A stretch of DNA of 64,000 bases from Rhodoplanes serenus (GTDB lineage Bacteria; Pseudomonadota; Alphaproteobacteria; Rhizobiales; Xanthobacteraceae), in contig WNKV01000018.1 in NCBI GenBank assembly GCA_009720755.1, positions 62,001-126,000 of the forward strand, written 5' to 3'. Position 1 is the stretch's first letter; every line of letters starts with the position of its first letter. A model generated the notes under the pieces. It worked only from the letters and a program-made list of their open reading frames with translations, was not told the DNA's origin and made no database searches. Below are positions 1 to 64,000 of the stretch, in pieces. A program made the translations under genes and the position numbers.

Positions 1-86
1 AAACTCGGAACTCTCGGCTGGATTCCGGACAGCCGCGTCGCGGCTTCCGGAACGACCACCAAATTGATCAGCCGGATCTCGTGTCA
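1..86 (-). repeat. Stop-codon-anchored palindromic repeat, copy 1 (cut by window edge)
   Basis: Read on the minus strand, this copy starts with the TGA stop codon of hpnH (84-86) and continues without gaps in the same sequence as copies at 19293 and 52893. It contains the shared hairpin (arms ATTCCGG/AGCCGC and their complements, with CGTTCC instead of CATTCC here). The second hairpin seen in the other copies would lie before base 1. It probably acts as a REP-like terminator or RNA-stability element for hpnH; the function is inferred. Confidence 0.8.
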
Positions 87-1241
87 CTCCGCCGCGGTGA
101 GGCGGGGACGCGACGCATCGCCGGCGGGCGGCTCGGCGGCGTGGATCTCGGCGATCTTGTTCTCGACGTGGCGCGAAAACACATACTCGGCCGGTCGCTG
201 GCCCGACAGGTCGATCTCCGGCGCCATCTCGCCTTCGGTCTTCACGCCGAACAGCGCCACCTTCAGGGCGGCGAGCGGCTGGCGCATGGTGGCGTCGGCG
301 GCGGTCGGCTCGTAGCCGCAGTGCGCCATGCAGTCGGCGCACTTCTCGTAGCGGCCGGTGCCGTAGGAGTCCCAGTCGGTGGTCTCCATCAGCTCCTTGA
401 AGGTCTTCGCATAGCCCTCGCCGACCAGGTAGCACGGCTTCTGCCAGCCGAAGATGTTGCGGGTCGGCATACCCCACGGCGAGCACAGGAACTCCTGATT
501 GCCGGCCAGGAAGTCGAGGAACAGGCCGGAATGCATGAACGTCCACGTCTTGCCCTTGCCGAGCGCGAACACCTTGCGGAACAGCTCCTTGGTGCGGCGA
601 CGAGCGAGGAAGTGCTGCTGGTCGGGGGCGCGCTCGTAGGCGTAGCCGGGCGAGATCGACACGCCGACACCGAGCTCGGTGGTGAAGTCCATGAAGGCCG
701 CGATGTCCTCGGCCGGCATGCCCTCGAACACCGTCGCGTTGACGTTGACGGCGAAGCCCTTGGCCTTGGCGGCCTTGATGGCCGCGACGGCGCGGTCGAA
801 GGTGCCGGCCTGGCAGACCGAGCGGTCGTGATGCTCCTTCAGGCCGTCGAGATGCACCGAGAAGAACAGGTAGGGCGACGGCTCGAACAGGTGCAGCTTC
901 TTCTCCAGAAGCAGCGCATTGGTGCACAGCGACACGAACTTCTTGCGCGCCACGATGCCGGCGACGATCTCGCCGATCTCCTTGTGGATCAGCGGCTCGC
1001 CGCCCGGGATGGCGACCATCGGGGCGCCGCACTCGTCGACCGCGGCGAGGCAGTCGGCCACCGACATGCGCTGATTGAGGATCGCCTCGGGATAGTCGAT
1101 CTTGCCGCAGCCGGCACAGGCGAGATTGCAGCGGAACAGGGGCTCCAGCATCAGCACCAGCGGATAGCGCGTCCGCCCGAGCAGCTTCTGCTTGAGCACG
1201 TAGGCGCCAATCCGCATTTCCTTGAAGAACGGTATCGCCAT
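84..1241 (-). CDS. hpnH: HpnH, radical SAM adenosyl-hopene transferase
   Basis: HpnH joins a 5'-deoxyadenosyl radical to hopene to give adenosylhopane, the first step of bacteriohopanepolyol side-chain synthesis. The 385-residue protein shows the radical SAM cluster motif C38-x3-C42-x2-C45 (FRCNLACAGC), then the GGEPL motif typical of the radical SAM core, and an HpnH-type C-terminal region. I chose the ATG at 1241 (MAIPFFKEMR) because the longer frame would begin with TTG at 1265; an AGGG sits just upstream. The gene is divergent from hpnN, which moves hopanoids to the outer membrane. Its stop codon is the first triplet of a dispersed palindromic repeat. Family assignment is firm. Confidence 0.95.
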   Translation of the reverse strand: MAIPFFKEMRIGAYVLKQKLLGRTRYPLVLMLEPLFRCNLACAGCGKIDYPEAILNQRMSVADCLAAVDECGAPMVAIPGGEPLIHKEIGEIVAGIVARKKFVSLCTNALLLEKKLHLFEPSPYLFFSVHLDGLKEHHDRSVCQAGTFDRAVAAIKAAKAKGFAVNVNATVFEGMPAEDIAAFMDFTTELGVGVSISPGYAYERAPDQQHFLARRRTKELFRKVFALGKGKTWTFMHSGLFLDFLAGNQEFLCSPWGMPTRNIFGWQKPCYLVGEGYAKTFKELMETTDWDSYGTGRYEKCADCMAHCGYEPTAADATMRQPLAALKVALFGVKTEGEMAPEIDLSGQRPAEYVFSRHVENKIAEIHAAEPPAGDASRPRLTAAE

Positions 1242-1273
1242 TGTCCCTGCTTTCTCGACGTCCAAGCTGTCTA

Positions 1274-1307
1274 CAAGCTGTCTCGAAGTCCAAGCTGTCT
1301 CGAAGTC
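1274..1307 (+). repeat. 17-bp perfect tandem duplication
   Basis: CAAGCTGTCTCGAAGTC occurs at 1274-1290 and again immediately at 1291-1307, preceded by a partial copy (CCAAGCTGTCT) at 1262. It lies in the 5' leader of hpnH. It may be replication slippage; no function is evident. Confidence 0.85.
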
Positions 1308-1405
1308 CGATCCGGATCGAGGCCCGATCCGAGATCGAGGCGCGACCCGGCCCGGGCCTCGCCATCATGTCCGAACGGCCCGACCGAACGGCGGAACCGG
1401 CCGTG

Positions 1406-1450
1406 TAGAGCATTTCCCGGCGAAGGTGAAACGGTTCGCCGTCGAAAACG
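1406..1450 (+). repeat. Rhizobiales 'gagcatttt'-type dispersed element (candidate)
   Basis: The stretch from TAGAGCATTTCCCGGCGAAG through GGTTCGCCG to GAAAACGTGACG matches, from memory, the layout of a palindromic element scattered in many Hyphomicrobiales genomes (GAGCATTTTCCGGCGAAG...CCGGTTCGCCG...GAAAATGCGAC). Only one copy is visible in this window, so repeat status rests on recognition and not on a second copy. Confidence 0.5.
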
Positions 1451-1994
1451 TGACGAGATCAGAAAACAAAAACGTGTTCGGCACCGCGATGGAACCGGCC
1501 GCCCGTCGGGGGCGGACTGTCGTCACCCCGACGCGGGTCCCGACCGACCCGCCGCTCCTGGGCATTTCCATAGATTTTTCAGTCACTCAGGCGTACAGCC
1601 TCAGCTCCTGCCGCGGACTGGCGGCCGATCGGCCGCCGGCAGCCCCAGTTCCTCACCCCCGCTCGCCGGCGGGTCGACCCTTGTTACTGAAACATATTGA
1701 TAATCCGTGAGTTGAACCCGTCAACCCCGGGCGCGTTGGGTTTGTGACGGCGCGCGTCCGGCGGGCCGCTCCGCTGCCGGATGCGACAACGCCCCGTGGC
1801 ATCCGGGGTTGCCACCTCAATTCCGGCCCGATTATGAAGGACATGCTCGGCGGCCCGCCGAGGCCGTGCAGTTTCGATTGTCGTGCGGCGACGCGGCGTG
1901 CATCCCGGATCACGCTCTCCGGGTTCGCCCGACCAAGGCACGCGACAGGACTGCTCGCGACAAACCCATCTCACACCCCCCGCGACCGCGCCCC

Positions 1995-4652
1995 ATGCTC
2001 GTCTCGACGATCGTCCGCACCGTCCGCTTCTGCATCCGGCATTCGAAGACCGTCGTGGCGCTCTATCTGGTGCTCGCCGCGGTCGCCGGCGTCTACGCGG
2101 CGCGCAACTTCGCCATCGATACCGACGTCAACAAGCTGATCTCGCCGGCGCTCGACTGGCGCCAGCGCGAGATCGAGTTCGAGAAATCCTTCCCGGGCCG
2201 CTTCGACTCCATCCTGGTGGTGGTCGATGCGCCGACCGCCGAGCTCGCCTCGCGGGCGGTGGCGGCGCTCACGCCGCGCTTGAAGCAGAACACCACCGCG
2301 TTCCGCTCCGTCGAGGAAGCGGGCGGTGGCCCGTTCTTCGCCCGCAACGGGCTCCTGTTCCAGTCGGTCGAGGAGCTGGACGCAACCGTCAAGGGCTTGT
2401 CGCAGGCGGGACCGCTGGTGCGCACGCTGGCCGGCGATCCGACCCTACGCGGCCTCGTTCAAGGCATGTCGCTGGTGCTGTCGGGCGTGCGCGGCAACAT
2501 GGTGTCGCTCGACGCCGCGGCGCCGGCCTTCGATCGCGCCGCCGGCGCCATCGAAGCCACCATGGCGGGCCGCCCGGCGACGTTCTCCTGGCAGTCCCTG
2601 ATGACCGGCAAGGAGCCGGCGCCGCAGGATCTGCGGCGCTTCATCACCGTGCGGCCGGTGCTGGACTTCTCGGCGCTCCAGCCGGGTGCCGCCGCCTCCG
2701 CGGCGATCCGCGACGCCGCCCGCGATCTCGATCTCGCCGGCCAGTATCAGGCGCGGGTCCGCCTCACCGGCCCGATCGCCATGGCGGACGAGGAGTTCTC
2801 GACGCTCCAGAGCGGCGCGCTGCGCGATGCCTTCGCCACCGTCGTGGTGGTGCTCGGCATCCTATGGCTGGCGCTGCGCTCCGGTCGGCTGATCTTCGCG
2901 GTCTACGCCAACATGTTCGTCGGCCTCGCCGTCACGGCGGCGCTCGGCCTCATGATGGTGGACGCGCTCAACCCGATCTCGGTCGCCTTCGCGGTGCTGT
3001 TCATCGGCCTCGGCGTCGATTTCGGCATCCAGTTCGCCGTACGTTACCGCGCCGAGCGCCACGAGATCGACGATCTGCGCACCGCCCTGATCGCGACCGC
3101 GCGCCGCATCGGGGCACCGCTGACGCTCGCCGCCAGCGCGGTCGCGGCCGCCTTCCTGTCGTTCACGCCGACCGACTACAGCGGCATCTCGGAGCTCGGC
3201 AAGATCGCCGGCGTCGGCATGCTGATCGCGCTCGTCACCAGCGTGACGCTGCTGCCGGCGCTGCTGACGCTGCTCAACCCGCGGGGCGAGCCGGCCGAGA
3301 TCGGCTACCGCCAGCTCGCGCCGGTCGATCGCTTCCTGGAGCGCCACCGCATTCTCGTGGTCGGCGGCACCGGGCTCGTGGCGCTGCTCGGCGCGCCGCT
3401 GCTGTTCTGGCTCACCTTCGACTTCAATCCGATCAACCTGCGCAACAAGTCGGTGGAGTCGGTGGCGACGCTGCTGGATCTGCGGGCCGACCCGAATGTC
3501 GGCGCCAATGCCATCGACGTGCTGGCGCCCAACGCCACCGAGGCCGCCACCATCGCGGAGCGGCTGCGCACGCTGCCCGAGGCGGGCCGGGTGCTGACGC
3601 TCGCGAGCTTCGTGCCATCCGATCAGGAGCAGAAGCTGGCCCAGATCGAGAGCCTCAAGAAGGTGCTCGGGCCGGCCCTGCAACCCCGCATGATGCCGCC
3701 GCCGACCGATGCCGACAACGTGGCGGCGCTACGCCGCGGCCAAAGCCTGCTCGACCAGATCGTGGTCGATCGCAGCGGCCCGGGGGTCGCCGCCTCGCAG
3801 CGGCTGTCGGCGGCGCTCGGCCGCCTCGCCGAGGCCGATCCGGCGATGCGCGACAAGGTGCAGGCCGTCTTCATCGTGCCGCTCAAGACCGTCCTCGACC
3901 AATGGCGCGATCTCCTGGAGGCGCAGCCGATCACCCGCGAGTCGCTGCCGCCGGAGTTCGTGCGCGACTGGGTCACGGCCGACGGCCGCGTCCGTGTCGA
4001 GGTGACGCCGAAGGGCGATCCCAACGACACCGAGGTGCTGCGGGGCTTCGCCCGCGCCATGCTGGCCGCCTATCCGGCCGCCACCGGCGCGCCGATCTCC
4101 ATCCTCAAGTCCGGCGAGACCGTGGTGTCGGCCTTCGCGCAGGCCGGCAGCTACGCGCTGCTGTCGATCACGCTGCTGCTGTGGATCGTGCTGCGGCGGT
4201 TCGGCGACGTGCTGCTCACCCTGGTGCCGCTGCTGCTCGCCGGCGTGCTGACGCTGGAGTTCTGCGTGCTGATCGGCATGCCGATGAACTTCGCCAACAT
4301 CATCGCGTTGCCGCTGCTGCTCGGGGTCGGCGTCGCGTTCAAGATCTACTACATCATGGCGTGGCGGGCCGGGCAGACGGGGCTCCTGCAATCGAGCCTC
4401 ACCCGCGCGGTGATCTGGAGCGCACTCACCACGGCGACCGCGTTCGGCAGCCTGTGGATGTCGAGCCACCCCGGCACCTCCAGCATGGGCGAGCTCTTGG
4501 CGCTCTCGCTCGTCACCACGATGTGCTTCGCGGTGCTGTTCCAGCCGGCCCTGATGGGGCCGCCGCGGGTGATCGAGAAGGAGGAGCCGGTGACGCCGGA
4601 GGAACCCGACGTGGCGACGGCACGGCCGGCCGACCGGGTGTCGGCCGACTGA
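1995..4652 (+). CDS. hpnN: HpnN, hopanoid RND transporter
   Basis: HpnN is an inner-membrane RND/MMPL-type transporter needed to move hopanoids to the outer membrane. The 885-residue protein has an N-terminal membrane helix (about residues 19-37) followed by the IDTDVNKL segment, a first large periplasmic loop, a membrane cluster with the SSD-like GLGVDFGIQFAVRYR segment, a second periplasmic loop, and a final membrane cluster. This is the two-fold repeat and length expected of the family. I chose the ATG at 1995 (MLVSTIVRTVRF); the frame stays open upstream but those residues are low-complexity and not membrane-like. A strong bidirectional-looking terminator follows at 4704-4732. Confidence 0.94.
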   Translation: MLVSTIVRTVRFCIRHSKTVVALYLVLAAVAGVYAARNFAIDTDVNKLISPALDWRQREIEFEKSFPGRFDSILVVVDAPTAELASRAVAALTPRLKQNTTAFRSVEEAGGGPFFARNGLLFQSVEELDATVKGLSQAGPLVRTLAGDPTLRGLVQGMSLVLSGVRGNMVSLDAAAPAFDRAAGAIEATMAGRPATFSWQSLMTGKEPAPQDLRRFITVRPVLDFSALQPGAAASAAIRDAARDLDLAGQYQARVRLTGPIAMADEEFSTLQSGALRDAFATVVVVLGILWLALRSGRLIFAVYANMFVGLAVTAALGLMMVDALNPISVAFAVLFIGLGVDFGIQFAVRYRAERHEIDDLRTALIATARRIGAPLTLAASAVAAAFLSFTPTDYSGISELGKIAGVGMLIALVTSVTLLPALLTLLNPRGEPAEIGYRQLAPVDRFLERHRILVVGGTGLVALLGAPLLFWLTFDFNPINLRNKSVESVATLLDLRADPNVGANAIDVLAPNATEAATIAERLRTLPEAGRVLTLASFVPSDQEQKLAQIESLKKVLGPALQPRMMPPPTDADNVAALRRGQSLLDQIVVDRSGPGVAASQRLSAALGRLAEADPAMRDKVQAVFIVPLKTVLDQWRDLLEAQPITRESLPPEFVRDWVTADGRVRVEVTPKGDPNDTEVLRGFARAMLAAYPAATGAPISILKSGETVVSAFAQAGSYALLSITLLLWIVLRRFGDVLLTLVPLLLAGVLTLEFCVLIGMPMNFANIIALPLLLGVGVAFKIYYIMAWRAGQTGLLQSSLTRAVIWSALTTATAFGSLWMSSHPGTSSMGELLALSLVTTMCFAVLFQPALMGPPRVIEKEEPVTPEEPDVATARPADRVSAD

Positions 4653-4703
4653 CCGGCTTCCATGCTCCCCTCGGCCGGAGGTGGAGAGACGAACCCCCAA
4701 AGC

Positions 4704-4732
4704 AAAATGCCCGCCTCGCGGCGGGCATTTTT
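4704..4732 (+). terminator. Rho-independent terminator between convergent hpnN and DUF2147 gene
   Basis: AAAATGCCCGC, a six-base loop and GCGGGCATTTT form a perfect 11-bp stem. An A-run precedes it and a T-run follows it, so it can work for hpnN on the plus strand and for the convergent DUF2147 gene on the minus strand. Confidence 0.9.
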
Positions 4733-4787
4733 CATTCGGCTCGTCCGATGCAGCCGGCGAACCCGGCGCGGCGGCGAGACCGCCGGT

Positions 4788-5495
4788 TCAGCGCGGCGCG
4801 GCCGGCGCCGGAGCGCCCTGGCGGGCGGCGGCGCCACCGCGCGGCGTGGTCTGCGGCTGCTCGGCGACGACCGGCAGGCCGGTGGCATCGGCCACCGCCA
4901 TGCACACGTCGCGCACCGTATCGAACGGCTTCGTCGCCCCAACGCCCGGGGCCGAGGCGGCCGCCCCAGTGGTCGCACCGGGCGTGGTCGCGCCGGGCGT
5001 CGCGGCCCCGCGGGCCGACGAGGCCGGCGGCTTCGCGGCCGCCGGCTTCTGGGCCGGCAGGCCGGCGGCCGTGCGGGTCCAGGTCTGGCCGCCGCACAGG
5101 AAGCCGAGCACGCAGCCCTGCACCTGGAGCTGGTCGGGGCTCGCGAGGCTGATATTGGCCGTGTAGGTCTTGCCGTTCTGGGCGTTGTAGATCTCGCCCT
5201 CCCAGCGGTTCGGATTGGTCGGCTGCATGCCGAGCAGGATCGGCATGCCGAGCGTCGGCCGCACCCGCTTGGCCGGATCGGGATTCTCCTTGTCGGTGCC
5301 GCCCGGCTCCTTCTCCCAGGAGATCAGGCCCCACAGCCGATTGGCGCAGGACTCGATGCGCACCCGCGCGACGCCGTCGGCGACGAGCCATTCGCCGGTG
5401 GGCTCCGCCGCGATGGCCGGCGCCGCCGGCATGGCCAGCAGCACCGCCGCGAGAGCGACCCATCCGCCGCGACCCGTACACGTCTTGTCGATCAT
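4788..5495 (-). CDS. DUF2147 family exported protein with Pro/Ala-rich extension
   Basis: The 235-residue product begins with a signal peptide (hydrophobic segment WVALAAVLLAMPAAPAIAA, then EPTGEWLVADG). A DUF2147-type domain follows, recognised by GEWLVADGVARVRIESC, GLISWEKEP, the LGMPILLGMQP segment and the C-terminal CVLGFLCGGQTW. DUF2147 proteins are small envelope proteins of unknown biochemical function. The last 90 residues are unusual: a Pro/Ala/Thr-rich linker and then a short segment, FDTVRDVCMAVADATGLPV, that is not part of the usual domain. I took the ATG at 5495 because it gives a complete signal peptide; the open frame upstream does not resemble protein. Function unknown. Confidence 0.8.
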   Translation of the reverse strand: MIDKTCTGRGGWVALAAVLLAMPAAPAIAAEPTGEWLVADGVARVRIESCANRLWGLISWEKEPGGTDKENPDPAKRVRPTLGMPILLGMQPTNPNRWEGEIYNAQNGKTYTANISLASPDQLQVQGCVLGFLCGGQTWTRTAAGLPAQKPAAAKPPASSARGAATPGATTPGATTGAAASAPGVGATKPFDTVRDVCMAVADATGLPVVAEQPQTTPRGGAAARQGAPAPAAPR

Positions 5496-5674
5496 GGTTC
5501 GCTCCAAACGATCGTGCCTGACATGGTCGGTTGAACGGGCTTTCAACACGCCAAAATCGTCGAAACAGGGGCAACAACCGCGATCGGACGCCAGGCGAAA
5601 CGATCGGCACCACCTCCCCGGCGTCGATGACGGCCGGCGAGGAGCGCCGGTATCCGCCGGGAATGCCGTCGGTA

Positions 5675-6247
5675 TCAGCCGGCGAAACCGCCAGCCTCCA
5701 GAAACGCCCGCTCGGCCGCCGTGGTGTCGCGCCCCAGAATGACGTTGCGGTGAGGAAAACGCCCGAACCGCCGGATGATGTCGGCGTGAACCTCGGCGTG
5801 ATGGAGGCCCTCGGCATCCCCGGCCGCCCGGCACAGGGTGACGCAGAGCTCCTGGTCCTCCAGCTCCTCGGAGTGCATCCACGGCAGGTAGAAGCAGCGC
5901 CGCACCGGGTTGTCGTAGACGGCGTCGAACTTGCGCGCCACCGCACGGCCCGCCACCGCGCGGGCGAGCGCGTCGGTCGCGAAAGCCCGCGGGTCGCCGC
6001 GGAACATGTTGCGTGGGAACTGGTCGAGCAGCAGGACGAGCGCGAGCGCCCCCTCCGGGCTCTCCTCCCAACCGTCGAGACGCCCGGCCGCCGCCGCCTC
6101 GTAGGCACCACCGAACCGCCCCCGGATCGCTTCGTCGATCCCCGTATCCTTGACGAACCAGCGCTCGGCACCGAGCGCCAGCCACCAGCCGACGATGTCG
6201 GCCGGCGTCGGCGGCCCGGCTTCCGGACGGGCGGGGGTGGTGCTCAT
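5675..6247 (-). CDS. DUF924 family protein
   Basis: The 190-residue soluble protein matches DUF924: an N-terminal IVGWWLALGAERWF motif, the LVLLLDQFPRNMFRGDPRAFATD core, FYLPWMHSEELEDQ, and the C-terminal FGRFPHRNVILGR. The family is all-helical (TPR-like fold) with no established reaction. Its ATG lies 8 bases after the CobW gene stop, so it is probably the last gene of a dacC-cobW-DUF924 transcript. A role linked to metal handling or the cell wall is only a guess from position. Confidence 0.88.
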   Translation of the reverse strand: MSTTPARPEAGPPTPADIVGWWLALGAERWFVKDTGIDEAIRGRFGGAYEAAAAGRLDGWEESPEGALALVLLLDQFPRNMFRGDPRAFATDALARAVAGRAVARKFDAVYDNPVRRCFYLPWMHSEELEDQELCVTLCRAAGDAEGLHHAEVHADIIRRFGRFPHRNVILGRDTTAAERAFLEAGGFAG

Positions 6248-6255
6248 GGCGGTTC

Positions 6256-7473
6256 CTATCGGTCGATGCCGCCGAACGGCACCAGGGGGTTGTCGATCAG
6301 GGCCGTGCGATCCGGACGGTCCGGACCGACCGCCGAGAGGAACGCCGCGAACAGCTCGCGCACCCGGCTCTCGGCGATGTCGCGCACGATCAGCACCAGG
6401 CGGGTGCGCCGGTCGTCGTCCGGCCAGGCGGGAAGCCGCGCGGGCGGATGGAAGACGTGCTGGACGCCGTGGATCACCAAGGGCGCGCCGGGCTCCTCGG
6501 CGAGCTTCACGATCCCTTTCAGGCGCAGAAGGTCCGGCCCGTGCACCGAGCGCAGAAGCTCGAGGAACATGTCGAAGGCGGCGGCCGGCACCGCTGCGTC
6601 GGTGGCCAGCGTGAAGGCGCGGATGTGATCGTCGTGCCGGTTCACGTCGTGCCGGCTCGCATCATGCCGGCTCGCGTGGCTCGCGCCGCCGTCATGGTCG
6701 TGGCCGTGGTGATGATGGCCGTGGTGATGGTGGCCATCGTGCTGTCCGTGCCGATGACCGGAGGCCGCGTAGGACTCTTCGGCCAGCCAGCGGCGGACGT
6801 CGAGGCTCTTGGTGGCCGGATCGTAGAGGCCGCAGCCGAGCAGACGGTCCGCCGTCGCGGCGGCGGCGTCGATCTGCGGCGCCGCCGGGTTAAGCACGCT
6901 CAGCCGTTCCCGTAGATCGCTCAGGGCGGCGCGCCGCTCCGGCGTGTCGGCGAGGTCGGTCTTGGCCAGCACCAGCCGGTCGGCGACCGCCGCCTGCTTC
7001 ACCGCCTCGGGGTGGGCGTCGAGGGTCGCGGCGCCGTTGACGGCGTCCACCACGGTCACCACGCCGTCCAGACGGAAGCGCATGACCAGATACGGATGCA
7101 CCATGGCGGTGTGGAGAATGGGGGCCGGATCGGCGAGCCCGGTGGTCTCCACCACCACGCGGTCGAAGGTCAGGCGTCCGTTGTCGAGGTCGCGGAGCAG
7201 GCTTTCCAGCGCCGTGACGAGATCGCCGCGCACCGTGCAGCACAGGCAGCCGGTGGACAGCATGACGACGCCGTCGCGCACCGGCTCCACCAGCAGATGG
7301 TCGAGCCCGATCTCGCCGAACTCGTTGATCAGCACGGCCGCACCGGCGAGCGCCGGATCGCGCACCAGACGGTTGAGGAGCGTCGTCTTGCCGGCACCGA
7401 GAAAGCCGGTGAGCACCGTCAGCGGCAGCGGCGCGAGCGGCCGGCGGGCGCGCGAATCGAACTCCTCGCTCAT
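6256..7473 (-). CDS. CobW/ZNG1-family metallochaperone GTPase
   Basis: This 405-residue protein belongs to the G3E GTPases that deliver zinc or cobalt to client proteins. It has the P-loop GFLGAGKTT (23-31), the metal-binding CLCC motif (76-79), the switch-region ETTGLADP (about 109-116) and LAKTD as the guanine-specificity element. Between the GTPase and C-terminal CobW domains is an expanded His-rich segment (roughly 240-280, runs of HHHHGHHHHGHDHD and RHD repeats), which suggests metal storage or sensing. Its ATG overlaps the upstream carboxypeptidase stop by four bases (ATGA), so the two are translationally coupled. No zinc-uptake (Zur) box was identified. Confidence 0.93.
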   Translation of the reverse strand: MSEEFDSRARRPLAPLPLTVLTGFLGAGKTTLLNRLVRDPALAGAAVLINEFGEIGLDHLLVEPVRDGVVMLSTGCLCCTVRGDLVTALESLLRDLDNGRLTFDRVVVETTGLADPAPILHTAMVHPYLVMRFRLDGVVTVVDAVNGAATLDAHPEAVKQAAVADRLVLAKTDLADTPERRAALSDLRERLSVLNPAAPQIDAAAATADRLLGCGLYDPATKSLDVRRWLAEESYAASGHRHGQHDGHHHHGHHHHGHDHDGGASHASRHDASRHDVNRHDDHIRAFTLATDAAVPAAAFDMFLELLRSVHGPDLLRLKGIVKLAEEPGAPLVIHGVQHVFHPPARLPAWPDDDRRTRLVLIVRDIAESRVRELFAAFLSAVGPDRPDRTALIDNPLVPFGGIDR

Positions 7474-9119
7474 TGCGTGCGCGGCGCCGGCTTGCTCCCG
7501 GCGTCCGGCCTGGGCTCCGGCTTGGCGGCCGTCGCGGTGGCCCGGGCGGCCGCCGGCTTGCTGCCAGCCTCGGCGGCGGGCTTGGCGGCCCCGGCCGCCG
7601 GCTTCGCTGCACCTGCGGCGGGCTTGGCTGCGGCGCCGGTGGCGGTCGCGCCTGCGGCGGCAGGCTTCGGTGCGCCTGCGGCGGGCTTGGCTGCGCCTGC
7701 GGCGGGCTTGGCCCCAGCGGGCGCCGTGGCGGCCGGCTTCGCGGCTCCGCTCGCGCCTGCCGCCGGCGCCGTGCGCGCGGCGGTTCCGGTTGGCTTGGCA
7801 GACGGCTTGCCGGCACCCGCCGGCGTCACGCCGGTGACCGCCGGCTTGGCGGGACCCGCGGCGGCGGGCCGCCGCAGCGGCGCCGGCACGGCCCCCGCGG
7901 TCGGACCGCGCGAGGGCAGCGCCACGAGGCCGGTCGGGGCCGGCTTCTTGGCCACGGAGGCCGAGGCCGGGTCGGTCTTGGCGGCAGCCGGAACGATGCG
8001 GGCCGGGCCGGTCGAGGCGAGCGCCGGCGCCACGTTGCGGGCCGCACCGACATACACCGGGATCGGCGGCGCGGCCGCGATGGTCTGCGCCACCAGGCTC
8101 GAAGCCTTGGTGCCGTTGCCCTTGGCGCCGTTGAAGAACAGCGCCTGCACGCTGCCCGGCTCGCCGGGGCCGGCCACCTCGAGGTCGTCGGCCTCCTCAG
8201 CGGCGGGCCGGCGGCGATGCTTGCCGCACATCTCCTCGCGCAGGTTGGGCGGCTCCGCCTCCACCGGCGCGAGCGCCTGCACGGTGCCGTAGGACGGCAT
8301 CAGCCAGTTCATGCCGGTATTGTTGAAGGCGTTCTCGAACAGGAAGGCGGCCTTGGCGGCGCGCACCGCCGGCGAGCGCGCACCGAACACCACGGCGATG
8401 AGACGCCGATTGTCGCGCGTCGCGCTCGCCACGACGTTGAAGCCGGAGGCGCAGATGAACCCGGTCTTCATGCCGTCGGCGCCGGGATAACGGACGATCA
8501 GCGAGTTGGTGTTGCGCATGACCCGCTTGCCGAGCCGGATCGCCGCGATCCCCCAGTAGCCCTCGTATTCGGGGAACTCGTGCAGCAGCGCCCGCGCCAA
8601 GATCGCCATGTCGCGCGCCGAGGTGACCTGGCCGTCGTCCGGCAGGCCGTTGGGATTGACCCAGGTCGACTGCGTCATGCCGAGACGGCGGGAGGCGGCG
8701 TTCATCTCCTCGGCGAAGCTCTCCACCGAGCCCGATACACCTTCGGCCAGCACCACCGCGATGTCGTTGGCCGACTTGACCATCATCATCTTGAGGGCGT
8801 TGTCGACCGTCACCTGGGTGCCGGTGCCGAAGCCCATCTTGGTCGGCTGCTGGGCCACCGCATTGGGCGACACCGTGAACACGGTGTCGAGCCCGATCCG
8901 CCCCTCCTTTACGGCCCGCAGCGTCACATAGGCGGTCATCAGCTTGGTGACCGACGCCGGATACCACGGATGGGTGGCGTTCTCCGCCTTGATGACCCGG
9001 CCGCTGTCGGCCTCGATCAGCAGCAGCGCCTCGCCGGCGGCCCGCGCCTCGCCGGAGATCAGCGTCAGCACGAGGCCGACGGCGGCCGGCAGGGCGACGA
9101 GCGGGGAGCACACGCGCAT
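7470..9119 (-). CDS. D-alanyl-D-alanine carboxypeptidase (PBP5/DacC-like) with long Ala/Lys/Pro tail
   Basis: This periplasmic serine peptidase trims the terminal D-Ala from peptidoglycan pentapeptides. After a signal peptide (cleavage near residue 27), the S11 domain carries all three active-site motifs: S56-V-T-K59, S116-A-N118 and K218-T-G220. After about residue 290 the usual PBP5 C-terminal domain and amphipathic anchor are replaced by roughly 250 residues of Ala/Pro/Lys/Thr-rich sequence with repeated AAKPAAGA units. The tail could span the periplasm or bind peptidoglycan or membrane by charge; this is inference. It is the first gene of an apparent operon with cobW and DUF924. Confidence 0.93.
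   Translation of the reverse strand: MRVCSPLVALPAAVGLVLTLISGEARAAGEALLLIEADSGRVIKAENATHPWYPASVTKLMTAYVTLRAVKEGRIGLDTVFTVSPNAVAQQPTKMGFGTGTQVTVDNALKMMMVKSANDIAVVLAEGVSGSVESFAEEMNAASRRLGMTQSTWVNPNGLPDDGQVTSARDMAILARALLHEFPEYEGYWGIAAIRLGKRVMRNTNSLIVRYPGADGMKTGFICASGFNVVASATRDNRRLIAVVFGARSPAVRAAKAAFLFENAFNNTGMNWLMPSYGTVQALAPVEAEPPNLREEMCGKHRRRPAAEEADDLEVAGPGEPGSVQALFFNGAKGNGTKASSLVAQTIAAAPPIPVYVGAARNVAPALASTGPARIVPAAAKTDPASASVAKKPAPTGLVALPSRGPTAGAVPAPLRRPAAAGPAKPAVTGVTPAGAGKPSAKPTGTAARTAPAAGASGAAKPAATAPAGAKPAAGAAKPAAGAPKPAAAGATATGAAAKPAAGAAKPAAGAAKPAAEAGSKPAAARATATAAKPEPRPDAGSKPAPRTQ
7550..7740 (-). repeat. Coding repeats for AAKPAAGA units
   Basis: The 3' part of the carboxypeptidase gene contains degenerate direct repeats on a GCGGGCTTGGCTGCGCCTGC theme (plus-strand reading), encoding successive Ala-Ala-Lys-Pro-Ala-Ala-Gly units. 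Such repeats are prone to copy-number change by slippage. Confidence 0.75.
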
Positions 9120-9506
9120 CGGGTTCCAGCTCCGTTGGCAAGGATCGCGCCCGGACGCGGGTCACGGGCGAGGTTTCATGTAAGCCGATCCGGTCGGCAA
9201 AGGCAAAAAGAGGGGCCGGGGGGCGCCCTCGGGCGCCAGGGCGCCGGGCCTCCAGCCAAGACCCAGGAAAGCGACCAAAGTGCGACAGCGACGGCGCGCC
9301 GGCCATGGGCTCCGGTCGATGCCCGCCCGCCTGGACACGTCCTGCGGCACCGCCACGCACCAGACCAAAGACGGAGGCGAAATTACCGCAGCGCAGCGCG
9401 TGAACTGACCTAGATCAAATTGACACCTCTCCGGATTTGGCACGCTTCTCTGATCTACCCGGCAGCGACGCGGGGATTTCCGCTGCACAGGGAAAGCAGG
9501 TTGCAC
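9120..9506. other. Intergenic region between divergent dacC-like and LysR genes
   Basis: This 387-base region holds no gene. There is a GC-rich hairpin (GGGCGCC-CTC-GGGCGCC, about 9219-9236) and an FNR/CRP-like dyad at 9405-9418. The rest shows nothing I can name. Confidence 0.5.
9405..9418 (+). promoter_or_regulatory. FNR/FixK-like dyad upstream of LysR gene (candidate)
   Basis: CTGACCTAGATCAA matches the TTGAT-N4-ATCAA pattern of FNR/FixK-type regulators at eight of ten specified positions. It ends 88 bases before the LysR start. It could be chance; no promoter elements were located to fix its distance from a start site. Confidence 0.3.
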
Positions 9507-10424
9507 ATGACCAATATCCCGACCGAGCTGTTGCGCACCTTGCTCACGGTGGTCGACCTGCGCAGCTTCACCAAGGCGGCCCAGAAGCTCGGCGTCACCC
9601 AGCCCGCCGTCAGCGCCCAGATCAAGCGGTTGCAGTTCCTGCTGGGCTTCGACCTGCTCGACAAGAGCGCCCCCGGCGTGAGCCTGACCGAGAAGGGTGG
9701 CGCCGTGGTCAGCCAGGCCCGCCGGCTGCTGGCGATCAACGACCAGATCGTCTCGCTCGCCCGCGAGTCCGGCCACGGCCGGGTGCTGCGCCTCGGCCTG
9801 CCGGGCGACTTCGTCGGGCTGCCCCTGTGGCAGGCGCTCGCCCGCTTCCGGGCTCGCTGGCCCGAGGTGCGGCTCCACATGAAGACGTGTTGCAGCAGCA
9901 CGCTCCTGCACGAGCTGGAGCAGGGCGATCTCGACGTCGTTGTGGCGATGACGAGCCCGCATCCGCACGACATGGCGAGCCATCACTGGCGCGAGGAGCT
10001 GGTGTGGGTGCGCGGCCCGATGGCGCCGCTCGACCTCGGCCAGCCGCTGCCGCTGATCAGCCGCGGCGAGGGCTGCATCTTCCACCGCCACATGGTGGCG
10101 GCCCTGGAGGCGGCCGGCCGCAGCTTCGAGATCGTGTTCACCGCCGGCCATGTCGACGAGCTCAGCCGGGCGGCGGCCGCCGGCCTCGGCTTCACGGCGC
10201 TGACCCGCTCGCTGGTCGATCCGGCCCTGATGTGCGGCGATGCCGGCCTGCCGAAGCTCGCCGAGGTCATCTGCGGCATCTGCGTCACGGCCGACACCGA
10301 CCCGGCGGTGCGCGACGATCTGGTCGGCCTCCTGACCGAGACGCTGACGCCGCGCTCGGCCGGCAAGCCGCCGGTCGCCGAGCCGCGACCCGCCCCGCGG
10401 GCCACCATGCAGTCGGTCGCCTGA
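9507..10424 (+). CDS. LysR-family transcriptional regulator
   Basis: The 305-residue protein has an N-terminal winged helix-turn-helix (about residues 5-62; FTKAAQKLGVTQPAVSAQIKRL is the recognition part) and a LysR substrate-binding domain from about residue 90. The start at 9507 (MTNIPTELLRTLL) was chosen because GGAAAGCAGG lies just upstream and because LysR proteins begin only a few residues before the helix-turn-helix. Its target is not clear: it faces the dacC operon across a divergent promoter and is convergent with the SsuA-like gene, so either or a distant operon may be controlled. Confidence 0.92.
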   Translation: MTNIPTELLRTLLTVVDLRSFTKAAQKLGVTQPAVSAQIKRLQFLLGFDLLDKSAPGVSLTEKGGAVVSQARRLLAINDQIVSLARESGHGRVLRLGLPGDFVGLPLWQALARFRARWPEVRLHMKTCCSSTLLHELEQGDLDVVVAMTSPHPHDMASHHWREELVWVRGPMAPLDLGQPLPLISRGEGCIFHRHMVAALEAAGRSFEIVFTAGHVDELSRAAAAGLGFTALTRSLVDPALMCGDAGLPKLAEVICGICVTADTDPAVRDDLVGLLTETLTPRSAGKPPVAEPRPAPRATMQSVA

Positions 10425-10554
10425 GACACGGCGACCGTGCAGCACGGCGCCCGGCCACGCGCCAGACGTCGAGCTGTGTGCGGAGAGCTGCGTGCGGACG
10501 GCCATTGCGCGCGGCAAGCCCCGCCACCCGAAGACCGATCAACGCGGTGATCGA

Positions 10555-11625
10555 TCAGCGCGGCAGGCGATCGGCCCGCGGCGGCAGGAAGGCCGGGTCG
10601 AACACGTCGGCGGGCCGCGGCTTGGTGCGGAACTCCTGGCCCAGCGCGAGCTGGTCGATCGACCGCGCCAGCCGCTCCATGTCGACGGCGCCGAAACCGT
10701 TCTCCCGCACCTCCGCCGTCACGATGTTGTCCCGAACCGCCATCCGCAGCCGCTCCAGCTCGCGAGCCGTCTGCTGGGGATCGATCCGCCGGGCGACCGC
10801 CTCGATGGCCCGGGCCGGGTCCGCCACCGTGTCGCGCAAGCCCCGCAGCACGCCCCGCAGCACCGCCCGAACGGTATCGCCGCGCTCCGCCACCAGCCGC
10901 GGCCCGGCCACGATGGCCTGCCCATACAGCACCACCCCGTAATCGGCCATCGGCAGCACCACGATGTCGGCCGCCGGCACGCCGCGCGCGGCGAGATCGA
11001 CCGCCGTGAAGGTGGTGGCGCTGATGGCATCGACCTGGCCGGAGGCGAGCATCGGCTCGCGCACCGGCAGCGCCACCGCGTCCACTCGCAGACGCGACGG
11101 GTCCACCTCGTTCAGGCGGGCGAACAGCCGCAGATTGGCCAGCGATCCGTCCGCCACCGAGGCGCCGATGCGCTTGCCGTCGAGGTCCTTCGGGGCCGCG
11201 ATCTCGCGGCTGCGGCGGGCCAGCACCGCGAAGGGCGCCCGGTTGTAGATGACGAACACCGCCGGCATGGCGACGCCGGGATTCTGGTCGCGCCAGCGGA
11301 TCAGGGCGTTGATGTCGACGAGCCCGAAATCGTAGGTGCCGGACGCCACCCGGCTGAGCACCTCCTGGGCGCCGGTGGCCGGATCGATGGTGACGTCCAG
11401 CCCCTCGGCCTTCAGGTAGCCGCGGTCGAGCGCCAGCAGAATCGGCACCGCCTGGCTGTCGACCCTCGTCTCGAGCGAGAACTTGAGGAACGGCTGGGCG
11501 GCGGCCGGCGCCGCGGCGGCCGCGACCAGCAGCACCGCGAGCACGGTGGCGATCCCGGCCGGGATGAGCCGGGCCACCGCCCCGCCGGGCGGACGAAGGG
11601 ACCACAGGAGCCCGCAGAGGATCAT
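10555..11625 (-). CDS. SsuA/THI5-like ABC transporter substrate-binding protein
   Basis: This 356-residue protein has a signal peptide ending near AAAAPAAAQ and then a type 2 periplasmic binding fold of the NitT/TauT/SsuA class (KFSLETRVDSQAVPILLALDRGYLKAEGLDVTI; GTYDFGLVDINAL). Such proteins bind sulfonates, nitrate, taurine or pyrimidine precursors. The partner permease and ATPase are not adjacent, so it is an orphan receptor here. I chose the ATG at 11625 because it starts the signal peptide; the frame continues upstream through Arg-rich sequence. It lies downstream of the liv operon on the same strand but is separated from it by a 538-base structured spacer. Confidence 0.85.
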   Translation of the reverse strand: MILCGLLWSLRPPGGAVARLIPAGIATVLAVLLVAAAAAPAAAQPFLKFSLETRVDSQAVPILLALDRGYLKAEGLDVTIDPATGAQEVLSRVASGTYDFGLVDINALIRWRDQNPGVAMPAVFVIYNRAPFAVLARRSREIAAPKDLDGKRIGASVADGSLANLRLFARLNEVDPSRLRVDAVALPVREPMLASGQVDAISATTFTAVDLAARGVPAADIVVLPMADYGVVLYGQAIVAGPRLVAERGDTVRAVLRGVLRGLRDTVADPARAIEAVARRIDPQQTARELERLRMAVRDNIVTAEVRENGFGAVDMERLARSIDQLALGQEFRTKPRPADVFDPAFLPPRADRLPR

Positions 11626-12163
11626 TGTTCTTGCCCTTGTTCGCCGGGCCCGCTCCCGAACCCGCCGATCACCTCGCGGTCGGCCCACGATACCGCGACG
11701 GCATCGCGCCGCGGATCGACGGCCGTGCGAGAACCGCCGGTCCTATGTCGCAGCCCAACAGGGGGGCGTTCAAGCCGTAAAGTGCCGCCGCGGGACGATG
11801 ACCGCCGACGAGCGTGCGGCCGTGGCGCTCAGAGCCCGTTTGGGAACTCCGACGGGGCTGCGCCGGAGCCGATTTCGGCCGATCCGGCAGAAGCCGATCG
11901 AAGGGCGTACCAGGGAGTACGGTCGAGATCGGCGACGCACCAGGCGGCCGAAAGCGGCCCAGCCCCTGAACTCGGGCTCGCCCGAGTTCAGCTCGTCATG
12001 CGACGCAAGTCGGGCAGGCCCGACTTGCGGGGGGTTGCGGTGCGAACAGCCGGCCGCGGCGTCGAGAATCTCGCCGATATCCCCGATATCGGCGTCGCTT
12101 CTCTCCTGGCCTCCGGCTGTTCGCACCGCGACGCAGCCTCCGTCCGAGTTTCCAAAGGGGCTC
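11626..12163. other. Structured noncoding spacer between livF and the SsuA-like gene
   Basis: This 538-base gap holds no credible gene. From 11829 to 12166 it consists almost wholly of inverted repeats, described separately. About 200 bases upstream of the SsuA-like start show no clear feature. Confidence 0.7.

Positions 12164-12166
<3 letters not shown>
11829..12166. repeat. Nested inverted-repeat element with imperfect terminal repeats
   Basis: The ends at about 11829-11862 and 12132-12166 are imperfect inverted repeats (roughly 28 of 34 positions match; shared core AGAGCCC-TTTGG-AACTC-GACGG-GCTGCG). Inside lie four perfect stems: 11966-11991 (11 bp, CTCG loop), 12005-12028 (10 bp), 12037-12053 pairing with 12113-12129 (17 bp), and 12073-12093 (9 bp, nested in the last). 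The right end overlaps the livF stop codon. It could be a MITE-like insertion, a structured RNA or a processing/attenuation site between livF and the downstream gene. Confidence 0.8.
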
Positions 12167-12872
<706 letters not shown>

Positions 12873-12883
<11 letters not shown>

Positions 12884-13610
12884 GATAGACCTCTCTGGTG
12901 CGCGGATCGGCCACCACCTCGGCGCGCGTGCCTTCGACGATCACCTGGCCGAAATGCAGCAGCGTGATCTTGTCCGCGAAGGCGAGCGCCACGTCCATGT
13001 TGTGCTCGATCATCACCACGGTGACGTCCCGCGGGATCGACAGCAGCAGCCGGTTGACGTCCTGCCGCTCGTCGATCGACAGGCCCGCGAACGGCTCGTC
13101 GAGCAGCAGCACGCGCGGGTTCTGGGCGAGCGCCATGGCGATCTCGACCCGCCGCCGCTCGCCATAGGAGGTCTCGGCGAGCGGCCGGTGGGCGAGATGG
13201 CGAAGCCCGACGCGGGCGAGCGCGGCATCCGCCTGCTCGGTCAGATCGTGCTGGCGGGCGAGATCGATCAACGGGTTCCAGCGCCGCCGCGACAGGCCGA
13301 GCAGCGCCAGCACGACGTTGTGGCGCAGGGTGTCGCGCCCGAACAAGGTGATGATCTGGTAGGTGCGGGCCATGCCGAGATGGGCGCGGGCCCGCACCGG
13401 CTTGCGGGTGATGTCGGTGTCGAACAGCGCGATGGTGCCGGCGTCGGGGGCGATCTCGCCGGTGATGAGGTTGAACAGGGTGGTCTTGCCGGCCCCGTTG
13501 GGGCCGATGATCAGGCGCCGCTCGCCGGCCGCCACCGCGAGATCGACCCGCCGCGTCACCCGCAGCCCGTCGAACGCCTTCTCCAGGCCCTCGACCCGCA
13601 GCGCGATCAT
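12873..13610 (-). CDS. livG: LivG-type branched-chain amino acid ABC transporter ATPase
   Basis: This 245-residue ATPase has Walker A GPNGAGKTT (36-44), signature SYGERR (148-153, the LivG variant) and Walker B LLLDEP (168-173). The start at 13610 (MIALRVEGLEKAF) overlaps the livM stop by four bases (ATGA), which fixes it; the longer open frame upstream lies inside livM. It pairs with LivF on the two permeases. Confidence 0.94.
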
Positions 13611-14629
13611 GGGCCGCCCTCCCCGGCCGCGGCGGGTGGCGTGGCGGCGGCCACGCCCGACTTGCCCCGCCGCAGGCGGTGACGCGCCCACGCCCACAGC
13701 CGCGCCGAGCCCGGGACCAAGCCCTCCGGCATGAAGCTGACGATCAGGATGAAGATGATGCCGAGCACCATGTTCCAGCGGACGATGTAGGCGCTGACCA
13801 CGTTCTTCATGATCACCACCAGGGCGGCGCCGACCACCGGGCCGAGCAGCGTGGCGGTGCCACCCGAGATCACCATCAGCAGCGCCTCGGCCGAGGTCGT
13901 CAATGCCACGATCTGCGGGCTGATGAACTGGTTGTAGTAGAGGAACAGCAGCCCGGCGACACCCGACCAGAAGCCCGACAGCAAGAACGCCCAGAAGCGG
14001 ATCGTCCACACGTCGTAGCCGAGCGCCGCCATCCGGCGCTCCTGGTCGCGGGTGCCGCGCAGGCTGGCGCCGAACGGCGAGCGCACCACCATCCTCATGC
14101 TGGCCAGGCAGGCGAGGAACACCACCAGGCAGAGATAGTAGAAGCCATCCGCCCCGGCGAGGCTCAGCCCGAACGGCGCCGGCCGCGCAGCGACATTGAT
14201 GCCGTTGTCGCCGTTGGTCAGGCTCGCCCAGCGATAGGCGACGCCCCACAGGATCTGCCCGATGGCGAGCGTGATCATCAGGAAGCCGATGCCGGTCGCC
14301 CGCAGCGACAGCACCGCATAGATCGCCGCCGTCAGCACCGTCACGGCGAGCGCCACCGTATCGGCCACCAGATGGCCATGGCCACGGGCGAGCAGCAGGG
14401 CCGCCGTGTAGCCTGCCACGGCGAACAGGCCGGCATGGCCGAGCGAGACGAGGCCGCCATAGCCGACCAGCACGTTGAGCGCGAGGGCGAACACCGCAAA
14501 GAACAGGATCTGGCTGGCGACGTTGATGTAGTAGGGATTGCCCACCCAGGCCGGCAGCGTGACGAGCAGTAGCAGCGCCACCACGATGGCGATCACCCGC
14601 GGGGTCGACACCTCCATCACGGCCCTCAT
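13607..14629 (-). CDS. livM: LivM-type branched-chain amino acid ABC transporter permease
   Basis: This 340-residue inner-membrane permease has 8-10 predicted hydrophobic segments beginning with VIAIVVALLLLVTLPAWV, the LGYGGLVSLGHAGLFAVAGY segment diagnostic of LivM, and the cytoplasmic coupling region SPFGASLRGTRDQERRMAALG. The ATG at 14629 overlaps the livH stop (ATGA), so it is preferred to the internal ATG at 14617. A polar Ala/Pro tail ends the protein. Confidence 0.93.
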   Translation of the reverse strand: MRAVMEVSTPRVIAIVVALLLLVTLPAWVGNPYYINVASQILFFAVFALALNVLVGYGGLVSLGHAGLFAVAGYTAALLLARGHGHLVADTVALAVTVLTAAIYAVLSLRATGIGFLMITLAIGQILWGVAYRWASLTNGDNGINVAARPAPFGLSLAGADGFYYLCLVVFLACLASMRMVVRSPFGASLRGTRDQERRMAALGYDVWTIRFWAFLLSGFWSGVAGLLFLYYNQFISPQIVALTTSAEALLMVISGGTATLLGPVVGAALVVIMKNVVSAYIVRWNMVLGIIFILIVSFMPEGLVPGSARLWAWARHRLRRGKSGVAAATPPAAAGEGGP

Positions 14630-15486
14630 GCGCCGACCTTGCCGAACAGGCCCTGCGGCCGCAGCACCAGCACCAGCAGCATGGGAAGGAACAGGATCAC
14701 ATAGGCGAGGTCCGGCACCATCGCCTGTCCGAAATTGTAGAGGAAGCCGATCAGGAAGCTGCCGACCAGCGCGCCCAGCAGGCTGCCGGTGCCGCCCAGG
14801 ATGACGACGATCAGGGCGAGCGGCAGCATCTCGAAATCGAGGCCCGGATAGACCGAGAGATAGGGCGCTCCCATCACGCCCGCGAAGGCGGCGAGCGCCG
14901 CTCCGAGCGCGAACACCAGGGTGAAGAGCTGCGACACCTTGATGCCGACCACGCGGGCGATCGGCGGATCGTCGACGCCGGCCCGGATCATGGCGCCGAG
15001 CCGCGTCCAGTCGACCATGACCCACAGGGCGATCGCCACGACGACGGCGACCGCCAGGATCACCAGCCGGTAGAGCGGAAAGAACAGCCCGGCGACCTGC
15101 ACGGCGCCCTGCAACTGGGCCGGCGTGGCCGGCTGCCAGGGGTCGCCGGTCCACACCATCAGGCAGACGTCGCCGATGATGAAGGCGAAGCCGAGGGTGA
15201 GCAGCACCTGGGGCAGCACCTGGCCTTCCAGGCGACGCAACAGAAAGCGCTCGATCAGGCCGCCGACGAGCCCGGTGAGCAGGCCGGCGCCGAGCGCGGC
15301 GAGCCAGAAGTTCACGCCGCGATCCAGGAAGGTGACGCCGAGATAGGCCCCCAGCATGAAGAACGAGCCGTGCATCAGGTTGGGGATGCGCATCAGCCCG
15401 AAGATCAGCGAGAAGCCCGCCGACAGGAGGAACAGGAGCCCGCCGAGCGCGACGCTGTTCACCGCGAGCGTCAACCAGAGACTCAT
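14626..15486 (-). CDS. livH: LivH-type branched-chain amino acid ABC transporter permease
   Basis: This 286-residue inner-membrane permease starts MSLWLTLAVNSVALGGLLFLLSAG and has about eight hydrophobic segments, with the LMRIPNLMHGSFFMLGAYLG motif and the coupling segment DWTRLGAMIRAGVDDPPIARVVGI of LivH proteins. It is the first of the four tightly overlapping transporter genes and follows the binding-protein gene after a 223-base spacer. Confidence 0.94.
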   Translation of the reverse strand: MSLWLTLAVNSVALGGLLFLLSAGFSLIFGLMRIPNLMHGSFFMLGAYLGVTFLDRGVNFWLAALGAGLLTGLVGGLIERFLLRRLEGQVLPQVLLTLGFAFIIGDVCLMVWTGDPWQPATPAQLQGAVQVAGLFFPLYRLVILAVAVVVAIALWVMVDWTRLGAMIRAGVDDPPIARVVGIKVSQLFTLVFALGAALAAFAGVMGAPYLSVYPGLDFEMLPLALIVVILGGTGSLLGALVGSFLIGFLYNFGQAMVPDLAYVILFLPMLLVLVLRPQGLFGKVGA

Positions 15487-15709
15487 GACGAACTCCGAGC
15501 AACCTCGACGGTGATGGTCATGCGCAAGTCGATGCTGTCGCCTCTGCCCGCACGCGGGGCGAGAGGTCGGGCCGCGCGCGACGGCCCCTCACCCCGACCC
15601 TCTCCCCGCAGGCTGGGAGAGCGAGCGCCGACGTCGTGCCCGAGGACGGCCCGGTGCGACGCGGCCGCCGCCCCGCCCGCTTCACTCCAGGTTCCTCACG
15701 CCAAGTTCT
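15487..15709. repeat. Spacer between binding-protein gene and livH with short repeats
   Basis: The spacer holds three imperfect 14-base direct repeats on the theme TTCACTCCAAGTTC (about 15680-15722, running into the binding-protein stop) and a CCCTCACCCCGACCCTCTCC stretch (about 15584-15610) with a partly complementary GGGAGAGCG downstream. This resembles the common CCTCACCC...GGGAGAG REP-type palindrome. Such spacers often lower expression of the permease genes relative to the binding protein. Confidence 0.5.
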
Positions 15710-16951
15710 TCACTCCAAGTTCTTGGCCGGCGGGTAGTCGCGCGCGTACACCGGATTGGCCAGGAACGCCTTGTCGCCATACGTCCAGAACTGGCTGACG
15801 TCCGAGTAGGTCTTGATGATGGTGTTGACGAGCTGGCCACCCTTGCGCTCGCAGCGGCGGATCTGCACGTCGCCCACCACGTTGCCGTAGGCATCGAACT
15901 TCACCGGCCCGCGCGGCGTCTCGGTGAGGGAGACCCCGCGCAGCGCCTCGTTCAACGCCTTCTTATCGTCGGCCTTGCCGCCGGTCTTGGCGAGCGCCGC
16001 CTCGACCACCTGGCCGGCGACGTACATGCCGGCCGAGTATCCGCCCGGGATGACGTTGTAGTCCTTCGCCATGTCGGCGACGAACTGCTTGTTGACCGGG
16101 TTGTCGAGCGAGGCGGAGTACCAGGCCGCGGAGACCACCCCGACCGCCTCGTCGCCGAGGCTCTTGAGCAGGGCGTCGTCCATGGCGGTCCAGCCGGCCA
16201 GCAGCGGAATCCGCTTCATGCCCAGATCCGCGTAGGAGCGCATAAACTTGACCGGGTTGGAGCCGGCGAAGCCGTTGACCACGCAGTCGACATTGCCGAA
16301 CTGCGCGATGTAGGGCGTGTAGTCGGGGGTGATCATCGGCGGCCACAGCTTCTTGACCACCTTGCCGCCCTCTTCCTCGAAGACGCGCTGGAAGCCCGAC
16401 ATCTGCTCGTAGCCGAAGGCGAAGTCCTCCGAGATGGTGGCGGCGCGCTTGTACTTCAGCTCCTTGGCGGCGTAGTCGCCGAGCGCATGGCAGCATTGAG
16501 CCGAGCTGGCCGAGCCCCGCATCACCCACGGATTGGCCAGCCGCTGGGTGATGTCCTCGGCGCCCGCCAGGCTCATCACCGGCGTCCCCTGCTGGCGGAT
16601 GTAGTCGTTGATGGCCAGCATCTCGAAGGCAGCGAGCGGGCCGAGCACGACGTCGACGCGGTCGCGCTCGATCAGCTCGGATGCCTTGGTCTTGGCGCCG
16701 GCCGGGTTGCCGCCGGTATCGGCCGAGATCAGCTCGACCTTGCGGCCCGCGAAGGTGTTGTTCCGCTGCTTGAGCAGGGTGACGATGCCCTGCTCCATCT
16801 GGATGCCGCCCTGGGCGAGCGGGCCGGTCTTGACGGTGAGAAGGCCGATCTTGAACGGGGCGTTCTGGGCGATCGCTGGCATTCCGAAGGCGGCCGCGGC
16901 GGCGCCGGCGGCGGTGCCGGCCACGAAGGCACGGCGAGACGGTCTCGGCAT
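15710..16951 (-). CDS. Branched-chain amino acid-type ABC transporter substrate-binding protein
   Basis: The 413-residue protein begins with a twin-arginine-type signal (SRRAFVAGTAAGAAAAAFGMPAIAQ) and continues as a type 1 periplasmic binding fold of the LivJ/amide-urea class (FKIGLLTVKTGPLAQGGIQMEQGI; ISADTGGNPAGAKTKASELI; PVMSLAGAEDITQRLANPWVMRGS). It is upstream of livHMGF on the same strand and supplies the receptor. The 'ABC transporter, hydrophobic amino acid' fold also serves aromatic acids and amides, so the ligand is open. Confidence 0.92.
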   Translation of the reverse strand: MPRPSRRAFVAGTAAGAAAAAFGMPAIAQNAPFKIGLLTVKTGPLAQGGIQMEQGIVTLLKQRNNTFAGRKVELISADTGGNPAGAKTKASELIERDRVDVVLGPLAAFEMLAINDYIRQQGTPVMSLAGAEDITQRLANPWVMRGSASSAQCCHALGDYAAKELKYKRAATISEDFAFGYEQMSGFQRVFEEEGGKVVKKLWPPMITPDYTPYIAQFGNVDCVVNGFAGSNPVKFMRSYADLGMKRIPLLAGWTAMDDALLKSLGDEAVGVVSAAWYSASLDNPVNKQFVADMAKDYNVIPGGYSAGMYVAGQVVEAALAKTGGKADDKKALNEALRGVSLTETPRGPVKFDAYGNVVGDVQIRRCERKGGQLVNTIIKTYSDVSQFWTYGDKAFLANPVYARDYPPAKNLE

Positions 16952-17230
16952 GGCGTTTCGTTCCTTCTCTTGTTATTGCGGCAGGAACTCGGTCTCCCGT
17001 CGTCCTTTTTAGAGAGGCGCAATGGTGCGTTCAAGCGGAGTCAACCGGCGCGAGCGACGCGGACGCGACATCGGCGCCACGTCTCGACGTCGCCCCTCCA
17101 TCATGGAGGGCTCACGGCCAGATTGCAAAGAGAAGCCGGCTGCCGCGACGCTGACGTGGCGCCGCCACGACGGCACCCCGGTGCAGGGTCTGTATGCTTT
17201 GCCTGCAAAGTGTGCGGAGGGCCGCCGCCG

Positions 17231-18082
17231 ATGACGGCGGGACTCGCGCTCGCGCTCGCCGCGATGGTCTGCTTCGGGCTCGGCGACTGGACCTACCGGC
17301 GGGCCGCCCGCGCCGGGGTGCGGCCGCATCACTTCCTGATCGGCCAGGCCTGCCTGTTCTGCCCGACCGTCCTCGCCTATGCGGCGGCGACCGGGCACCT
17401 GACGGTCGGCGGCCCCGCCCTGTGGGGCAATCTCGCCGGCCTCGTGCTGTTTCTCTCCTTCTTCCTGTTCGCCCGCAGCCTGCGCGGCGGGCCGGTCAGT
17501 GTCTACGGGCCGATCTTCCGGCTCGCCTTCGTGGTCACGGTGGTGCTCGCCGTCGTGGTGCTGGACGAGCCGTTCGGGATGGCGCGGGCGGCAGGCCTGA
17601 CGGCGGCTCTCGTCGCCGTCTGGCTGCTGCTCGGCGGCGGGCGATCGACCTCCTCGTCTGCGACCATTGGCCGCTTGCTCGTCGACGTGACGCTCGCCAC
17701 CGTGCTCGCGGGTGCCGGCTACTTCTGCCACAAGCTGGGACTGATCGGCGGCGCCGCGCCGGCCACCATGGTGGCCGCGCAGGCCATGGTGTTCGCCAGC
17801 CTCGCGGTCGTCACCACCGCCGCCCTGGAGGGAACACTGCGGGTGCCGTCGTCGACATGGCGGCATTCGCTGCCGGCCGCCGTGGTGCTCGCCGCTGCAT
17901 TCCTCCTGTTCGTCCATGCGCTGGAGATCGGCCAGGCGAGCGTCGTGGTGCCGGTCGCCCAGATGGGCTTCGTGCCCGCCGCGCTGCTCGGTATCATGAT
18001 CGGGGGCGAGCCGGTGACGCTGCGCAAGGCGGCCGGCCTCGTCACCGCCGTGGCGGCGCTGGCGCTGCTCGCGGGGTCGTGA
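17231..18082 (+). CDS. EamA/DMT-family transporter
   Basis: The 283-residue protein has about ten hydrophobic segments in two EamA-like halves (MTAGLALALAAMVCFGLGDW... and LVDVTLATVLAGAGYFCHKLG...), with the VVLDEPFGMARAAGL and MIGGEPVTLRKAAGL segments at equivalent places in each half. DMT proteins usually export metabolites or import sugars and nucleosides. The ATG at 17231 follows GGAGG at 17216-17220. Substrate cannot be inferred; the neighbour downstream is a GntR regulator that may control it. Confidence 0.87.
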   Translation: MTAGLALALAAMVCFGLGDWTYRRAARAGVRPHHFLIGQACLFCPTVLAYAAATGHLTVGGPALWGNLAGLVLFLSFFLFARSLRGGPVSVYGPIFRLAFVVTVVLAVVVLDEPFGMARAAGLTAALVAVWLLLGGGRSTSSSATIGRLLVDVTLATVLAGAGYFCHKLGLIGGAAPATMVAAQAMVFASLAVVTTAALEGTLRVPSSTWRHSLPAAVVLAAAFLLFVHALEIGQASVVVPVAQMGFVPAALLGIMIGGEPVTLRKAAGLVTAVAALALLAGS

Positions 18083-18230
18083 CGGGGATGGCAGCCGCGG
18101 TTTTTCGGGTACACTGATGTGCCGCCGGCCGGCGGCATCGACATGAGCGAGGCCCCCGTGAACCCGAGATCAGCGGCCCCCCGGACCGGGGATGATCCGA
18201 CGTCGCCGATGATCGAACTCCGGACGGATC

Positions 18231-19295
18231 GTGGTCATGGCGTCGATCCGCAGTGAGGTGCGGGCCGCCGGCCCGATCCGCGAGCCCGGCGCCAAGGAGC
18301 CCGGCGCCAAGGAGCCCGGCACCAAGGAGCCCGGCACCAACGAGCCCGGGGCGAAGACGCTGGCCGAGGCGGTGTTCCGCAAGCTCCGCCAGGACATTCT
18401 GAAGTGCCGGTTCCGGCCCGGCGAGAAGCTGCTGCTCGAGTCGCTGCGCGAGATCTACGGCACCGGGCTCGCGCCCCTGCGCGAGGCACTGTCGCGTCTC
18501 AGCTCCACCGGGCTGGTCATCGCCGAGGGCCAGCGCGGTTTTAGGGTCGCGCCGATGTCGACCGACGATCTGGTCGACCTCGTCAAGGCGCGGGTGTGGG
18601 TCGAAGCACAGGCGCTGTCGGCCGCCATCGCGCGCGGCGACCGCGCCTGGCAGGCCGAGATCGTCGCCGCTGCGCAGCGGCTCGGCGTCGGCACCGGCGA
18701 GGCGGCCAATCGCGTCACCTATCTGGACGACGATTGGGTGAAGCGGCACAGCCGGTTTCATGCCGCCCTGGTGGCGGCGGCCGGCTCGCGTTATCTGCTC
18801 GAGTTCCGCGCCGCCCTGTTCGAGATGACCGATCGCTACTTCCGGCTCGCCGTCATCTACAAGCCGAACAGCCGCGACATCGACGCCGAGCACCGGGCCA
18901 TCATGGAGGCGGTGCTGGACCGCGACGCCGTCGCCGCCATCCGCCTCACGGAAGACCATCTGATGGAGACGATCCGCACCCTGCTGGTGCAGGACCCGGC
19001 CACGCGCGCGGATGCCGATGGCCGGATCGCGCGGCTCCGCCGCGAGATCGAGGAGGCCATGCCGGCGATCGTGCCGGCGCAGGTCGACCCGGCGCAGGTC
19101 GGACCATCGCCGGTCGGGGCGGGCGGCGATCGCGCGTCGCGCGGCAGATCCGTCGCGCGCAAGCCGGCAGGCCGCAAATCCGTCGACAGCAAATCAGTCG
19201 ACAACAAGTCGGCCGAAGGCACGTCAGCCGAAGGCACGTCCGCGGCGAGCCAGCCCGCAGCGCGCCGCGGCTCGCCGCCACTGCCGCGCGCCTGA
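18231..19295 (+). CDS. GntR-family regulator, FadR/FCD subclass, with low-complexity ends
   Basis: This 354-residue regulator has a GntR winged helix-turn-helix (about residues 42-105; LAEAVFRKLRQDILKCRFRPGEKL, PLREALSRLSSTGLV) and an FCD ligand-binding domain (about 115-255) with the metal-site-like pattern of Asp and His residues (DDDWVKRHSRFH, DIDAEHRAIMEAVL). The N terminus carries five EPGAK-like pentapeptide repeats and the C terminus about 80 residues rich in Ser, Lys and Ala, both unusual for the family. The start is uncertain: ATG 18237 is as plausible as 18231. Its TGA is the first triplet of palindromic repeat copy 2. Confidence 0.88.
   Translation: MVMASIRSEVRAAGPIREPGAKEPGAKEPGTKEPGTNEPGAKTLAEAVFRKLRQDILKCRFRPGEKLLLESLREIYGTGLAPLREALSRLSSTGLVIAEGQRGFRVAPMSTDDLVDLVKARVWVEAQALSAAIARGDRAWQAEIVAAAQRLGVGTGEAANRVTYLDDDWVKRHSRFHAALVAAAGSRYLLEFRAALFEMTDRYFRLAVIYKPNSRDIDAEHRAIMEAVLDRDAVAAIRLTEDHLMETIRTLLVQDPATRADADGRIARLRREIEEAMPAIVPAQVDPAQVGPSPVGAGGDRASRGRSVARKPAGRKSVDSKSVDNKSAEGTSAEGTSAASQPAARRGSPPLPRA
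18282..18356 (+). repeat. Five tandem 15-bp coding repeats
   Basis: GAGCCCGGCGCCAAG is repeated five times with few changes, the first two copies identical. In frame it encodes EPGAK/EPGTK units near the N terminus of the GntR regulator, so copy-number changes would keep the frame. Confidence 0.92.
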
Positions 19296-19441
19296 GACCA
19301 GATCTGGCTGTTCAATTCGGCGGTCATTCCGGAAGCCGCGAAGCGGCTGTCCGGAATCCAGCCGAGAGTCAAAAGCCTGCCGCGGGATGACGTGTTTGGC
19401 TGGGTTCCGGGCTCGCCGCTTCGCGGCGCGCCCGGAACGAC
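19293..19441 (+). repeat. Stop-codon-anchored palindromic repeat, copy 2
   Basis: It starts at the TGA of the GntR gene and aligns without gaps for about 75 bases with copies 1 and 3. Hairpin 1 is 19326-19357 (ATTCCGG.AGCCGC, GAA loop, GCGGCT..CCGGAAT). A second hairpin follows near 19404-19439 (TTCCGGGC.CGCCGC/GCGGCG.GCCCGGAA). This gives the complete two-hairpin layout. Confidence 0.85.
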
Positions 19442-19543
19442 GGCGAACCGATCACCCGGAAACAGTATGACCGGGCGGACGAGCCACGGCCCGCGGCCCC
19501 GTCTCGTCGCTCCCGGCCGGACGGTCCGCGGCGCAAGCGCCGA

Positions 19544-19903
19544 TCACGGCGCGATGCAAACCAGGACGATCTTGCCCGACGGGCCACGGCGCGGCGGCGT
19601 GTAGATGACGCTGCGCTCGTCTTCGTAGGAGAAGGTGCCGGCCGGGTTGATCGCGAAGGCGTTGACCAGCCGCTCGTTGGGCTCGCAGGCCGCCGAGCAG
19701 GCGTTCTGCTGGCAGCTGAACTCGGCGAAGCGCAACCCGATGCCGCGGCCCGGAGCCCCCGGCGGGCCGGGCGGCCCGGCGGGGCCGGCCGGACCAGGCG
19801 GACCGGGGTCACCCTTGTCGCCCTTCTGGACCGGCTGTTCGAGCAGCCCGCATCCCCCCACCATCAGCAGCAGCGCCAAGGCCCCGGCCACTCGTGCTCG
19901 CAT
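19544..19903 (-). CDS. Collagen-like repeat lipoprotein
   Basis: The 119-residue protein begins with a lipoprotein signal (ALALLLMVGGC, lipobox VGGC with the acylated Cys near residue 15). A collagen-like Gly-X-Y run of about eight triplets follows (KGDKGDPGPPGPAGPAGPPG and onward). A compact C-terminal domain has four cysteines (FSCQQNACSAACEPNERLV) that could form disulfides. Gly-X-Y tracts can form trimeric stalks; here the stalk is short. The ATG at 19903 is preferred to 19957 because it starts the signal peptide. The C-terminal domain is not one I can name. It likely sits on the periplasmic or outer-membrane surface. Confidence 0.82.
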   Translation of the reverse strand: MRARVAGALALLLMVGGCGLLEQPVQKGDKGDPGPPGPAGPAGPPGPPGAPGRGIGLRFAEFSCQQNACSAACEPNERLVNAFAINPAGTFSYEDERSVIYTPPRRGPSGKIVLVCIAP

Positions 19904-20139
19904 CGAACGGAACTCCGTCGTGCCGACATCGAAGCGTCGAAAGCTTCGATCGATCACTCCAACCCATATCCCGCCGTCCTGCGACGAGGGTTCCTCGGTA
20001 GCAGAAGAACGAGCCGCACGAAAGTCTTACCACCCCTGCCAAGCCACCGCCGCGGCGAGAGCCCGGGATTGCCCGGCGAATCGGCCCCCCTATAATCGAC
20101 CGCCCGACGCCCGCCTCGCCACCCCCGAGCCCTCGCCCT

Positions 20140-20649
20140 ATGCCCGAACCGACCGACGTCCCCGTCGCGCTCACCGTCAACGGCACCACCGTCCGCCTCG
20201 TCACCGATCCGGCCCGTCCGCTCCTTTCGGTCCTGCGCGAGCAGCTCGGCCTCACCGGAACCCGATTCGGCTGCGGGCTGGAGCAGTGCGGCGCCTGCGT
20301 GGTGCTGATCGACGGCACGCCCTCGTATTCGTGCACCCGCGAAATCGGCACCCTGGCGGGCCGCTCCGTCGTCACCGTCGAAGGGCTCGGGCGCGACGGG
20401 GCGCTGCATCCGCTCCAGCAAGCGCTGCTCGACGAGCAGGCCGGCCAATGCGGCTACTGCTTGTCGGGGATCACCATGGCGGGCGTCGCCCTGCTGGCCC
20501 GCACCACCCGCCCGAGCCGCGACGAGATCGTCGCAGCGCTCGACCGCCATCTCTGCCGCTGCGGCGTCCACAACCGCGTGGTCCGCGCCGTCCAGCGGGC
20601 CGGCGCCGTGCTGGAGCCGCCCACCGCCCGGACAGGGGACGGCGCATGA
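20140..20649 (+). CDS. Molybdenum hydroxylase 2Fe-2S subunit (IorA-like)
   Basis: This 169-residue electron-transfer subunit has an N-terminal plant-type 2Fe-2S site (C45, C50, C53, C65) and a C-terminal second 2Fe-2S site (C104, C107, C139, C141). This is the two-cluster layout of xanthine dehydrogenase-family small subunits. Its stop overlaps the start of the molybdenum subunit by four bases (ATGA). No FAD subunit gene is next to it, as in isoquinoline oxidoreductase or nicotinate dehydrogenase type enzymes, where electrons go to a cytochrome or quinone. Confidence 0.92.
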   Translation: MPEPTDVPVALTVNGTTVRLVTDPARPLLSVLREQLGLTGTRFGCGLEQCGACVVLIDGTPSYSCTREIGTLAGRSVVTVEGLGRDGALHPLQQALLDEQAGQCGYCLSGITMAGVALLARTTRPSRDEIVAALDRHLCRCGVHNRVVRAVQRAGAVLEPPTARTGDGA

Positions 20650-22778
20650 TCCCCAACACGCTGCCGCAAGGGCTGATCGACAATCCACGGCTGTCCGACT
20701 GGGTCGGCTTCGAGCCGGAACGCCGGGTCCGCATCTCCACCGGCAAGGTGGAGATCGGCCAGGGCATCCTCACCGCGCTCGTGCAGATCGCCGCCGAGGA
20801 GCTGGAGGTGACGCCGGAGCGGCTGCACGCGGTGTCGGGTGAGACCGCGGCGGGCCCGAACGAGGGCGTCACCGCCGGCAGCACCTCGGTGGCGATGTCG
20901 GGGGCGGCGCTACGACTCGCCTGCGCCGAGGTGCGCGGCCTGCTGCTCGCCCGCGCGGCGGAGCGCCTCGGCGTCGCGGCGGAGGGCCTTGTCGTCGACG
21001 ACGGCCGCGTGCTGCACGACGGCCGCGACACCGGGCACGACTACTGGTCGCTCGCCGCCGAGCTGGACCTCGCCCGCCCGGCGACCGGCAGCGTGCCGAC
21101 GCGCTCGCCCTCCCACTATCGCGTGGTCGGGACGAGCCTGCCGCGGGTCGACCTGCCCGACAAGATCGCCGGCCGCGGCTTCATCCACGATCTCGCACCG
21201 CCCGACCTGCTGCACGCCCGCGTGCTGCACCGGCCGTGGCGAGACGCGCGGCTGGTCTCGCTCGACCTGGCGGCGGTGCGCCGCGCCGCCCGCGGGCCGA
21301 TCGACATTCTGCGCGACGGCGACTTCGTGGCCGTCACGGCGGCCCGTGAGGACATCGTCAATCGCGCCGCGCTGGCGGCGCGCGCAGCGGCCGTGTGGGA
21401 CGGCGGCATGCCCGTCCCGGCCGACATCGGCACCCCCGACTGGCTGGCGGCGCAGCCGGCGCGCGTGCGCAGCGTCGACACGGGGGATGCGCCGGACGAG
21501 GCCGGCCAGACGAGCGGTCGCGTGGTCGAGGCGACCTACTGGCGCCCGTTCCAGACCTACGGCTCGATCGGGCCGTCCTGTGGGCTCGCGCGCCTCGCGG
21601 AGGGCCGGCTCACCGTGTGGTCGCACACCCAGAACCCCTACGCGCTGCGCGACGAGCTGGCCCGCTGCCTCGGCCTCGCCGTCGACGCCGTCACGGTGCT
21701 GCACCGGCAGGCCGCCGGCTGCTACGGCCACAACACCGCCGATGATGCCGCCTTCGACGCGGCCTATCTGGCGACGCGCCATCCCGGCCGCACCGTGCGG
21801 GTGCTGTTCACCCGCGAGGACGAGTTCCTGGCTGCGCCCGTCGGCCCCGCCATGCTGGTGCGGATGCGCGCTACGCTCGGCCACGACGGGCGGCCGGCGG
21901 CGTGGACCATCGATCTCACCAGCCCGGTGCACAGCAGCCGTCCGGGGACGTACGGCTATCACGGCTTCCGCAGCCGCGAGGCGCTGCCCGATCCGCCCCC
22001 GCAGCCGGCGGAGCGCAACGATCGTCCCGACGCGGTCGGCGGCGGCGCCAGCCGCAACGCGACGCCGCTCTACGACCTGCCGTTCCATCGGCTGATCCAC
22101 CGCACCGTCGATCCGTTCCCGGTGCGCACCTCGTCGCTGCGCGGCCTGGGCGCCTTCGCCAACGTGTTCGCGATCGAGTCCTTCGTCGACGAGCTGGCCG
22201 ACGCCGCCGGGGTGGACGCGGTCGCCTACCGGCTGTCGCTGCTGTCCGACCGCCGGGCGCGCGCCGTGATCGAGGCGGTCGCCGCGATGTGCGGCTGGCC
22301 GGGCGACGCGCCCAGGGGCGAGGGCCGCGGCCTCGGCATCGGCTTCTCGCGCTACAAGAACCGCGCCGCCTACATGGCGGTCGCCGCCGCCGTCGAGGTC
22401 GACGAGACGGTACGGCTGACTCATGTCTGGGGCGCCGCCGACTGCGGCCTGGTCGTCAACCCGGACGGCGCCGTCAACCAGCTCGAAGGCGGCATCGTGC
22501 AGGCGGCGAGCTGGACGTTGAAGGAGGAGCTGCGCTTCGCCGACGGTCGCGTCGCCACCGCGAACTTCGACGACTACCCGATCCTGCGCTTCTCCGAGAT
22601 CCCGGAGATCTCCGTGCGCCTCGTCGGCGATTCCGGCGATCCACCGCTCGGCGTCGGCGAGGCCGCCATGGGACCGACCGCGGCGGCGATCGGCAACGCG
22701 GTGGCGCACGCCCTCGGCACCCGCATCCGCAGCCTGCCGCTGAGCCGCGATCGCATCATGGCGGCGCTGCTGGCGTGA
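20646..22778 (+). CDS. Molybdenum hydroxylase large subunit (IorB-like)
   Basis: This 710-residue subunit binds the molybdopterin cofactor and hydroxylates a C-H bond next to a ring nitrogen or an aldehyde carbon. It begins with RVRISTGKVEIGQGILTALVQIAAEEL, the IorB/NicB order in which a binding segment comes first. The catalytic glutamate motif GVGEAAMGP has E672. The substrate-channel segment TSSLRGLGAFANVFAIESFVDELA is present. No cytochrome c domain (CxxCH) follows, unlike NicB. The start is fixed by the overlap with the 2Fe-2S subunit. A FAH-family hydrolase follows after 168 bases. The natural substrate is unknown; N-heterocycles or aldehydes are typical. Confidence 0.9.
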   Translation: MIPNTLPQGLIDNPRLSDWVGFEPERRVRISTGKVEIGQGILTALVQIAAEELEVTPERLHAVSGETAAGPNEGVTAGSTSVAMSGAALRLACAEVRGLLLARAAERLGVAAEGLVVDDGRVLHDGRDTGHDYWSLAAELDLARPATGSVPTRSPSHYRVVGTSLPRVDLPDKIAGRGFIHDLAPPDLLHARVLHRPWRDARLVSLDLAAVRRAARGPIDILRDGDFVAVTAAREDIVNRAALAARAAAVWDGGMPVPADIGTPDWLAAQPARVRSVDTGDAPDEAGQTSGRVVEATYWRPFQTYGSIGPSCGLARLAEGRLTVWSHTQNPYALRDELARCLGLAVDAVTVLHRQAAGCYGHNTADDAAFDAAYLATRHPGRTVRVLFTREDEFLAAPVGPAMLVRMRATLGHDGRPAAWTIDLTSPVHSSRPGTYGYHGFRSREALPDPPPQPAERNDRPDAVGGGASRNATPLYDLPFHRLIHRTVDPFPVRTSSLRGLGAFANVFAIESFVDELADAAGVDAVAYRLSLLSDRRARAVIEAVAAMCGWPGDAPRGEGRGLGIGFSRYKNRAAYMAVAAAVEVDETVRLTHVWGAADCGLVVNPDGAVNQLEGGIVQAASWTLKEELRFADGRVATANFDDYPILRFSEIPEISVRLVGDSGDPPLGVGEAAMGPTAAAIGNAVAHALGTRIRSLPLSRDRIMAALLA

Positions 22779-22946
22779 GACAGCGCCAGCCACAGGCGCG
22801 ATCACGGATGCGTTTACGCTGCTTTGCGGTTGCCGACGCGGGCGGTCGCGAGGGGGGCGCCGCTCGCTTGGGTGCCGGCTAGTGACGTGCTAGCCTGCCG
22901 CTCCGCTGTCGTCACCCCCGACGATCGGCCTCCAGCGGACTGATCC

Positions 22947-23885
22947 ATGAAGCTCGCCACCTATATCGGCCTCCACAAGCGCCCGCGTCTCGGCGTCGTC
23001 GATCTCGAGCAGCGCGCCGTGCTCGACCTCGCGGCTGCGGCCGAAGCTGTCCACAGGCGACCCGACCCGAGCTTTTCCGACATGCTGGCGTTGATCGACT
23101 CCGCCGGGCCCGGGCTCGCGCGCGTCGACGAACTGGTGCGCGAATGGCCGAGCGAAGCGGTCGACGATCTCGACGGCGTCACGCTGCTGGCGCCGATCCC
23201 GATCCCGCGCCAGCTCCGCGACGCCATGGCGTTCGAGGAGCATGTCCGCAACAGCCGCAAGCAGGTGGAGCAGCGCACTGGCCGCCCACAGAAAATTCCG
23301 GAGGTCTGGTACGACCGTCCCGTCTACTACAAGTGCAACCGCTTCAACGTCGTCGGTCACGAGGCCGATGTGGTGTGGCCGTCCTTCTCCGAATGGATGG
23401 ACTACGAGCTGGAGCTCGCCTGCGTGATCGGCCGGACCGGCCGGGACATCACGGCCGCGAACGCGCCCGCCCATGTGTTCGGCTTCACCATCTACAACGA
23501 CTTCAGCGCCCGCGACGTGCAGTTCGAGGAGATGCGGGCCGGCCTCGGCCCGGCCAAGGGCAAGGACTTCGACACCGGCAACGTGTTCGGCCCGTGGATC
23601 GTGACACCCGACGAGCTCGGCGATCCGCACGCGCTGGCCATGGAGGTCCGCGTCGACGGCGAGCGCTGGGGCGGCGGACATTCGAGCGCCATGCACTGGA
23701 CGTTCTGGGATCTCATCGCCCATGTCTCGCGCGGCGAGACGCTCTATGCGGGGGAGATCATCGGCTCCGGCACGGTCGGCACCGGCTCGGCCCACGAGCT
23801 CGGGCGCACGCTGTCGCCCGGCACCGTGATCGAGCTGGAGATCGAGAAGATCGGCGTGCTGCGCAACCGGCTGATCAAGCCGTGA
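22947..23885 (+). CDS. Fumarylacetoacetate hydrolase family protein
   Basis: This 312-residue enzyme belongs to the FAH family, which hydrolyses or decarboxylates diketo or oxo-acids from ring cleavage. It has a short N-terminal domain (MKLATYIGLHKRPRLGVVD) and a C-terminal FAH domain with the metal-site region ELELACVIGRTGRDI, NDFSARDVQ and the C-terminal GSGTVGTGSAHELGR. Placement next to a molybdenum hydroxylase suggests a pathway in which a hydroxylated ring is later cleaved; that is inference. The stop is four bases before the chrA GTG. Confidence 0.9.
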   Translation: MKLATYIGLHKRPRLGVVDLEQRAVLDLAAAAEAVHRRPDPSFSDMLALIDSAGPGLARVDELVREWPSEAVDDLDGVTLLAPIPIPRQLRDAMAFEEHVRNSRKQVEQRTGRPQKIPEVWYDRPVYYKCNRFNVVGHEADVVWPSFSEWMDYELELACVIGRTGRDITAANAPAHVFGFTIYNDFSARDVQFEEMRAGLGPAKGKDFDTGNVFGPWIVTPDELGDPHALAMEVRVDGERWGGGHSSAMHWTFWDLIAHVSRGETLYAGEIIGSGTVGTGSAHELGRTLSPGTVIELEIEKIGVLRNRLIKP

Positions 23886-23889
23886 CCCC

Positions 23890-25116
23890 GTGAGCCAGCC
23901 GCCGCCGACCGGAGAGCCGCAGCCGCGGCGCACACCGGCGTCCGTCGCCGAGGTGTTCGCCGTGTTCCTCCGTCTCGGCCTCACCTCGTTCGGCGGCCCC
24001 ATCGCGCATCTGGGTTATTTCCGCGACACCTTCGTGGTGCGTCGCCGCTGGCTCGACGATCGCGCCTATGCGGATCTGGTGGCGCTGTGCCAGTTCCTGC
24101 CCGGCCCGGCCTCGAGCCAGGTCGGCATGGCCATCGGCCTATCGCGGGCCGGCTTCGCGGGCGCGCTCGCCGCCTGGGCCGGCTTCACGCTGCCGTCGGC
24201 CATCGTGCTCGTCCTGTTCGCCTACGGGGTGCGGGCGCTCGGCGACATCACCGCCGCCGGCTGGCTGCATGGACTGAAGATCGCCGCGGTCGCGGTGGTG
24301 GCACAGGCGGTGCTCGGGATGCTGCGGACGCTGGCGCCCGACCGCGCCCGCGCCACCCTGGCGGTGGCCGCCGCCGCGCTGGTGCTGGCGCTGCCCGGCA
24401 GCTTCGCGCAGATCGGCGCCATCGTGCTCGGCGGCCTCGCCGGGCTGCTGCTGCCACGCGACACGACGGCGGCCGAGCCGTCGGCCCTGCGGGTGCCGGT
24501 CGGACGCGGCGCCGCGCTTCTGTCGCTGGCGTTGTTCGCGGTGCTGCTGGTGATGCTGCCGCTCGTCGCCGCCGCCACGGGCGATCACACGCTGGCGCTG
24601 ATCGAGGCGTTCTATCGCGCCGGTGCGCTGGTGTTCGGCGGTGGCCATGTGGTGCTGCCGCTGCTCCAGGCCGCCGTGGTGCCGCCCGGTTGGGTGTCGA
24701 CCGATGCGTTCCTGGCCGGTTACGGCGCCGCCCAGGCGGTGCCGGGGCCGCTGTTCACCTTCGCGGCCTATCTGGGCGCCGCGGCGGCGCCTTCCCCCAA
24801 CGGCTGGACGGGCGCCCTCGTCTGCCTCGTCGCCATCTTCCTTCCGTCGTTCCTGCTGGTGGTGGGAGCGCTGCCGTTCTGGCAGGCACTGCGCGCCCGC
24901 GCCGACGCGCAGGCGGTGCTGCGCGGCGTCAACGCCGCGGTGGTCGGGCTGCTGCTGGCGGCGCTCTACGATCCGGTATGGACCTCGGCGATCGGCCATG
25001 GCCTCGACGTCGCCCTCGCCGCCGTCGCCTTCCTGCTGCTGGTCGCCTGGCAGACGCCGCCCTGGCTGGTGGTGCTGCTCTGCGCCGCCGCCGGCGCCCT
25101 GCTGCCGGCGGGCTGA
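23890..25116 (+). CDS. chrA: ChrA chromate-type transporter
   Basis: The 408-residue inner-membrane protein has two homologous CHR halves. The first contains SFGGPIAHLGYFR and LCQFLPGPASSQVGMAIG; the second contains VFGGGHVVLPLLQ and AQAVPGPLFTFAAYLG, the repeated GGP and PGP motifs of long-chain ChrA. ChrA proteins export chromate in characterised cases, but many homologues have unknown substrates. The GTG at 23890 is the only start that keeps the short polar N terminus before the first helix. It is probably cotranscribed with the FAH gene. Confidence 0.9.
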   Translation: MSQPPPTGEPQPRRTPASVAEVFAVFLRLGLTSFGGPIAHLGYFRDTFVVRRRWLDDRAYADLVALCQFLPGPASSQVGMAIGLSRAGFAGALAAWAGFTLPSAIVLVLFAYGVRALGDITAAGWLHGLKIAAVAVVAQAVLGMLRTLAPDRARATLAVAAAALVLALPGSFAQIGAIVLGGLAGLLLPRDTTAAEPSALRVPVGRGAALLSLALFAVLLVMLPLVAAATGDHTLALIEAFYRAGALVFGGGHVVLPLLQAAVVPPGWVSTDAFLAGYGAAQAVPGPLFTFAAYLGAAAAPSPNGWTGALVCLVAIFLPSFLLVVGALPFWQALRARADAQAVLRGVNAAVVGLLLAALYDPVWTSAIGHGLDVALAAVAFLLLVAWQTPPWLVVLLCAAAGALLPAG

Positions 25117-25235
25117 GCGCCGCGGCGACACGCATTCCTTGCCAAATTCGACTACAAGTTGTCGAGTCCGGACAGCCGTGGCACCATGATGCCGCGCCGC
25201 GGCCCGCCTCGCAGCGGCGCTTTCCGGAGGCGACC

Positions 25236-26216
25236 ATGGCGAATGCGACCGACCTCGTCACCGAGCTGCCCTTCGTCCCGTTCAAGCAGCGCAACGCGGC
25301 CATCGACTCGCTGTTCTACGACACCAAGGCCCTGACGCCGGAGGAACTCGGCCGGCTGTCGCCGCTGATCGATCACGAGGGCAGCATCGTGGTGGTGCCG
25401 CCCGCCGCGAGCGGCCGCCCGATCCGCCGCTATCGCACCGCGCTGCGCTTCATGAACCGCGAAGGCGGGACCGTGCGGGCCTTCGTGCTCGCCGGGGTCG
25501 GCAGCTCGGTGGTCGGCACGGCGGCGCTGGCCCGCAACGTCGCCGACGCGATCGGCGCCGACGCGGCCGGAGTCGTCACCGGCTACGGCGTGAGCGATCT
25601 CGTCACCGAGGCGCTCGGCGGCTGGTTCGTCTTCGGCGCGGCCGATCGCCTGCGGTTGCAGTGGGAGGCGCTGGTGCGTCGTGCCACCACGCCGCTCTCC
25701 GAGGCGGCGCCGACCGCCGAAGCCGATGCAAGCGCCGACGCGGCGCCCGCCCCGGCCAGGCCGGATGCCGCCGGCCGCCTCGCCACCGGCGCACCGTCGT
25801 TGCTGCCGCGGCCGGCGCGGCCGTGGGAGCTGCCCGGCGCCGCCGACATCGACACCCTGCTGGATCTCCTCATCGCGGCGCCGCCCGGGCTCGACCTGCT
25901 GGTCGGCCACAGCAAGGGCAACCTGATGATCGAGACGGTGCTGCGCACCTTCGTGGACCAGCTCGACGGCGATCCGCATCCGCTGTTCGAGCGGCTGCGC
26001 ATCGTCACCCTCGGGGCCGTGGTCGGGATGCCATCCGAGTTCCCACACGTTCACCAGCTCATCGGCGAGCTCGACTGGTTCGGCGGCATGAACTCGTCGC
26101 TCCAGCTCCCGCACCGGATGGTGCCGAACGCCTGGCACCATCTCAACCGCTGCTTGCCGTATCATCTCGATGTCGGCGCGGCGCTGCGCGACATCGGTGT
26201 GGCGCCCGACTCTTGA
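25236..26216 (+). CDS. Uncharacterised protein with alpha/beta-hydrolase-like GHSKG motif
   Basis: The 326-residue protein has no name I can give it. The segment LLVGHSKGNLMIETVLRTF around S226 (G224-H225-S226-K227-G228) follows a hydrophobic strand and looks like the nucleophile elbow of an alpha/beta hydrolase. A later conserved-looking HVHQLIGELDWFGGMNSSLQ could hold an acid or His. Residues about 150-195 form an Ala/Pro-rich linker splitting the protein in two. No signal peptide is visible. GGAGG at 25227-25231 sets the ATG at 25236. The N-terminal segment VVPPAASGRPIRRYRTALRFM is polar and soluble. Possible lipase, depolymerase or inactive fold; unproven. Confidence 0.7.
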   Translation: MANATDLVTELPFVPFKQRNAAIDSLFYDTKALTPEELGRLSPLIDHEGSIVVVPPAASGRPIRRYRTALRFMNREGGTVRAFVLAGVGSSVVGTAALARNVADAIGADAAGVVTGYGVSDLVTEALGGWFVFGAADRLRLQWEALVRRATTPLSEAAPTAEADASADAAPAPARPDAAGRLATGAPSLLPRPARPWELPGAADIDTLLDLLIAAPPGLDLLVGHSKGNLMIETVLRTFVDQLDGDPHPLFERLRIVTLGAVVGMPSEFPHVHQLIGELDWFGGMNSSLQLPHRMVPNAWHHLNRCLPYHLDVGAALRDIGVAPDS

Positions 26217-26556
26217 GAGCGGCGCGATTCGGCGGTGCCTCGCGGCATCGTCGAAGCGTCATGTCTCCCGCATTGACCGAACCGCCTGCGTCTTGCAGCA
26301 TGCCGACGCATGACCACGGGGATGACGGCAGGGGAGACGACGCGGCCGGAGATGGTCCCCAGCACGGCCGGCGTCGAGCGGAGACGTGTCGGGCCGATAC
26401 TGCTCGCCGTCGTGATGGTCGGTTTGCGCCGGAGCGAGCAGCAGAGCCGCAACGGTCGGTGGCGCGCCGCCCCATCCGGATGGACAGTCGCCGGACAGCG
26501 GCCACGGCGACAGCGGCCACGGCGGCAGCGGCCACGATGGTGACGAGGTGATTCCG
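26217..26556. other. Intergenic spacer upstream of the sulfate operon
   Basis: This 340-base gap has no gene I can support. Three direct repeats of a 15-base unit (CAGCGGCCACGGCGA theme) lie at about 26497-26540. A frame crossing on the minus strand reads as His/Arg/Ala-rich shadow sequence. The promoter of the sulfate operon is presumably here but no clear -35/-10 pair or CysB-like site was seen. Confidence 0.5.
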
Positions 26557-27663
26557 ATGATGTCCGGAGACTGCCGCCGGGTCGAGCGCCCGCGTCGGAT
26601 GACGATGCTCCTGCTCGCCCTCGGCCTCGCCATGACGGCGGGCGGCGGCGTGCCGGCCGCGCAGGCGCAGAGCGCCACCCTCGTCAACGTCTCCTACGAT
26701 CCGACCCGCGAGCTCTATCGCGCCATCAACGACGCCTTCGCCAAGGAGTGGCGCGCCCGCACCGGGCAGAGCGTCACGGTGCGCACCTCGCATGGCGGCT
26801 CAGGCCGTCAGGCCCGCGCCGTCATCGACGGGCTCGACGCCGACGTGGTCACGCTGGCGCTCGCCGGCGACATCGATGCCATTGCGCGCGAATCGCGGAA
26901 GCTGCCGGCCGGCTGGCAGGCGCGCCTGCCGAGCAACTCGTCACCCTACACCTCGACGATCGCGTTCCTGGTCCGCAAGGGCAACCCGAAGGGCATCCGG
27001 GACTGGGACGATCTCGCCCGGCCCGGCATCGCGGTGATCACACCGAATCCCAAGACCTCCGGCGGCGCGCGCTGGAACTATCTCGCGGCCTGGGCCTTCG
27101 AGCTGGACCGCAGCGGCGGCGACGCCGGCAAGGCCGAGACGCTGGTCGGCGCCATCTTCCGCAACGTGCCGGTGCTCGACACCGGCGCCCGCGGTGCCAC
27201 CACCACCTTCGTGCAGCGTGGCATCGGCGACGTGCTCATCACCTGGGAGAACGAGGCGTTCCTGGCCGAGAAGGAGTTCGGCGCCGGCGCCTTCGACATC
27301 GTCTATCCGTCGCTGTCGATCGTCACCGAGCCGCCGGTCGCGCTGGTCGATCAGGTGGTGGACAAGCGCGGCACCCGCGCGGTCGCCGAGGCGTATCTCC
27401 AGTTCCTCTACGCTCCCGTCGCGCAGCGCCTCATGGCGGCGCACTTCTATCGTCCGGCGCGGCCCGAGCATGCCGATCCCGCCGATCTCGCCCGCTTCGG
27501 ATCGCCGCGCCTCGTCACCATCGATCAGGTGTTCGGGGGCTGGGCCAAGGCGCAGGCCGAGCACTTCGCCGACGGCGGCGTGTTCGACCGGATCTACCAG
27601 CCTGGCGCACCGCAGGGCACGCGCGGCACCCCAAGCCTCCGGCCGGGCGCGGCCACCCGATGA
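26557..27663 (+). CDS. Sulfate ABC transporter substrate-binding protein
   Basis: The 368-residue periplasmic protein has a long signal peptide (hydrophobic [20 protein letters not shown], cleavage after AQA) and a sulfate-binding domain: [20 protein letters not shown], the [21 protein letters not shown] ligand loop and [18 protein letters not shown]. These match Sbp/CysP, which bind sulfate or thiosulfate through main-chain amides. The ATG at 26557 follows GACGAGG; GTG 26548 and ATG 26560 are alternatives. Its stop overlaps the cysT ATG by four bases. Confidence 0.93.
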
Positions 27664-28538
27664 GCGACGCCGCGACCGCGCCGCGCGGGCCGGCCTGGCC
27701 GGGAAGCGTCCGCTTCCGCCGGCCGAGCGCCCTGCCCGGCTTCGGCCTCACCTTCGGCTTCGCGACGCTCTATCTGTCGTTGATCGTGCTGATCCCGCTC
27801 GCCGCGCTGGTGCTGCGGGCGAGCGGTCTCGGCCTCGATGGCATCTGGCGGATCGCCACCATGCCGCGGGTGCTCGCCGCCCTTCAGGTCAGCTTCGGCC
27901 TGTCGTTCGCCGCCGCCGCCGTCAACGCGGTGTTCGGCCTGGTGGTCGCCTGGGTGCTGACGCGCTATCGCTTTCCCGGACGGCGGCTGCTGGATGCCAT
28001 GGTCGACCTGCCCTTCGCGCTGCCGACCGCGGTGGCCGGCATCGCGCTCGCCGCCATCTACGCCCCGAATGGGTGGATCGGAAGTCTGCTCGCACCCTTC
28101 GGCATCAAGGTCGCCTTCACGCCGCTCGGCATCTTCGTGGCGCTCGTGTTCATCGGCCTGCCCTTCGTGGTGCGCACCGTGCAGCCGGTGCTGGCCGATC
28201 TCGATCGCGAGATCGAGGAGGCATCGGCCACGCTCGGCGCGACCCGCCGGCAGACCGTGCTGCGCGTGGTGCTGCCGAGCCTGCTGCCGGCGGTGCTGAC
28301 CGGCTTCGCGCTGGCCTTCGGGCGTGCCGTCGGCGAGTACGGCTCAGTGATCTTCATCGCCGGCAACATGCCGTTCCGCTCCGAGATCGTCCCGCTTCTC
28401 ATCGTCATCCAGCTGGAGGAGTTCAACTACGCCGGCGCCACCGCGATCGCCGCCATCATGCTGGCGATCGCCTTCGTGTCGCTGCTCGCCATCAATCTGC
28501 TCCAGGCGTGGAGCCGCCGGAGATTCGGCCATGTCTGA
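27660..28538 (+). CDS. cysT: CysT sulfate ABC transporter permease
   Basis: This 292-residue inner-membrane permease has six hydrophobic segments and the binding-protein-dependent coupling loop [41 protein letters not shown] at the N terminus is typical of CysT/CysU. The ATG at 27660 overlaps the stop of the binding-protein gene (ATGA). It forms the channel with CysW. Confidence 0.95.
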
Positions 28539-29433
28539 GCAGGCCGCCGACGACATCTCCGGCACGCCGGCCGGTGGCCCGCGCCGGCTCCGTCCGCGGC
28601 CCGCGGTGGCCGAGACGGCGGCGATGCGCGCCCTCCTGATCGCCACGGCCATCGGCTTTCTGGGCCTGTTCGTCGTGCTGCCGCTGGTGGCGGTCTTCGT
28701 CGAGGCGCTCCGCCGCGGCATCGGACACTATCTGGAGACCTTCGCCGACCCCGACACCCAGGCCGCCATCCGGCTGACCCTGACGGTCGCGGCCATCGCG
28801 GTGCCGCTCAATCTCGTGTTCGGCCTCTCGGCCGCCTGGGCGGTGGCCAAGTTCGACTTTCCCGGCAAGAGCCTGCTGATCACCCTCATCGATATCCCGT
28901 TCTCGGTGTCGCCGGTGGTGTCGGGCCTGGTCTTCGTGCTGCTGTTCGGAGCCCAGGGCGTGCTCGGGCCGTGGCTCGCGGCCCACGACCTCCAGATCGT
29001 CTTCGCGGTGCCCGGCATCGTGCTCGCCACCGTGTTCGTCACGGTGCCCTATGTGGCGCGCGAGCTGATCCCGCTGATGCAGGAACAGGGCGTGAGCGAG
29101 GAAGAGGCGGCGCTGACGCTCGGTGCCTCGGGTCTGCGCACCTTTCTCACCGTAACGCTGCCCAACGTGAAGTGGGCGCTGCTCTATGGTGTGCTCCTGT
29201 GCAATGCGCGCGCCATGGGCGAGTTCGGCGCCGTCTCGGTGGTGTCGGGCCATGTCCGCGGCCTCACCAACACGATGCCGCTGCACGTCGAGATCCTCTA
29301 CAACGAATACAACTTCGTGGCCGCCTTCGCGGTCGCCTCGATCCTGGCCGGGCTCGCGCTCGTCACCCTGGTGGCCAAGTCGCTGCTGGAGTGGCGCTAC
29401 GGTGACGCGCTCGGCCGCAGCCGGCTATACTGA
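28531..29433 (+). CDS. cysW: CysW sulfate ABC transporter permease
   Basis: This 300-residue permease has six hydrophobic segments and the coupling loop [22 protein letters not shown], plus [20 protein letters not shown], a region characteristic of CysW. It overlaps cysT by eight bases. A polar N-terminal stretch of about 30 residues precedes the first helix. Confidence 0.95.
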
Positions 29434-29437
29434 CCTC

Positions 29438-30481
29438 GTGGATACCGTTGCCATTCGGGCCGAAGGGCTGGAGAAACGTTTCGGGAGCACGCCCGCGCTC
29501 ACCGGCGTCGACCTGTCGGTCGAGCCCGGCGAGCTGGTGGCGCTGCTCGGCCCGTCGGGCTCCGGCAAGACGACGCTGCTGCGCATCGTGGCCGGCCTCG
29601 AGCAGCCGACCGCCGGCCGCGTGTTCTTCGGCGGCGAGGACGCGACCTTCGTGCCGGTGCAGGCGCGCCGGGTCGGCTTCGTGTTCCAGAGCTACGCCCT
29701 GTTCAAGCATCTCGACGTGGCCGAGAACATCGCCTACGGGCTGCGGGTGCGGCCCCGGCGGCTGCGCCCGAGCCGCGCCGAGATCCGCCGGCGCGTCGCC
29801 GACCTTCTCGATCTCGTCCAGCTCTCCGGCCTCGAGCGCCGCTTTCCGTCGCAGCTCTCCGGCGGCCAGCGCCAGCGCGTCGCGCTCGCCCGGGCGCTGG
29901 CGGTGGAGCCCAAGGTGCTGCTGCTCGACGAGCCGTTCGGCGCCCTCGATGCCCAGGTGCGCCGCGACCTGCGCGGCTGGCTGCGCGAGCTGCACGAGCG
30001 CACCGGCCACACCACGCTGTTCGTCACCCACGACCAGGACGAGGCGCTGGAGCTGGCCGACCGCGTCGCCATCCTGGATCGCGGCCGCATCGAGCAGGTC
30101 GGCACGCCCGACGCGATCTACGACGGGCCGGCGACCGCCTTCGTGGCGGGCTTCATCGGGGAGTCGGTGCGGCTGCCGGTCACCGTCACGGGCGACGGCC
30201 TCCATATCGGCCAACATGTTTTGTCGATCGCCACCACGGTGGCGCCCGGACCGGCGAGCCTGTTCGTCCGCCCGCGCGATCTGGTGCCGGCCGCGACCCG
30301 CGCGGCGGGGCTTCCGGCGCGGGTCACCGGGGTGCGCCGGGCCGGGCCGGCGCGGCGGGCCGAGCTGATGCTCGGCGACGGGCTGCCCGGCATCGAGATC
30401 GAGCTGCCCGCCGACATCTCGGTGGCGCGCGGCGACATGCTGGCGGTGCAGTTCCGCACCGTGCGGCTGTTCTCCGCCTGA
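29438..30481 (+). CDS. cysA: CysA sulfate/thiosulfate ABC transporter ATPase
   Basis: This 347-residue ATPase has Walker [10 protein letters not shown], the signature [15 protein letters not shown], Walker B VLLLDEP and the His switch [16 protein letters not shown]-terminal TOBE-like regulatory region follows. The start is GTG 29438 ([15 protein letters not shown]), four bases after cysW; the open frame upstream is shadow inside cysW. Its TGA directly abuts the stop of the convergent Lrp gene, with no spacer. Confidence 0.95.
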
Positions 30482-31012
30482 TCAGCCGCCGCGCCGCGGC
30501 GGCGCGCGCCCCTCGCTCGGCAAGGCCGGCACCGGATAGGCCGTGCTCGACTTGATCCGCTCCATGGCGAAGCGCGACGTCACGTTCTTGAGCGGCACCG
30601 CGGCGATCAGACGCTTGTAGAAGGCGTCGTAAGCCGTCATGTCGGCCACCACCACACGCAGCATGTAGTCGACATCGCCCGCCATGCGGTAGAGGTCCAT
30701 CACCTCCGGCATGGCCGAGACCGCCGCCGCGAAGGCGTCGAGCCAGTCCTTGGAATGGTCGCGCGCCTCGATCGAGACGAACACGGTGAGGCCGAGACCG
30801 ATCTTCTCGGGCGACACCAGCGCGACCCGCCCGGTGATCACGCCCTCGGCCTCCAGCCGCTGGATGCGCTTCCAGCACGGCGTCTGCGAGAGATGAACCT
30901 GCTTGGCGAGCGCCGCCAGCGTGATGCCGGCGTCGCGCTGGAGCACGGCGAGAATTCGCCGATCGACGGCATCCACCTTCGGGAGGCGCGAGGATGACGT
31001 GTCTTCACTCAT
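30482..31012 (-). CDS. Lrp/AsnC-family transcriptional regulator
   Basis: The 176-residue protein has an N-terminal helix-turn-helix (about residues 13-65; LDRDAGITLAALAKQ-type layout, here VLQRDAGITLAALAKQVHLSQTPCWKRIQRLEAEGVI) and a C-terminal RAM ligand-binding domain (GDVDYMLRVVVADMTAYDAFYKRL). Lrp-type regulators sense amino acids and bind AT-rich palindromes. Two such palindromes lie just upstream (31046-31082), suggesting autoregulation. A Pro/Arg tail of about 15 residues ends the protein. Confidence 0.92.
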   Translation of the reverse strand: MSEDTSSSRLPKVDAVDRRILAVLQRDAGITLAALAKQVHLSQTPCWKRIQRLEAEGVITGRVALVSPEKIGLGLTVFVSIEARDHSKDWLDAFAAAVSAMPEVMDLYRMAGDVDYMLRVVVADMTAYDAFYKRLIAAVPLKNVTSRFAMERIKSSTAYPVPALPSEGRAPPRRGG

Positions 31013-31787
31013 GACGAGCCACTTTCTGGAATTAATTTCTACGAACCGTATGTTCTACGGCTCATCATAGAAAAATGTTCTACCGTATGGCAAGCGCCTG
31101 ATTGAGGGCCGCGCCATCTCGCCGCTGCTCCGCTCGCCGCCACCACCTCGCCGCCACCACCGCGCCGCCACCGTTTCGCCGCCATCCAGACACGGACGCG
31201 CCACCGCGCGTGGTCAGCGCGCGCCGGCGTTGGACCGGCGGAGCTGCTGGCTCCGTCCATGCCTCGACGCATCCTCACGACGCGAGGTCCGCCCGGCGGG
31301 CTATCTCGAACGCGGACGGATGGTCCGGTCCACGCGAGCGGAACGCCCCGGCCTGCTGCTGATCACGTTCCGAACGTCGCCCGACGTCCCTCGGCGCGTC
31401 CGGCCACGACCGACGTGACGTCGTCCCGGACGGCCAGCGCGGCGCCGCCGCGAGCTTGCAGGATGGACGTGATCACGAGGCAGATCGCGCCCTTAACAAA
31501 ACGTTATCACGCCGATCCTGCACGGCGGCGGACGACCCGAACGAGCGCGCGCCATCCACGCCCTCCGGTGCATTTCGATGCATGGTGTGCGCCATCGTCG
31601 GTCCTGAGACCACACATTCGGCATGTCAACGACGCACGTCGCGTGCTTCAAAGGTTTACATCCGCATCGTGATGAGATAACCGAAGCATTCCTTTGACCC
31701 TGCGGCGGACAGTACGGCTCGTCGCGACGAGATGCGGGGCTCCCCGCAGAATCTCGATTTTTCATCAGCCTCGTCGAGGAGTGATCG
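31013..31787. other. Long intergenic region between lrp and the H1-like gene
   Basis: This 775-base region contains the AT-rich lrp promoter with two palindromes (31046-31082). The middle part is GC-rich with no convincing gene. The last 200 bases are somewhat AT-richer, with GAGGAG before the H1-like start at 31788. Short frames here have no recognisable features. Confidence 0.5.
31046..31082 (-). promoter_or_regulatory. Two candidate Lrp-type operators upstream of lrp
   Basis: TAGAA-AAATG-TTCTA (31068-31082) is a perfect 5-bp-arm dyad in the 15-bp layout of Lrp sites. CCGTA-TGTTC-TACGG (31046-31060) is a second dyad whose centre is 22 bases away, about two helical turns. Both lie 35-70 bases upstream of the lrp start. 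ACCGTATG occurs at 31045 and again at 31082. Confidence 0.6.
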
Positions 31788-32198
31788 ATGGCACGAGCGA
31801 CCACAGCCAAGCGTGCGAGCGCCCCCAAGAAGACGGCGTCCGCGACGCGCGGCTCGACCGCGAGCAAGACCAAGTCGGCGGCTCCCGCCAAGACCAATGC
31901 GGCAAGCAGGACGAAGGCGGTGAGCAAGACCAAGTCGACCGCCACGCCCAAGACGGCCAGCAAGAGCAAGACGGCCGCTCCCAGCAAGGCCGCCGCCGTC
32001 GGCAAGACCGCCGCGACCGCCAAGCGCGCCGGCGCCAGCAAGCGCCGCTCCTGGACGAAGGACGATGTCAAGGAGCTGAAGAGCCTGGCCAAGCAGAAGC
32101 TGCCGACCGCCAAGATCGCTCGCGCTCTGAAGCGCACCGAGGGTGCCACCCGTCAGAAGGCTTATTCGCTCGGCGTGTCGCTCGACTCCCGTCGCTGA
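31788..32198 (+). CDS. Histone H1-like Lys/Ala-rich DNA-binding protein
   Basis: The 136-residue protein has about 85 N-terminal residues made almost only of Lys, Ala, Thr and Ser (SKTKSAAPAKT-type repeats), like the C-terminal tail of histone H1. A compact C-terminal part follows (RSWTKDDVKELKSLAKQKL and TAKIARALKRTEGATRQKA), which looks like a SANT/Myb or GcrA-type helix-turn-helix. It probably binds DNA nonspecifically through the tail and compacts the nucleoid. The ATG at 31788 follows GAGGAG. A terminator lies about 140 bases downstream. Confidence 0.82.
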   Translation: MARATTAKRASAPKKTASATRGSTASKTKSAAPAKTNAASRTKAVSKTKSTATPKTASKSKTAAPSKAAAVGKTAATAKRAGASKRRSWTKDDVKELKSLAKQKLPTAKIARALKRTEGATRQKAYSLGVSLDSRR

Positions 32199-32339
32199 TC
32201 GGCGGCCGAGGCCGAGCTTCGGCTTCGCCGAAAGATCAGCCTCGGCTTCACCGAGAATGGGGCGCGCCTGAGGATCAGGCCGCCATCCGGCGCAGGATCG
32301 CGTGGCGTCGGAGTGTTGTCATTTGGATTCGAGACCAGG

Positions 32340-32376
32340 AACCGCAGCGTCGGCTCGTCCGGCGGCTGCGGTTTTT
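32340..32376 (+). terminator. Rho-independent terminator downstream of the H1-like gene
   Basis: AACCGCAGC (32340-32348) pairs with GCTGCGGTT (32365-32373) and is followed by a T-run. Two smaller hairpins (TTCGGC-TTC-GCCGAA and CTCGG-CTTCA-CCGAG) lie between the gene and this stem. The T-run serves plus-strand transcription. Confidence 0.65.
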
Positions 32377-32409
32377 GCGTCGTGGTCGGACCACTGCGCC
32401 GGCCGTCGG

Positions 32410-32688
32410 TCAGTTGTCGGCCAGGGACGCCGACGCGGATCTCACCAAGTCGCGCTCGATCAGGGCCGCCTCGGCGGCGCTCGCCACGAACACCGCCTCG
32501 CCGTCCTCGGCCACGACGTGGATCGAGCAGCTAGACCACCCTGTCTCGAACGCCTGCGGGCCGGACGAGAACAGATCGGCCACCAGCCGCACGGCCAGCT
32601 CGCGCGCCCGATCGCCGTCCGGCAGCACGATGTCGGACGCCTCGTAGGCGATGTCCGGATTGCTGATCCTGATGGTGTAACGCGGCAT
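32410..32688 (-). CDS. DUF6894-type small protein
   Basis: The 92-residue protein begins MPRYTIRISNPDIAYEASDI and continues DIVLPDGDRARELAVRLVADL, the layout of the small DUF6894 proteins abundant in Hyphomicrobiales (normally MPRYFFHI...D..G.EL.D...A...A). Here the usual Phe/His residues of the first strand are changed (YTIRIS), so it is a divergent member. Function unknown. The ATG at 32688 is chosen by family length and N-terminal sequence; the frame continues to 32793. Confidence 0.6.
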   Translation of the reverse strand: MPRYTIRISNPDIAYEASDIVLPDGDRARELAVRLVADLFSSGPQAFETGWSSCSIHVVAEDGEAVFVASAAEAALIERDLVRSASASLADN

Positions 32689-32926
32689 GGCGAACTCGCT
32701 GCAGCTCTCCCGTATCAAGACACCGGGCCTGCATTTGTTCCCGCCACGCTCGGCCGGCTCGTCACTTGTCGGCGCGCCGACACGGCGCGCCACTGCGGCC
32801 GCGGCGACCGGAACGCACCCAACCGGGCGACGTTGACCCGGCGGCGGCGCAACCGCGGTCGACGCCCGCGCGCGCCGCGGCTTTCACCGCCCGTCGGCCG
32901 TCGATCATCGCCCAGGAGACATCGGT

Positions 32927-34096
32927 ATGAAGGCACTTCGCTGGCACGGCAAGCAGGACATCCGCTGTGACGAGGTGCCGGACCCGGCCATCGAGCATCC
33001 GCGCGACGCCATCGTGAAGGTGACGAGCTGCGCCATCTGCGGCTCCGACCTGCATCTCTACGACGGCTTCATGCCCGGGATGGAATCCGGCGACATCATG
33101 GGTCACGAATTCATGGGCGAGGTGGTGGAGGTCGGCGCCGAGAACAAGAAGCTCAAGGTCGGCGACCGCGTCGTGGTGCCGTTCACCATCTGCTGTGGCG
33201 AGTGTGATCAGTGTCGCCGCGGCTACTTCTCGGTCTGCGAGCGCAGCAATCGCAACAAGTCGGTGGCCGACAAGGTGTTCGGGCATTCGCCGGCCGGCCT
33301 GTTCGGCTACACTCATCTGACCGGCGGCTATCCGGGCGGCCAGGCCGAGTTCGTGCGCGTGCCGTTCGCCGACGTCGCGCCCGTGAAGGTGCCGGACGGG
33401 CTCACCGACGAACAGGTGCTGTTTCTCGGCGACATCTTCCCGACCGGCTGGCAGGCGGCCGTTCAGTGCGACATCCAGCCGACCGACACGGTGGCGATCT
33501 GGGGCGCCGGGCCGGTCGGCCAGTTCTGCGTCCGCAGCGCCGTGCTGCTCGGTGCCCGCCAGGTGATCTGCATCGATCGCGTCCCCGAGCGCCTGGAGAT
33601 GGCCCGCGCCGGCGGCGCCGTCACCATCGATTTCGAGAACGAGAGCGTGGTCGAGCGGCTGAACGAGCTGACCCACGGCAAGGGTCCGGAGAAGTGCATC
33701 GATGCGGTCGGCCTGGAGGCGCACGCCACCGGCAGCCTCGACTCTCTGTACGACCGCGCCAAGCAGGCCGTCATGCTGGAGACCGACCGTCCGCATGTGC
33801 TGCGCGAGATGATGTATGTGTGCCGGCCCGCCGGCATCCTGTCGGTGCCCGGCGTCTATGGCGGCGTGCTCGACAAGATTCCGTTCGGCATGGTGATGAA
33901 CAAGGGCCTCACCATCCGCACCGGACAGACGCATGTGAACCGCTGGACCGACGACCTGCTGCGGCGGATCGCCGAGGGCGAGATCAATCCGAGCTTCGTC
34001 ATCACCCATCGGGCCAAGCTCGAGGACGGCCCTGCCCTCTACAAGACGTTCCGCGACAAGCAGGACGGCTGCATCAAGGTGGTGTTGCAGCCGTGA
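32927..34096 (+). CDS. Zinc-dependent alcohol dehydrogenase family protein
   Basis: This 389-residue MDR-family dehydrogenase oxidises an alcohol or aldehyde adduct with NAD(P). Catalytic zinc ligands C38 (CGSDLH) and H60-E61 (GHEF) are present. The structural zinc lobe has C90, C93, C96 and C104. The Rossmann motif is GAGPVGQF. The insertion [25 protein letters not shown] is typical of the formaldehyde-dehydrogenase-like subgroup. GGAGA lies before the ATG at 32927. It is followed after 11 bases by a small membrane protein gene and is probably cotranscribed with it. Confidence 0.92.
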
Positions 34097-34107
34097 GGAG
34101 ACCCGCC

Positions 34108-34656
34108 ATGCTCGACATGACCCGTCGCTCGCCGCGGCCCGAGACGGCCAGCGGCCTCGCCCGCGGCCTCGGCTGGTTCAGCATCGCGCTCGGCCTCGCC
34201 GAGCTGGTGGCGCCGCGTGCCATCACCCGCTCGCTCGGCCTGCGTGGCCAGGAGGGCCTGGTCCAGGCGTACGGGGTGCGCGAGATCGCCACCGGCATCG
34301 GCCTGCTCGGCACGCGGCAGCCGGCGCCGTGGCTGTGGGGGCGCGTCGGCGGGGACGTGCTCGATCTCGCGACGCTAGCGGCCGCCGGCGGATCGCGCCG
34401 CCAGCGCGAGGCGCGCGGCATCGCCATGGCGGCGGTGCTCGGCATCACGGTCCTGGACGTGCTGTGTGCGGCGACGCTGAGCGGCACGCCAGGGCGAGCC
34501 ACCTCACGGGGCGGGATGTCGACGCCGCGCAGCTACGGTTACGGCGGCCGCCGCGGGTTTCGCGACCTGCCCGAACGGATGCGCGGCGCCGCCCGCGACG
34601 CCCGCATCCCGGAGGACATGCGCATCCCGAAGCTGCTGCGCCCCTACGGGAACTGA
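34108..34656 (+). CDS. Small membrane protein of unknown function
   Basis: The 182-residue protein has about four hydrophobic segments between residues 15 and 125 (GLARGLGWFSIALGLAELVA, VREIATGIGLLG, GGDVLDLATLAAA, AMAAVLGITVLDVLCAATL). A polar tail ends with RDLPERMRGAARDARIPEDM. The motif GLGLRGQEGLVQAYGVREI resembles proteins found fused or adjacent to SRPBCC/cyclase genes. GAGGAG precedes the ATG at 34108. Likely in the inner membrane; function unknown. Confidence 0.75.
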   Translation: MLDMTRRSPRPETASGLARGLGWFSIALGLAELVAPRAITRSLGLRGQEGLVQAYGVREIATGIGLLGTRQPAPWLWGRVGGDVLDLATLAAAGGSRRQREARGIAMAAVLGITVLDVLCAATLSGTPGRATSRGGMSTPRSYGYGGRRGFRDLPERMRGAARDARIPEDMRIPKLLRPYGN

Positions 34657-34725
34657 CGGGCCGACGCCGACGCGAGTCAGTGTCGAAGAGGTCGGCGCCA
34701 GAAAGAAAGCTGCCGTCAAAGACGG

Positions 34726-37110
34726 TCAGCGGCGGCCGCCCGGCCGGCCCTTGCCGCCGTCCTCGCCACCCGCCGCACCACCGCCGAGGCCGGCGCGCCG
34801 CAGCGCCTCGGCGAGTGCGTTGTTGCCGGTGTCGCGCTCCGGCGGACGCGGGCCGCGGCCACCGCCGCCACCCCCGCGACCATCGCGAATCCCGCGGGCG
34901 TCCCGCCCGCCGGCGCCGGCACGGGGCGCATCCTGGCCGGGCTGATCGTCGAGCCGCAGGGTGAGCGAGATCCGCTTGCGCGGCTTGTCCACGTCGAGCA
35001 CCTTCACGCGCACGACGTCGCCGGGCTTCACCACCTCGCGCGGGTCCTTCACGAAGGTCCGCGACATCGCCGAGACGTGAACGAGCCCGTCCTGGTGGAC
35101 GCCGATGTCGACGAAGGCGCCGAACGCCGCGACGTTGGTGACCACGCCCTCCAGGATCATGCCGGGCGTTAGATCGTCGAGGGTCTCGACCCCTTCCTTG
35201 AAGGTCGCGGTCTTGAAGGCCGGACGCGGATCGCGGCCCGGCTTCTCCAGCTCGCGCAGGATGTCCGATACGGTCGGCAGCCCGAACGTCTCGTCCACGA
35301 AGCTCTTGGGGGAGAGGCTGCGCAGCGCCGCGGTGTTGCCGATCAGCGCCTTGATGTCGCTCTTGGTGGCCTGGAGGATGCGGCGCACCACCGGATAAGC
35401 TTCAGGATGCACGCCCGACGCATCGAGCGGGTCGTCCCCATCGCGGATGCGCAGGAAGCCGGCGCACTGCTCGAACGCCTTCGGCCCCAGCCGCGGCACC
35501 TCCTTGAGCGCCTTGCGGGACGCGAACGGTCCCTTGGCGTCGCGGTGCATCACGATATTCTGGGCGAGCCCGGGGCCGATGCCGGAGACGCGCGACAGCA
35601 GCGGCACCGAGGCGGTGTTGACGTCGACCCCGACCGCGTTCACGCAGTCCTCGACCACCGCGTCGAGCGAGCGCGACAGCTTCGACTCGCCGAGATCGTG
35701 CTGATACTGGCCGACGCCGATCGACTTGGGATCGATCTTCACCAGCTCGGCCAGCGGGTCCTGGAGCCGGCGGGCGATCGACACGGCGCCGCGCAACGAC
35801 ACGTCGAGGCCGGGCAGCTCCTCGGACGCATAGGCGGACGCCGAGTAGACCGAGGCGCCGGCCTCCGACACGACGATCTTGGCGAGCTTCAGATCGGGGT
35901 GCTTGTGGATCAGCTCGGCCGCGAGCTTGTCGGTCTCGCGCGAGGCGGTGCCGTTGCCGATGGCGATCAGCTCGACCTTGTGGGCGCGGGCGAGCGCCGC
36001 CAGCGTCGCGATCGACGCATCCCACCGCCGCTGCGGCTCGTGCGGGTAGATGGTATCGGTCGCCACCACCTTGCCGGTGGCATCCACCACCGCGACCTTG
36101 ACGCCGGTGCGATAGCCGGGATCGAGCCCCATGGTGACGCGGGTGCCGGCGGGGGCGGCGAGCAGCAGGTCGCGGAGGTTGGCGGCGAACACCCGCACTG
36201 CCTCCTCCTCGGCGGCGGTCCACAGCCGCAGCCGCAGATCGATGGTGAGGTGGACGAAGATCTTGGTGCGCCACGCCCAGCGCGCCGTCTCGGCGAGCCA
36301 GCGGTCGGCGGGGCGGCCGCGATCGGCGATGCCGAAGCGGTGCATGATGGCGAGCTCGTAGGGGCCGGGTCCGGTGCCGCCGGCCTCCTCGCCCTCGATC
36401 CTCACATCCAGCATTTCTTCGCGCTCGCCGCGGAACACCGCGAGCACGCGATGCGACGGCAGCTTGGCGAGCGCCTCCGAGAAGTCGAAGTAGTCGGCGA
36501 ACTTGGCCCCCGCCTCGGTTTTGCCGTCGCGGACCTTGGAGACCAGCCGGCCGCCGGTCCACAGGCGCTCGCGCAGATCGCCGATGAGATCGGCGTCCTC
36601 GGCGAAGCGCTCGACCAGGATGGCGCGGGCGCCGTCGAGCGCCGCCGCCACGTCGGCGACGTTCTTGTCGGGATCGACGAAATCGGCGGCGACGACCTGC
36701 GGATCGTTCTGCGGATCGGCGAGCAGCCGCTCGGCGAGCGGCGCCAGGCCGGCCTCGCGGGCGATCTCCGCCTTGGTGCGGCGCTTCGGCTTGAACGGCA
36801 GATAGATGTCTTCCAGGCGCGCCTTCGAGTCGGCCGCCATGATCTGGGCCGTGAGGGCGTCGTCGAGCTTGCCCTGGCTCTTGATCGACTCGAGAATCGC
36901 GGCGCGCCGCTCCTCCAGCTCGCGCAGATAACGCAACCGCTCCTCGAGGGTGCGGAGCTGGGCATCGTCGAGCCCGCCGGTCGCCTCCTTGCGGTAGCGC
37001 GCCACGAACGGCACGGTGGCTCCGCCATCGAGCAGCCCCACCGCGGCGGCGACCTGCTCCTCCCGCGCCCCGAGCTCGTCCGCGATGCGCCGATGGATCG
37101 ATGCGGTCAC
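34726..37110 (-). CDS. tex: Tex, S1-domain RNA-binding transcription accessory protein
   Basis: The 794-residue protein has the full Tex layout: N-terminal helical Tex domain ([25 protein letters not shown]), YqgF/RNase H-like domain ([18 protein letters not shown]), helix-hairpin-helix region ([17 protein letters not shown]) and a C-terminal S1 domain ([20 protein letters not shown]). A final Gly/Arg-rich RGG-like tail of about 70 residues may add RNA binding. The start is GTG 37110 ([13 protein letters not shown]), placed by AGGAGGG four bases upstream; the frame runs on to 37362 without RBS. Tex binds RNA polymerase complexes and nucleic acids. Confidence 0.95.
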
Positions 37111-37467
37111 GCTACCCTCCTGGCCTGGCCGGCGCCGCGAGGTGGCGCCGGGGGCTGGGGTATGCCGGACGCCGGCACGATTCCGCAACCCCTCCCCATG
37201 ATACCGTGAGTTGCACGGAGCGCGACACCACTCGCACGGCGTTCTGGACAGGCGGCGCGGCGCCGCCCTCATGAGAGAGCATGTCGTGAGGGCCTCGTGC
37301 CCCGGACGCGGCCCGCAGCGCCGCAAGCCGGGGCCCAGAGCCGCACGTTCCTTCCGTGGCACGCTCCGCGATCGCCGCCCCTGGGTCCCGGGTCTCCGGC
37401 GCCTCGCGCCTTCGCCCGGGACACGTGATCTCCGACCAGATCACACCAACGGCAGCAGCCAGCCGTC
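37111..37467. other. Intergenic spacer between SDR gene and tex
   Basis: This 357-base spacer shows no gene. The only clear element is the tex ribosome binding site AGGAGGG next to 37115. No terminator with a T-run was found after the SDR gene. Confidence 0.5.
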
Positions 37468-38220
37468 TCACACCGCCGTGTAGCCGCCGTCGATGAGGAG
37501 ATCCGAGCCGGTCATGAAGGCGGATTCGTCGCTCGCCAGGAACACCGCCCCGGTGGCCACCTCGTCGGGCGTGCCGAGCCGGCCGAGCAGCGTGTGATGA
37601 CTGGCGCGGGCCGCCTCGACGGTCTCGAAGTTCTTCAGATAACGACCTGTCTCGACGGGACCGGGCGACAGCGTGTTGACCCGGATGTTCTGCGCCGAAT
37701 GGTCCACCGCCATCGCCTTGGCGAGCTGCACCAGCGCCCCCTTGGCGGCGCAGTACCAGGGCCGGCCGGGGCGCGCCACCCGCGCCTGCTGCGAGGCGAC
37801 CAGGATGATGCTGCCGCCGCCGCCCTGCTCCATCACCGGAATGGCGTGCTTGGAGAGCAGGAAGGCGCTGTCGAGATTGACCGCGAAGGTGCGCCGCCAG
37901 TCGGCGAGCGACAGGGTGGTCAACGGCGCCAGCGGCAGGTCGAAGACCGCATTGGCGACCACCACGTCGAGCCGGCCGAACGCGCTCACAGCCTGCGCCA
38001 CCGCGGCTTCGGCGGTCGCCTCCTCGGCGACGTCGGCCACCATCGTGGCGATCCGCCCACCGGCCGCCCGGATGGTGGCGGCGACCGCCTCCAGCGGTGC
38101 GGCGGCGATGTCGAGCCCCACCACCGCGGCCCCTTCGGCCGCGAACTGCCGACAGATCGCGCCGCCGATGCCACCCCCCGCCCCGGTGACGACGGCCACC
38201 TTGCCCGCTAGACGCCCCAT
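37468..38220 (-). CDS. SDR-family NAD(P)-dependent oxidoreductase
   Basis: This 250-residue classical SDR has the cofactor motif TGAGGGIGG (12-20), NAN-type motif (VVVANAVF), and an intact catalytic set S143, Y156 and K160 (YCAAK). The C-terminal SDLLIDGGYTAV is typical. The acidic D37 after the second strand (VVGLDIA) favours NAD. Substrate unknown; no pathway genes are adjacent. Confidence 0.93.
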   Translation of the reverse strand: MGRLAGKVAVVTGAGGGIGGAICRQFAAEGAAVVGLDIAAAPLEAVAATIRAAGGRIATMVADVAEEATAEAAVAQAVSAFGRLDVVVANAVFDLPLAPLTTLSLADWRRTFAVNLDSAFLLSKHAIPVMEQGGGGSIILVASQQARVARPGRPWYCAAKGALVQLAKAMAVDHSAQNIRVNTLSPGPVETGRYLKNFETVEAARASHHTLLGRLGTPDEVATGAVFLASDESAFMTGSDLLIDGGYTAV

Positions 38221-38548
38221 GGTCGCTCCTCCGATCAGGACCGCTTGTCATACACGGCCGCCGGAGTGCCGGACCACCGCGCCGAGCGGCGGAGCAGCCC
38301 CGCGGCAGGGGCGGAGCCGACTTGCGCTCCGCGACGGTGCGCCGCACCTCGCCGATGATTCGTTAACAGCTCGTCAGCATTCCTATGGCACCGTCGCAGC
38401 ATGCTCCAATGAGAAGCGCGGTTCGCTCCTCGTTCCGGCGTCGCCGGTTCGCCCTTTCGTGACATCCCTCGTCTTCCGGAGCCTTGCGGTGCTGCCCCCC
38501 TCGAGCCCGCTGCAACCAACACCGATCCCGTCGCCGTGGCGCCGCGGC
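38221..38548. other. Spacer between divergent SDR and receiver genes
   Basis: This 328-base spacer has no separate gene. If the receiver gene starts at GTG 38459 instead of ATG 38549, the last 90 bases are coding. An AT-richer segment (ATGATTCGTTAACAGCTCGTCAGCATTCC theme, 38353-38382) may hold a promoter. Confidence 0.4.
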
Positions 38549-38986
38549 ATGCTGGTGCTCGACGACGAGGCCGCCGTCCGGCGCACCATCTGTGCCATCG
38601 CGGATCGCGCCGGCTGGGCCGCCATCACGGCGACCAGCTTCGTCGATGCCGAAACCCTGCTCGGCGTCGAGAACTTCGGCTCCATCGTGACCGACATCAC
38701 GATCGCTCACGCGCCGGTCGAGGATTTCCTGCACACCCTCGCCGAGATCGGCTACACGGCCCCGGTGCTGCTCACCGGCGCCGGCGATGCGAGCCGGCTC
38801 GGCGCTGTCGCGGATTTCGCCTACGATCTGGGGCTGAACACCTGCTTTCCGATCGCCAAGCCGCTCGCCTTGGCGACCCTGGCGAGCCGCCTCGCGCGCA
38901 TCGACAGCCGCATCGAGAGGGGCTTCGCCGGCTGCTGCTTCCGCGATTGCCACTGGCGCAAGGTGCCGCTGCCGCCGGCCGCCTAG
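38549..38986 (+). CDS. Stand-alone response-regulator receiver domain
   Basis: The 145-residue protein is a single receiver domain: acidic pair D5-D6 (VLDDE), phospho-acceptor D49 (SIVTDI), conserved T76 (LLTGAG) and K104 (AKPL). There is no output domain; a Cys-containing tail follows (FAGCCFRDCHWRKV). The partner kinase is not nearby. The start is uncertain, since GTG 38459 would add 30 residues. The stop codon G begins a GATCGGA-C-TCCGATC palindrome that may help end transcription. Confidence 0.8.
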   Translation: MLVLDDEAAVRRTICAIADRAGWAAITATSFVDAETLLGVENFGSIVTDITIAHAPVEDFLHTLAEIGYTAPVLLTGAGDASRLGAVADFAYDLGLNTCFPIAKPLALATLASRLARIDSRIERGFAGCCFRDCHWRKVPLPPAA

Positions 38987-39521
38987 ATCGGACTCCGATC
39001 CAACCGGATCGGACTCCGGTCCAGACGTCCTCGCGTGAACGCATTTCCGACGGCGAGCCGGCGTCCAGGCCGGGGCCTGGACCCCACAAACCCTGAACTT
39101 CAGTGACAATTCGGACCGGCGATCGATCGAGACCGCCCGGCTCCGTTCGGCCGACCGCGGACCGGCGGGCGGCGCGACGGACGGATGCATGGCATCTGCG
39201 ATAGCGCACGTCCGGTAGAGTAGCGGATACCGTACATAATATTACCTGTATCGTACTATACCGTATGATACTGTTTTTTTCGAAATTTTGTTGACTCGCT
39301 GCGATGATCGACCGACCTTCCCCCCGCCGGCACCGCTCGTCACCACTCCGACGGAAGCAATCGGCAGCCCGAGCGCCTCGCCGCGGCAGGGGCCGCGACC
39401 GACGCCAGGGCACCGACCGCCTCCCTGGCGGCCGCCGTTCGGCCGCCAGGGCGATCGCCGGCCTCGGCACATCGGCTCCCGCCCAGTTGTGGCGGCAACC
39501 GCCACGGGGACTGTCGTCACC
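38987..39521. other. Intergenic region upstream of the Nramp-like gene
   Basis: This 535-base gap has palindromes around 38986-39018 and a markedly AT-rich block at 39225-39300 with several TA(C/T)CGTA words, which is very likely the Nramp promoter region. No gene can be supported between 39000 and 39520; the open frame leading into the Nramp-like gene is Pro/Arg-rich and not protein-like. Confidence 0.6.
39248..39271 (+). promoter_or_regulatory. Candidate operator in the AT-rich promoter of the Nramp-like gene
   Basis: GTATCGTAC-TATACC-GTATGATAC is an inverted repeat with eight of nine matching arm positions. A further TACCGTAC lies at 39228. The site is 250 bases before the start, so a long leader would be needed. 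The ACCGTATG core is shared with the lrp promoter. Confidence 0.45.
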
Positions 39522-40748
39522 ATGACCAGCAGCAGCACCACCCCACTTCCGAAATTCCGGCTCAACCTCACATCGCCGCTGATCGGCGCCGCCTTCCTAA
39601 TGGCGACGTCCGCCATCGGCCCCGGCTTTCTCACCCAGACCACCGTCTTCACCGACAAGTTCCGGGCGAGCTTCGCGTTCGCGATCCTGCTCTCGATCGT
39701 CGTCGACATCGGCGTGCAGCTCAACATCTGGCGGATCGTCGCCGTGTCGCGGATGCGCGGACAGGACATCGCCAATGCGGTGCTGCCCGGGCTCGGCGTG
39801 TTCATCACGGTGCTGATCGTGATGGGCGGTCTCGCGTTCAACATCGGCAACCTCGCCGGCACCGGCCTCGCCCTGAACGTGCTGTTCGGGCTGCCGGAAG
39901 CCTGGGGCGCCGTGATCTCGTGCGGCGTCGCGCTCGTGATCTTCGCGTCCAAGGAGATCGGTCGCGCGATGGACCGCCTCGCCACCGCGCTGGGCTTCCT
40001 GATGATCGCCCTGGTGCTGTTCATGGTGATCATCACCCAGCCGCCTCTGGGCGAGGTGGCGGTGAAGTCGGTCCTGCCCGACAACTACATGATCCTGATG
40101 ATGCCGATGATCACCCTGATCGGCGGCGTGGTCGGCGGCTACACGTCGTTCTCCGGCGCCCACCGCCTACTCGACGCCGGCATCTCGGGTGTCGAGAACG
40201 TCAAGAAGGTCAGCGACAGCGCCACGCTCGGTATCCTGATCGCCGGCTTCATGCGCACCATCCTGTTCCTCGCGGTGCTCGGGGTCGTCACCCAGGGCGT
40301 CGTGCTCGACAAGTCGAATCCGATGGCGACTGCCTTCGAGTCGGCCGCCGGGCGGTTCGGCCTCTATGCCTTCGGGGTCGTGCTGTGGTCGGCCGCCATC
40401 ACCTCGGTGGTCGGCAATGCCTACACCAGCGTGTCGTTCCTACGCTCGATCTGGAAGACCGCCGACCGCTACAACTCCTACACCATCATGGGCTTCATCG
40501 TGCTGTCGACGGCGGTGTTCATCGCCGTCGGCCGGCCGGTCGCCGTGATGGTCCTGGTCGGCACGCTGAACGGCATCGTCCTGCCGGTGATCCTCGCCTC
40601 CATCCTGGCGGCGGCCCGCAACAAGAAGATCATCGGCGCCGACTACCACCACCCGACCTGGCTGATCGCCTTCGGCATCGCCGCCGTGCTGATCACCGCG
40701 TTCGCCGCGATCGTCGCCCTGCCGGCGCTTCTGACGATGTGGAAGTAG
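39522..40748 (+). CDS. Nramp-family-like membrane transporter with non-canonical metal motifs
   Basis: The 408-residue protein has about eleven hydrophobic segments and aligns with Nramp transporters: first helix LIGAAFLMATSAIGPGFLTQ, then the ISGVENVKKVSDSATLG region. The canonical DPGN metal motif of helix 1 reads GPGF, and the MPH motif of helix 6 seems replaced by VGGYTSFSGAHRLLDAG. It therefore may not carry Mn or Fe; Nramp-like members of this kind (YcsG-like) occur with metabolic genes. The ATG at 39522 is chosen at the start of the alignable sequence. An amidohydrolase gene follows after 153 bases on the same strand. Confidence 0.85.
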   Translation: MTSSSTTPLPKFRLNLTSPLIGAAFLMATSAIGPGFLTQTTVFTDKFRASFAFAILLSIVVDIGVQLNIWRIVAVSRMRGQDIANAVLPGLGVFITVLIVMGGLAFNIGNLAGTGLALNVLFGLPEAWGAVISCGVALVIFASKEIGRAMDRLATALGFLMIALVLFMVIITQPPLGEVAVKSVLPDNYMILMMPMITLIGGVVGGYTSFSGAHRLLDAGISGVENVKKVSDSATLGILIAGFMRTILFLAVLGVVTQGVVLDKSNPMATAFESAAGRFGLYAFGVVLWSAAITSVVGNAYTSVSFLRSIWKTADRYNSYTIMGFIVLSTAVFIAVGRPVAVMVLVGTLNGIVLPVILASILAAARNKKIIGADYHHPTWLIAFGIAAVLITAFAAIVALPALLTMWK

Positions 40749-40901
40749 GCGGACCCGCCGGCGACCGCCCACCGGGCGGCCGTCGGTGCCCTCGTCGTCG
40801 CGCTCGCGCAGGTCCGCCTGCGCGAGCGGCCGTTCCTTCCGACCGCGGCCTCCGCCTCCTCCCGCGGCCCCCGACACCCGAAACCGATCGAGGAGATCGA
40901 C

Positions 40902-42332
40902 ATGTCATCCATCATCGCGGCTCACGCCTTGGACGCCGGCGGCTGCCGGCGCGACATCGCCATCGAGATCGAGGGCGAGACCATCGCGCGCATTCACCCG
41001 GCGACCGCACCGGCCGACGACGTCATCGTGATGCCGGCCTTCGCCAATGCGCACGACCACGCACGGCCGATGCCGCCGAGCGCCGTCGGCGCCTTCGGCA
41101 AGCCGCTGGAGCTGTGGCTCAACCGGCTGGCGATGTTCACGGCGGTCGACCCCTATCTGGCGACCCTCGCGCCGTTCGCGCGGGCCGCGCTGGGCGGCCA
41201 GGCGGCCGCCATGGTGCATCACACCCGCCCGATGGGCCTGACCGATCTGCCGACGGAAGCCGCCGAGATCGCCCGCGCCGCCAAGGATGTCGGCCTCCGC
41301 ATCGCCTTCGGGGTGGCGCTGCGCGACCAGAACCCGCTGGTCTACGGCGATCCCGCCCCGGTGCTGGCCGATCTCGACCCGGTGACGCGGGCCGAGATCG
41401 AGGGGCGTTTCCTTGGGCCGATGAAGCCGATCGCCGAGCAGATCGCCGTGGTCGACGCCGTGGCGGAGCGGATCGCCTCGCCGATGGTCGACGTCCAGTA
41501 TGCGCCGAACGGCCCGCAATGGTGCTCGAAGGCGATGTGGGAGGCGCTGGCGGAGGCATCGGCGCGCACCGGCCGGCGTATCACCACCCACCTGTTCGAG
41601 ACCCGCTATCAGCGCGCCTGGGCCGATCGCAACTTCCCGCAGGGGCTGGTCCGTTGGCTCAAGGACATCGGCATCCTGTCGCCGCGGCTAACGGTCGCGC
41701 ACTGCGTGTGGATCAGGCCCGACGAGCTCGACCTGCTGGCCGAGGCCGGCTGCACCATCGCCACCAACCCCTCGTCCAATCTGATGCTGCGCTCCGGCAT
41801 CGCCCCGGTGGCCGACATGGTCCGCCGCGGCTGTACGGTGGCCATGGGGCTCGACGGGCAGACCTTCGACGAGGACGACGATGCGCTGCGCGAGGCCCGG
41901 CTCCTGTGGTCGCTCCAGGCCGGCTGGGGCTTCGACACCGAGCTGACGCCGGCCCAGGTGCTGACGCTGGCGCTGGAGAACGGCCGCCCGGCGCTCCGCG
42001 CGCCGGCGGGCGGCCGCCTCGCCGAAGGCGCCGCCGCCGATCTGCTGATCGTCGACCGCGCCGCCCTGGAGGAGCCGCCGGTCGACGAGGTGGCACCGAT
42101 CGAGCTCTTGTTCGCCCGCGCCACCCGCCGCCACGTCAAGGGGCTGATCGTCGCCGGCCGCACCGTGGTGCGCGACGGCCGGCTGCTCGGCGTCGACCTC
42201 GAGGCTGCCCACAAGGAGCTGGCCGCCGCCTATCGGGCCGGGCTGGCCCAGCGAAGCGGCCTGCGCGCCGCCCTGCCGGCGCTCGAAGCCTCCGTGGCCC
42301 GCTACTACGGAGCCCGCCTCGGCTGCTGCTGA
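40902..42332 (+). CDS. Amidohydrolase of the cytosine-deaminase/TRZ-ATZ type
   Basis: This 476-residue metal-dependent hydrolase deaminates or dechlorinates N-heterocycles in known relatives (SsnA, AtzB, guanine and cytosine deaminases). Metal ligands are visible: H51 and H53 (AHDHAR), H230 (TTHLFE), H267 (AHCVW) and D318 (GLDGQTFDEDDD). GAGGAG lies before the ATG at 40902. The C-terminal composite beta domain contains the GRLAEGAAADLLIVD and VKGLIVAGRTVVRDGR segments typical of the superfamily. Together with the Nramp-like gene it may form a transporter-plus-deaminase pair. Confidence 0.9.
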   Translation: MSSIIAAHALDAGGCRRDIAIEIEGETIARIHPATAPADDVIVMPAFANAHDHARPMPPSAVGAFGKPLELWLNRLAMFTAVDPYLATLAPFARAALGGQAAAMVHHTRPMGLTDLPTEAAEIARAAKDVGLRIAFGVALRDQNPLVYGDPAPVLADLDPVTRAEIEGRFLGPMKPIAEQIAVVDAVAERIASPMVDVQYAPNGPQWCSKAMWEALAEASARTGRRITTHLFETRYQRAWADRNFPQGLVRWLKDIGILSPRLTVAHCVWIRPDELDLLAEAGCTIATNPSSNLMLRSGIAPVADMVRRGCTVAMGLDGQTFDEDDDALREARLLWSLQAGWGFDTELTPAQVLTLALENGRPALRAPAGGRLAEGAAADLLIVDRAALEEPPVDEVAPIELLFARATRRHVKGLIVAGRTVVRDGRLLGVDLEAAHKELAAAYRAGLAQRSGLRAALPALEASVARYYGARLGCC

Positions 42333-42356
42333 CGCAGCCTCGCCCGACACCCACGT

Positions 42357-42378
42357 CCGGCCGCCCTCTGGCGGCCGG
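42357..42378. terminator. Perfect hairpin between convergent genes
   Basis: CCGGCCGCC-CTCT-GGCGGCCGG is a perfect 9-bp stem placed midway between the stops of the amidohydrolase and the GntR genes. It lacks T-runs, so it may block readthrough only partly or with Rho. Confidence 0.55.
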
Positions 42379-42393
42379 CTCACCGCCGCGGGC

Positions 42394-43290
42394 TCAGGAG
42401 CCCGCGTCGGCCGGCCGGGTGGCGCGCGGGCGCCGCGGCGCCCGCGGGCTGCGCGCCGGCGCCTTGGCCTGCTCGGAGAACAGCTCGCGGGTCTGGTCCA
42501 TCATGCTCAGCACCGCGACGAAGTCGCCGGCATCCGCCCCCAGCATGGTCAGATGCGAGCGCATGCAGTCATGCGCCGCCGCGCCATCGCGGCTGTCGAT
42601 GGCGGCGATGATAGCCGCATGGTCCTCGACCGACTTCTCCATCACGCCGGCCACCCGGGTGACGTAGCGGCGATAGGGCTCCACCCGGCAGCGCAGCTCG
42701 TGCACCCGGGCGATGAGGAACTTGTTGCCGGAGGCGTCGAGGATGAGGTCGTGCAGCCGGTTGTTCTCCTCGAAGAACGCTCGCTCCTCGCGGCCATGGG
42801 CGTGGCGCAGCGACACCTCGTGGATATGCTTGAGCCGGTTCTTGTCGTCCTCGCTCATCCGGCGCGCCGCGAGCCGGGCCGCGAGCCCTTCGAGCTCGGC
42901 GATCACCTGGAAGATCTCCAAGAGCTCGGTCAGCGTGAGCTGCTTGACGATGGCGCCCTGGTGGGCGCGAATCTGGACGAGGCCGCTGGAGGCGAGATGC
43001 CGCAGCGCCTCCCGCACCGGCGTGCGCGACACGCCGAACCGGGTGGCCAGGCTCTGCTCGTCGAGCCGCACACCCGGCGCGATGGCGCCGCTCAGAATCT
43101 CGCTTTCCAGAAGCTGGGCCAGGTTCTCCGAGCGCGTCCGCGGCTTCTTGGCGGCCGCCTGTTTCGAGCCCGCCGGCTTGGAGCCGGGCCGCTTGGAGCC
43201 GGGCTGCGCGCGCGCTGCCCGGCCGCCGTCCGCATTGCTGCGCGCCGCCGGCTTGCCGGTTCCGTCCTTGATCCCTGCCTCACGCGGCAT
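42394..43290 (-). CDS. GntR-family regulator, FCD subclass (candidate island regulator)
   Basis: The 298-residue protein starts with about 50 Lys/Ser/Gly/Pro-rich residues, then a GntR helix-turn-helix (about 55-118; SGAIAPGVRLDEQSLATRFGVSRTPVREALRHLASSGLV) and an FCD domain (about 128-255). The FCD metal-type ligands include a D-x3-H-like DLILDAS and H residues (VEDHAAIIAAIDSRD). It lies at the edge of the catabolic island and is the likely regulator of the two shared motifs at 48849 and 57211. The last 30 residues are Arg/Ala/Pro-rich. Confidence 0.9.
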   Translation of the reverse strand: MPREAGIKDGTGKPAARSNADGGRAARAQPGSKRPGSKPAGSKQAAAKKPRTRSENLAQLLESEILSGAIAPGVRLDEQSLATRFGVSRTPVREALRHLASSGLVQIRAHQGAIVKQLTLTELLEIFQVIAELEGLAARLAARRMSEDDKNRLKHIHEVSLRHAHGREERAFFEENNRLHDLILDASGNKFLIARVHELRCRVEPYRRYVTRVAGVMEKSVEDHAAIIAAIDSRDGAAAHDCMRSHLTMLGADAGDFVAVLSMMDQTRELFSEQAKAPARSPRAPRRPRATRPADAGS

Positions 43291-43377
43291 GCGACGCCCG
43301 TCCTGTCTGGTTGGTCATGTCCGGCGCGCCGATCTCGCGAGGCGATCTCGACGAGGCGACGCGCCGGCCTGCCGACC

Positions 43378-44649
43378 TCACGCCTCGGCGCCGCACCAAT
43401 CGTAGATGCACAGAGCCATCACCTTGATCGCCGTCAAATAGTCGTCGATGGCGACATACTCGTCATTGGCGTGCATCACGGCGGTCGAGCCGGGGCCGAA
43501 GATCACCGTCGGCGTGTCGCCGTACTGGTTGAGGAACCGGGTGTCGGCGGCGCCCTGGCGCCCGCTGATCTGCGGCGGCCGCCCGGTGATCTCGGTATAG
43601 GTCCGGCAGACCAGGTCGACGATCGGATGATCCTGCGGGATCTCGGACGCCTGCGCGTCGTAGCCGACGAAGCGGACGACGGGCGGATGGTCCTTCATCC
43701 ACGGGTCGGCCGCCGCCGCCTTGGCGATCTGCTCGACCAGGCTCTTCTTGACGCCCTCGTGGTCCTCGCCCGGCACCGTCGCCATGCTGCCCTTGAGCAC
43801 GCCGGTGGCCGGAAAGGCACTCGGATAGTTGCCGGCCTGGAAGCTGCCGATCATGCAGGGCAGCGAATCGAGAGCATGCGGATAGAGCGGATGCCTGACG
43901 GTGGCGACGCGATGGTCCTCGAGCTCCTTGACGGCCTGCACCAGCTTGTAGCCGAGATCGATGGCGCTGACGCCCTCGTAGCGCTTCTGGATGCCGGCCG
44001 GCTTGCCCTCGACCGCGATCTCGAACCAGATGCGGCCGATGCAGGCAGGCTGCACCGCGAGATCGCTGGTCTCGCCCGAGATGCCGGCATCGGCGCGGTA
44101 GCCGCGGATCACCGTGTCGAGCGTGCCGTGGCCCGACACCTCCTCGTCGATGACGACATTGATGTGGACATCGCCCCGCAGCCGGATGCCCAGCTCCTTC
44201 AGGAACTCGACCGCCAGGATGTGACTGGCGACACCGCTCTTCATGTCGGCCGAGCCGCGCCCGTAGATGCGGCCGTCCTTGATCGAGGCCGACCACGGAT
44301 CGTCGCTCCAGCCCTCGCCGTTGCCGACCGGGATGACGTCGGTATGGCCGTTGAGGAGCAGCGAGCGGCCGCCGCCGCTGCCCTTCAGGGTCGCCACCAG
44401 GTTGGGGCGGCCCTCGTAACCGCGATCGACCGGCCGATAGCCCGGATGCGCCTTCAGCGCCTCCCAATCGGTCTCCCACATGTCGACCGAGAGCCCGACA
44501 CGGGCCATGTGATCGGCCAGGAACCGCTGGATCGCCGCCTCGTCGCCGGTCACGCTCGGAATGCGGATCATCTGCTGGAGGAAGGCGACGGCCTTGTCGC
44601 GGTTCCGGTCGATGTGATCGAGGATCGTCTTGCGGGTCTCGGCGCTCAC
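43378..44649 (-). CDS. ArgE/DapE-type M20 family deacylase
   Basis: The 423-residue zinc hydrolase removes acyl groups from N-acyl amino acids or similar amides. Conserved residues: H102 and D104 (NGHTDV), D135 (GRGSADMKSG), E169-E170 (VIDEEVSG) and a C-terminal HANDEY metal His. The dimerisation domain lies between about residues 190 and 310. I chose GTG 44649 (VSAETRKTILDHIDR), with GGAG seven bases upstream; the frame has no ATG in this region. It sits next to TRAP importer genes, so the imported compound may be an N-acyl or amide-containing acid. Confidence 0.9.
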   Translation of the reverse strand: MSAETRKTILDHIDRNRDKAVAFLQQMIRIPSVTGDEAAIQRFLADHMARVGLSVDMWETDWEALKAHPGYRPVDRGYEGRPNLVATLKGSGGGRSLLLNGHTDVIPVGNGEGWSDDPWSASIKDGRIYGRGSADMKSGVASHILAVEFLKELGIRLRGDVHINVVIDEEVSGHGTLDTVIRGYRADAGISGETSDLAVQPACIGRIWFEIAVEGKPAGIQKRYEGVSAIDLGYKLVQAVKELEDHRVATVRHPLYPHALDSLPCMIGSFQAGNYPSAFPATGVLKGSMATVPGEDHEGVKKSLVEQIAKAAAADPWMKDHPPVVRFVGYDAQASEIPQDHPIVDLVCRTYTEITGRPPQISGRQGAADTRFLNQYGDTPTVIFGPGSTAVMHANDEYVAIDDYLTAIKVMALCIYDWCGAEA

Positions 44650-44729
44650 ACTGATGCTCCAATGACGGGATCGACAATGACGGGGGTCGAGGCTGAGGGG
44701 TATCCGACGCGGGCCTGGCGTCGCGTCGC

Positions 44730-46043
44730 TCACGGCATGAAGCTGGGCAGCCAGAGGACCACGTCGGGCACCGCCATCATCAGACCCATCAGCAGCACGT
44801 TGATCAAGATGAAAGGGACGGCGGCCTTGTAGATATCCCCCATGGTTGTGCCCTTGGGCGCGATGCCCTTCATCACGAACAGCGACAGGCCGAAGGGTGG
44901 CGTGATGGTGGCCATCTCCAGGTTCACCATCATGATGATGCCGAACCACACCGGGTCCCAGCCGAGCGCCTTCACGATCGGCATGAAGATCGGGATGGTG
45001 ACGAGCACGATGGAGGTCTGCTCGATGAACAGCCCGAGGAACATCACCACGAGCTGCATCAGGATCATCACCACCATGGGATGAACCGGCAGGTCGATCG
45101 CCAGCTCGGTGATGGCGCTGGTGGCGCCCGAGAAGCTGAGGAGCTGGCTGAAGGCGGCCGATCCGGTGAGGATGACGAGGATCATCACCGACAGCTCGGT
45201 CGCCGAGCCGATGCCGCGCCGCAGCACCCCGACGTCCAGCTTGCCGTAGGCGGCCGCCAGCACGAAGGTGAGGAAGGTGCCGATGCCGGCCGCCTCGGTG
45301 GGTGTCGCGGTGCCGAAGAAGATGAAGCCGATGACCATCACGATCACCGACACCGGCGGCAGGAGATAGACCAGCGCATCGCGCAGCCGCTGCCGCAGCG
45401 GCACCCGCACCACCGCGTAGGGGGGCGCTAGATGCGGCTGCAAGGTCGCCCGGATGACGATGTAGGTGACCGTCATCAGCGCCAGAAGCACACCCGGCAC
45501 GATGATGCCGATGAGGATCTTGGCGACCGAGAAGCCGCCGAGGCTCGACAGCACGATGGCGAGCGTGCTCGGCGGGATCAGGATGGCGAGGCCGCCGCTC
45601 GCCAGGATCGGCCCGATCGACATGGACTTGGCGTAGCCGCGGCGCTCCATCTCCGGCGTCAGGGTCGAGCCCAGCATGGCGACGCTGCCCATGGCGACGC
45701 CCGTGAGCGTGCCGAGCAACGCGCCGGCGCCGATCGCCAGCACGGCGAGCCGCCCGGCGATGAAGCCGAGCCACTGGTCGATCACCTCGATCATCCGGCT
45801 GGCGATGCCGGAGTGGAACATCATGGCGCCCATGAGGATGAACATCGGCACCGGCACCAGCACGAAGGTCGAGATCGAGCTGTCGAGACTGAGGACGAGC
45901 TGGTTGAAGCCCGAGAAGCCGCCCCACAGGAAATAGACGCCGGTCATGTTGACGACCAGGAACGCGATGGCGACCGGCAGCCCGATCATCATCAGGACGC
46001 CGAGGCCGGCGAAGAACAGGATCAGGTAGGTGTACCACTCCAT
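44730..46043 (-). CDS. TRAP transporter large permease (DctM)
   Basis: The 437-residue inner-membrane protein has about twelve hydrophobic segments. FTLVPVPMFILMG-like FVLVPVPMFILMGAMMFHSG, SGGLAILIPPST and ATPTEAAGIGTFL are typical DctM motifs. It couples sodium flow to uptake of carboxylates delivered by a DctP receptor. The ATG at 46043 (MEWYTYLILFFAGLGVLMM) begins the first helix; it lies five bases after the DctQ stop. Confidence 0.93.
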   Translation of the reverse strand: MEWYTYLILFFAGLGVLMMIGLPVAIAFLVVNMTGVYFLWGGFSGFNQLVLSLDSSISTFVLVPVPMFILMGAMMFHSGIASRMIEVIDQWLGFIAGRLAVLAIGAGALLGTLTGVAMGSVAMLGSTLTPEMERRGYAKSMSIGPILASGGLAILIPPSTLAIVLSSLGGFSVAKILIGIIVPGVLLALMTVTYIVIRATLQPHLAPPYAVVRVPLRQRLRDALVYLLPPVSVIVMVIGFIFFGTATPTEAAGIGTFLTFVLAAAYGKLDVGVLRRGIGSATELSVMILVILTGSAAFSQLLSFSGATSAITELAIDLPVHPMVVMILMQLVVMFLGLFIEQTSIVLVTIPIFMPIVKALGWDPVWFGIIMMVNLEMATITPPFGLSLFVMKGIAPKGTTMGDIYKAAVPFILINVLLMGLMMAVPDVVLWLPSFMP

Positions 46044-46048
46044 GGCGC

Positions 46049-46621
46049 TCACGCCTCCATTCGCGGCACGTCGCGCGGGCCGAGCTCGCCGCGGTACAGA
46101 CGCAGGCCCCGTCTGATGAACTCGATCCCCAACAGGAAGCAGCCGACCGGGATGGCGATCAGGTTGACGGCGCGCGGGATCTCCAGCTCCGCCGCCACCA
46201 CGATGCCGCGCTGGAGCGACAGCTGTACCGCCACCACCGAGAAATACGCGATGGTGAGACAGGCGGCGGCCCCGATCACCGAGGCCAGGATCTCGAAGAA
46301 CCGCCGCGCCCGCGGCGGCAGCGTCGCCACCAGAATGTCGACGGTGACGTGGCCGTCGCGACGCAACACCCAGGCCGCCCCCAGAAAGGCGCAGTAGACC
46401 ATGAAGATGCCGCTGACCTGATCGACGCCCAGGATGCCATAGTTGAAGACGGTCCGCAGTGCCACGCGCAGCACGGTGGCCAGCATCATGGCGACCAGCA
46501 GCGCGCCGGAGACGAGCGCGAACGCGTTGAGCAGCATGTCGAAGGCGCGCCCGAGCCCGCTCTCGATGCGTCGGCGCGGCGGGGGCGGCTCGCCGCCTCG
46601 CTCGTTCGATGCGGTCGCCAT
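46049..46621 (-). CDS. TRAP transporter small permease (DctQ)
   Basis: The 190-residue protein has four hydrophobic segments after a polar Pro/Arg-rich N terminus. LRTVFNYGILGVDQVSGIFMVYCAFLGAAWVLRRDGHVTVD holds the DctQ signature of a Glu/Asp-containing helix followed by an RRDGHV-type loop. It lies between the dctP-like and dctM genes, with a two-base gap to the former. Confidence 0.92.
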   Translation of the reverse strand: MATASNERGGEPPPPRRRIESGLGRAFDMLLNAFALVSGALLVAMMLATVLRVALRTVFNYGILGVDQVSGIFMVYCAFLGAAWVLRRDGHVTVDILVATLPPRARRFFEILASVIGAAACLTIAYFSVVAVQLSLQRGIVVAAELEIPRAVNLIAIPVGCFLLGIEFIRRGLRLYRGELGPRDVPRMEA

Positions 46622-46623
46622 GG

Positions 46624-47625
46624 CTACCTGTTCCGCTCCAGCAGGGTGGCGGCCTCGGCGAAGGCATCCTTCGGCATCACCCCTTCGTAGTATTTCCAGA
46701 GCGCCTCGTTGGCGACCTTGGTCCAGCGGTCACGGTCGGCCTCCGACAACGCGACGATCTCCATGCCGGCCGCCCGCATGGCCGCCTTCTGCTTGTCGAG
46801 ATTCTCGGCGAACCAGCCGCGGGTCCAGGTCTGCGTCTCGGCCACGGCGCGCATCAGCACGTCCTGAGCATCCTTGCTCAGCCGGCTCCACGCCCGCTGA
46901 TTGACCACGATGCTGACGCCGCTGCGATACATCGGCTGGTCGATCAGGAACTTGCTGACGTTCTGCCAACCGTAACGAGTGAACGCATCGGCCACCGGCC
47001 AGCTGAACCCGTCGACGGTGCCGCGGTCCATGGCGAGGAAAATCTCGGCCGGTGGCAGGGTGATCGACTCGGCACCCGCGGCCTGGACGAAGTGGCGGGT
47101 CACCGGCGCCACCCGGATCTTCATGCCCTTGAGATCCTCGATGCGGGCGACGCGCTTGCGAGTGGTGATGTAATGGGTGCCGACCCCGAGGTCGCCGGCC
47201 GCATGGCCGAGGAAGCGCACGCCGCGTCGCTCGTAGAGCTTGACCATGAACTGATGCAGCGCGCTGCCGGGGCCGCCGTCGGGCGCCAGGAAGGGCGACA
47301 GCTCGGTGATGTCGCCGCCCGGCACCACGCCGGCCCAGTAGTTGGGCGCGCCGTACCACACATCGAACACGCCGTTGACCAGCGCCTCCGGCTGATCGAA
47401 CGGCGGCACCACGTCCTCGGCGCCGATGTAGCGGATGGCGACCTTGCCGGCGCCGTGCTGGTTCACCAGGTCCTTGAACTTGTGGCCGACATCGGCCGAC
47501 GGCGAGAAGCCCGGCGCCCACGATCCGACCATGCGCAGCGTGACGGTCTGCGCGGCAGTTTCCAATGGGGCCAAGGTCGCCGCACCGAGCGCGACCATCA
47601 GCCCGAGACACACCCTTCGATTCAC
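46624..47625 (-). CDS. TRAP transporter receptor (DctP-like), copy A
   Basis: The 333-residue periplasmic receptor has a signal peptide (VCLGLMVALGAATLAPLETAAQ) and a DctP fold (VTLRMVGSWAPGFSPSADVG; VNGVFDVWYGAPNYWAGVVPG; LKGMKIRVAPVTRHF). The R in KIRV matches the Arg that binds the ligand carboxylate in characterised TRAP receptors. GTG 47625 was chosen because GAGGAG lies seven bases upstream. It is the copy next to dctQ and closely resembles copy B upstream. Confidence 0.92.
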   Translation of the reverse strand: MNRRVCLGLMVALGAATLAPLETAAQTVTLRMVGSWAPGFSPSADVGHKFKDLVNQHGAGKVAIRYIGAEDVVPPFDQPEALVNGVFDVWYGAPNYWAGVVPGGDITELSPFLAPDGGPGSALHQFMVKLYERRGVRFLGHAAGDLGVGTHYITTRKRVARIEDLKGMKIRVAPVTRHFVQAAGAESITLPPAEIFLAMDRGTVDGFSWPVADAFTRYGWQNVSKFLIDQPMYRSGVSIVVNQRAWSRLSKDAQDVLMRAVAETQTWTRGWFAENLDKQKAAMRAAGMEIVALSEADRDRWTKVANEALWKYYEGVMPKDAFAEAATLLERNR

Positions 47626-47708
47626 GAGACGACTCCTCGACGGCGACGTGTTGTTGCAGGCGATCGGGGCCGCTGCCGCGACGGCAGCAGCCCGCACAGG
47701 CGGCGGCG

Positions 47709-48728
47709 TCAGCGCTTGCGCTCCAGCAGCGTCTCGGCCTTGGAGAAGTCGTCGGGTGTCATCACAGTCTGAAGATACTTCCAGAGCGATTCCTGCGCGG
47801 CCTCGGTCCAGCGGCGCTTCTCCTCGTCCGGGATCGACAGGATGCGCATGCCGCCGGCCTTCATCTTGTCGATCTGCTTGCCCTGCTGCTCGGCGAACCA
47901 GTCGCGCGTCCACGCCTGGGTCTGCTTCACCGCATCCATCACCACGGCCTGGAGGTCGGGCGGCAGCGCGTCCCACTTCTTCAGGTTCATCGCGATGCCG
48001 GTGCCGCTGCGGTACATCGGATGGTCGATCATGAACTTGGTGACGTTCTGCCAGCCGTAATTGGCGAAGCCGTCGGCGACCGGCCAGGTGAAGCCCTGCA
48101 CGGTGCCACGGTCCATGGCGAGGAAGATCTCGCTCGGCGGCAGCGTCACCGACTCGGCGCCGACACCCTGCACGAAATAGCGGGTGAGCGGCGGCACCCG
48201 GACCTTGAGGCCCTTGAGATCGGCGACCGCCTTGATCTCCTTCTGAGCGTGCAGGAAGTGCGAGCCGATGCCGGGCACGCCGGTGTAGTGGCCGAGGTAG
48301 CGGACGCCGCGCCGCTTGTACATCTCGCCCATGAAGTCGAACAGCGCGCTACCCGGACCCTGATCGGGGACCTCGAAGCTCGACAGCTCGGTGACGTAGC
48401 CGCCCGGGATGACGCCGGCCCAGTAGTTCGGTGCGCCGTACCAGACGTCGAACACGCCGTTGACCAGCGCCTCGGGCTGATCGAACACCGGCACCACGTC
48501 CTCGGCGCCGACATAGCGAATGGTCAGCCGACCCTTCGACAGCTCGCCGACCAGATCCTTGAACTTGTGCCCGACATCCGCATAGGGCGACACACCCGGC
48601 GCCCAGGCGCCCACCATGCGCAACGTGACGCGCTGCTGCGCCTCCGCCGACGGCGGACCGGCCAGCACCGCGAGACCGAGCGCCAGCCCGGCCAAACCGA
48701 GTTTCGTGACACCTCGCCTGCTCGCCAT
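47709..48728 (-). CDS. TRAP transporter receptor (DctP-like), copy B
   Basis: The 339-residue receptor parallels copy A over its whole length (VTLRMVGAWAPGVSPYADVG; YGAPNYWAGVIPG; LKGLKVRVPPLTRYF), with clear divergence, so it is an old tandem duplicate. The ligand Arg (KVRV) is kept. The ATG at 48728 follows GGGAGG; the frame upstream to 48845 is less protein-like. It is the first gene of the leftward TRAP-deacylase run and its promoter region carries the shared bipartite motif. Confidence 0.92.
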   Translation of the reverse strand: MASRRGVTKLGLAGLALGLAVLAGPPSAEAQQRVTLRMVGAWAPGVSPYADVGHKFKDLVGELSKGRLTIRYVGAEDVVPVFDQPEALVNGVFDVWYGAPNYWAGVIPGGYVTELSSFEVPDQGPGSALFDFMGEMYKRRGVRYLGHYTGVPGIGSHFLHAQKEIKAVADLKGLKVRVPPLTRYFVQGVGAESVTLPPSEIFLAMDRGTVQGFTWPVADGFANYGWQNVTKFMIDHPMYRSGTGIAMNLKKWDALPPDLQAVVMDAVKQTQAWTRDWFAEQQGKQIDKMKAGGMRILSIPDEEKRRWTEAAQESLWKYLQTVMTPDDFSKAETLLERKR

Positions 48729-48982
48729 CGCGGCAACCTCCCTGCGTTTTCCTGCCATGCCGCGACGTGGCGCGGCTGTTGTTAGAGGTCGCGGACACCC
48801 AGGCGGGCATCCGGCCGTTTTCCGCACGATACGGTTCGCATGCAATGCTGTCTACAATTCTTTTCACGTTGCATACAAATTTTGGCTTCGCTAGGCTCCC
48901 GCATGATCGTTCATTGCGATCGTCGGAAAGCCGTGCGCGCCGCTGCATCGTGGCGCCGCCGGCCGTCGGGTGAGGGCCGCCG
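48729..48982. other. Divergent promoter region of the TRAP and molybdenum hydroxylase operons
   Basis: This 254-base region separates leftward and rightward operons. It contains a locally AT-rich segment (48835-48885) holding the bipartite operator candidate. No gene. Confidence 0.7.
48849..48879. promoter_or_regulatory. Shared bipartite operator candidate, site A
   Basis: TGTCTACAAT (48849-48858), ten bases, then TTGCATACAAA (48869-48879). The same arrangement with the same spacing occurs at 57211-57240. Each half resembles ATTGT-nn-ACA/TTGnATACAA palindromes bound by FCD-class GntR proteins, in opposite orientation to each other. It lies between dctP copy B and the FAD-subunit gene. Confidence 0.65.
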
Positions 48983-49849
48983 ATGAGACCATCCAGCTTC
49001 CGCTATCACAAGGCAGAGAGCGTGGATCACGCGCTGGAGCTGCTGGCTCGCTTCGGCGAGGACGGCCGTCCGCTCGCCGGCGGCCAGAGCCTCGTGCCGA
49101 TGATGAACCTGCGGCTGGCGGCGCCCGAGCATCTCGTCGACATCGGCGGCCTGCCGCTCACCGACATCGCCTTCACCGACACGGCGATGCGGGTCGGCGC
49201 CCTGGTGCGCCACCGGCAGTACCTCGCCGAGCCGCGCGTGGCCCACCATTTCCCGGCGCTGCACGAGGCGGTCACCTGGATCGGCCATCCGACCATCCGC
49301 GAGAACGGCACCACCGGCGGCAGCCTGTCGCATGCCGATCCGACCGCCGAGCTGGCGCTGGCGGCGATGCTCTATGATGCGGTGATGATCGTGCGCAACA
49401 CCGCGGGCGAGCGGCGCATCGCGGCGGCCGATTTTTTCGAGGACGCCTACGTCACCGCGCTGCAACCCGGCGAGATGCTGGTCGCGGCCGAGTTCCCGCT
49501 GCCGCCCGTCGGCGCCGCAGGCGCCTTCGTCGAGTTCGCCGAGCGGCGTGGCGATTTCGCCATCGCGGCGATCGGCGTGTCGATCACCGTCGCCGACGGA
49601 CGCATCGCCACCGCGGCGATCGCCTGCTCGGGCGCCGAGCCGCGGCCGATCCGGGCGCCAGAGATCGAGATGATGCTGTCCGGCCGGCCGCTCACCGATC
49701 CGCAGTCGCGCGCCGCGGGACGCCGGCTCGCCGCCGCGATCGACCCGGTCGGCACGTTTCTCACCACCGCGGACTACCGCAAGGCCCTGATCGGCGAGCT
49801 GACCGCACGGGCCATCGACACCGCTTGCGCGAGGGCTGCGAGCCGATGA
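48983..49849 (+). CDS. Molybdenum hydroxylase FAD-binding subunit (CoxM/XdhB-like)
   Basis: The 288-residue subunit carries electrons from the iron-sulfur clusters to an acceptor through FAD. The FAD motifs AGGQS (32-36) and TTGGSLSHADP (110-120) are present, followed by the CO dehydrogenase flavoprotein-like C-terminal domain. Its stop overlaps the next ATG by four bases. Together with the next two genes it forms a complete three-subunit enzyme. Confidence 0.93.
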   Translation: MRPSSFRYHKAESVDHALELLARFGEDGRPLAGGQSLVPMMNLRLAAPEHLVDIGGLPLTDIAFTDTAMRVGALVRHRQYLAEPRVAHHFPALHEAVTWIGHPTIRENGTTGGSLSHADPTAELALAAMLYDAVMIVRNTAGERRIAAADFFEDAYVTALQPGEMLVAAEFPLPPVGAAGAFVEFAERRGDFAIAAIGVSITVADGRIATAAIACSGAEPRPIRAPEIEMMLSGRPLTDPQSRAAGRRLAAAIDPVGTFLTTADYRKALIGELTARAIDTACARAASR

Positions 49850-50346
49850 CGATCGACATCACCCTCACGGTGAACGGCACCGCCAGGACGGTGCGGGTGG
49901 AGCCGCGCCGGCTGCTCGCCGATGTGCTCCGCCACGACTTCGCGCTCTCCGGCGTCCATGTCGGCTGCGCGCACGGCGCCTGCGGCTGCTGCACCGTCCA
50001 TGTCGACGGAACGCCGCGCCTCGCCTGCCTCACCTTCGCGGTTCAATGCGACGGCAAGGCGATCCACACGGTGGAGAGCCTCGGCGGTGTCGACGCGACG
50101 CACCCGCTCCAGCAGGCGTTCTCGATCGAGCACGGCCTGCAATGCGGCTACTGCACGCCGGGCTTCCTGATGACGCTGGCGCCGTTCGTCGATGCCATGG
50201 TGGCCGAGCGCCGCGTGCCGGAGGACGCGGAGATCCGCGAGGCGATGAGCGGCAACATCTGCCGCTGCACCGGCTATCACGGCATCGTGGCGGCGGTCCG
50301 CCGGGCCGTCACCGAGCAGATCGAGACGGGGAGCGCCCAGCCATGA
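49846..50346 (+). CDS. Molybdenum hydroxylase 2Fe-2S subunit (CoxS-like)
   Basis: This 166-residue subunit has the N-terminal 2Fe-2S ligands C41, C46, C49 and C61 (GCAHGACGCC) and the C-terminal cluster ligands C100, C103, C139 and C141 (QCGYC, ICRC). The ATG at 49846 overlaps the FAD-subunit stop (ATGA) and is preferred to 49825. It overlaps the large-subunit start by four bases. Confidence 0.94.
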   Translation: MTIDITLTVNGTARTVRVEPRRLLADVLRHDFALSGVHVGCAHGACGCCTVHVDGTPRLACLTFAVQCDGKAIHTVESLGGVDATHPLQQAFSIEHGLQCGYCTPGFLMTLAPFVDAMVAERRVPEDAEIREAMSGNICRCTGYHGIVAAVRRAVTEQIETGSAQP

Positions 50347-52775
50347 CGAGTGCGGATCGTCGGCACCAGATCGGCGGAGCTGATCGTCCGCGTCACATCG
50401 GCGCGCGGGTCAGACGGGTCGAGGACCGCCGCCTTCTCTCCGGCGCGGCGCGCTATCTCGACGACATCCGCCAGCCCGGCATGCTGCATCTCGGCTTCGT
50501 GCGCGCCCAGGCGGCGCATGCCCGGATCACCGACATCGACACCAGCGCGCTTGCGGATCTCGGTGCCGAGATCCGGGTGTTCACCGGCCAAGACACAAGC
50601 GGCCTGACCATCAAGGCGCCCGCTGGGCACGACCCGAAGAGCGCCGCACTGCCGGACGGCCATCAAGGCTACTGGCGCATGCAGGACTCCGAGCAGCCGC
50701 TGCTCGCCGACGGCGTGGTGCGCTTCGTCGGCGAGCCGATCGCCGCCGTGCTGGCCGAAGACGCCTATGTGGCCGAGGACGCCGCCGAGCGGATCGCGGT
50801 CGCCTACGAGGCGCTGCCCGTCGTCGCCACCATGGCGCAGGCGCAGGACCCGTCGATCCCGCCGATCTTCGCGGGCTGGACCAGCAACGTCTATATCGAG
50901 CGGCAGATGGCGGGCGGCGATCTCGCGGCGGCACGCGCCGCCGCTGCCCATGTGATCCGCCGCACCTACTACAACCAGCGCCAGGCCGGCGTGCCGATGG
51001 AGGGCCGCGGCGTGGTCGCGGCCTACGATCCGGCCGACCGCGTCCTCACCGTGTGGTCGTCGACCCAGATCCCGCATCTCGTGCGCACCTACCTGGCCGA
51101 GGAGCTGGGCTTCCCCGAGTCGCGCCTGCGCGTCGTCGCGCCGGAGGTCGGCGGCGGCTTCGGGGTCAAGGGCCAGGTGTTCGTCGAGGAGGTGCTGGTC
51201 GCCTGGCTGGCGCTGAAGACGGGCCGCCCGGTGAAATGGGTGGAGGACCGGCGCGAGCACCTGGTCGCCAGCATTCATGCGCGCGACCACCTGCACACCC
51301 TCACCGCCTATGTGGCGGCCGACGGCCGGCTGCTCGGCCTCGAAGCCGACATCACGGTCGATGTCGGCGCCTACTCGACCTTCCCGTTCACCGCCGGCGG
51401 CGATCCCGGCATGGCCGCCAAGGTGCTGCCCGGCCCCTACGACATTCCGGCCTACGCGGCGACCTTCCGGGCGCTCGCCACCAACAAGTGCCCGCTCGGC
51501 ACCTACCGGGGCGTCGCCCGTCCCTCCGCGGTGTTCTCGCAGGAGCGGCTGATGGACGATATCGCGGCGGAGATCGGGATGGACCCGATCGAGCTGCGGC
51601 TGCGCAACGTCGTCCGCACCTTTCCCTACAAGAACGCGCTCGGCTTCTCCTACGACGAGGGTTCTTACGCCCAGGCGCTGGAACGGGTGCGCGACCTCGT
51701 CGCCGAGGACCGCGCCGCGGCACGCGCCTCGCGGGCGTCGGCCACCACGCGGATCGGCGTCGGCGTCGCCTGCTTCATCGAGCAGTCGTCGCACGGCACG
51801 CCCGACTTCACGCGGCGCCGGGTGCCGATCGAGACCGGCTATATCGCGGCGCGCGTCACGATGGAGCCGGACGGCGAGGTGACCGTCGATATCGGTCTCC
51901 AGAACCACGGCCAGGGCCACGAGACCGTGATGGCTCAGGTCGCCGCCGATGCGCTCGGCGTCGCCCCCGAGAACGTCCATGTGCGCCAGGGCGACACGCT
52001 GACGACGCCCTACTCGGTCGGCACTTGGGGCAGCCGCGGCGGCCCGCTCGGCGGCGGTGCCGTGCACGAGGCGGCGCTGAAGATCGCCGCCAAGCTGAAG
52101 GCGATCGCCGCCCACCTGCTCCAGACGGACGCGAGCCGCATTGCGCTCCACGGCGGCCGCGCCGTCGTGATCGGCAACGAAGGCAGCTACGTCGAGATCC
52201 GGCGGCTCGCCCGCATCGCGTTGCGCAATGTCGATCAGATGCCGGCCGGCATGGAGCCGGGACTCGAGGCGCAATGCAGCCTCGACGGCCCGGCCGACGG
52301 GACGTATTCCAACGCCGTGCACGCCGCCGTGGTGGAGATCGACATCGCCACCGGCAAGCTGCGGCTGCGCCGCTTCGTCGTGGTGGAGGACTGCGGCACC
52401 ATCCTCAACCCGCTGATCGTCGACGGCCAGGTGCGCGGCGGCGTCGTCCAGGGCATCGGCTCGGCGCTCCTCGAGCACTTCATCTATGACGAGGACGGCC
52501 AGCCGCTGACCACCAGCTTCGCCGACTATCTGATGCCGCTGGCGCCCGAGATCCCGAACATCGAGGTCCACCATATCGAGACGCCGACGCCGCGCACGCC
52601 GCTCGGTGCCAAGGGGCTCGGCGAAGGCGGCGCCATCGGGCCGCCGGCTGCCATCGCCAACGCGGTCGCCGATGCGCTCGGCGTTCCGGTGAGCGCGACG
52701 CCGCTCAACGCCAACACCCTCTGGACGCTGGCGGCCGACATCCGGGCAGCGGCCGAGACGGACCGCGACGGCTGA
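50343..52775 (+). CDS. Molybdenum hydroxylase large subunit (CoxL/XdhA-like, not CO dehydrogenase)
   Basis: The 810-residue catalytic subunit binds molybdopterin cytosine dinucleotide. It has GGGFGVKGQ, the active-site loop TYRGVARP (387-394) and catalytic E761 (KGLGEGGAIG). True CO dehydrogenase has VAYRCSFR with a copper-binding Cys in this loop; here the Cys is absent, so the enzyme should hydroxylate an organic ring or aldehyde. No coxDEF maturation genes are nearby. The start is fixed by the four-base overlap. The substrate is unknown. Confidence 0.92.
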   Translation: MTSADRRHQIGGADRPRHIGARVRRVEDRRLLSGAARYLDDIRQPGMLHLGFVRAQAAHARITDIDTSALADLGAEIRVFTGQDTSGLTIKAPAGHDPKSAALPDGHQGYWRMQDSEQPLLADGVVRFVGEPIAAVLAEDAYVAEDAAERIAVAYEALPVVATMAQAQDPSIPPIFAGWTSNVYIERQMAGGDLAAARAAAAHVIRRTYYNQRQAGVPMEGRGVVAAYDPADRVLTVWSSTQIPHLVRTYLAEELGFPESRLRVVAPEVGGGFGVKGQVFVEEVLVAWLALKTGRPVKWVEDRREHLVASIHARDHLHTLTAYVAADGRLLGLEADITVDVGAYSTFPFTAGGDPGMAAKVLPGPYDIPAYAATFRALATNKCPLGTYRGVARPSAVFSQERLMDDIAAEIGMDPIELRLRNVVRTFPYKNALGFSYDEGSYAQALERVRDLVAEDRAAARASRASATTRIGVGVACFIEQSSHGTPDFTRRRVPIETGYIAARVTMEPDGEVTVDIGLQNHGQGHETVMAQVAADALGVAPENVHVRQGDTLTTPYSVGTWGSRGGPLGGGAVHEAALKIAAKLKAIAAHLLQTDASRIALHGGRAVVIGNEGSYVEIRRLARIALRNVDQMPAGMEPGLEAQCSLDGPADGTYSNAVHAAVVEIDIATGKLRLRRFVVVEDCGTILNPLIVDGQVRGGVVQGIGSALLEHFIYDEDGQPLTTSFADYLMPLAPEIPNIEVHHIETPTPRTPLGAKGLGEGGAIGPPAAIANAVADALGVPVSATPLNANTLWTLAADIRAAAETDRDG

Positions 52776-52892
52776 TGCCGGCCGTCGCCGCTCTCGCCCC
52801 TCTTCGTCATGGCCGGGCCGCGACCCGGCCATCCATCAAAGGACGGACCAAGCTCTTCTGGGCTCATGCTGATTTCGGGTGATCAGTGCACC

Positions 52893-53023
52893 GTCATTCC
52901 GGGGCGCCGCGCAGCGGCGAGCCCGGAATCCAGCGGCAAACTCGGAGTTCTCGGCCGGATTCCGGATAGCCGCTTCGCGGCTTCCGGAATGACCACCAAA
53001 TTGATCAGCCGGCTCTCGTATCA
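52893..53023 (-). repeat. Stop-codon-anchored palindromic repeat, copy 3
   Basis: On the minus strand it starts with the TGA of the ammonia-lyase gene (53021-53023), then runs through hairpin 1 and hairpin 2 (ATTCCGGGC.CGCCGC/GCGGCG.CCCCGGAAT). From the TGA it aligns gap-free with copy 1 for 86 bases. It fills most of the 245-base spacer between two converging operons. Confidence 0.88.
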
Positions 53024-54208
53024 GTGGCCGCGCACGGGCTCGCCGTCGAGCAGCGCCCGGTAGACCTCCGGATCGGTCGCGCCCTCGGTGCCGAACAAGA
53101 GCACCCGGGAGCCCGCATTCAGGCCGAGCCGCGCCCGCATCTGCGGATCGCTCGCCGCCGCGATCAGCCCGGCGAGGCCGGCTGCACCCGACTCGCCGAT
53201 GGTCAGCGCCGGATCGCCGGCCTCGGGTCGCGCCAGGCGGCGCAGTGCCGCGATCGCCGCGTCGTCGCCGACGTCGAGATAGCCGTCCGCCCCCTTCTCC
53301 AGAATGCGCCAGGCGGTCAGCGACGGCTCGTAGCATTCCAGCATCGCCATCACGGTCGGCTCGCCGCCGTCGATGGCGATGCGGCGCCCGGCCGCGGCGC
53401 TCGCCTGAAGGCACGCCGCCCGCGCCGGCTCGACCACGACGAGGCGGGGCCGCGCCCCGTTCAGCCGGTCGAGGAAATAGCCGGCCACCACGGCGGCGAG
53501 GCCACCGACACCGCCCTGCACGAAGACATGCGTGGGATCGCTCTCCGACTGCTGCACGATCTCGTCGAGCATCAGCGTGTAGCCCTGCATCACCAGCCCC
53601 GGAATCTCTTCGTAGCCCTCGCGGGCGAAGTCGGAGACGGTAATCCAGCCTTCGCGCGCCGCCGCCGCGTCGGCCTCCGCCAACGACTCGTCGTAGTTGC
53701 CGGCGGTGCGGCGGATCTCGGCGCCGAACCGGGCGATCGCCGCCTCGCGTCCAGCCGAGACGCCGGCATGCAGGAACACGATGCAGCGGCATCCGAACTT
53801 CTCGGCGCCGGCCGCGACCGAGCGGCCGTGATTGCCGTCGGTGGCGCAGCTCACCGTCAGGCCGGCGGCCACCGCCCGCACCGCGGGAGAGGTCAGCTCG
53901 GAGGGCGCGACGGGACGGCCGAGCGCAGCGGCGGCGTGCCGCTGCACCAGCTTGGCCACCGCATAGGCGCCGCCGAGCGCCTTGAAGCTGCCGAGACCGT
54001 AACGACCGCTCTCGTCCTTGAGCGCGACGGCGCCGAGGCCGAGGCTGCGCGCGAGGCTCGGCAGCGCCACCAACGGCGTCGGCCGGTAGTCCGGGAATGC
54101 GGGGAGATAGCGCCGGGCCTCGTCGACCGCCGACACGCCGACGATCGCCGCCTCGTCGGCGCCGAGCGGACTGTTGCGGTTCGGCGACCTGTTTTCGATC
54201 AGCGTCAT
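53021..54208 (-). CDS. Diaminopropionate ammonia-lyase family PLP enzyme
   Basis: This 395-residue fold-type II PLP enzyme matches the DpaL/YgeX family, which converts 2,3-diaminopropionate to pyruvate and two ammonia. K76 (GSFKALGG) is the expected PLP lysine; CATDGNHGRSVA and FVQGGVGGLAA bind cofactor and phosphate. DESGRYGLGSFKALGGAYAV is very typical of the family. The ATG at 54208 starts MTLIENRSPNRN. It lies with a cupin and a thiamine-diphosphate enzyme on the same strand. A related ammonia-lyase for other diamino or hydroxyamino acids is possible. Confidence 0.9.
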   Translation of the reverse strand: MTLIENRSPNRNSPLGADEAAIVGVSAVDEARRYLPAFPDYRPTPLVALPSLARSLGLGAVALKDESGRYGLGSFKALGGAYAVAKLVQRHAAAALGRPVAPSELTSPAVRAVAAGLTVSCATDGNHGRSVAAGAEKFGCRCIVFLHAGVSAGREAAIARFGAEIRRTAGNYDESLAEADAAAAREGWITVSDFAREGYEEIPGLVMQGYTLMLDEIVQQSESDPTHVFVQGGVGGLAAVVAGYFLDRLNGARPRLVVVEPARAACLQASAAAGRRIAIDGGEPTVMAMLECYEPSLTAWRILEKGADGYLDVGDDAAIAALRRLARPEAGDPALTIGESGAAGLAGLIAAASDPQMRARLGLNAGSRVLLFGTEGATDPEVYRALLDGEPVRGH

Positions 54209-54337
54209 GCGGCACCTTTCCTGAACGCACGACGACGCGCCGCGAAGCGGCGCGCCGTCTCGGGGGTGAGCGGAGCATCGTCGCGGACGCGCGGCCGGGA
54301 TGCCGCACCGCCGGCGACGACGGCGGAAACGCCGTTT

Positions 54338-54670
54338 CTACTGCTTGATCGTGAACACCAGGCTGAGGCTGTCGGTGTTGCTCTTGTTGATCGTGTAGTG
54401 GGGATCGCCCGGCTCGAACAGGACGGCCTGGCCCTTGGTCAACGTGAAGGTCTCGCGCCCGGTCTCGAACGTCAGCTCGCCCTCGGCGACGTAGAACACC
54501 TGCGCCCAATCGTCGTGGTGGTGCAGCTCGCCGCCGCCGCCCGGCGGCGCCTTGGAGACCTGGACGCAGAAGTTGCGGCCCGCGAAGGGAACCACGTCCA
54601 GGACCTTCAAGCCGCCGAAGTGGTTCGGCGGCGTCACGCCCTCGTCGTTCCCGTTCTTCCAGATCTTCAT
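54338..54670 (-). CDS. Small cupin-domain protein
   Basis: The 110-residue single-domain cupin has both cupin motifs: G-x-LHHHDDWAQ-x-YV-x-EGEL and GQAVLFEPGDPHYTINKS, giving three or four His metal ligands. Small cupins act as isomerases, dioxygenases or ligand carriers. It is between the ammonia-lyase and the thiamine-diphosphate enzyme genes. Reaction unknown. Confidence 0.87.
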   Translation of the reverse strand: MKIWKNGNDEGVTPPNHFGGLKVLDVVPFAGRNFCVQVSKAPPGGGGELHHHDDWAQVFYVAEGELTFETGRETFTLTKGQAVLFEPGDPHYTINKSNTDSLSLVFTIKQ

Positions 54671-54704
54671 TCCAACGCTCCTCGTCGGGGGTCCGGAGCG
54701 GACC

Positions 54705-56372
54705 TCACGATATATAGTCCATATAGGGGCTGATCACACTGCGCACCGGCACCTGGATGATCGCCGGCTTGCGGCTCGCGACAGCATCGCGCACCGCGGT
54801 ATCGATCGCCGCCGGGTCGGTGCAGAGATAGCCCTTGCCGCCGAGGCCCTCGGCGACCTTGCCCCAGTCGCGGCGCGGCAGCGCCATCTCGTAGGTCTCG
54901 CCGAAGGCGCCGGCCTGCGGCAGCGCGATGGCGCCCCAGCACTCGTCGTCGAGCACCACGACGATGAAGGCGCGGCCATAGCGTTCCGCCGTGTCGAGCT
55001 CCGCGACGTGGAAGCCGACGCCGCCGTCGCCGACGAACACGACGACCGGCGCATCCGGGTCCGCGAAGCTGGCGCCGGCCCCGTATGGCACCTCGGCACC
55101 GAGCGCGCCGGACTGGCCGGCCCGCAGGTAGCGACCGGGCGCCCGCAGGCGCAGCCGTGCGTCCGCCCAGAAGTCGACATTGCCGTGCGACGACACGTAG
55201 ATGGTGTGGGCCGGCGCGGCCGCCGTCACCGCATCGACCGCGGCGATCGGATGCAGCCCCTGATTGTCGCTCTCGCCCCGCTGGGCGTCGCGCTCCTGGC
55301 GCCACGCGGCTGCGAGCCCCGACGCCCAGGCGCGATCGGTCGCCATCGCGGGCGCCTCGGCGAGCGTCGCGACGAACTGCGACGCGGAGGCCGGGATCGC
55401 CAGATCGGCGCGACGATTCTTGTGCAGCAGCGCGCGGTCGGAGCACACCTGCACGATGCGGGCGTCCGCTCCGACGGTATCGCCGAACTCCAGATCGAAC
55501 TCGAAATGATGACCGACCATCAGGATGCAATCGGTCTCGGCGAGCGCCCGGCGCAGCGTGCCGTTGCACGGCGCGTAACCGGGACCGACCCACTGGGCAT
55601 GATGCTCGTCGACGATGCCGCGGGCGAGGCGCAGGGTGGCGAATGGCAGGCCGTGCCGCTCGATCGCCGCGACGAGGCGGTCCGAGCGGTCCCAGAAGGT
55701 CTCGTCGCCGAGCAGCAGCAGCGGACGCTTCGCCTTTGCCAGAAGGGCATGCAGCGCGGCGGTATCGGCGGCCGAGACGGCGGCGGCACCGACCGCGGCC
55801 GGCGGCGAACGACGAACCGCGGGATCGACCGTCGCGTTGAGGATGTCGGTCGGGATCTCCAGGAACACCGGGCCGGGGCGGCCCGCCCACATCTCGCGCC
55901 AGGCGATATCGAGATACTCGGGAATGCGGGCCGGATCGGTCACCCGCGCGGCCCACTTGGTCACCGTCTTCATCGCCGGCAGCACCTCGTAGGACATGCC
56001 GGCGCCGCGCTCGAGCGTCGTCGTCGCCGCATGAGCGCCGACGATGATCAGCGGCGTGCCCGCCATCATGGCGACCAGCGCCGGCGTGACCGCATTGGTG
56101 ACACCCGGTCCGAGCGTCACCACCGCGGCGCCCGGCCGGCCGGTGACGCGCGACGACGCCTCGGCCATGAAGCAGGCGGCCGCCTCGTGGCGAGCGTGGA
56201 CGAGCGGCAGACCACGATGGGCACAGGCCCGGTAGATGGCGTTGATCGGCCCGCCCGACACCGAGAACACATGGGCGACACCCGCGGTCTTCAGCCAGTC
56301 GACCACCGCGGCGCCGCCATCGAACGGCGCCGTGCCGGCACCGGCCGCCTCTTGGATCTGATCAGTACGCAC
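54705..56372 (-). CDS. Thiamine-diphosphate-dependent enzyme, acetolactate-synthase-like
   Basis: The 555-residue enzyme has the three TPP-enzyme domains. E63 (HARHEAAACFMAE) activates the cofactor, and GDG 448-450 (VGDGGVGFHVAELDT) binds the diphosphate through magnesium. It resembles the large-subunit family of acetolactate synthase, oxalyl-CoA decarboxylase and benzoylformate decarboxylase, and I cannot tell which reaction it carries out. No small regulatory subunit is near, arguing against true acetolactate synthase. An aldehyde dehydrogenase nearby fits a 2-oxoacid decarboxylase. It overlaps the SDR gene by 11 bases. Confidence 0.88.
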   Translation of the reverse strand: MRTDQIQEAAGAGTAPFDGGAAVVDWLKTAGVAHVFSVSGGPINAIYRACAHRGLPLVHARHEAAACFMAEASSRVTGRPGAAVVTLGPGVTNAVTPALVAMMAGTPLIIVGAHAATTTLERGAGMSYEVLPAMKTVTKWAARVTDPARIPEYLDIAWREMWAGRPGPVFLEIPTDILNATVDPAVRRSPPAAVGAAAVSAADTAALHALLAKAKRPLLLLGDETFWDRSDRLVAAIERHGLPFATLRLARGIVDEHHAQWVGPGYAPCNGTLRRALAETDCILMVGHHFEFDLEFGDTVGADARIVQVCSDRALLHKNRRADLAIPASASQFVATLAEAPAMATDRAWASGLAAAWRQERDAQRGESDNQGLHPIAAVDAVTAAAPAHTIYVSSHGNVDFWADARLRLRAPGRYLRAGQSGALGAEVPYGAGASFADPDAPVVVFVGDGGVGFHVAELDTAERYGRAFIVVVLDDECWGAIALPQAGAFGETYEMALPRRDWGKVAEGLGGKGYLCTDPAAIDTAVRDAVASRKPAIIQVPVRSVISPYMDYIS

Positions 56373-57150
56373 GGGACTTGCCTCCGTCGAGGGCGATCGC
56401 CACCCCGGTGGTGAATCCGGACCGCTCGGACGCCAGCATCGCCACCATGGCGCCGAAGTCCTCCGGGCGGCCGAAATGCCCGACCGGCACCTCCTCCAGC
56501 CACACCGTCTCGGCGGCGGCGCGCCCGCGACCGTCGCGCGCCTCGGTGGCGCTGACGAGATCCTTCATGCGGTCGGTGGCGAATGGACCGGGGCACAGGC
56601 AGTTCACCAGGATGCCCTCGTGCGCGAACTCGATCGACAGCGACTTGGCGAGCCCCACGATGGCGAGCCGCAGCGAGTCCGAGAGCACCATGTTGGGCTG
56701 CACCACCTTCACGCCCACGGTGGTGACGAAGATGATGCGGCCCCAGCGGCGCGAGCGCATGTGTGGCAGCACGGCGTGGCAGAGGTCGACCATGGCGAGC
56801 AGCGTCTCGTCCAGCGACTGCTGCCAGGCGGCGCGCGGGAAATCCAGGAACGGACCGGATGCCGGCCCGCCGGTGTTGCCGACGAAGATGTCGAGCCCGC
56901 CGAGGCGCGCCGCCACCTCGTCGACGGCAGGCGCCAACGTCTCGCCGCGGGCGAGATCCATGCGCACCGCGATCGCCTCGGCGGCGCCGGCGGCCCGCAG
57001 CTCGGCCACCAAGCCCTGCATGGCGTCCGGGTTACGCCCCGCGACCGCGACGCTCGCCCCTTCGGCCGCCAGCGCCAGCGCCGATGCGCGGCCGAGGCCG
57101 CGCGATGCCGCGGTGACCAGAGCCCGCTTACCCGTCAGTCCCAGATCCAT
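56362..57150 (-). CDS. SDR-fold protein lacking the catalytic Tyr and Lys
   Basis: The 262-residue protein is a clear SDR fold (TAASRGLGRASALALA, residues 13-28; GNTGG at 91-95; DGGKSRAY end). Where SDRs have YxxxK, the sequence reads L156-S-D-S-L160 (MVLSDSLRLAIVGLAKS), so both catalytic residues are missing. Such BKR-like members are known. It may use a different acid-base residue or bind a ligand without catalysis. It is the first gene of the leftward run and lies beside operator site B. Confidence 0.88.
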   Translation of the reverse strand: MDLGLTGKRALVTAASRGLGRASALALAAEGASVAVAGRNPDAMQGLVAELRAAGAAEAIAVRMDLARGETLAPAVDEVAARLGGLDIFVGNTGGPASGPFLDFPRAAWQQSLDETLLAMVDLCHAVLPHMRSRRWGRIIFVTTVGVKVVQPNMVLSDSLRLAIVGLAKSLSIEFAHEGILVNCLCPGPFATDRMKDLVSATEARDGRGRAAAETVWLEEVPVGHFGRPEDFGAMVAMLASERSGFTTGVAIALDGGKSRAY

Positions 57151-57210
57151 GCGTGTCGCCCGCCTCCATGGTGACTCGGCGTAACACCTCGCACACGACC
57201 TGTCAAACTA

Positions 57211-57240
57211 TGTCGACAATCATTCTGAGATTGTATACGT
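57211..57240. promoter_or_regulatory. Shared bipartite operator candidate, site B
   Basis: TGTCGACAAT (57211-57220), ten bases, then TTGTATACGT (57231-57240), matching site A in sequence and spacing. It lies in the short divergent region between the SDR and aldehyde dehydrogenase genes, about 55-80 bases before each start, so it could control both directions. Confidence 0.65.
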
Positions 57241-57292
57241 TCTGCACCGTGCCGACCCGCTGGCGGCGGCCGCGCCCAGGATGGAGATCCCG

Positions 57293-58795
57293 ATGAAGAG
57301 CACGCCCCTGCGCATTCCCCTCGTCTGCGGCCGGCAGATTCTGAACGACGGCTCCGACGGTGTCGGTCACAGCGTCGACCCGGCCACCGGCGAGGTGATC
57401 GCCGTGTTCGCCCGCGCCGGCGCCGCCGAGGTGGATCTGGCGGTCGCGGCGGCACGCGCCGCCTTCGACACCGGACCGTGGCGGAAGATGCGGCCGTTCG
57501 AGCGGGCGCGGCTGCTCCAGCGGGTGGGCGAGATCATCCTGGCGCGGCGCGACGACATCGCCCGGCTGGAGAGCCAGGACAGCGGCAAGCCGCTGCGCGA
57601 CGCCTACTGGGAGGTGGACTGCGCGGCGCGCTTCTTCGAGTTCTACGGCGGCGCCGTCGACAAGCTGCATGGCAGCTCGATCCCGCTCGGCCCGAACTGG
57701 AGCGACTGGACCGTCAAGGAGCCGATCGGCGTCAGCCTGCACATCATTCCGTGGAACTATCCGTTCCAGCTCATCGCCCGCGGCGTCGCCCCGGCGCTCG
57801 CCGCCGGCTGCGCCGTGATCATCAAGCCGTCGGCCGACACGCCCTGCACCGCCTGGGAGTTCGTCAAGGCGTGCCAGGAGGCGGGCCTGCCGGACGGACT
57901 CGTCAACCTGGTCAACGGCCGCGGCTCGGTGGCCGGCGACCTGCTCGCCCGCCACAAGGGTGTCGACCAGATCACCTTCACGGGCTCGGTGGAGACCGGC
58001 GAGCGCGTGATGGTGGCGGCCGCCTCGCATGCGGTGCCGTGCAACATGGAGCTCGGCGGCAAGTCGGCGCAGCTGCTGTTCGCCGACGCCGATCTCGACC
58101 GGGCGCTGCCGATCGTCGCCAACGGCGTGTTCACCCACTGCGGCCAGGTCTGCAACGCCGGCACCCGCCTGCTCGTCGAGCACACGATCCACGACGAGGT
58201 GGTGGCGCGCCTGCACGAGCGGACCAAGGGCATGCGGCTGGGCGCCGGGCTCGACGACCCCGACATGGGGCCGCTGATCAGCAAGTCGCACCAGGCGAGC
58301 GTCGAGCGCTACTACGACGTGGCGCGCCAGGAAGGCGAGCTGCTGCTCGGCGCCGAGACGCCGTCCGATCCCAAGCTCGCCGGCGGCACCTTCGTGCGGC
58401 CCGCCTTGGTGGTCGGCGCCGGCAACCGCTCGCGCATCGCCCGCGAGGAGATCTTCGGCCCGGTGCTGACGGTGATTCCGTTCCGCTCCGCCCAGGAGGC
58501 CGTCGACATGGCGAACGATTCGCCGTTCGGTCTCGTCGCCGGCGTCCACACCACCAACATCTCCGCGGCACTCGCCGCCGCCGAGGCGCTGCGCGTCGGC
58601 CAGGTGTGGATCAATGCGTTCGGGGTCGGGCTCGACGTCGAGTTCCCGTTCGGCGGCTACAAGCTCTCGGGCTTCGGCCGCGAGAAGGGGCTGGAGGCGC
58701 TCGCCGCCTATCAGCAGATCAAGAACGTCTGCATCCATCACCCGATGCCGCCGGCGCCCGCCGGACGGCCGGACGGTGTCGTCTCCGCCGACTGA
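57293..58795 (+). CDS. NAD(P)-dependent aldehyde dehydrogenase
   Basis: The 500-residue enzyme oxidises an aldehyde to the acid. Catalytic residues are E253 (NMELGGKSAQLLF) and C287 (THCGQVCNAGTR); the cofactor motif is FTGSVETG. The ATG at 57293 (MKSTPLRIPLVC) was chosen because GGAG lies six bases upstream; ATG 57281 has no suitable spacing. The substrate is probably the product of the thiamine-diphosphate enzyme. It starts a rightward transcript with the CoxG-like gene. Confidence 0.93.
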   Translation: MKSTPLRIPLVCGRQILNDGSDGVGHSVDPATGEVIAVFARAGAAEVDLAVAAARAAFDTGPWRKMRPFERARLLQRVGEIILARRDDIARLESQDSGKPLRDAYWEVDCAARFFEFYGGAVDKLHGSSIPLGPNWSDWTVKEPIGVSLHIIPWNYPFQLIARGVAPALAAGCAVIIKPSADTPCTAWEFVKACQEAGLPDGLVNLVNGRGSVAGDLLARHKGVDQITFTGSVETGERVMVAAASHAVPCNMELGGKSAQLLFADADLDRALPIVANGVFTHCGQVCNAGTRLLVEHTIHDEVVARLHERTKGMRLGAGLDDPDMGPLISKSHQASVERYYDVARQEGELLLGAETPSDPKLAGGTFVRPALVVGAGNRSRIAREEIFGPVLTVIPFRSAQEAVDMANDSPFGLVAGVHTTNISAALAAAEALRVGQVWINAFGVGLDVEFPFGGYKLSGFGREKGLEALAAYQQIKNVCIHHPMPPAPAGRPDGVVSAD

Positions 58796-58888
58796 CGTCG
58801 CGGCGGCTCGCGTCGTGCCCCGGCGCGACCCGCCTCACCCGCCGACGGCGTTCCGCGCGGCGCACCCCCAACCAGAAGGACTTCTCCC

Positions 58889-59416
58889 GTGGCCATGACG
58901 ATGACCGGGCAGGTGGTGCTGCCGACCGATCGCGCCACCGTGTGGGCGGCGATCAACGATCCCGACATCCTGAGGCAGTCGATTCCGGGCTGCCAGGACT
59001 TCGCGAAGGTGAGCGACACCGAGTTCACCGCGACCGTCAAGGTCGCGGTCGGTCCGGTGAAGGCGACCTTCAAGGGCCGCGTGCAGCTCACCGACATCGA
59101 GGCGCCAACCGGCTGCCGCATCGTCGGCGAGGGCCAGGGCGGCGTCGCCGGCTTCGCCAAGGGCGGCGCCCGGGTGCGGCTCGACGACGCGCCCGACGGC
59201 GGCACGCGGCTCGACTACGACGTCGAGGCGCAGATCGGCGGCAAGCTGGCGCAGCTCGGCGGCCGTCTCGTCAACGGCGTCGCCAAGAAGTACGCGGACG
59301 AGTTCTTCGGCAATCTCAGCAAGGCGCTGGCGCCGGCGGCACCGGACGCGCCCGCGGGTGAGACGACGGCATCCGATCCGGCACCTCGGACAGCACCTGT
59401 GGGCTCGTCCAGCTAG
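58889..59416 (+). CDS. CoxG-like SRPBCC domain protein
   Basis: The 175-residue protein is a CoxG-type SRPBCC fold (MTGQVVLPTDRATVWAAINDPDILRQSIPGC; ATVKVAVGPVKATFKGRV). In the CO dehydrogenase system CoxG anchors the enzyme to the membrane. Here it probably serves the molybdenum hydroxylase of this island, 6 kb away. The C-terminal 30 residues are Pro/Ala/Ser-rich and lack the usual hydrophobic anchor. GTG 58889 follows AAGGA; ATG 58895 is an alternative. Confidence 0.88.
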   Translation: MAMTMTGQVVLPTDRATVWAAINDPDILRQSIPGCQDFAKVSDTEFTATVKVAVGPVKATFKGRVQLTDIEAPTGCRIVGEGQGGVAGFAKGGARVRLDDAPDGGTRLDYDVEAQIGGKLAQLGGRLVNGVAKKYADEFFGNLSKALAPAAPDAPAGETTASDPAPRTAPVGSSS

Positions 59417-59540
59417 AACGCCATCCGACCAAACCGGCCGCCGCCGCCCTCACGGACGGTGCTGGCGAGGTCGTGGCGAGCGGCCCTCTTGTGGCACACT
59501 CCGGATTCGCCGGGTGACGGATTCGGATGTGGAGACCGGA

Positions 59541-60143
59541 ATGAGGATGCCTCGTCGTGACATCGCTCCCCTGGCGGCTGCGGCCGTCGCCCTGATCGCA
59601 ACCGCCGGGAGCGCGCTCGCCCACGTCGGCACAGAGTCCCACCTGCATGGGTTCGCGGACGGGTTCGTCCATCCGCTGTTCGGCCCCGACCACCTCGCCG
59701 CCATGGTGGCTGTCGGCCTGTGGTCGGCGACGCTCGGCGGTCTCGCCGTCGCGGCGGTGCCGGCCGCCTTCGTGGCCCTGCTGATCGGCGGCGCCCTGCT
59801 CGGCGCCGGCGGCGTGGCGCTGCCGGCGGTGGAGCCGGTGATCACCGCCTCGGTGATCGTGCTCGGGCTGCTGGTCGCGCTCACGGTGCGGCTGCCGCCG
59901 CTGCCGGCGGCTCTCGTGGTCGGGCTGTTCGGCCTGTTCCACGGCTGCGCCCACGGCACCGAGATGCCGGCCGCGGCGGCGCCGCTCGCCTACGGGCTCG
60001 GCTTCGTCACTGCCACGGCGTTGCTGCATGGGACCGGCATCGCGATCGGCCTCGCGCTCGGGCGCACCGCGACCCGATCGGCGACGCGCCTCGCGGGCGC
60101 CGGCGTCACCGCGTTCGGCATCGTCCTCGCCGTGCTCGGCTGA
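59541..60143 (+). CDS. HupE/UreJ-family membrane protein
   Basis: The 200-residue protein has a signal-like first helix (AAAAVALIATAGSALA), then the HVGTESHLHGFADGFVHPLFGPDHLAAMVAVGLWS motif of HupE/UreJ proteins, with His residues that bind metal. Six hydrophobic segments follow. The family is thought to carry nickel or cobalt. No hydrogenase or urease genes are in this window, so the metal client is unknown. The ATG at 59541 follows GGAGACCGGA. Confidence 0.9.
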   Translation: MRMPRRDIAPLAAAAVALIATAGSALAHVGTESHLHGFADGFVHPLFGPDHLAAMVAVGLWSATLGGLAVAAVPAAFVALLIGGALLGAGGVALPAVEPVITASVIVLGLLVALTVRLPPLPAALVVGLFGLFHGCAHGTEMPAAAAPLAYGLGFVTATALLHGTGIAIGLALGRTATRSATRLAGAGVTAFGIVLAVLG

Positions 60144-60305
60144 GGTCGCGAGTTGCGGCGGTGGCTCGGCCCGTCGCCGTAACGATCGCGCCCCCGTGAC
60201 GATCGCGTCGGGCGTGCGGCGCCCGACGATCCCGGAACGCCCGTACCGGAACCACGCCGAAAGCCCGGGTGTTGCCCTGCCGTCTGTTGCAGGGAGCACC
60301 GTGCC

Positions 60306-60677
60306 ATGCGTTTTGTCCCGACCCGGCTGCACGGCATCATCGACTATGTGGTCGGTGCAATTTTGATGGTGTCTCCCTACGTGCTCGGCTTCGCCGACGG
60401 CGGCGCCGCCGAGTTCGTCCCCGTCGCCCTCGGGCTGGCCGCCATCATCTACAGCCTGTTCACCGACTACGAGCTCGGCGCCGTGCGCGCCATTCCGATG
60501 CCGGTGCATCTCGGCCTCGATGCGGCGAGCGGCGTGCTGCTCGCCGCATCGCCCTGGCTGTTCGGCTTCGCCGGCCAGGTCTACTTGCCCCACCTGCTGT
60601 TCGGCCTGTTCGAGATCGCCGCGAGCCTGATCACCCGGACCCGGCCGAGTTCCGGCCTGGTCATGGGAGATGCCTGA
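60306..60677 (+). CDS. SPW-repeat membrane protein
   Basis: The 123-residue protein has four hydrophobic segments arranged as two SPW repeats: MVSPYVLGF and AASPWLFGFAG. SPW proteins are small inner-membrane proteins of unknown function, often next to FAD oxidoreductase genes. Here it overlaps the next gene, a type II NADH dehydrogenase-like enzyme, by eight bases, so the two are coupled. Confidence 0.85.
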   Translation: MRFVPTRLHGIIDYVVGAILMVSPYVLGFADGGAAEFVPVALGLAAIIYSLFTDYELGAVRAIPMPVHLGLDAASGVLLAASPWLFGFAGQVYLPHLLFGLFEIAASLITRTRPSSGLVMGDA

Positions 60678-62034
60678 CGTGACGACGGTCCCAACGCCGA
60701 ATGCCGCGGTGCTCGACCCGCTCGCGCGGATCGACGCGCCCGCCCACGCTGCTGCGGGTGGCCGCCCGATGGCCGCCGCGACCGATGCGCCGGGCCTGCT
60801 CCGCGTCGTCATCCTGGGCGCCGGCTTCGGCGGGCTCGAAGCCGCGAAGGCCCTGGCCGGCGCGCCCGTGCAGGTGACATTGGTGGATCGCCAGAACCAT
60901 CACTGCTTCCAGCCGCTGCTCTATCAGGTCGCCACCGCGGCGCTGTCGCCCGCCGACATCGCCTGGCCGATCCGCGCCATCCTGCGCGACCAGCCCAATG
61001 TGCGTGCCGTGATGGCGACCGTGACCGGCATCGACCGCGCCGGCCGCCATGTTCTCACCGATCGCGGCGCCCTGCCCTATGACGCGCTCGTCGTCGCCAC
61101 CGGCGCGACGCACTCCTATTTCGGCCACGACGACTGGGCCGCCGCCGCGCCCGGCCTCAAGCGGATCGAGGATGCCACCCGCATCCGCGCCCGCATCCTG
61201 TCGGCCTTCGAGCAGGCGGAGATTGCGACCGATCCGGCTGCGCGCTGCCGGCTGATGACCTTCGTGGTCATCGGCGGCGGCCCGACCGGCGTGGAGATGG
61301 CGGGCGCCATCGCCGAGGTGGCGCGCGAGACGCTCCGCCGCGACTTCCGCCGGATCGATCCGGCGCTGTCGCGCATCGTGCTGGTGGAGGCCGGGCCGCG
61401 GCTTCTGCCGGCCCTGCCCGAGGACCTATCGGCCTACGCGGACACGGCGCTGCGCCGCATGGGCGTCGAGGTGCGCACGTCGTCGCCGGTCACCGCTTGC
61501 GATGCCCACGGTGTCGTCATGGGAAGTGAGCGCCTCGATGCCGAGACGCTGATCTGGGCGGCCGGCGTGACCGCCTCGCCGGCGGCACGCTGGCTCGACG
61601 CCGCCCACGATCGTGCCGGTCGCATTGCCGTCGACCCCGACCTGTCGGTGCCCGGTGCGCCGGGCGTCTACGCGATCGGCGACACCGCCAGCCTCGCCGG
61701 ACCCGACGGCAAGCCCATTCCCGGCATCGCCCCCGCCGCCAAGCAGATGGGCCGCCATGTCGGCCGGCTGATCGCGGCCGCCGCGGCCGGCGACCGGGAG
61801 GGCGCCCGCAAGCCCTTCCGCTACCGCCATCACGGGGACCTCGCCACCATCGGACGGCGCGCCGCCGTGGTCCGCATCGGCCGCGTCCATCTCAAGGGGT
61901 TTCCGGGCTGGCTGTTCTGGAGCCTGGCGCATGTCTATTACCTGATCGGCGCCCGCAATCGGCTCGTCGTCGCCTTCACCTGGGTGTGGAGCTATCTCAC
62001 CTTCCAGCGTGGTGCCCGCCTGATCAGCTCGTGA
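60670..62034 (+). CDS. Type II NADH:quinone oxidoreductase-like FAD enzyme
   Basis: The 454-residue flavoprotein has an FAD motif GAGFGGLEAAK (about 50-60), NAD motif VVIGGGPTGVEMAG, and the WAAGVTASPAARWL and YAIGDTA segments of Ndh-type enzymes. The C-terminal GFPGWLFWSLAHVYYLIGARNR would bind the membrane and quinone side. It passes electrons from NADH to quinone without proton pumping. The first 40 residues are low-complexity, so an internal start (ATG 60769) is possible. Confidence 0.9.
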   Translation: MPDVTTVPTPNAAVLDPLARIDAPAHAAAGGRPMAAATDAPGLLRVVILGAGFGGLEAAKALAGAPVQVTLVDRQNHHCFQPLLYQVATAALSPADIAWPIRAILRDQPNVRAVMATVTGIDRAGRHVLTDRGALPYDALVVATGATHSYFGHDDWAAAAPGLKRIEDATRIRARILSAFEQAEIATDPAARCRLMTFVVIGGGPTGVEMAGAIAEVARETLRRDFRRIDPALSRIVLVEAGPRLLPALPEDLSAYADTALRRMGVEVRTSSPVTACDAHGVVMGSERLDAETLIWAAGVTASPAARWLDAAHDRAGRIAVDPDLSVPGAPGVYAIGDTASLAGPDGKPIPGIAPAAKQMGRHVGRLIAAAAAGDREGARKPFRYRHHGDLATIGRRAAVVRIGRVHLKGFPGWLFWSLAHVYYLIGARNRLVVAFTWVWSYLTFQRGARLISS

Positions 62035-62086
62035 ATGATCCTGCATGGCCGGGGCACCACGGCCGGCGATGCGACTGGAGTTGTCC

Positions 62087-62611
62087 GTGACACCGACCAG
62101 CGACACCACGCCGATGCCGATCCCACCTCCCGAGCAGCGGCGGTTCCCGATTGCGGCCGGCATCTTCTTCGGCCTCGGCCTCGGTGGCTTCTTCGACGGC
62201 ATCGTGCTGCACCAGATCCTGCAATGGCACCACATGGTGAGTAGCCGGCATCCCGCCGACTCGGTGGAAAGCCTGCAATGGAACACTCTGTGGGACGGGC
62301 TCTTCCACGCCACCACTTACGTGTTCGTGGTGATCGGCCTGGTCCTGCTGTGGCGGGCGGCGCATCGTCGCCATCTCACCTGGTCGAACCGACACCTCGT
62401 CGCCACCCTGCTGATCGGCTTCGGGCTGTTCAACCTGGTGGAGGGCCTGATCAATCATCAGATCCTCGGCATCCATCACGTCAACGAGACGGTGCCGCGA
62501 GACCAGTGGCTGGCCTGGGATCTCGGCTTCCTGGCGAGCGGCGTCATCCTGCTGCTCGGTGGCATCGCCATGCTGGCCGGCCGGCGCCGCGAGGTGCAGC
62601 CGGCCGAGTGA
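62087..62611 (+). CDS. DUF2243 membrane protein
   Basis: The protein of about 174 residues has four hydrophobic segments and the DUF2243 signature: GIFFGLGLGGFFDGIVLHQILQWHHM, LWDGLFHATTYVF, NLVEGLINHQILGIHHVNE. Many conserved His and Asp residues lie in or near helices and could bind metal or haem. I prefer GTG 62087 because GGAG lies six bases upstream; ATG 62045 and 62069 are open alternatives. Function unknown. Confidence 0.85.
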   Translation: MTPTSDTTPMPIPPPEQRRFPIAAGIFFGLGLGGFFDGIVLHQILQWHHMVSSRHPADSVESLQWNTLWDGLFHATTYVFVVIGLVLLWRAAHRRHLTWSNRHLVATLLIGFGLFNLVEGLINHQILGIHHVNETVPRDQWLAWDLGFLASGVILLLGGIAMLAGRRREVQPAE

Positions 62612-62736
62612 TCGCGGCGGCCAAAGCCGCGGCTTGACGCACCGCAGGAACCTTCGGGAGCCCGAGCCGTTCCGATCATGGTCCCGGGAGGCCCGGACGC
62701 CGTATCTGGGCTCGATCGCGTGAAAAGGATTGCCGC

Positions 62737-62814
62737 ATGACTTGGACGACGCCGACCTTCGTCGAGATCTGCATCGGGCTCGAGATCAACGGCTACCTGC
62801 CGCCCGAGATCTGA
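62737..62814 (+). CDS. pqqA: PqqA, precursor peptide of pyrroloquinoline quinone
   Basis: This 25-residue peptide (MTWTTPTFVEICIGLEINGY then LPPEI) is the substrate from which PQQ is made. E16 and Y20 in the E-x3-Y spacing are the two residues joined by PqqE. AAAAGGA lies before the ATG at 62737. It is followed by pqqB after 11 bases and pqqC, confirming the identity. Confidence 0.95.
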   Translation: MTWTTPTFVEICIGLEINGYLPPEI

Positions 62815-62825
62815 GCGCTGCCGCC

Positions 62826-63722
62826 GTGGCACGCCTGACCGCCCTGGTGCTCGGCTCGGCGGCGGGCGGCGGGGTGCCGCAGTGGAACTGCCGTTGCCGC
62901 ATCTGCACGGCGGCACGCGACGGCCGTGTGCGGCCGCGGACCCAGACGGCCGTCGCGGTGACGGCGGACGGCGCACACTGGCTGCTGCTCAACGCACCGC
63001 CCGATCTGCGGGGGCAAATTCTCGCGACGCCGCAGCTCACACCCGCCGCCGATGTCGGCCCGCGGGGCAGCCCGGTCGCCGCCGTGGTGCTGACCGGGGC
63101 CGAGATCGACCAGATGGCGGGCCTTCTGCACCTGCGCGAAGGGCATCGCTTCGACCTTCATGGCACCGGCGACGTGCTCGATGCACTTGCCGCCAACCCG
63201 ATGTTCGCCGTGCTTCCGGCCGATCGTGTTCCGCGTCACACCCTGCCGGCGGCCGGCCGTGTTCCCGGGCCCGGTGGGCTGACCATCGAGAGCTTTCCGG
63301 TGCCGGGCAAGATCCCGCTCTACCGCGAGGAGGACACCACCGAGACGACCGCCGACGTGACCGGGCTGATCGTCGAGGCCCATGGCCGCCGGCTCGCCTT
63401 CGTGCCCGAGATCGCCGCGGTGACGCCGCAGGTACGCGAGACACTGGCCACCGCCGACGTGGTGATGCTCGACGGCACCGTGTTCACCGACGACGAGCTG
63501 ATCGCCGCAGGGGCCGGCCACAAGACCGGACGGCGCATGGGCCACATTACGATCGACGGCCCCGGTGGCGCGCTGGAGGCCCTCGACGGCCTTCCGGGCC
63601 GGTGCATCTTCATCCATCTCAACAACACCAATCCTGTCCTGCTGGAGGATTCGGCCGAGCGACGCACGGTCGAGCGGGCCGGCTGGGAGGTCGCCCACGA
63701 CGGCATGGAGATCGTGCCGTGA
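62826..63722 (+). CDS. pqqB: PqqB, metallo-beta-lactamase-fold PQQ biosynthesis hydroxylase
   Basis: The 298-residue protein starts VARLTALVLGSAAGGGVPQW and then NCRCRICTAAR, the N-terminal signature and zinc-binding Cys cluster of PqqB. The modified lactamase motif VLTGAEIDQMAGLLHLREG and the C-terminal HLNNTNPVL are present. PqqB acts in PQQ synthesis, probably hydroxylating the crosslinked Glu-Tyr intermediate. GTG 62826 is the start by alignment. The stop overlaps the pqqC GTG by four bases (GTGA). Confidence 0.94.
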   Translation: MARLTALVLGSAAGGGVPQWNCRCRICTAARDGRVRPRTQTAVAVTADGAHWLLLNAPPDLRGQILATPQLTPAADVGPRGSPVAAVVLTGAEIDQMAGLLHLREGHRFDLHGTGDVLDALAANPMFAVLPADRVPRHTLPAAGRVPGPGGLTIESFPVPGKIPLYREEDTTETTADVTGLIVEAHGRRLAFVPEIAAVTPQVRETLATADVVMLDGTVFTDDELIAAGAGHKTGRRMGHITIDGPGGALEALDGLPGRCIFIHLNNTNPVLLEDSAERRTVERAGWEVAHDGMEIVP

Positions 63723-64000
63723 CGCTGCTGTCGCCTGACGCCCTGGAAGCCGCCCTGCGCAAGATCGGCGCCGAACGTTACCACCATCTCCATCCCTTCC
63801 ACCGGCTTCTGCACGGCGGCGGCTGCACTCGCGGTCAGGTCCAGGCGTGGGCGCTCAACCGCTACTGCTACCAGGCCGTCATTCCGCTCAAGGACGCGGC
63901 GCTGATCGCCCGCTGCGACGATCCCGCCGTGCGACGCGCATGGCGCAGCCGGCTCGTCGATCACGACGGCGAGGAGGGAGCCGACGGCCGCGACACCGAG
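63719..64000 (+). CDS. pqqC: PqqC, PQQ synthase (partial, runs off window)
   Basis: The first 94 codons are in the window. The sequence LSPDALEAALRKIGAERYHH, then HPFHRLLHGGG and VQAWALNRYCYQAVIPLKD is characteristic of PqqC, the oxygen-dependent enzyme that performs the last ring closure and oxidation of PQQ. GTG 63719 overlaps the pqqB stop. pqqD and pqqE would be expected beyond the edge. Confidence 0.95.
   Translation, partial: MTLLSPDALEAALRKIGAERYHHLHPFHRLLHGGGCTRGQVQAWALNRYCYQAVIPLKDAALIARCDDPAVRRAWRSRLVDHDGEEGADGRDTE

What the first reader, a model, noticed from the sequence alone, without database searches (positions are those of the whole stretch)
1..53023. A palindromic repeat whose first three bases are the TGA stop codon of three unrelated genes
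Copies at 1-86 (minus), 19293-19441 (plus) and 52893-53023 (minus) align without gaps starting at the T of TGA: TGA-N-ACGAGA-CCGGCTGATCAAT is shared by copies 1 and 3, with copy 2 close. The TGA is the stop of hpnH, of a GntR gene and of an ammonia-lyase gene. After about 35 bases a strong hairpin follows, then (copies 2 and 3) a second one. Either the element inserts exactly at stop codons, supplies the stop itself, or is a conserved 3'-end module acting as terminator or RNA stabiliser. A fixed relation to the stop codon is not a usual property of REP elements.
Basis: seen in the sequence. Interest (0 to 1): 0.72.

Follow-up and report, generated by a model that had tools for sequence, protein, structure and literature searches.

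The report
Mobile element duplicating TGA stop codons
The repeat is a small jumping DNA element that inserts at a three-letter site such as TGA and leaves a copy of it on both sides, so that when those letters are a gene's stop signal the gene keeps its stop and its protein is not changed.

Summary
The element runs TACGAGATCCGG...CACCCGGAAACAGTA, and the same triplet, TGA or TCA, stands on both sides in 28 of 50 copies with a recognised right end (permutation maximum 23). With TGA the stop belongs to the left gene, with TCA to a minus-strand gene on the right. Of 56 strong genomic copies 33 touch a TGA stop exactly; of the 28 intact ones, 22. One Blastochloris insertion aligns 500/500 without gaps to two relatives' empty sites with TGA once. 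The element is a MITE; its probable partner is an IS630-type insertion sequence with the same ends. IS630 elements are described as duplicating TA; the homologues I could read (13 of 19) all show TNA. Most of the coincidence follows from a TNA target plus loss of harmful insertions: per intergenic region, 14.5 stop hits expected and 21 seen here, 14.5 and 20 in Blastochloris. A modest true preference stays possible.

The parts
1..83 (-). copy 1 of the MITE, left part; the rest lies outside the window (G000:C9 below 62001)
   Evidence: locus L008
84..86 (-). left TSD of copy 1 = TGA stop of hpnH
   Evidence: right TSD not recognisable
87..1241 (-). hpnH, adenosyl-hopene transferase (host gene)
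   Evidence: TIGR03470 550.5 bits; gene
18231..19292 (+). GntR/FCD family regulator (host gene)
   Evidence: PF00392, PF07729
19293..19295 (+). left TSD of copy 2 = TGA stop of the GntR gene
19296..19467 (+). copy 2 of the MITE, 172 bp, terminal inverted repeats at both ends
   Evidence: locus L033
19468..19470 (+). right TSD of copy 2, TGA
52864..52866 (-). right TSD of copy 3, TGA on the minus strand
52867..53020 (-). copy 3 of the MITE, 154 bp
   Evidence: locus L001
53021..53023 (-). left TSD of copy 3 = TGA stop of the ammonia-lyase gene
53024..54208 (-). diaminopropionate ammonia-lyase (host gene)
   Evidence: NF006058 474.2 bits

Best explanation
The repeat is a miniature inverted-repeat transposable element (MITE), 150-207 bp in the intact copies. 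Shown: imperfect terminal inverted repeats that begin with TAC, a 3-bp target duplication, and, for a related MITE in Blastochloris, one precise empty site in two relatives. Inferred: it was moved in trans by an IS630-type transposase with the same terminal repeats. This clade appears to cut the target with a 3-bp stagger at TNA (TGA/TCA in these GC-rich hosts, also TAA/TTA), not at TA. When the target is a gene's stop codon, the duplication puts a complete stop on the gene's side, in either element orientation, so the protein is untouched. In a compact, GC-rich genome the TGA stops are a large share of the TNA sites where an insertion does no harm. The coincidence with stops is therefore mostly target triplet plus purifying selection, perhaps with a mild extra preference.
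For: The same triplet is on both sides in 28 of 50 copies with both ends recognised; sliding the right end by 1-6 bases gives 0-3, and 20000 permutations give a mean of 13.4 and a maximum of 23. In Blastochloris G101 it is 53 of 69 end pairs, permutation mean 26.5, maximum 43. Where a stop is hit, TGA-TGA copies have the left gene's stop and TCA-TCA copies the right gene's stop. Empty site 500/500 ungapped in two relatives. IS copies with the same ends: L196 in Blastochloris, with HTH_33 + DDE_3, and Methylocystis L312 and L313, TGA on both sides. In Rhodoplanes G004 eight contig ends carry, read by eye, the 3' end of a like transposase gene, then the terminal repeat and TGA or TCA. Stop-codon null: 0.245 of noncoding TSA (S = G or C) sites are TGA stops. 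Per-region expectation 14.5 of 26 against 21 seen in G000 and 14.5 of 48 against 20 in G101. With the flanks joined, 5 of 79 intact copies fall inside a called gene, though 84% of TSA sites in 164 kb of G000 are coding.
Against: 22 of 50 G000 copies lack identical triplets, two of them (L040, L067) with TGA on the left and TCA on the right; I read this as decay. No autonomous IS with these ends was found in the window's own genome. Residual excess at stops over the per-region null: P 0.0002 in G000 and 0.018 in G101; in G101 it is gone (P 0.12, 0.44) when the 50 or 100 nt before starts are left out, in G000 it is not (P 0.0003, 0.001). One IS630-like copy in G003 (L222) is followed by TAT, not TNA. 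Six of 19 homologue loci gave no readable pair of ends. Genes were called by my own codon-usage script.
Confidence: 0.82

Rival explanations
1. Active stop-codon targeting: the transposase, or a factor coupled to translation or transcription ends, is drawn to stop codons, not merely to TNA triplets.
For: 22 of 28 intact copies at stops against 0.245 expected for noncoding TSA sites (P 2.7e-9); per-region excess 21 against 14.5 in G000 (P 0.0002) and 20 against 14.5 in G101 (P 0.018).
Against: If only gene 3' flanks away from starts count, 0.54 (within 200 nt) or 0.73 (within 60 nt) of the sites are stops and the P values in G000 are 0.007 and 0.35; in G101 there is no excess under the first of these (23 of 51, P 0.34). 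28 of 51 intact G101 copies are not at stops. No longer shared motif at the targets beyond a weak A/T at -2 and A at +2.
Confidence: 0.12
2. A 3'-end module: a terminator or RNA stabiliser kept by selection next to stop codons.
Against: The triplet is duplicated on the far side where it has no use; 12 left and 10 right stops among the 28; interiors differ between species while ends are shared; relatives have the same gene end without the element. Secondary use by the host is not excluded.
Confidence: 0.04
3. A REP/BIME family moved by a RAYT (IS200-like tyrosine) transposase.
For: High copy number and palindromic, mostly intergenic, GC-rich hairpins.
Against: A target duplication and terminal inverted repeats are not RAYT marks (recalled); the REPs tied to RAYTs in PMC3733652 (passages read) end in GTAG, these do not; no RAYT gene was looked for. 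The ends match an IS630-type IS instead.
Confidence: 0.02

Closest known systems
IS630-family insertion sequences (Tc1/mariner superfamily), e.g. ISY100
   Same: Winged helix (HTH_33) + DDE_3 transposase, about 1.17 kb, terminal inverted repeats with TA at the tips, MITEs that share the ends
   Different: ISY100 and IS630 are described as duplicating TA (34 of 39 in vitro products for ISY100; PMC2170065, abstract and passages read); here a TNA triplet outside the TA tips is duplicated
RUP of Streptococcus pneumoniae with IS630-Spn1; MITEPlu5 of Photorhabdus
   Same: Small non-autonomous elements linked to IS630-type elements by shared end sequences (PMC2229807 and PMC6267812, passages read)
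   Different: Both are described with TA targets, not a 3-bp TNA duplication; no link of insertion sites to stop codons in the passages read
IS5 family, IS1031 group
   Same: 3-bp TNA target duplication (recalled, from no call)
   Different: The transposase found here is DDE_3 with HTH_33, not an IS5-type; terminal repeats begin TAC, not GAG (the latter recalled)
REP/BIME palindromes
   Same: Many intergenic GC-rich hairpins
   Different: Has terminal inverted repeats and a target duplication

Membership tests
MITE (non-autonomous DNA transposon) | terminal inverted repeats at both ends | tested here: met
   consensus ends TACGAGATCCGGCTGATC and TACTGTTTCCGGGTGATC; imperfect
MITE (non-autonomous DNA transposon) | target-site duplication | tested here: met
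   28 of 50 copies, permutation maximum 23; empty site of a related MITE in two relatives
MITE (non-autonomous DNA transposon) | short, no transposase gene, many copies | tested here: met
   150-207 bp in the 28 intact copies, 56 strong copies in G000
MITE (non-autonomous DNA transposon) | autonomous partner with the same ends | tested here: met
   in related genomes and plasmids (L196, L312, L313; G004 contig ends by inference), not found in the own genome
IS630 family (the partner) | DDE_3 catalytic domain and winged helix | tested here: met
   PF13358 62.1 bits and PF13592 29.8 bits for the two ORFs of L196
IS630 family (the partner) | 2-bp TA target duplication | tested here: not met
   13 of 19 homologue loci had readable ends; all 13 have a matching TNA on both sides (12 of 15, 1 of 4; read by eye); empty site of the related MITE has TGA once
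IS630 family (the partner) | transposition activity of the enzyme on these ends | not testable with these tools
   needs an assay
REP/RAYT system | repeat ends in GTAG | tested here: not met
   the ends read TAC...GTA followed by the duplicated triplet
REP/RAYT system | RAYT gene associated with the repeat | not tested
   no search for a RAYT gene was made

The most novel reading that the evidence does not exclude
A whole clade of IS630/Tc1-mariner-type transposases, from Rhodoplanes relatives and Methylocystis to Thermus, Deinococcus and a cyanobacterium, has shifted from the TA duplication to a 3-bp TNA duplication, and in addition its elements actively prefer stop codons, the one codon whose duplication leaves the host protein unchanged. 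The first half has good evidence here; the active preference has little.
Probability: 0.12. Interest if true: 0.78.

Novelty: new variant of a known kind. Interest (0 to 1): 0.52.

Why it matters
It explains a puzzling register between a repeat and stop codons by simple arithmetic: a 3-bp duplication of TGA regenerates the stop. It shows a neat way for a mobile element to be harmless. It also suggests that the TA rule of IS630 elements is not general: a clade duplicates TNA, which would mean a 3-bp stagger from a Tc1/mariner-type enzyme and can be tested directly. Practically, annotators should not read such repeats as conserved 3' modules or terminators only because they begin at stops.

Tried and rejected
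Element supplies or moves the stop: rejected by aligned relatives. TA as the duplication, with TNA as chance flanks: rejected because the two triplets agree far more than chance and by the 500/500 empty site. IS110-type partner: L192 first looked like an autonomous copy of 1.36 kb, but its IS110-type gene lies between the hairpin arms of a MITE, so I take it as nested. Known RNA family: no Rfam match at gathering scores in the window. Papers: ten searches listed none that I recognised, from titles and abstract starts, as reporting stop-codon MITEs of this kind or a TNA duplication in IS630; the library lacks most subscription journals. Papers of which I saw passages: PMC2229807, PMC6267812, PMC10214660, PMC2170065, PMC8944449, PMC3733652.

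Left out of the counts: one very weak R1 hit (C11:421393), the right-end-only site L077, and at least six further left-end pattern matches in G000 (e.g. C22:468950, C5:90240, C22:385587, C44:4701, C48:113846, C5:51891) were not analysed. Of the loci, L214, L215, L217, L219, L221, L223 and L224 were scanned only for the known end pattern, not for inverted end pairs. One search stopped on a missing file after one line; searches printed nothing.
Full report
What is in the window. The TGAs are the stops of HpnH, a GntR/FCD regulator and a diaminopropionate ammonia-lyase. Rfam has no match at gathering scores in the window.

The genome. The window lies in a 5.50-Mb genome in 51 contigs. A covariance model of the left 81 bases, built from 30 copies, gave 56 strong hits (48 bits or more); I also fetched 20 weaker ones lying elsewhere. 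The genus is Rhodoplanes: same-genus genomes G004 and G001 have contig lengths equal to records titled Rhodoplanes sp. Cfx2-03 and R. tepidamans DSM 9987.

The triplet is a target-site duplication. The consensus left end is TACGAGATCCGGCTGATC; the right end reads ...TGATCACCCGRAAACAGTA. Just outside, the left triplet is TGA in some copies and TCA in others, and the right triplet repeats it. Of 76 hits, 50 have a right end recognised with a mismatch score of at most 6 (the loosest may be false), and 28 of these have the identical triplet: 16 TGA, 12 TCA. Sliding the right end by 1-6 bases gives 0-3 matches; 20000 permutations of right triplets among copies give a mean of 13.4 and a maximum of 23. 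The 22 others are unequal, most with TGA or TCA on one side and two with TGA left and TCA right (L040, L067); I read them as decayed.

Which gene has the stop. I called genes with a codon-usage script trained on the window and 100 kb of background (coding share of the window 0.865). Where a stop is hit, copies with TGA have the left gene's stop exactly at the left triplet; copies with TCA have a minus-strand gene on the right whose stop is exactly the right triplet. Of the 28 intact copies 22 sit on a TGA stop (12 TGA, 10 TCA). Of the 56 strong hits 33 do: 17 at the left end, 16 at the right; 23 do not. Of the 20 weak ones 7 do. Both orientations occur about equally, which a 3'-end module would not do.

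Empty sites. I joined the flanks of insertions with the triplet kept once and compared them with relatives. The Blastochloris G101 insertion at 1561121 aligns over 500 of 500 bases without a gap to G072 (90.6%) and to G122 (85.8%): the relatives have TGA once, as the stop of the same gene. G072 is Blastochloris sulfoviridis or very close (2001 of 2001 bases identical to its record). The other comparisons align on one side only or with small gaps, so the length of the duplication cannot be read from them, but the relative's gene ends in TGA at the same place in 16 of 20; with the two above, 18 of 22. In the four others (L350, L320, L351, L330) the alignment breaks at the junction. Not all of these sites are empty. 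Two further orthologous sites in G072 are occupied, L340 by nearly the same element and L322 by a shorter one.

Relatives. R1 hits at E 1e-6 occur in 16 of 60 genomes, the own one included; the five matches beyond the genus that I read (L087, L088, L097, L098, L104) share only the hairpin core, by eye. The exact terminal repeat plus TSA occurs in 7 of 391 family genomes: four Rhodoplanes and three of one other genus, Blastochloris. Interiors differ: Rhodoplanes G003 has CCCTCTCCC hairpins, Blastochloris another, while the ends are shared. In the one-contig Blastochloris genome G101 I could pair both ends for 69 copies (sites found by a pattern that asks for TSA with at most one mismatch; two pairs share a right end, so two copies are counted twice, one of them among the 51 below). 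53 have identical triplets: 26 TGA, 25 TCA, 2 TTA (permutation maximum 43). One TTA pair stands at the start of the right-hand minus-strand gene call, that is, on a TAA stop. With the flanks joined, 5 of the 79 intact copies of both genomes (L017, L024, 309051, 968384, 3198827) fall inside a called gene; three of these, L017, 309051 and 3198827, are also at the stop of the neighbouring gene.

The partner IS. L196 in Blastochloris G122 is a 1165-bp element with the same ends and TGA on both sides; its two ORFs match HTH_33 and DDE_3, and the transposase stop lies inside the right terminal repeat. An A-rich run between the ORFs, and overlapping ORFs in Methylocystis rosea, suggest frameshifting (inferred). 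In Rhodoplanes G004 the terminal repeat with TGA or TCA sits at contig ends; eight of them carry what reads, by eye, as the 3' end of a like gene, so a long repeat there was probably lost in assembly (inferred). Two Methylocystis plasmid copies at 63% identity have the same ends and TGA on both sides. I looked at 15 loci, mostly chosen by hand from the hit lists: 12 have a readable pair of ends starting with TA, and all 12 have an identical TNA on both sides (TGA: L196, L312, L313, L358, L363, L367; TCA: L360, L362; TTA: L364; TAA: L315, L365, L366). L314, L359 and L361 gave no such pair. In one search one of four further loci (L216, TGA) did, as the third-ranked pair; L213, L218 and L220 did not. 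I read the TNA flanks by eye from these outputs. L222, a piece in G003, is followed by TAT. IS630 and ISY100 are described as duplicating TA (PMC2170065, abstract and passages).

How far are stops preferred? In 164 kb of background, 124 TGA stops stand against 383 other noncoding TSA sites and 2629 coding ones. With all noncoding sites as the null (0.245) 22 of 28 has P 2.7e-9. If only sites within 200 nt after a stop and not within 150 nt before a start count, the null is 0.544 and P 0.007; within 60 nt it is 0.734 and P 0.35. In G101, 23 of 51: P 1.1e-8 against all noncoding sites (0.126), P 0.34 against the 200/150 null (0.414). The test I trust most gives each insertion its own intergenic region: 21 seen against 14.5 expected in G000 (26 of 28 usable, P 0.0002) and 20 against 14.5 in G101 (48 of 51 usable, P 0.018); leaving out 50 or 100 nt before starts makes P 0.0003 and 0.001 in G000 and 0.12 and 0.44 in G101. 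The five copies inside gene calls were dropped there. Target context shows only weak A/T at -2 and A at +2. So a TNA target and loss of harmful insertions explain most of the coincidence; a preference of about 1.4-fold in the window's genome is left over.

Hairpins. The hairpins may act on RNA 3' ends, but nothing here tests that.

Noticed in passing
L192:2016-3381 (G122:C1:301315-302680): An IS110-type DEDD transposase gene lies inside a MITE copy, between its hairpin arms.
   Followed up: partly
window 52807-52833: A second short palindrome, TCATGGCCGGG...CCCGGCCA type, next to copy 3; a like one follows copy 1 outside the window (L008).
   Followed up: no
L003, L021, L054 just left of the element: A shared stretch TCCGAGAGTGCTGCCG(T/A)TGG precedes or replaces the left end in three copies, perhaps another repeat or a variant end.
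   Followed up: no
L196 near 1449-1456; L312:1022-2085: A-rich run between two transposase ORFs, and overlapping ORFs in the relative: probable programmed frameshift.
   Followed up: no
G000 copies, right half: Two main size classes, about 150-155 and about 170-207 bp, the longer with extra sequence in the right half.
   Followed up: no
L222 (G003:C81:1-389): IS630-like 3' end with the same kind of terminal repeat but followed by TAT, not TNA.
   Followed up: partly
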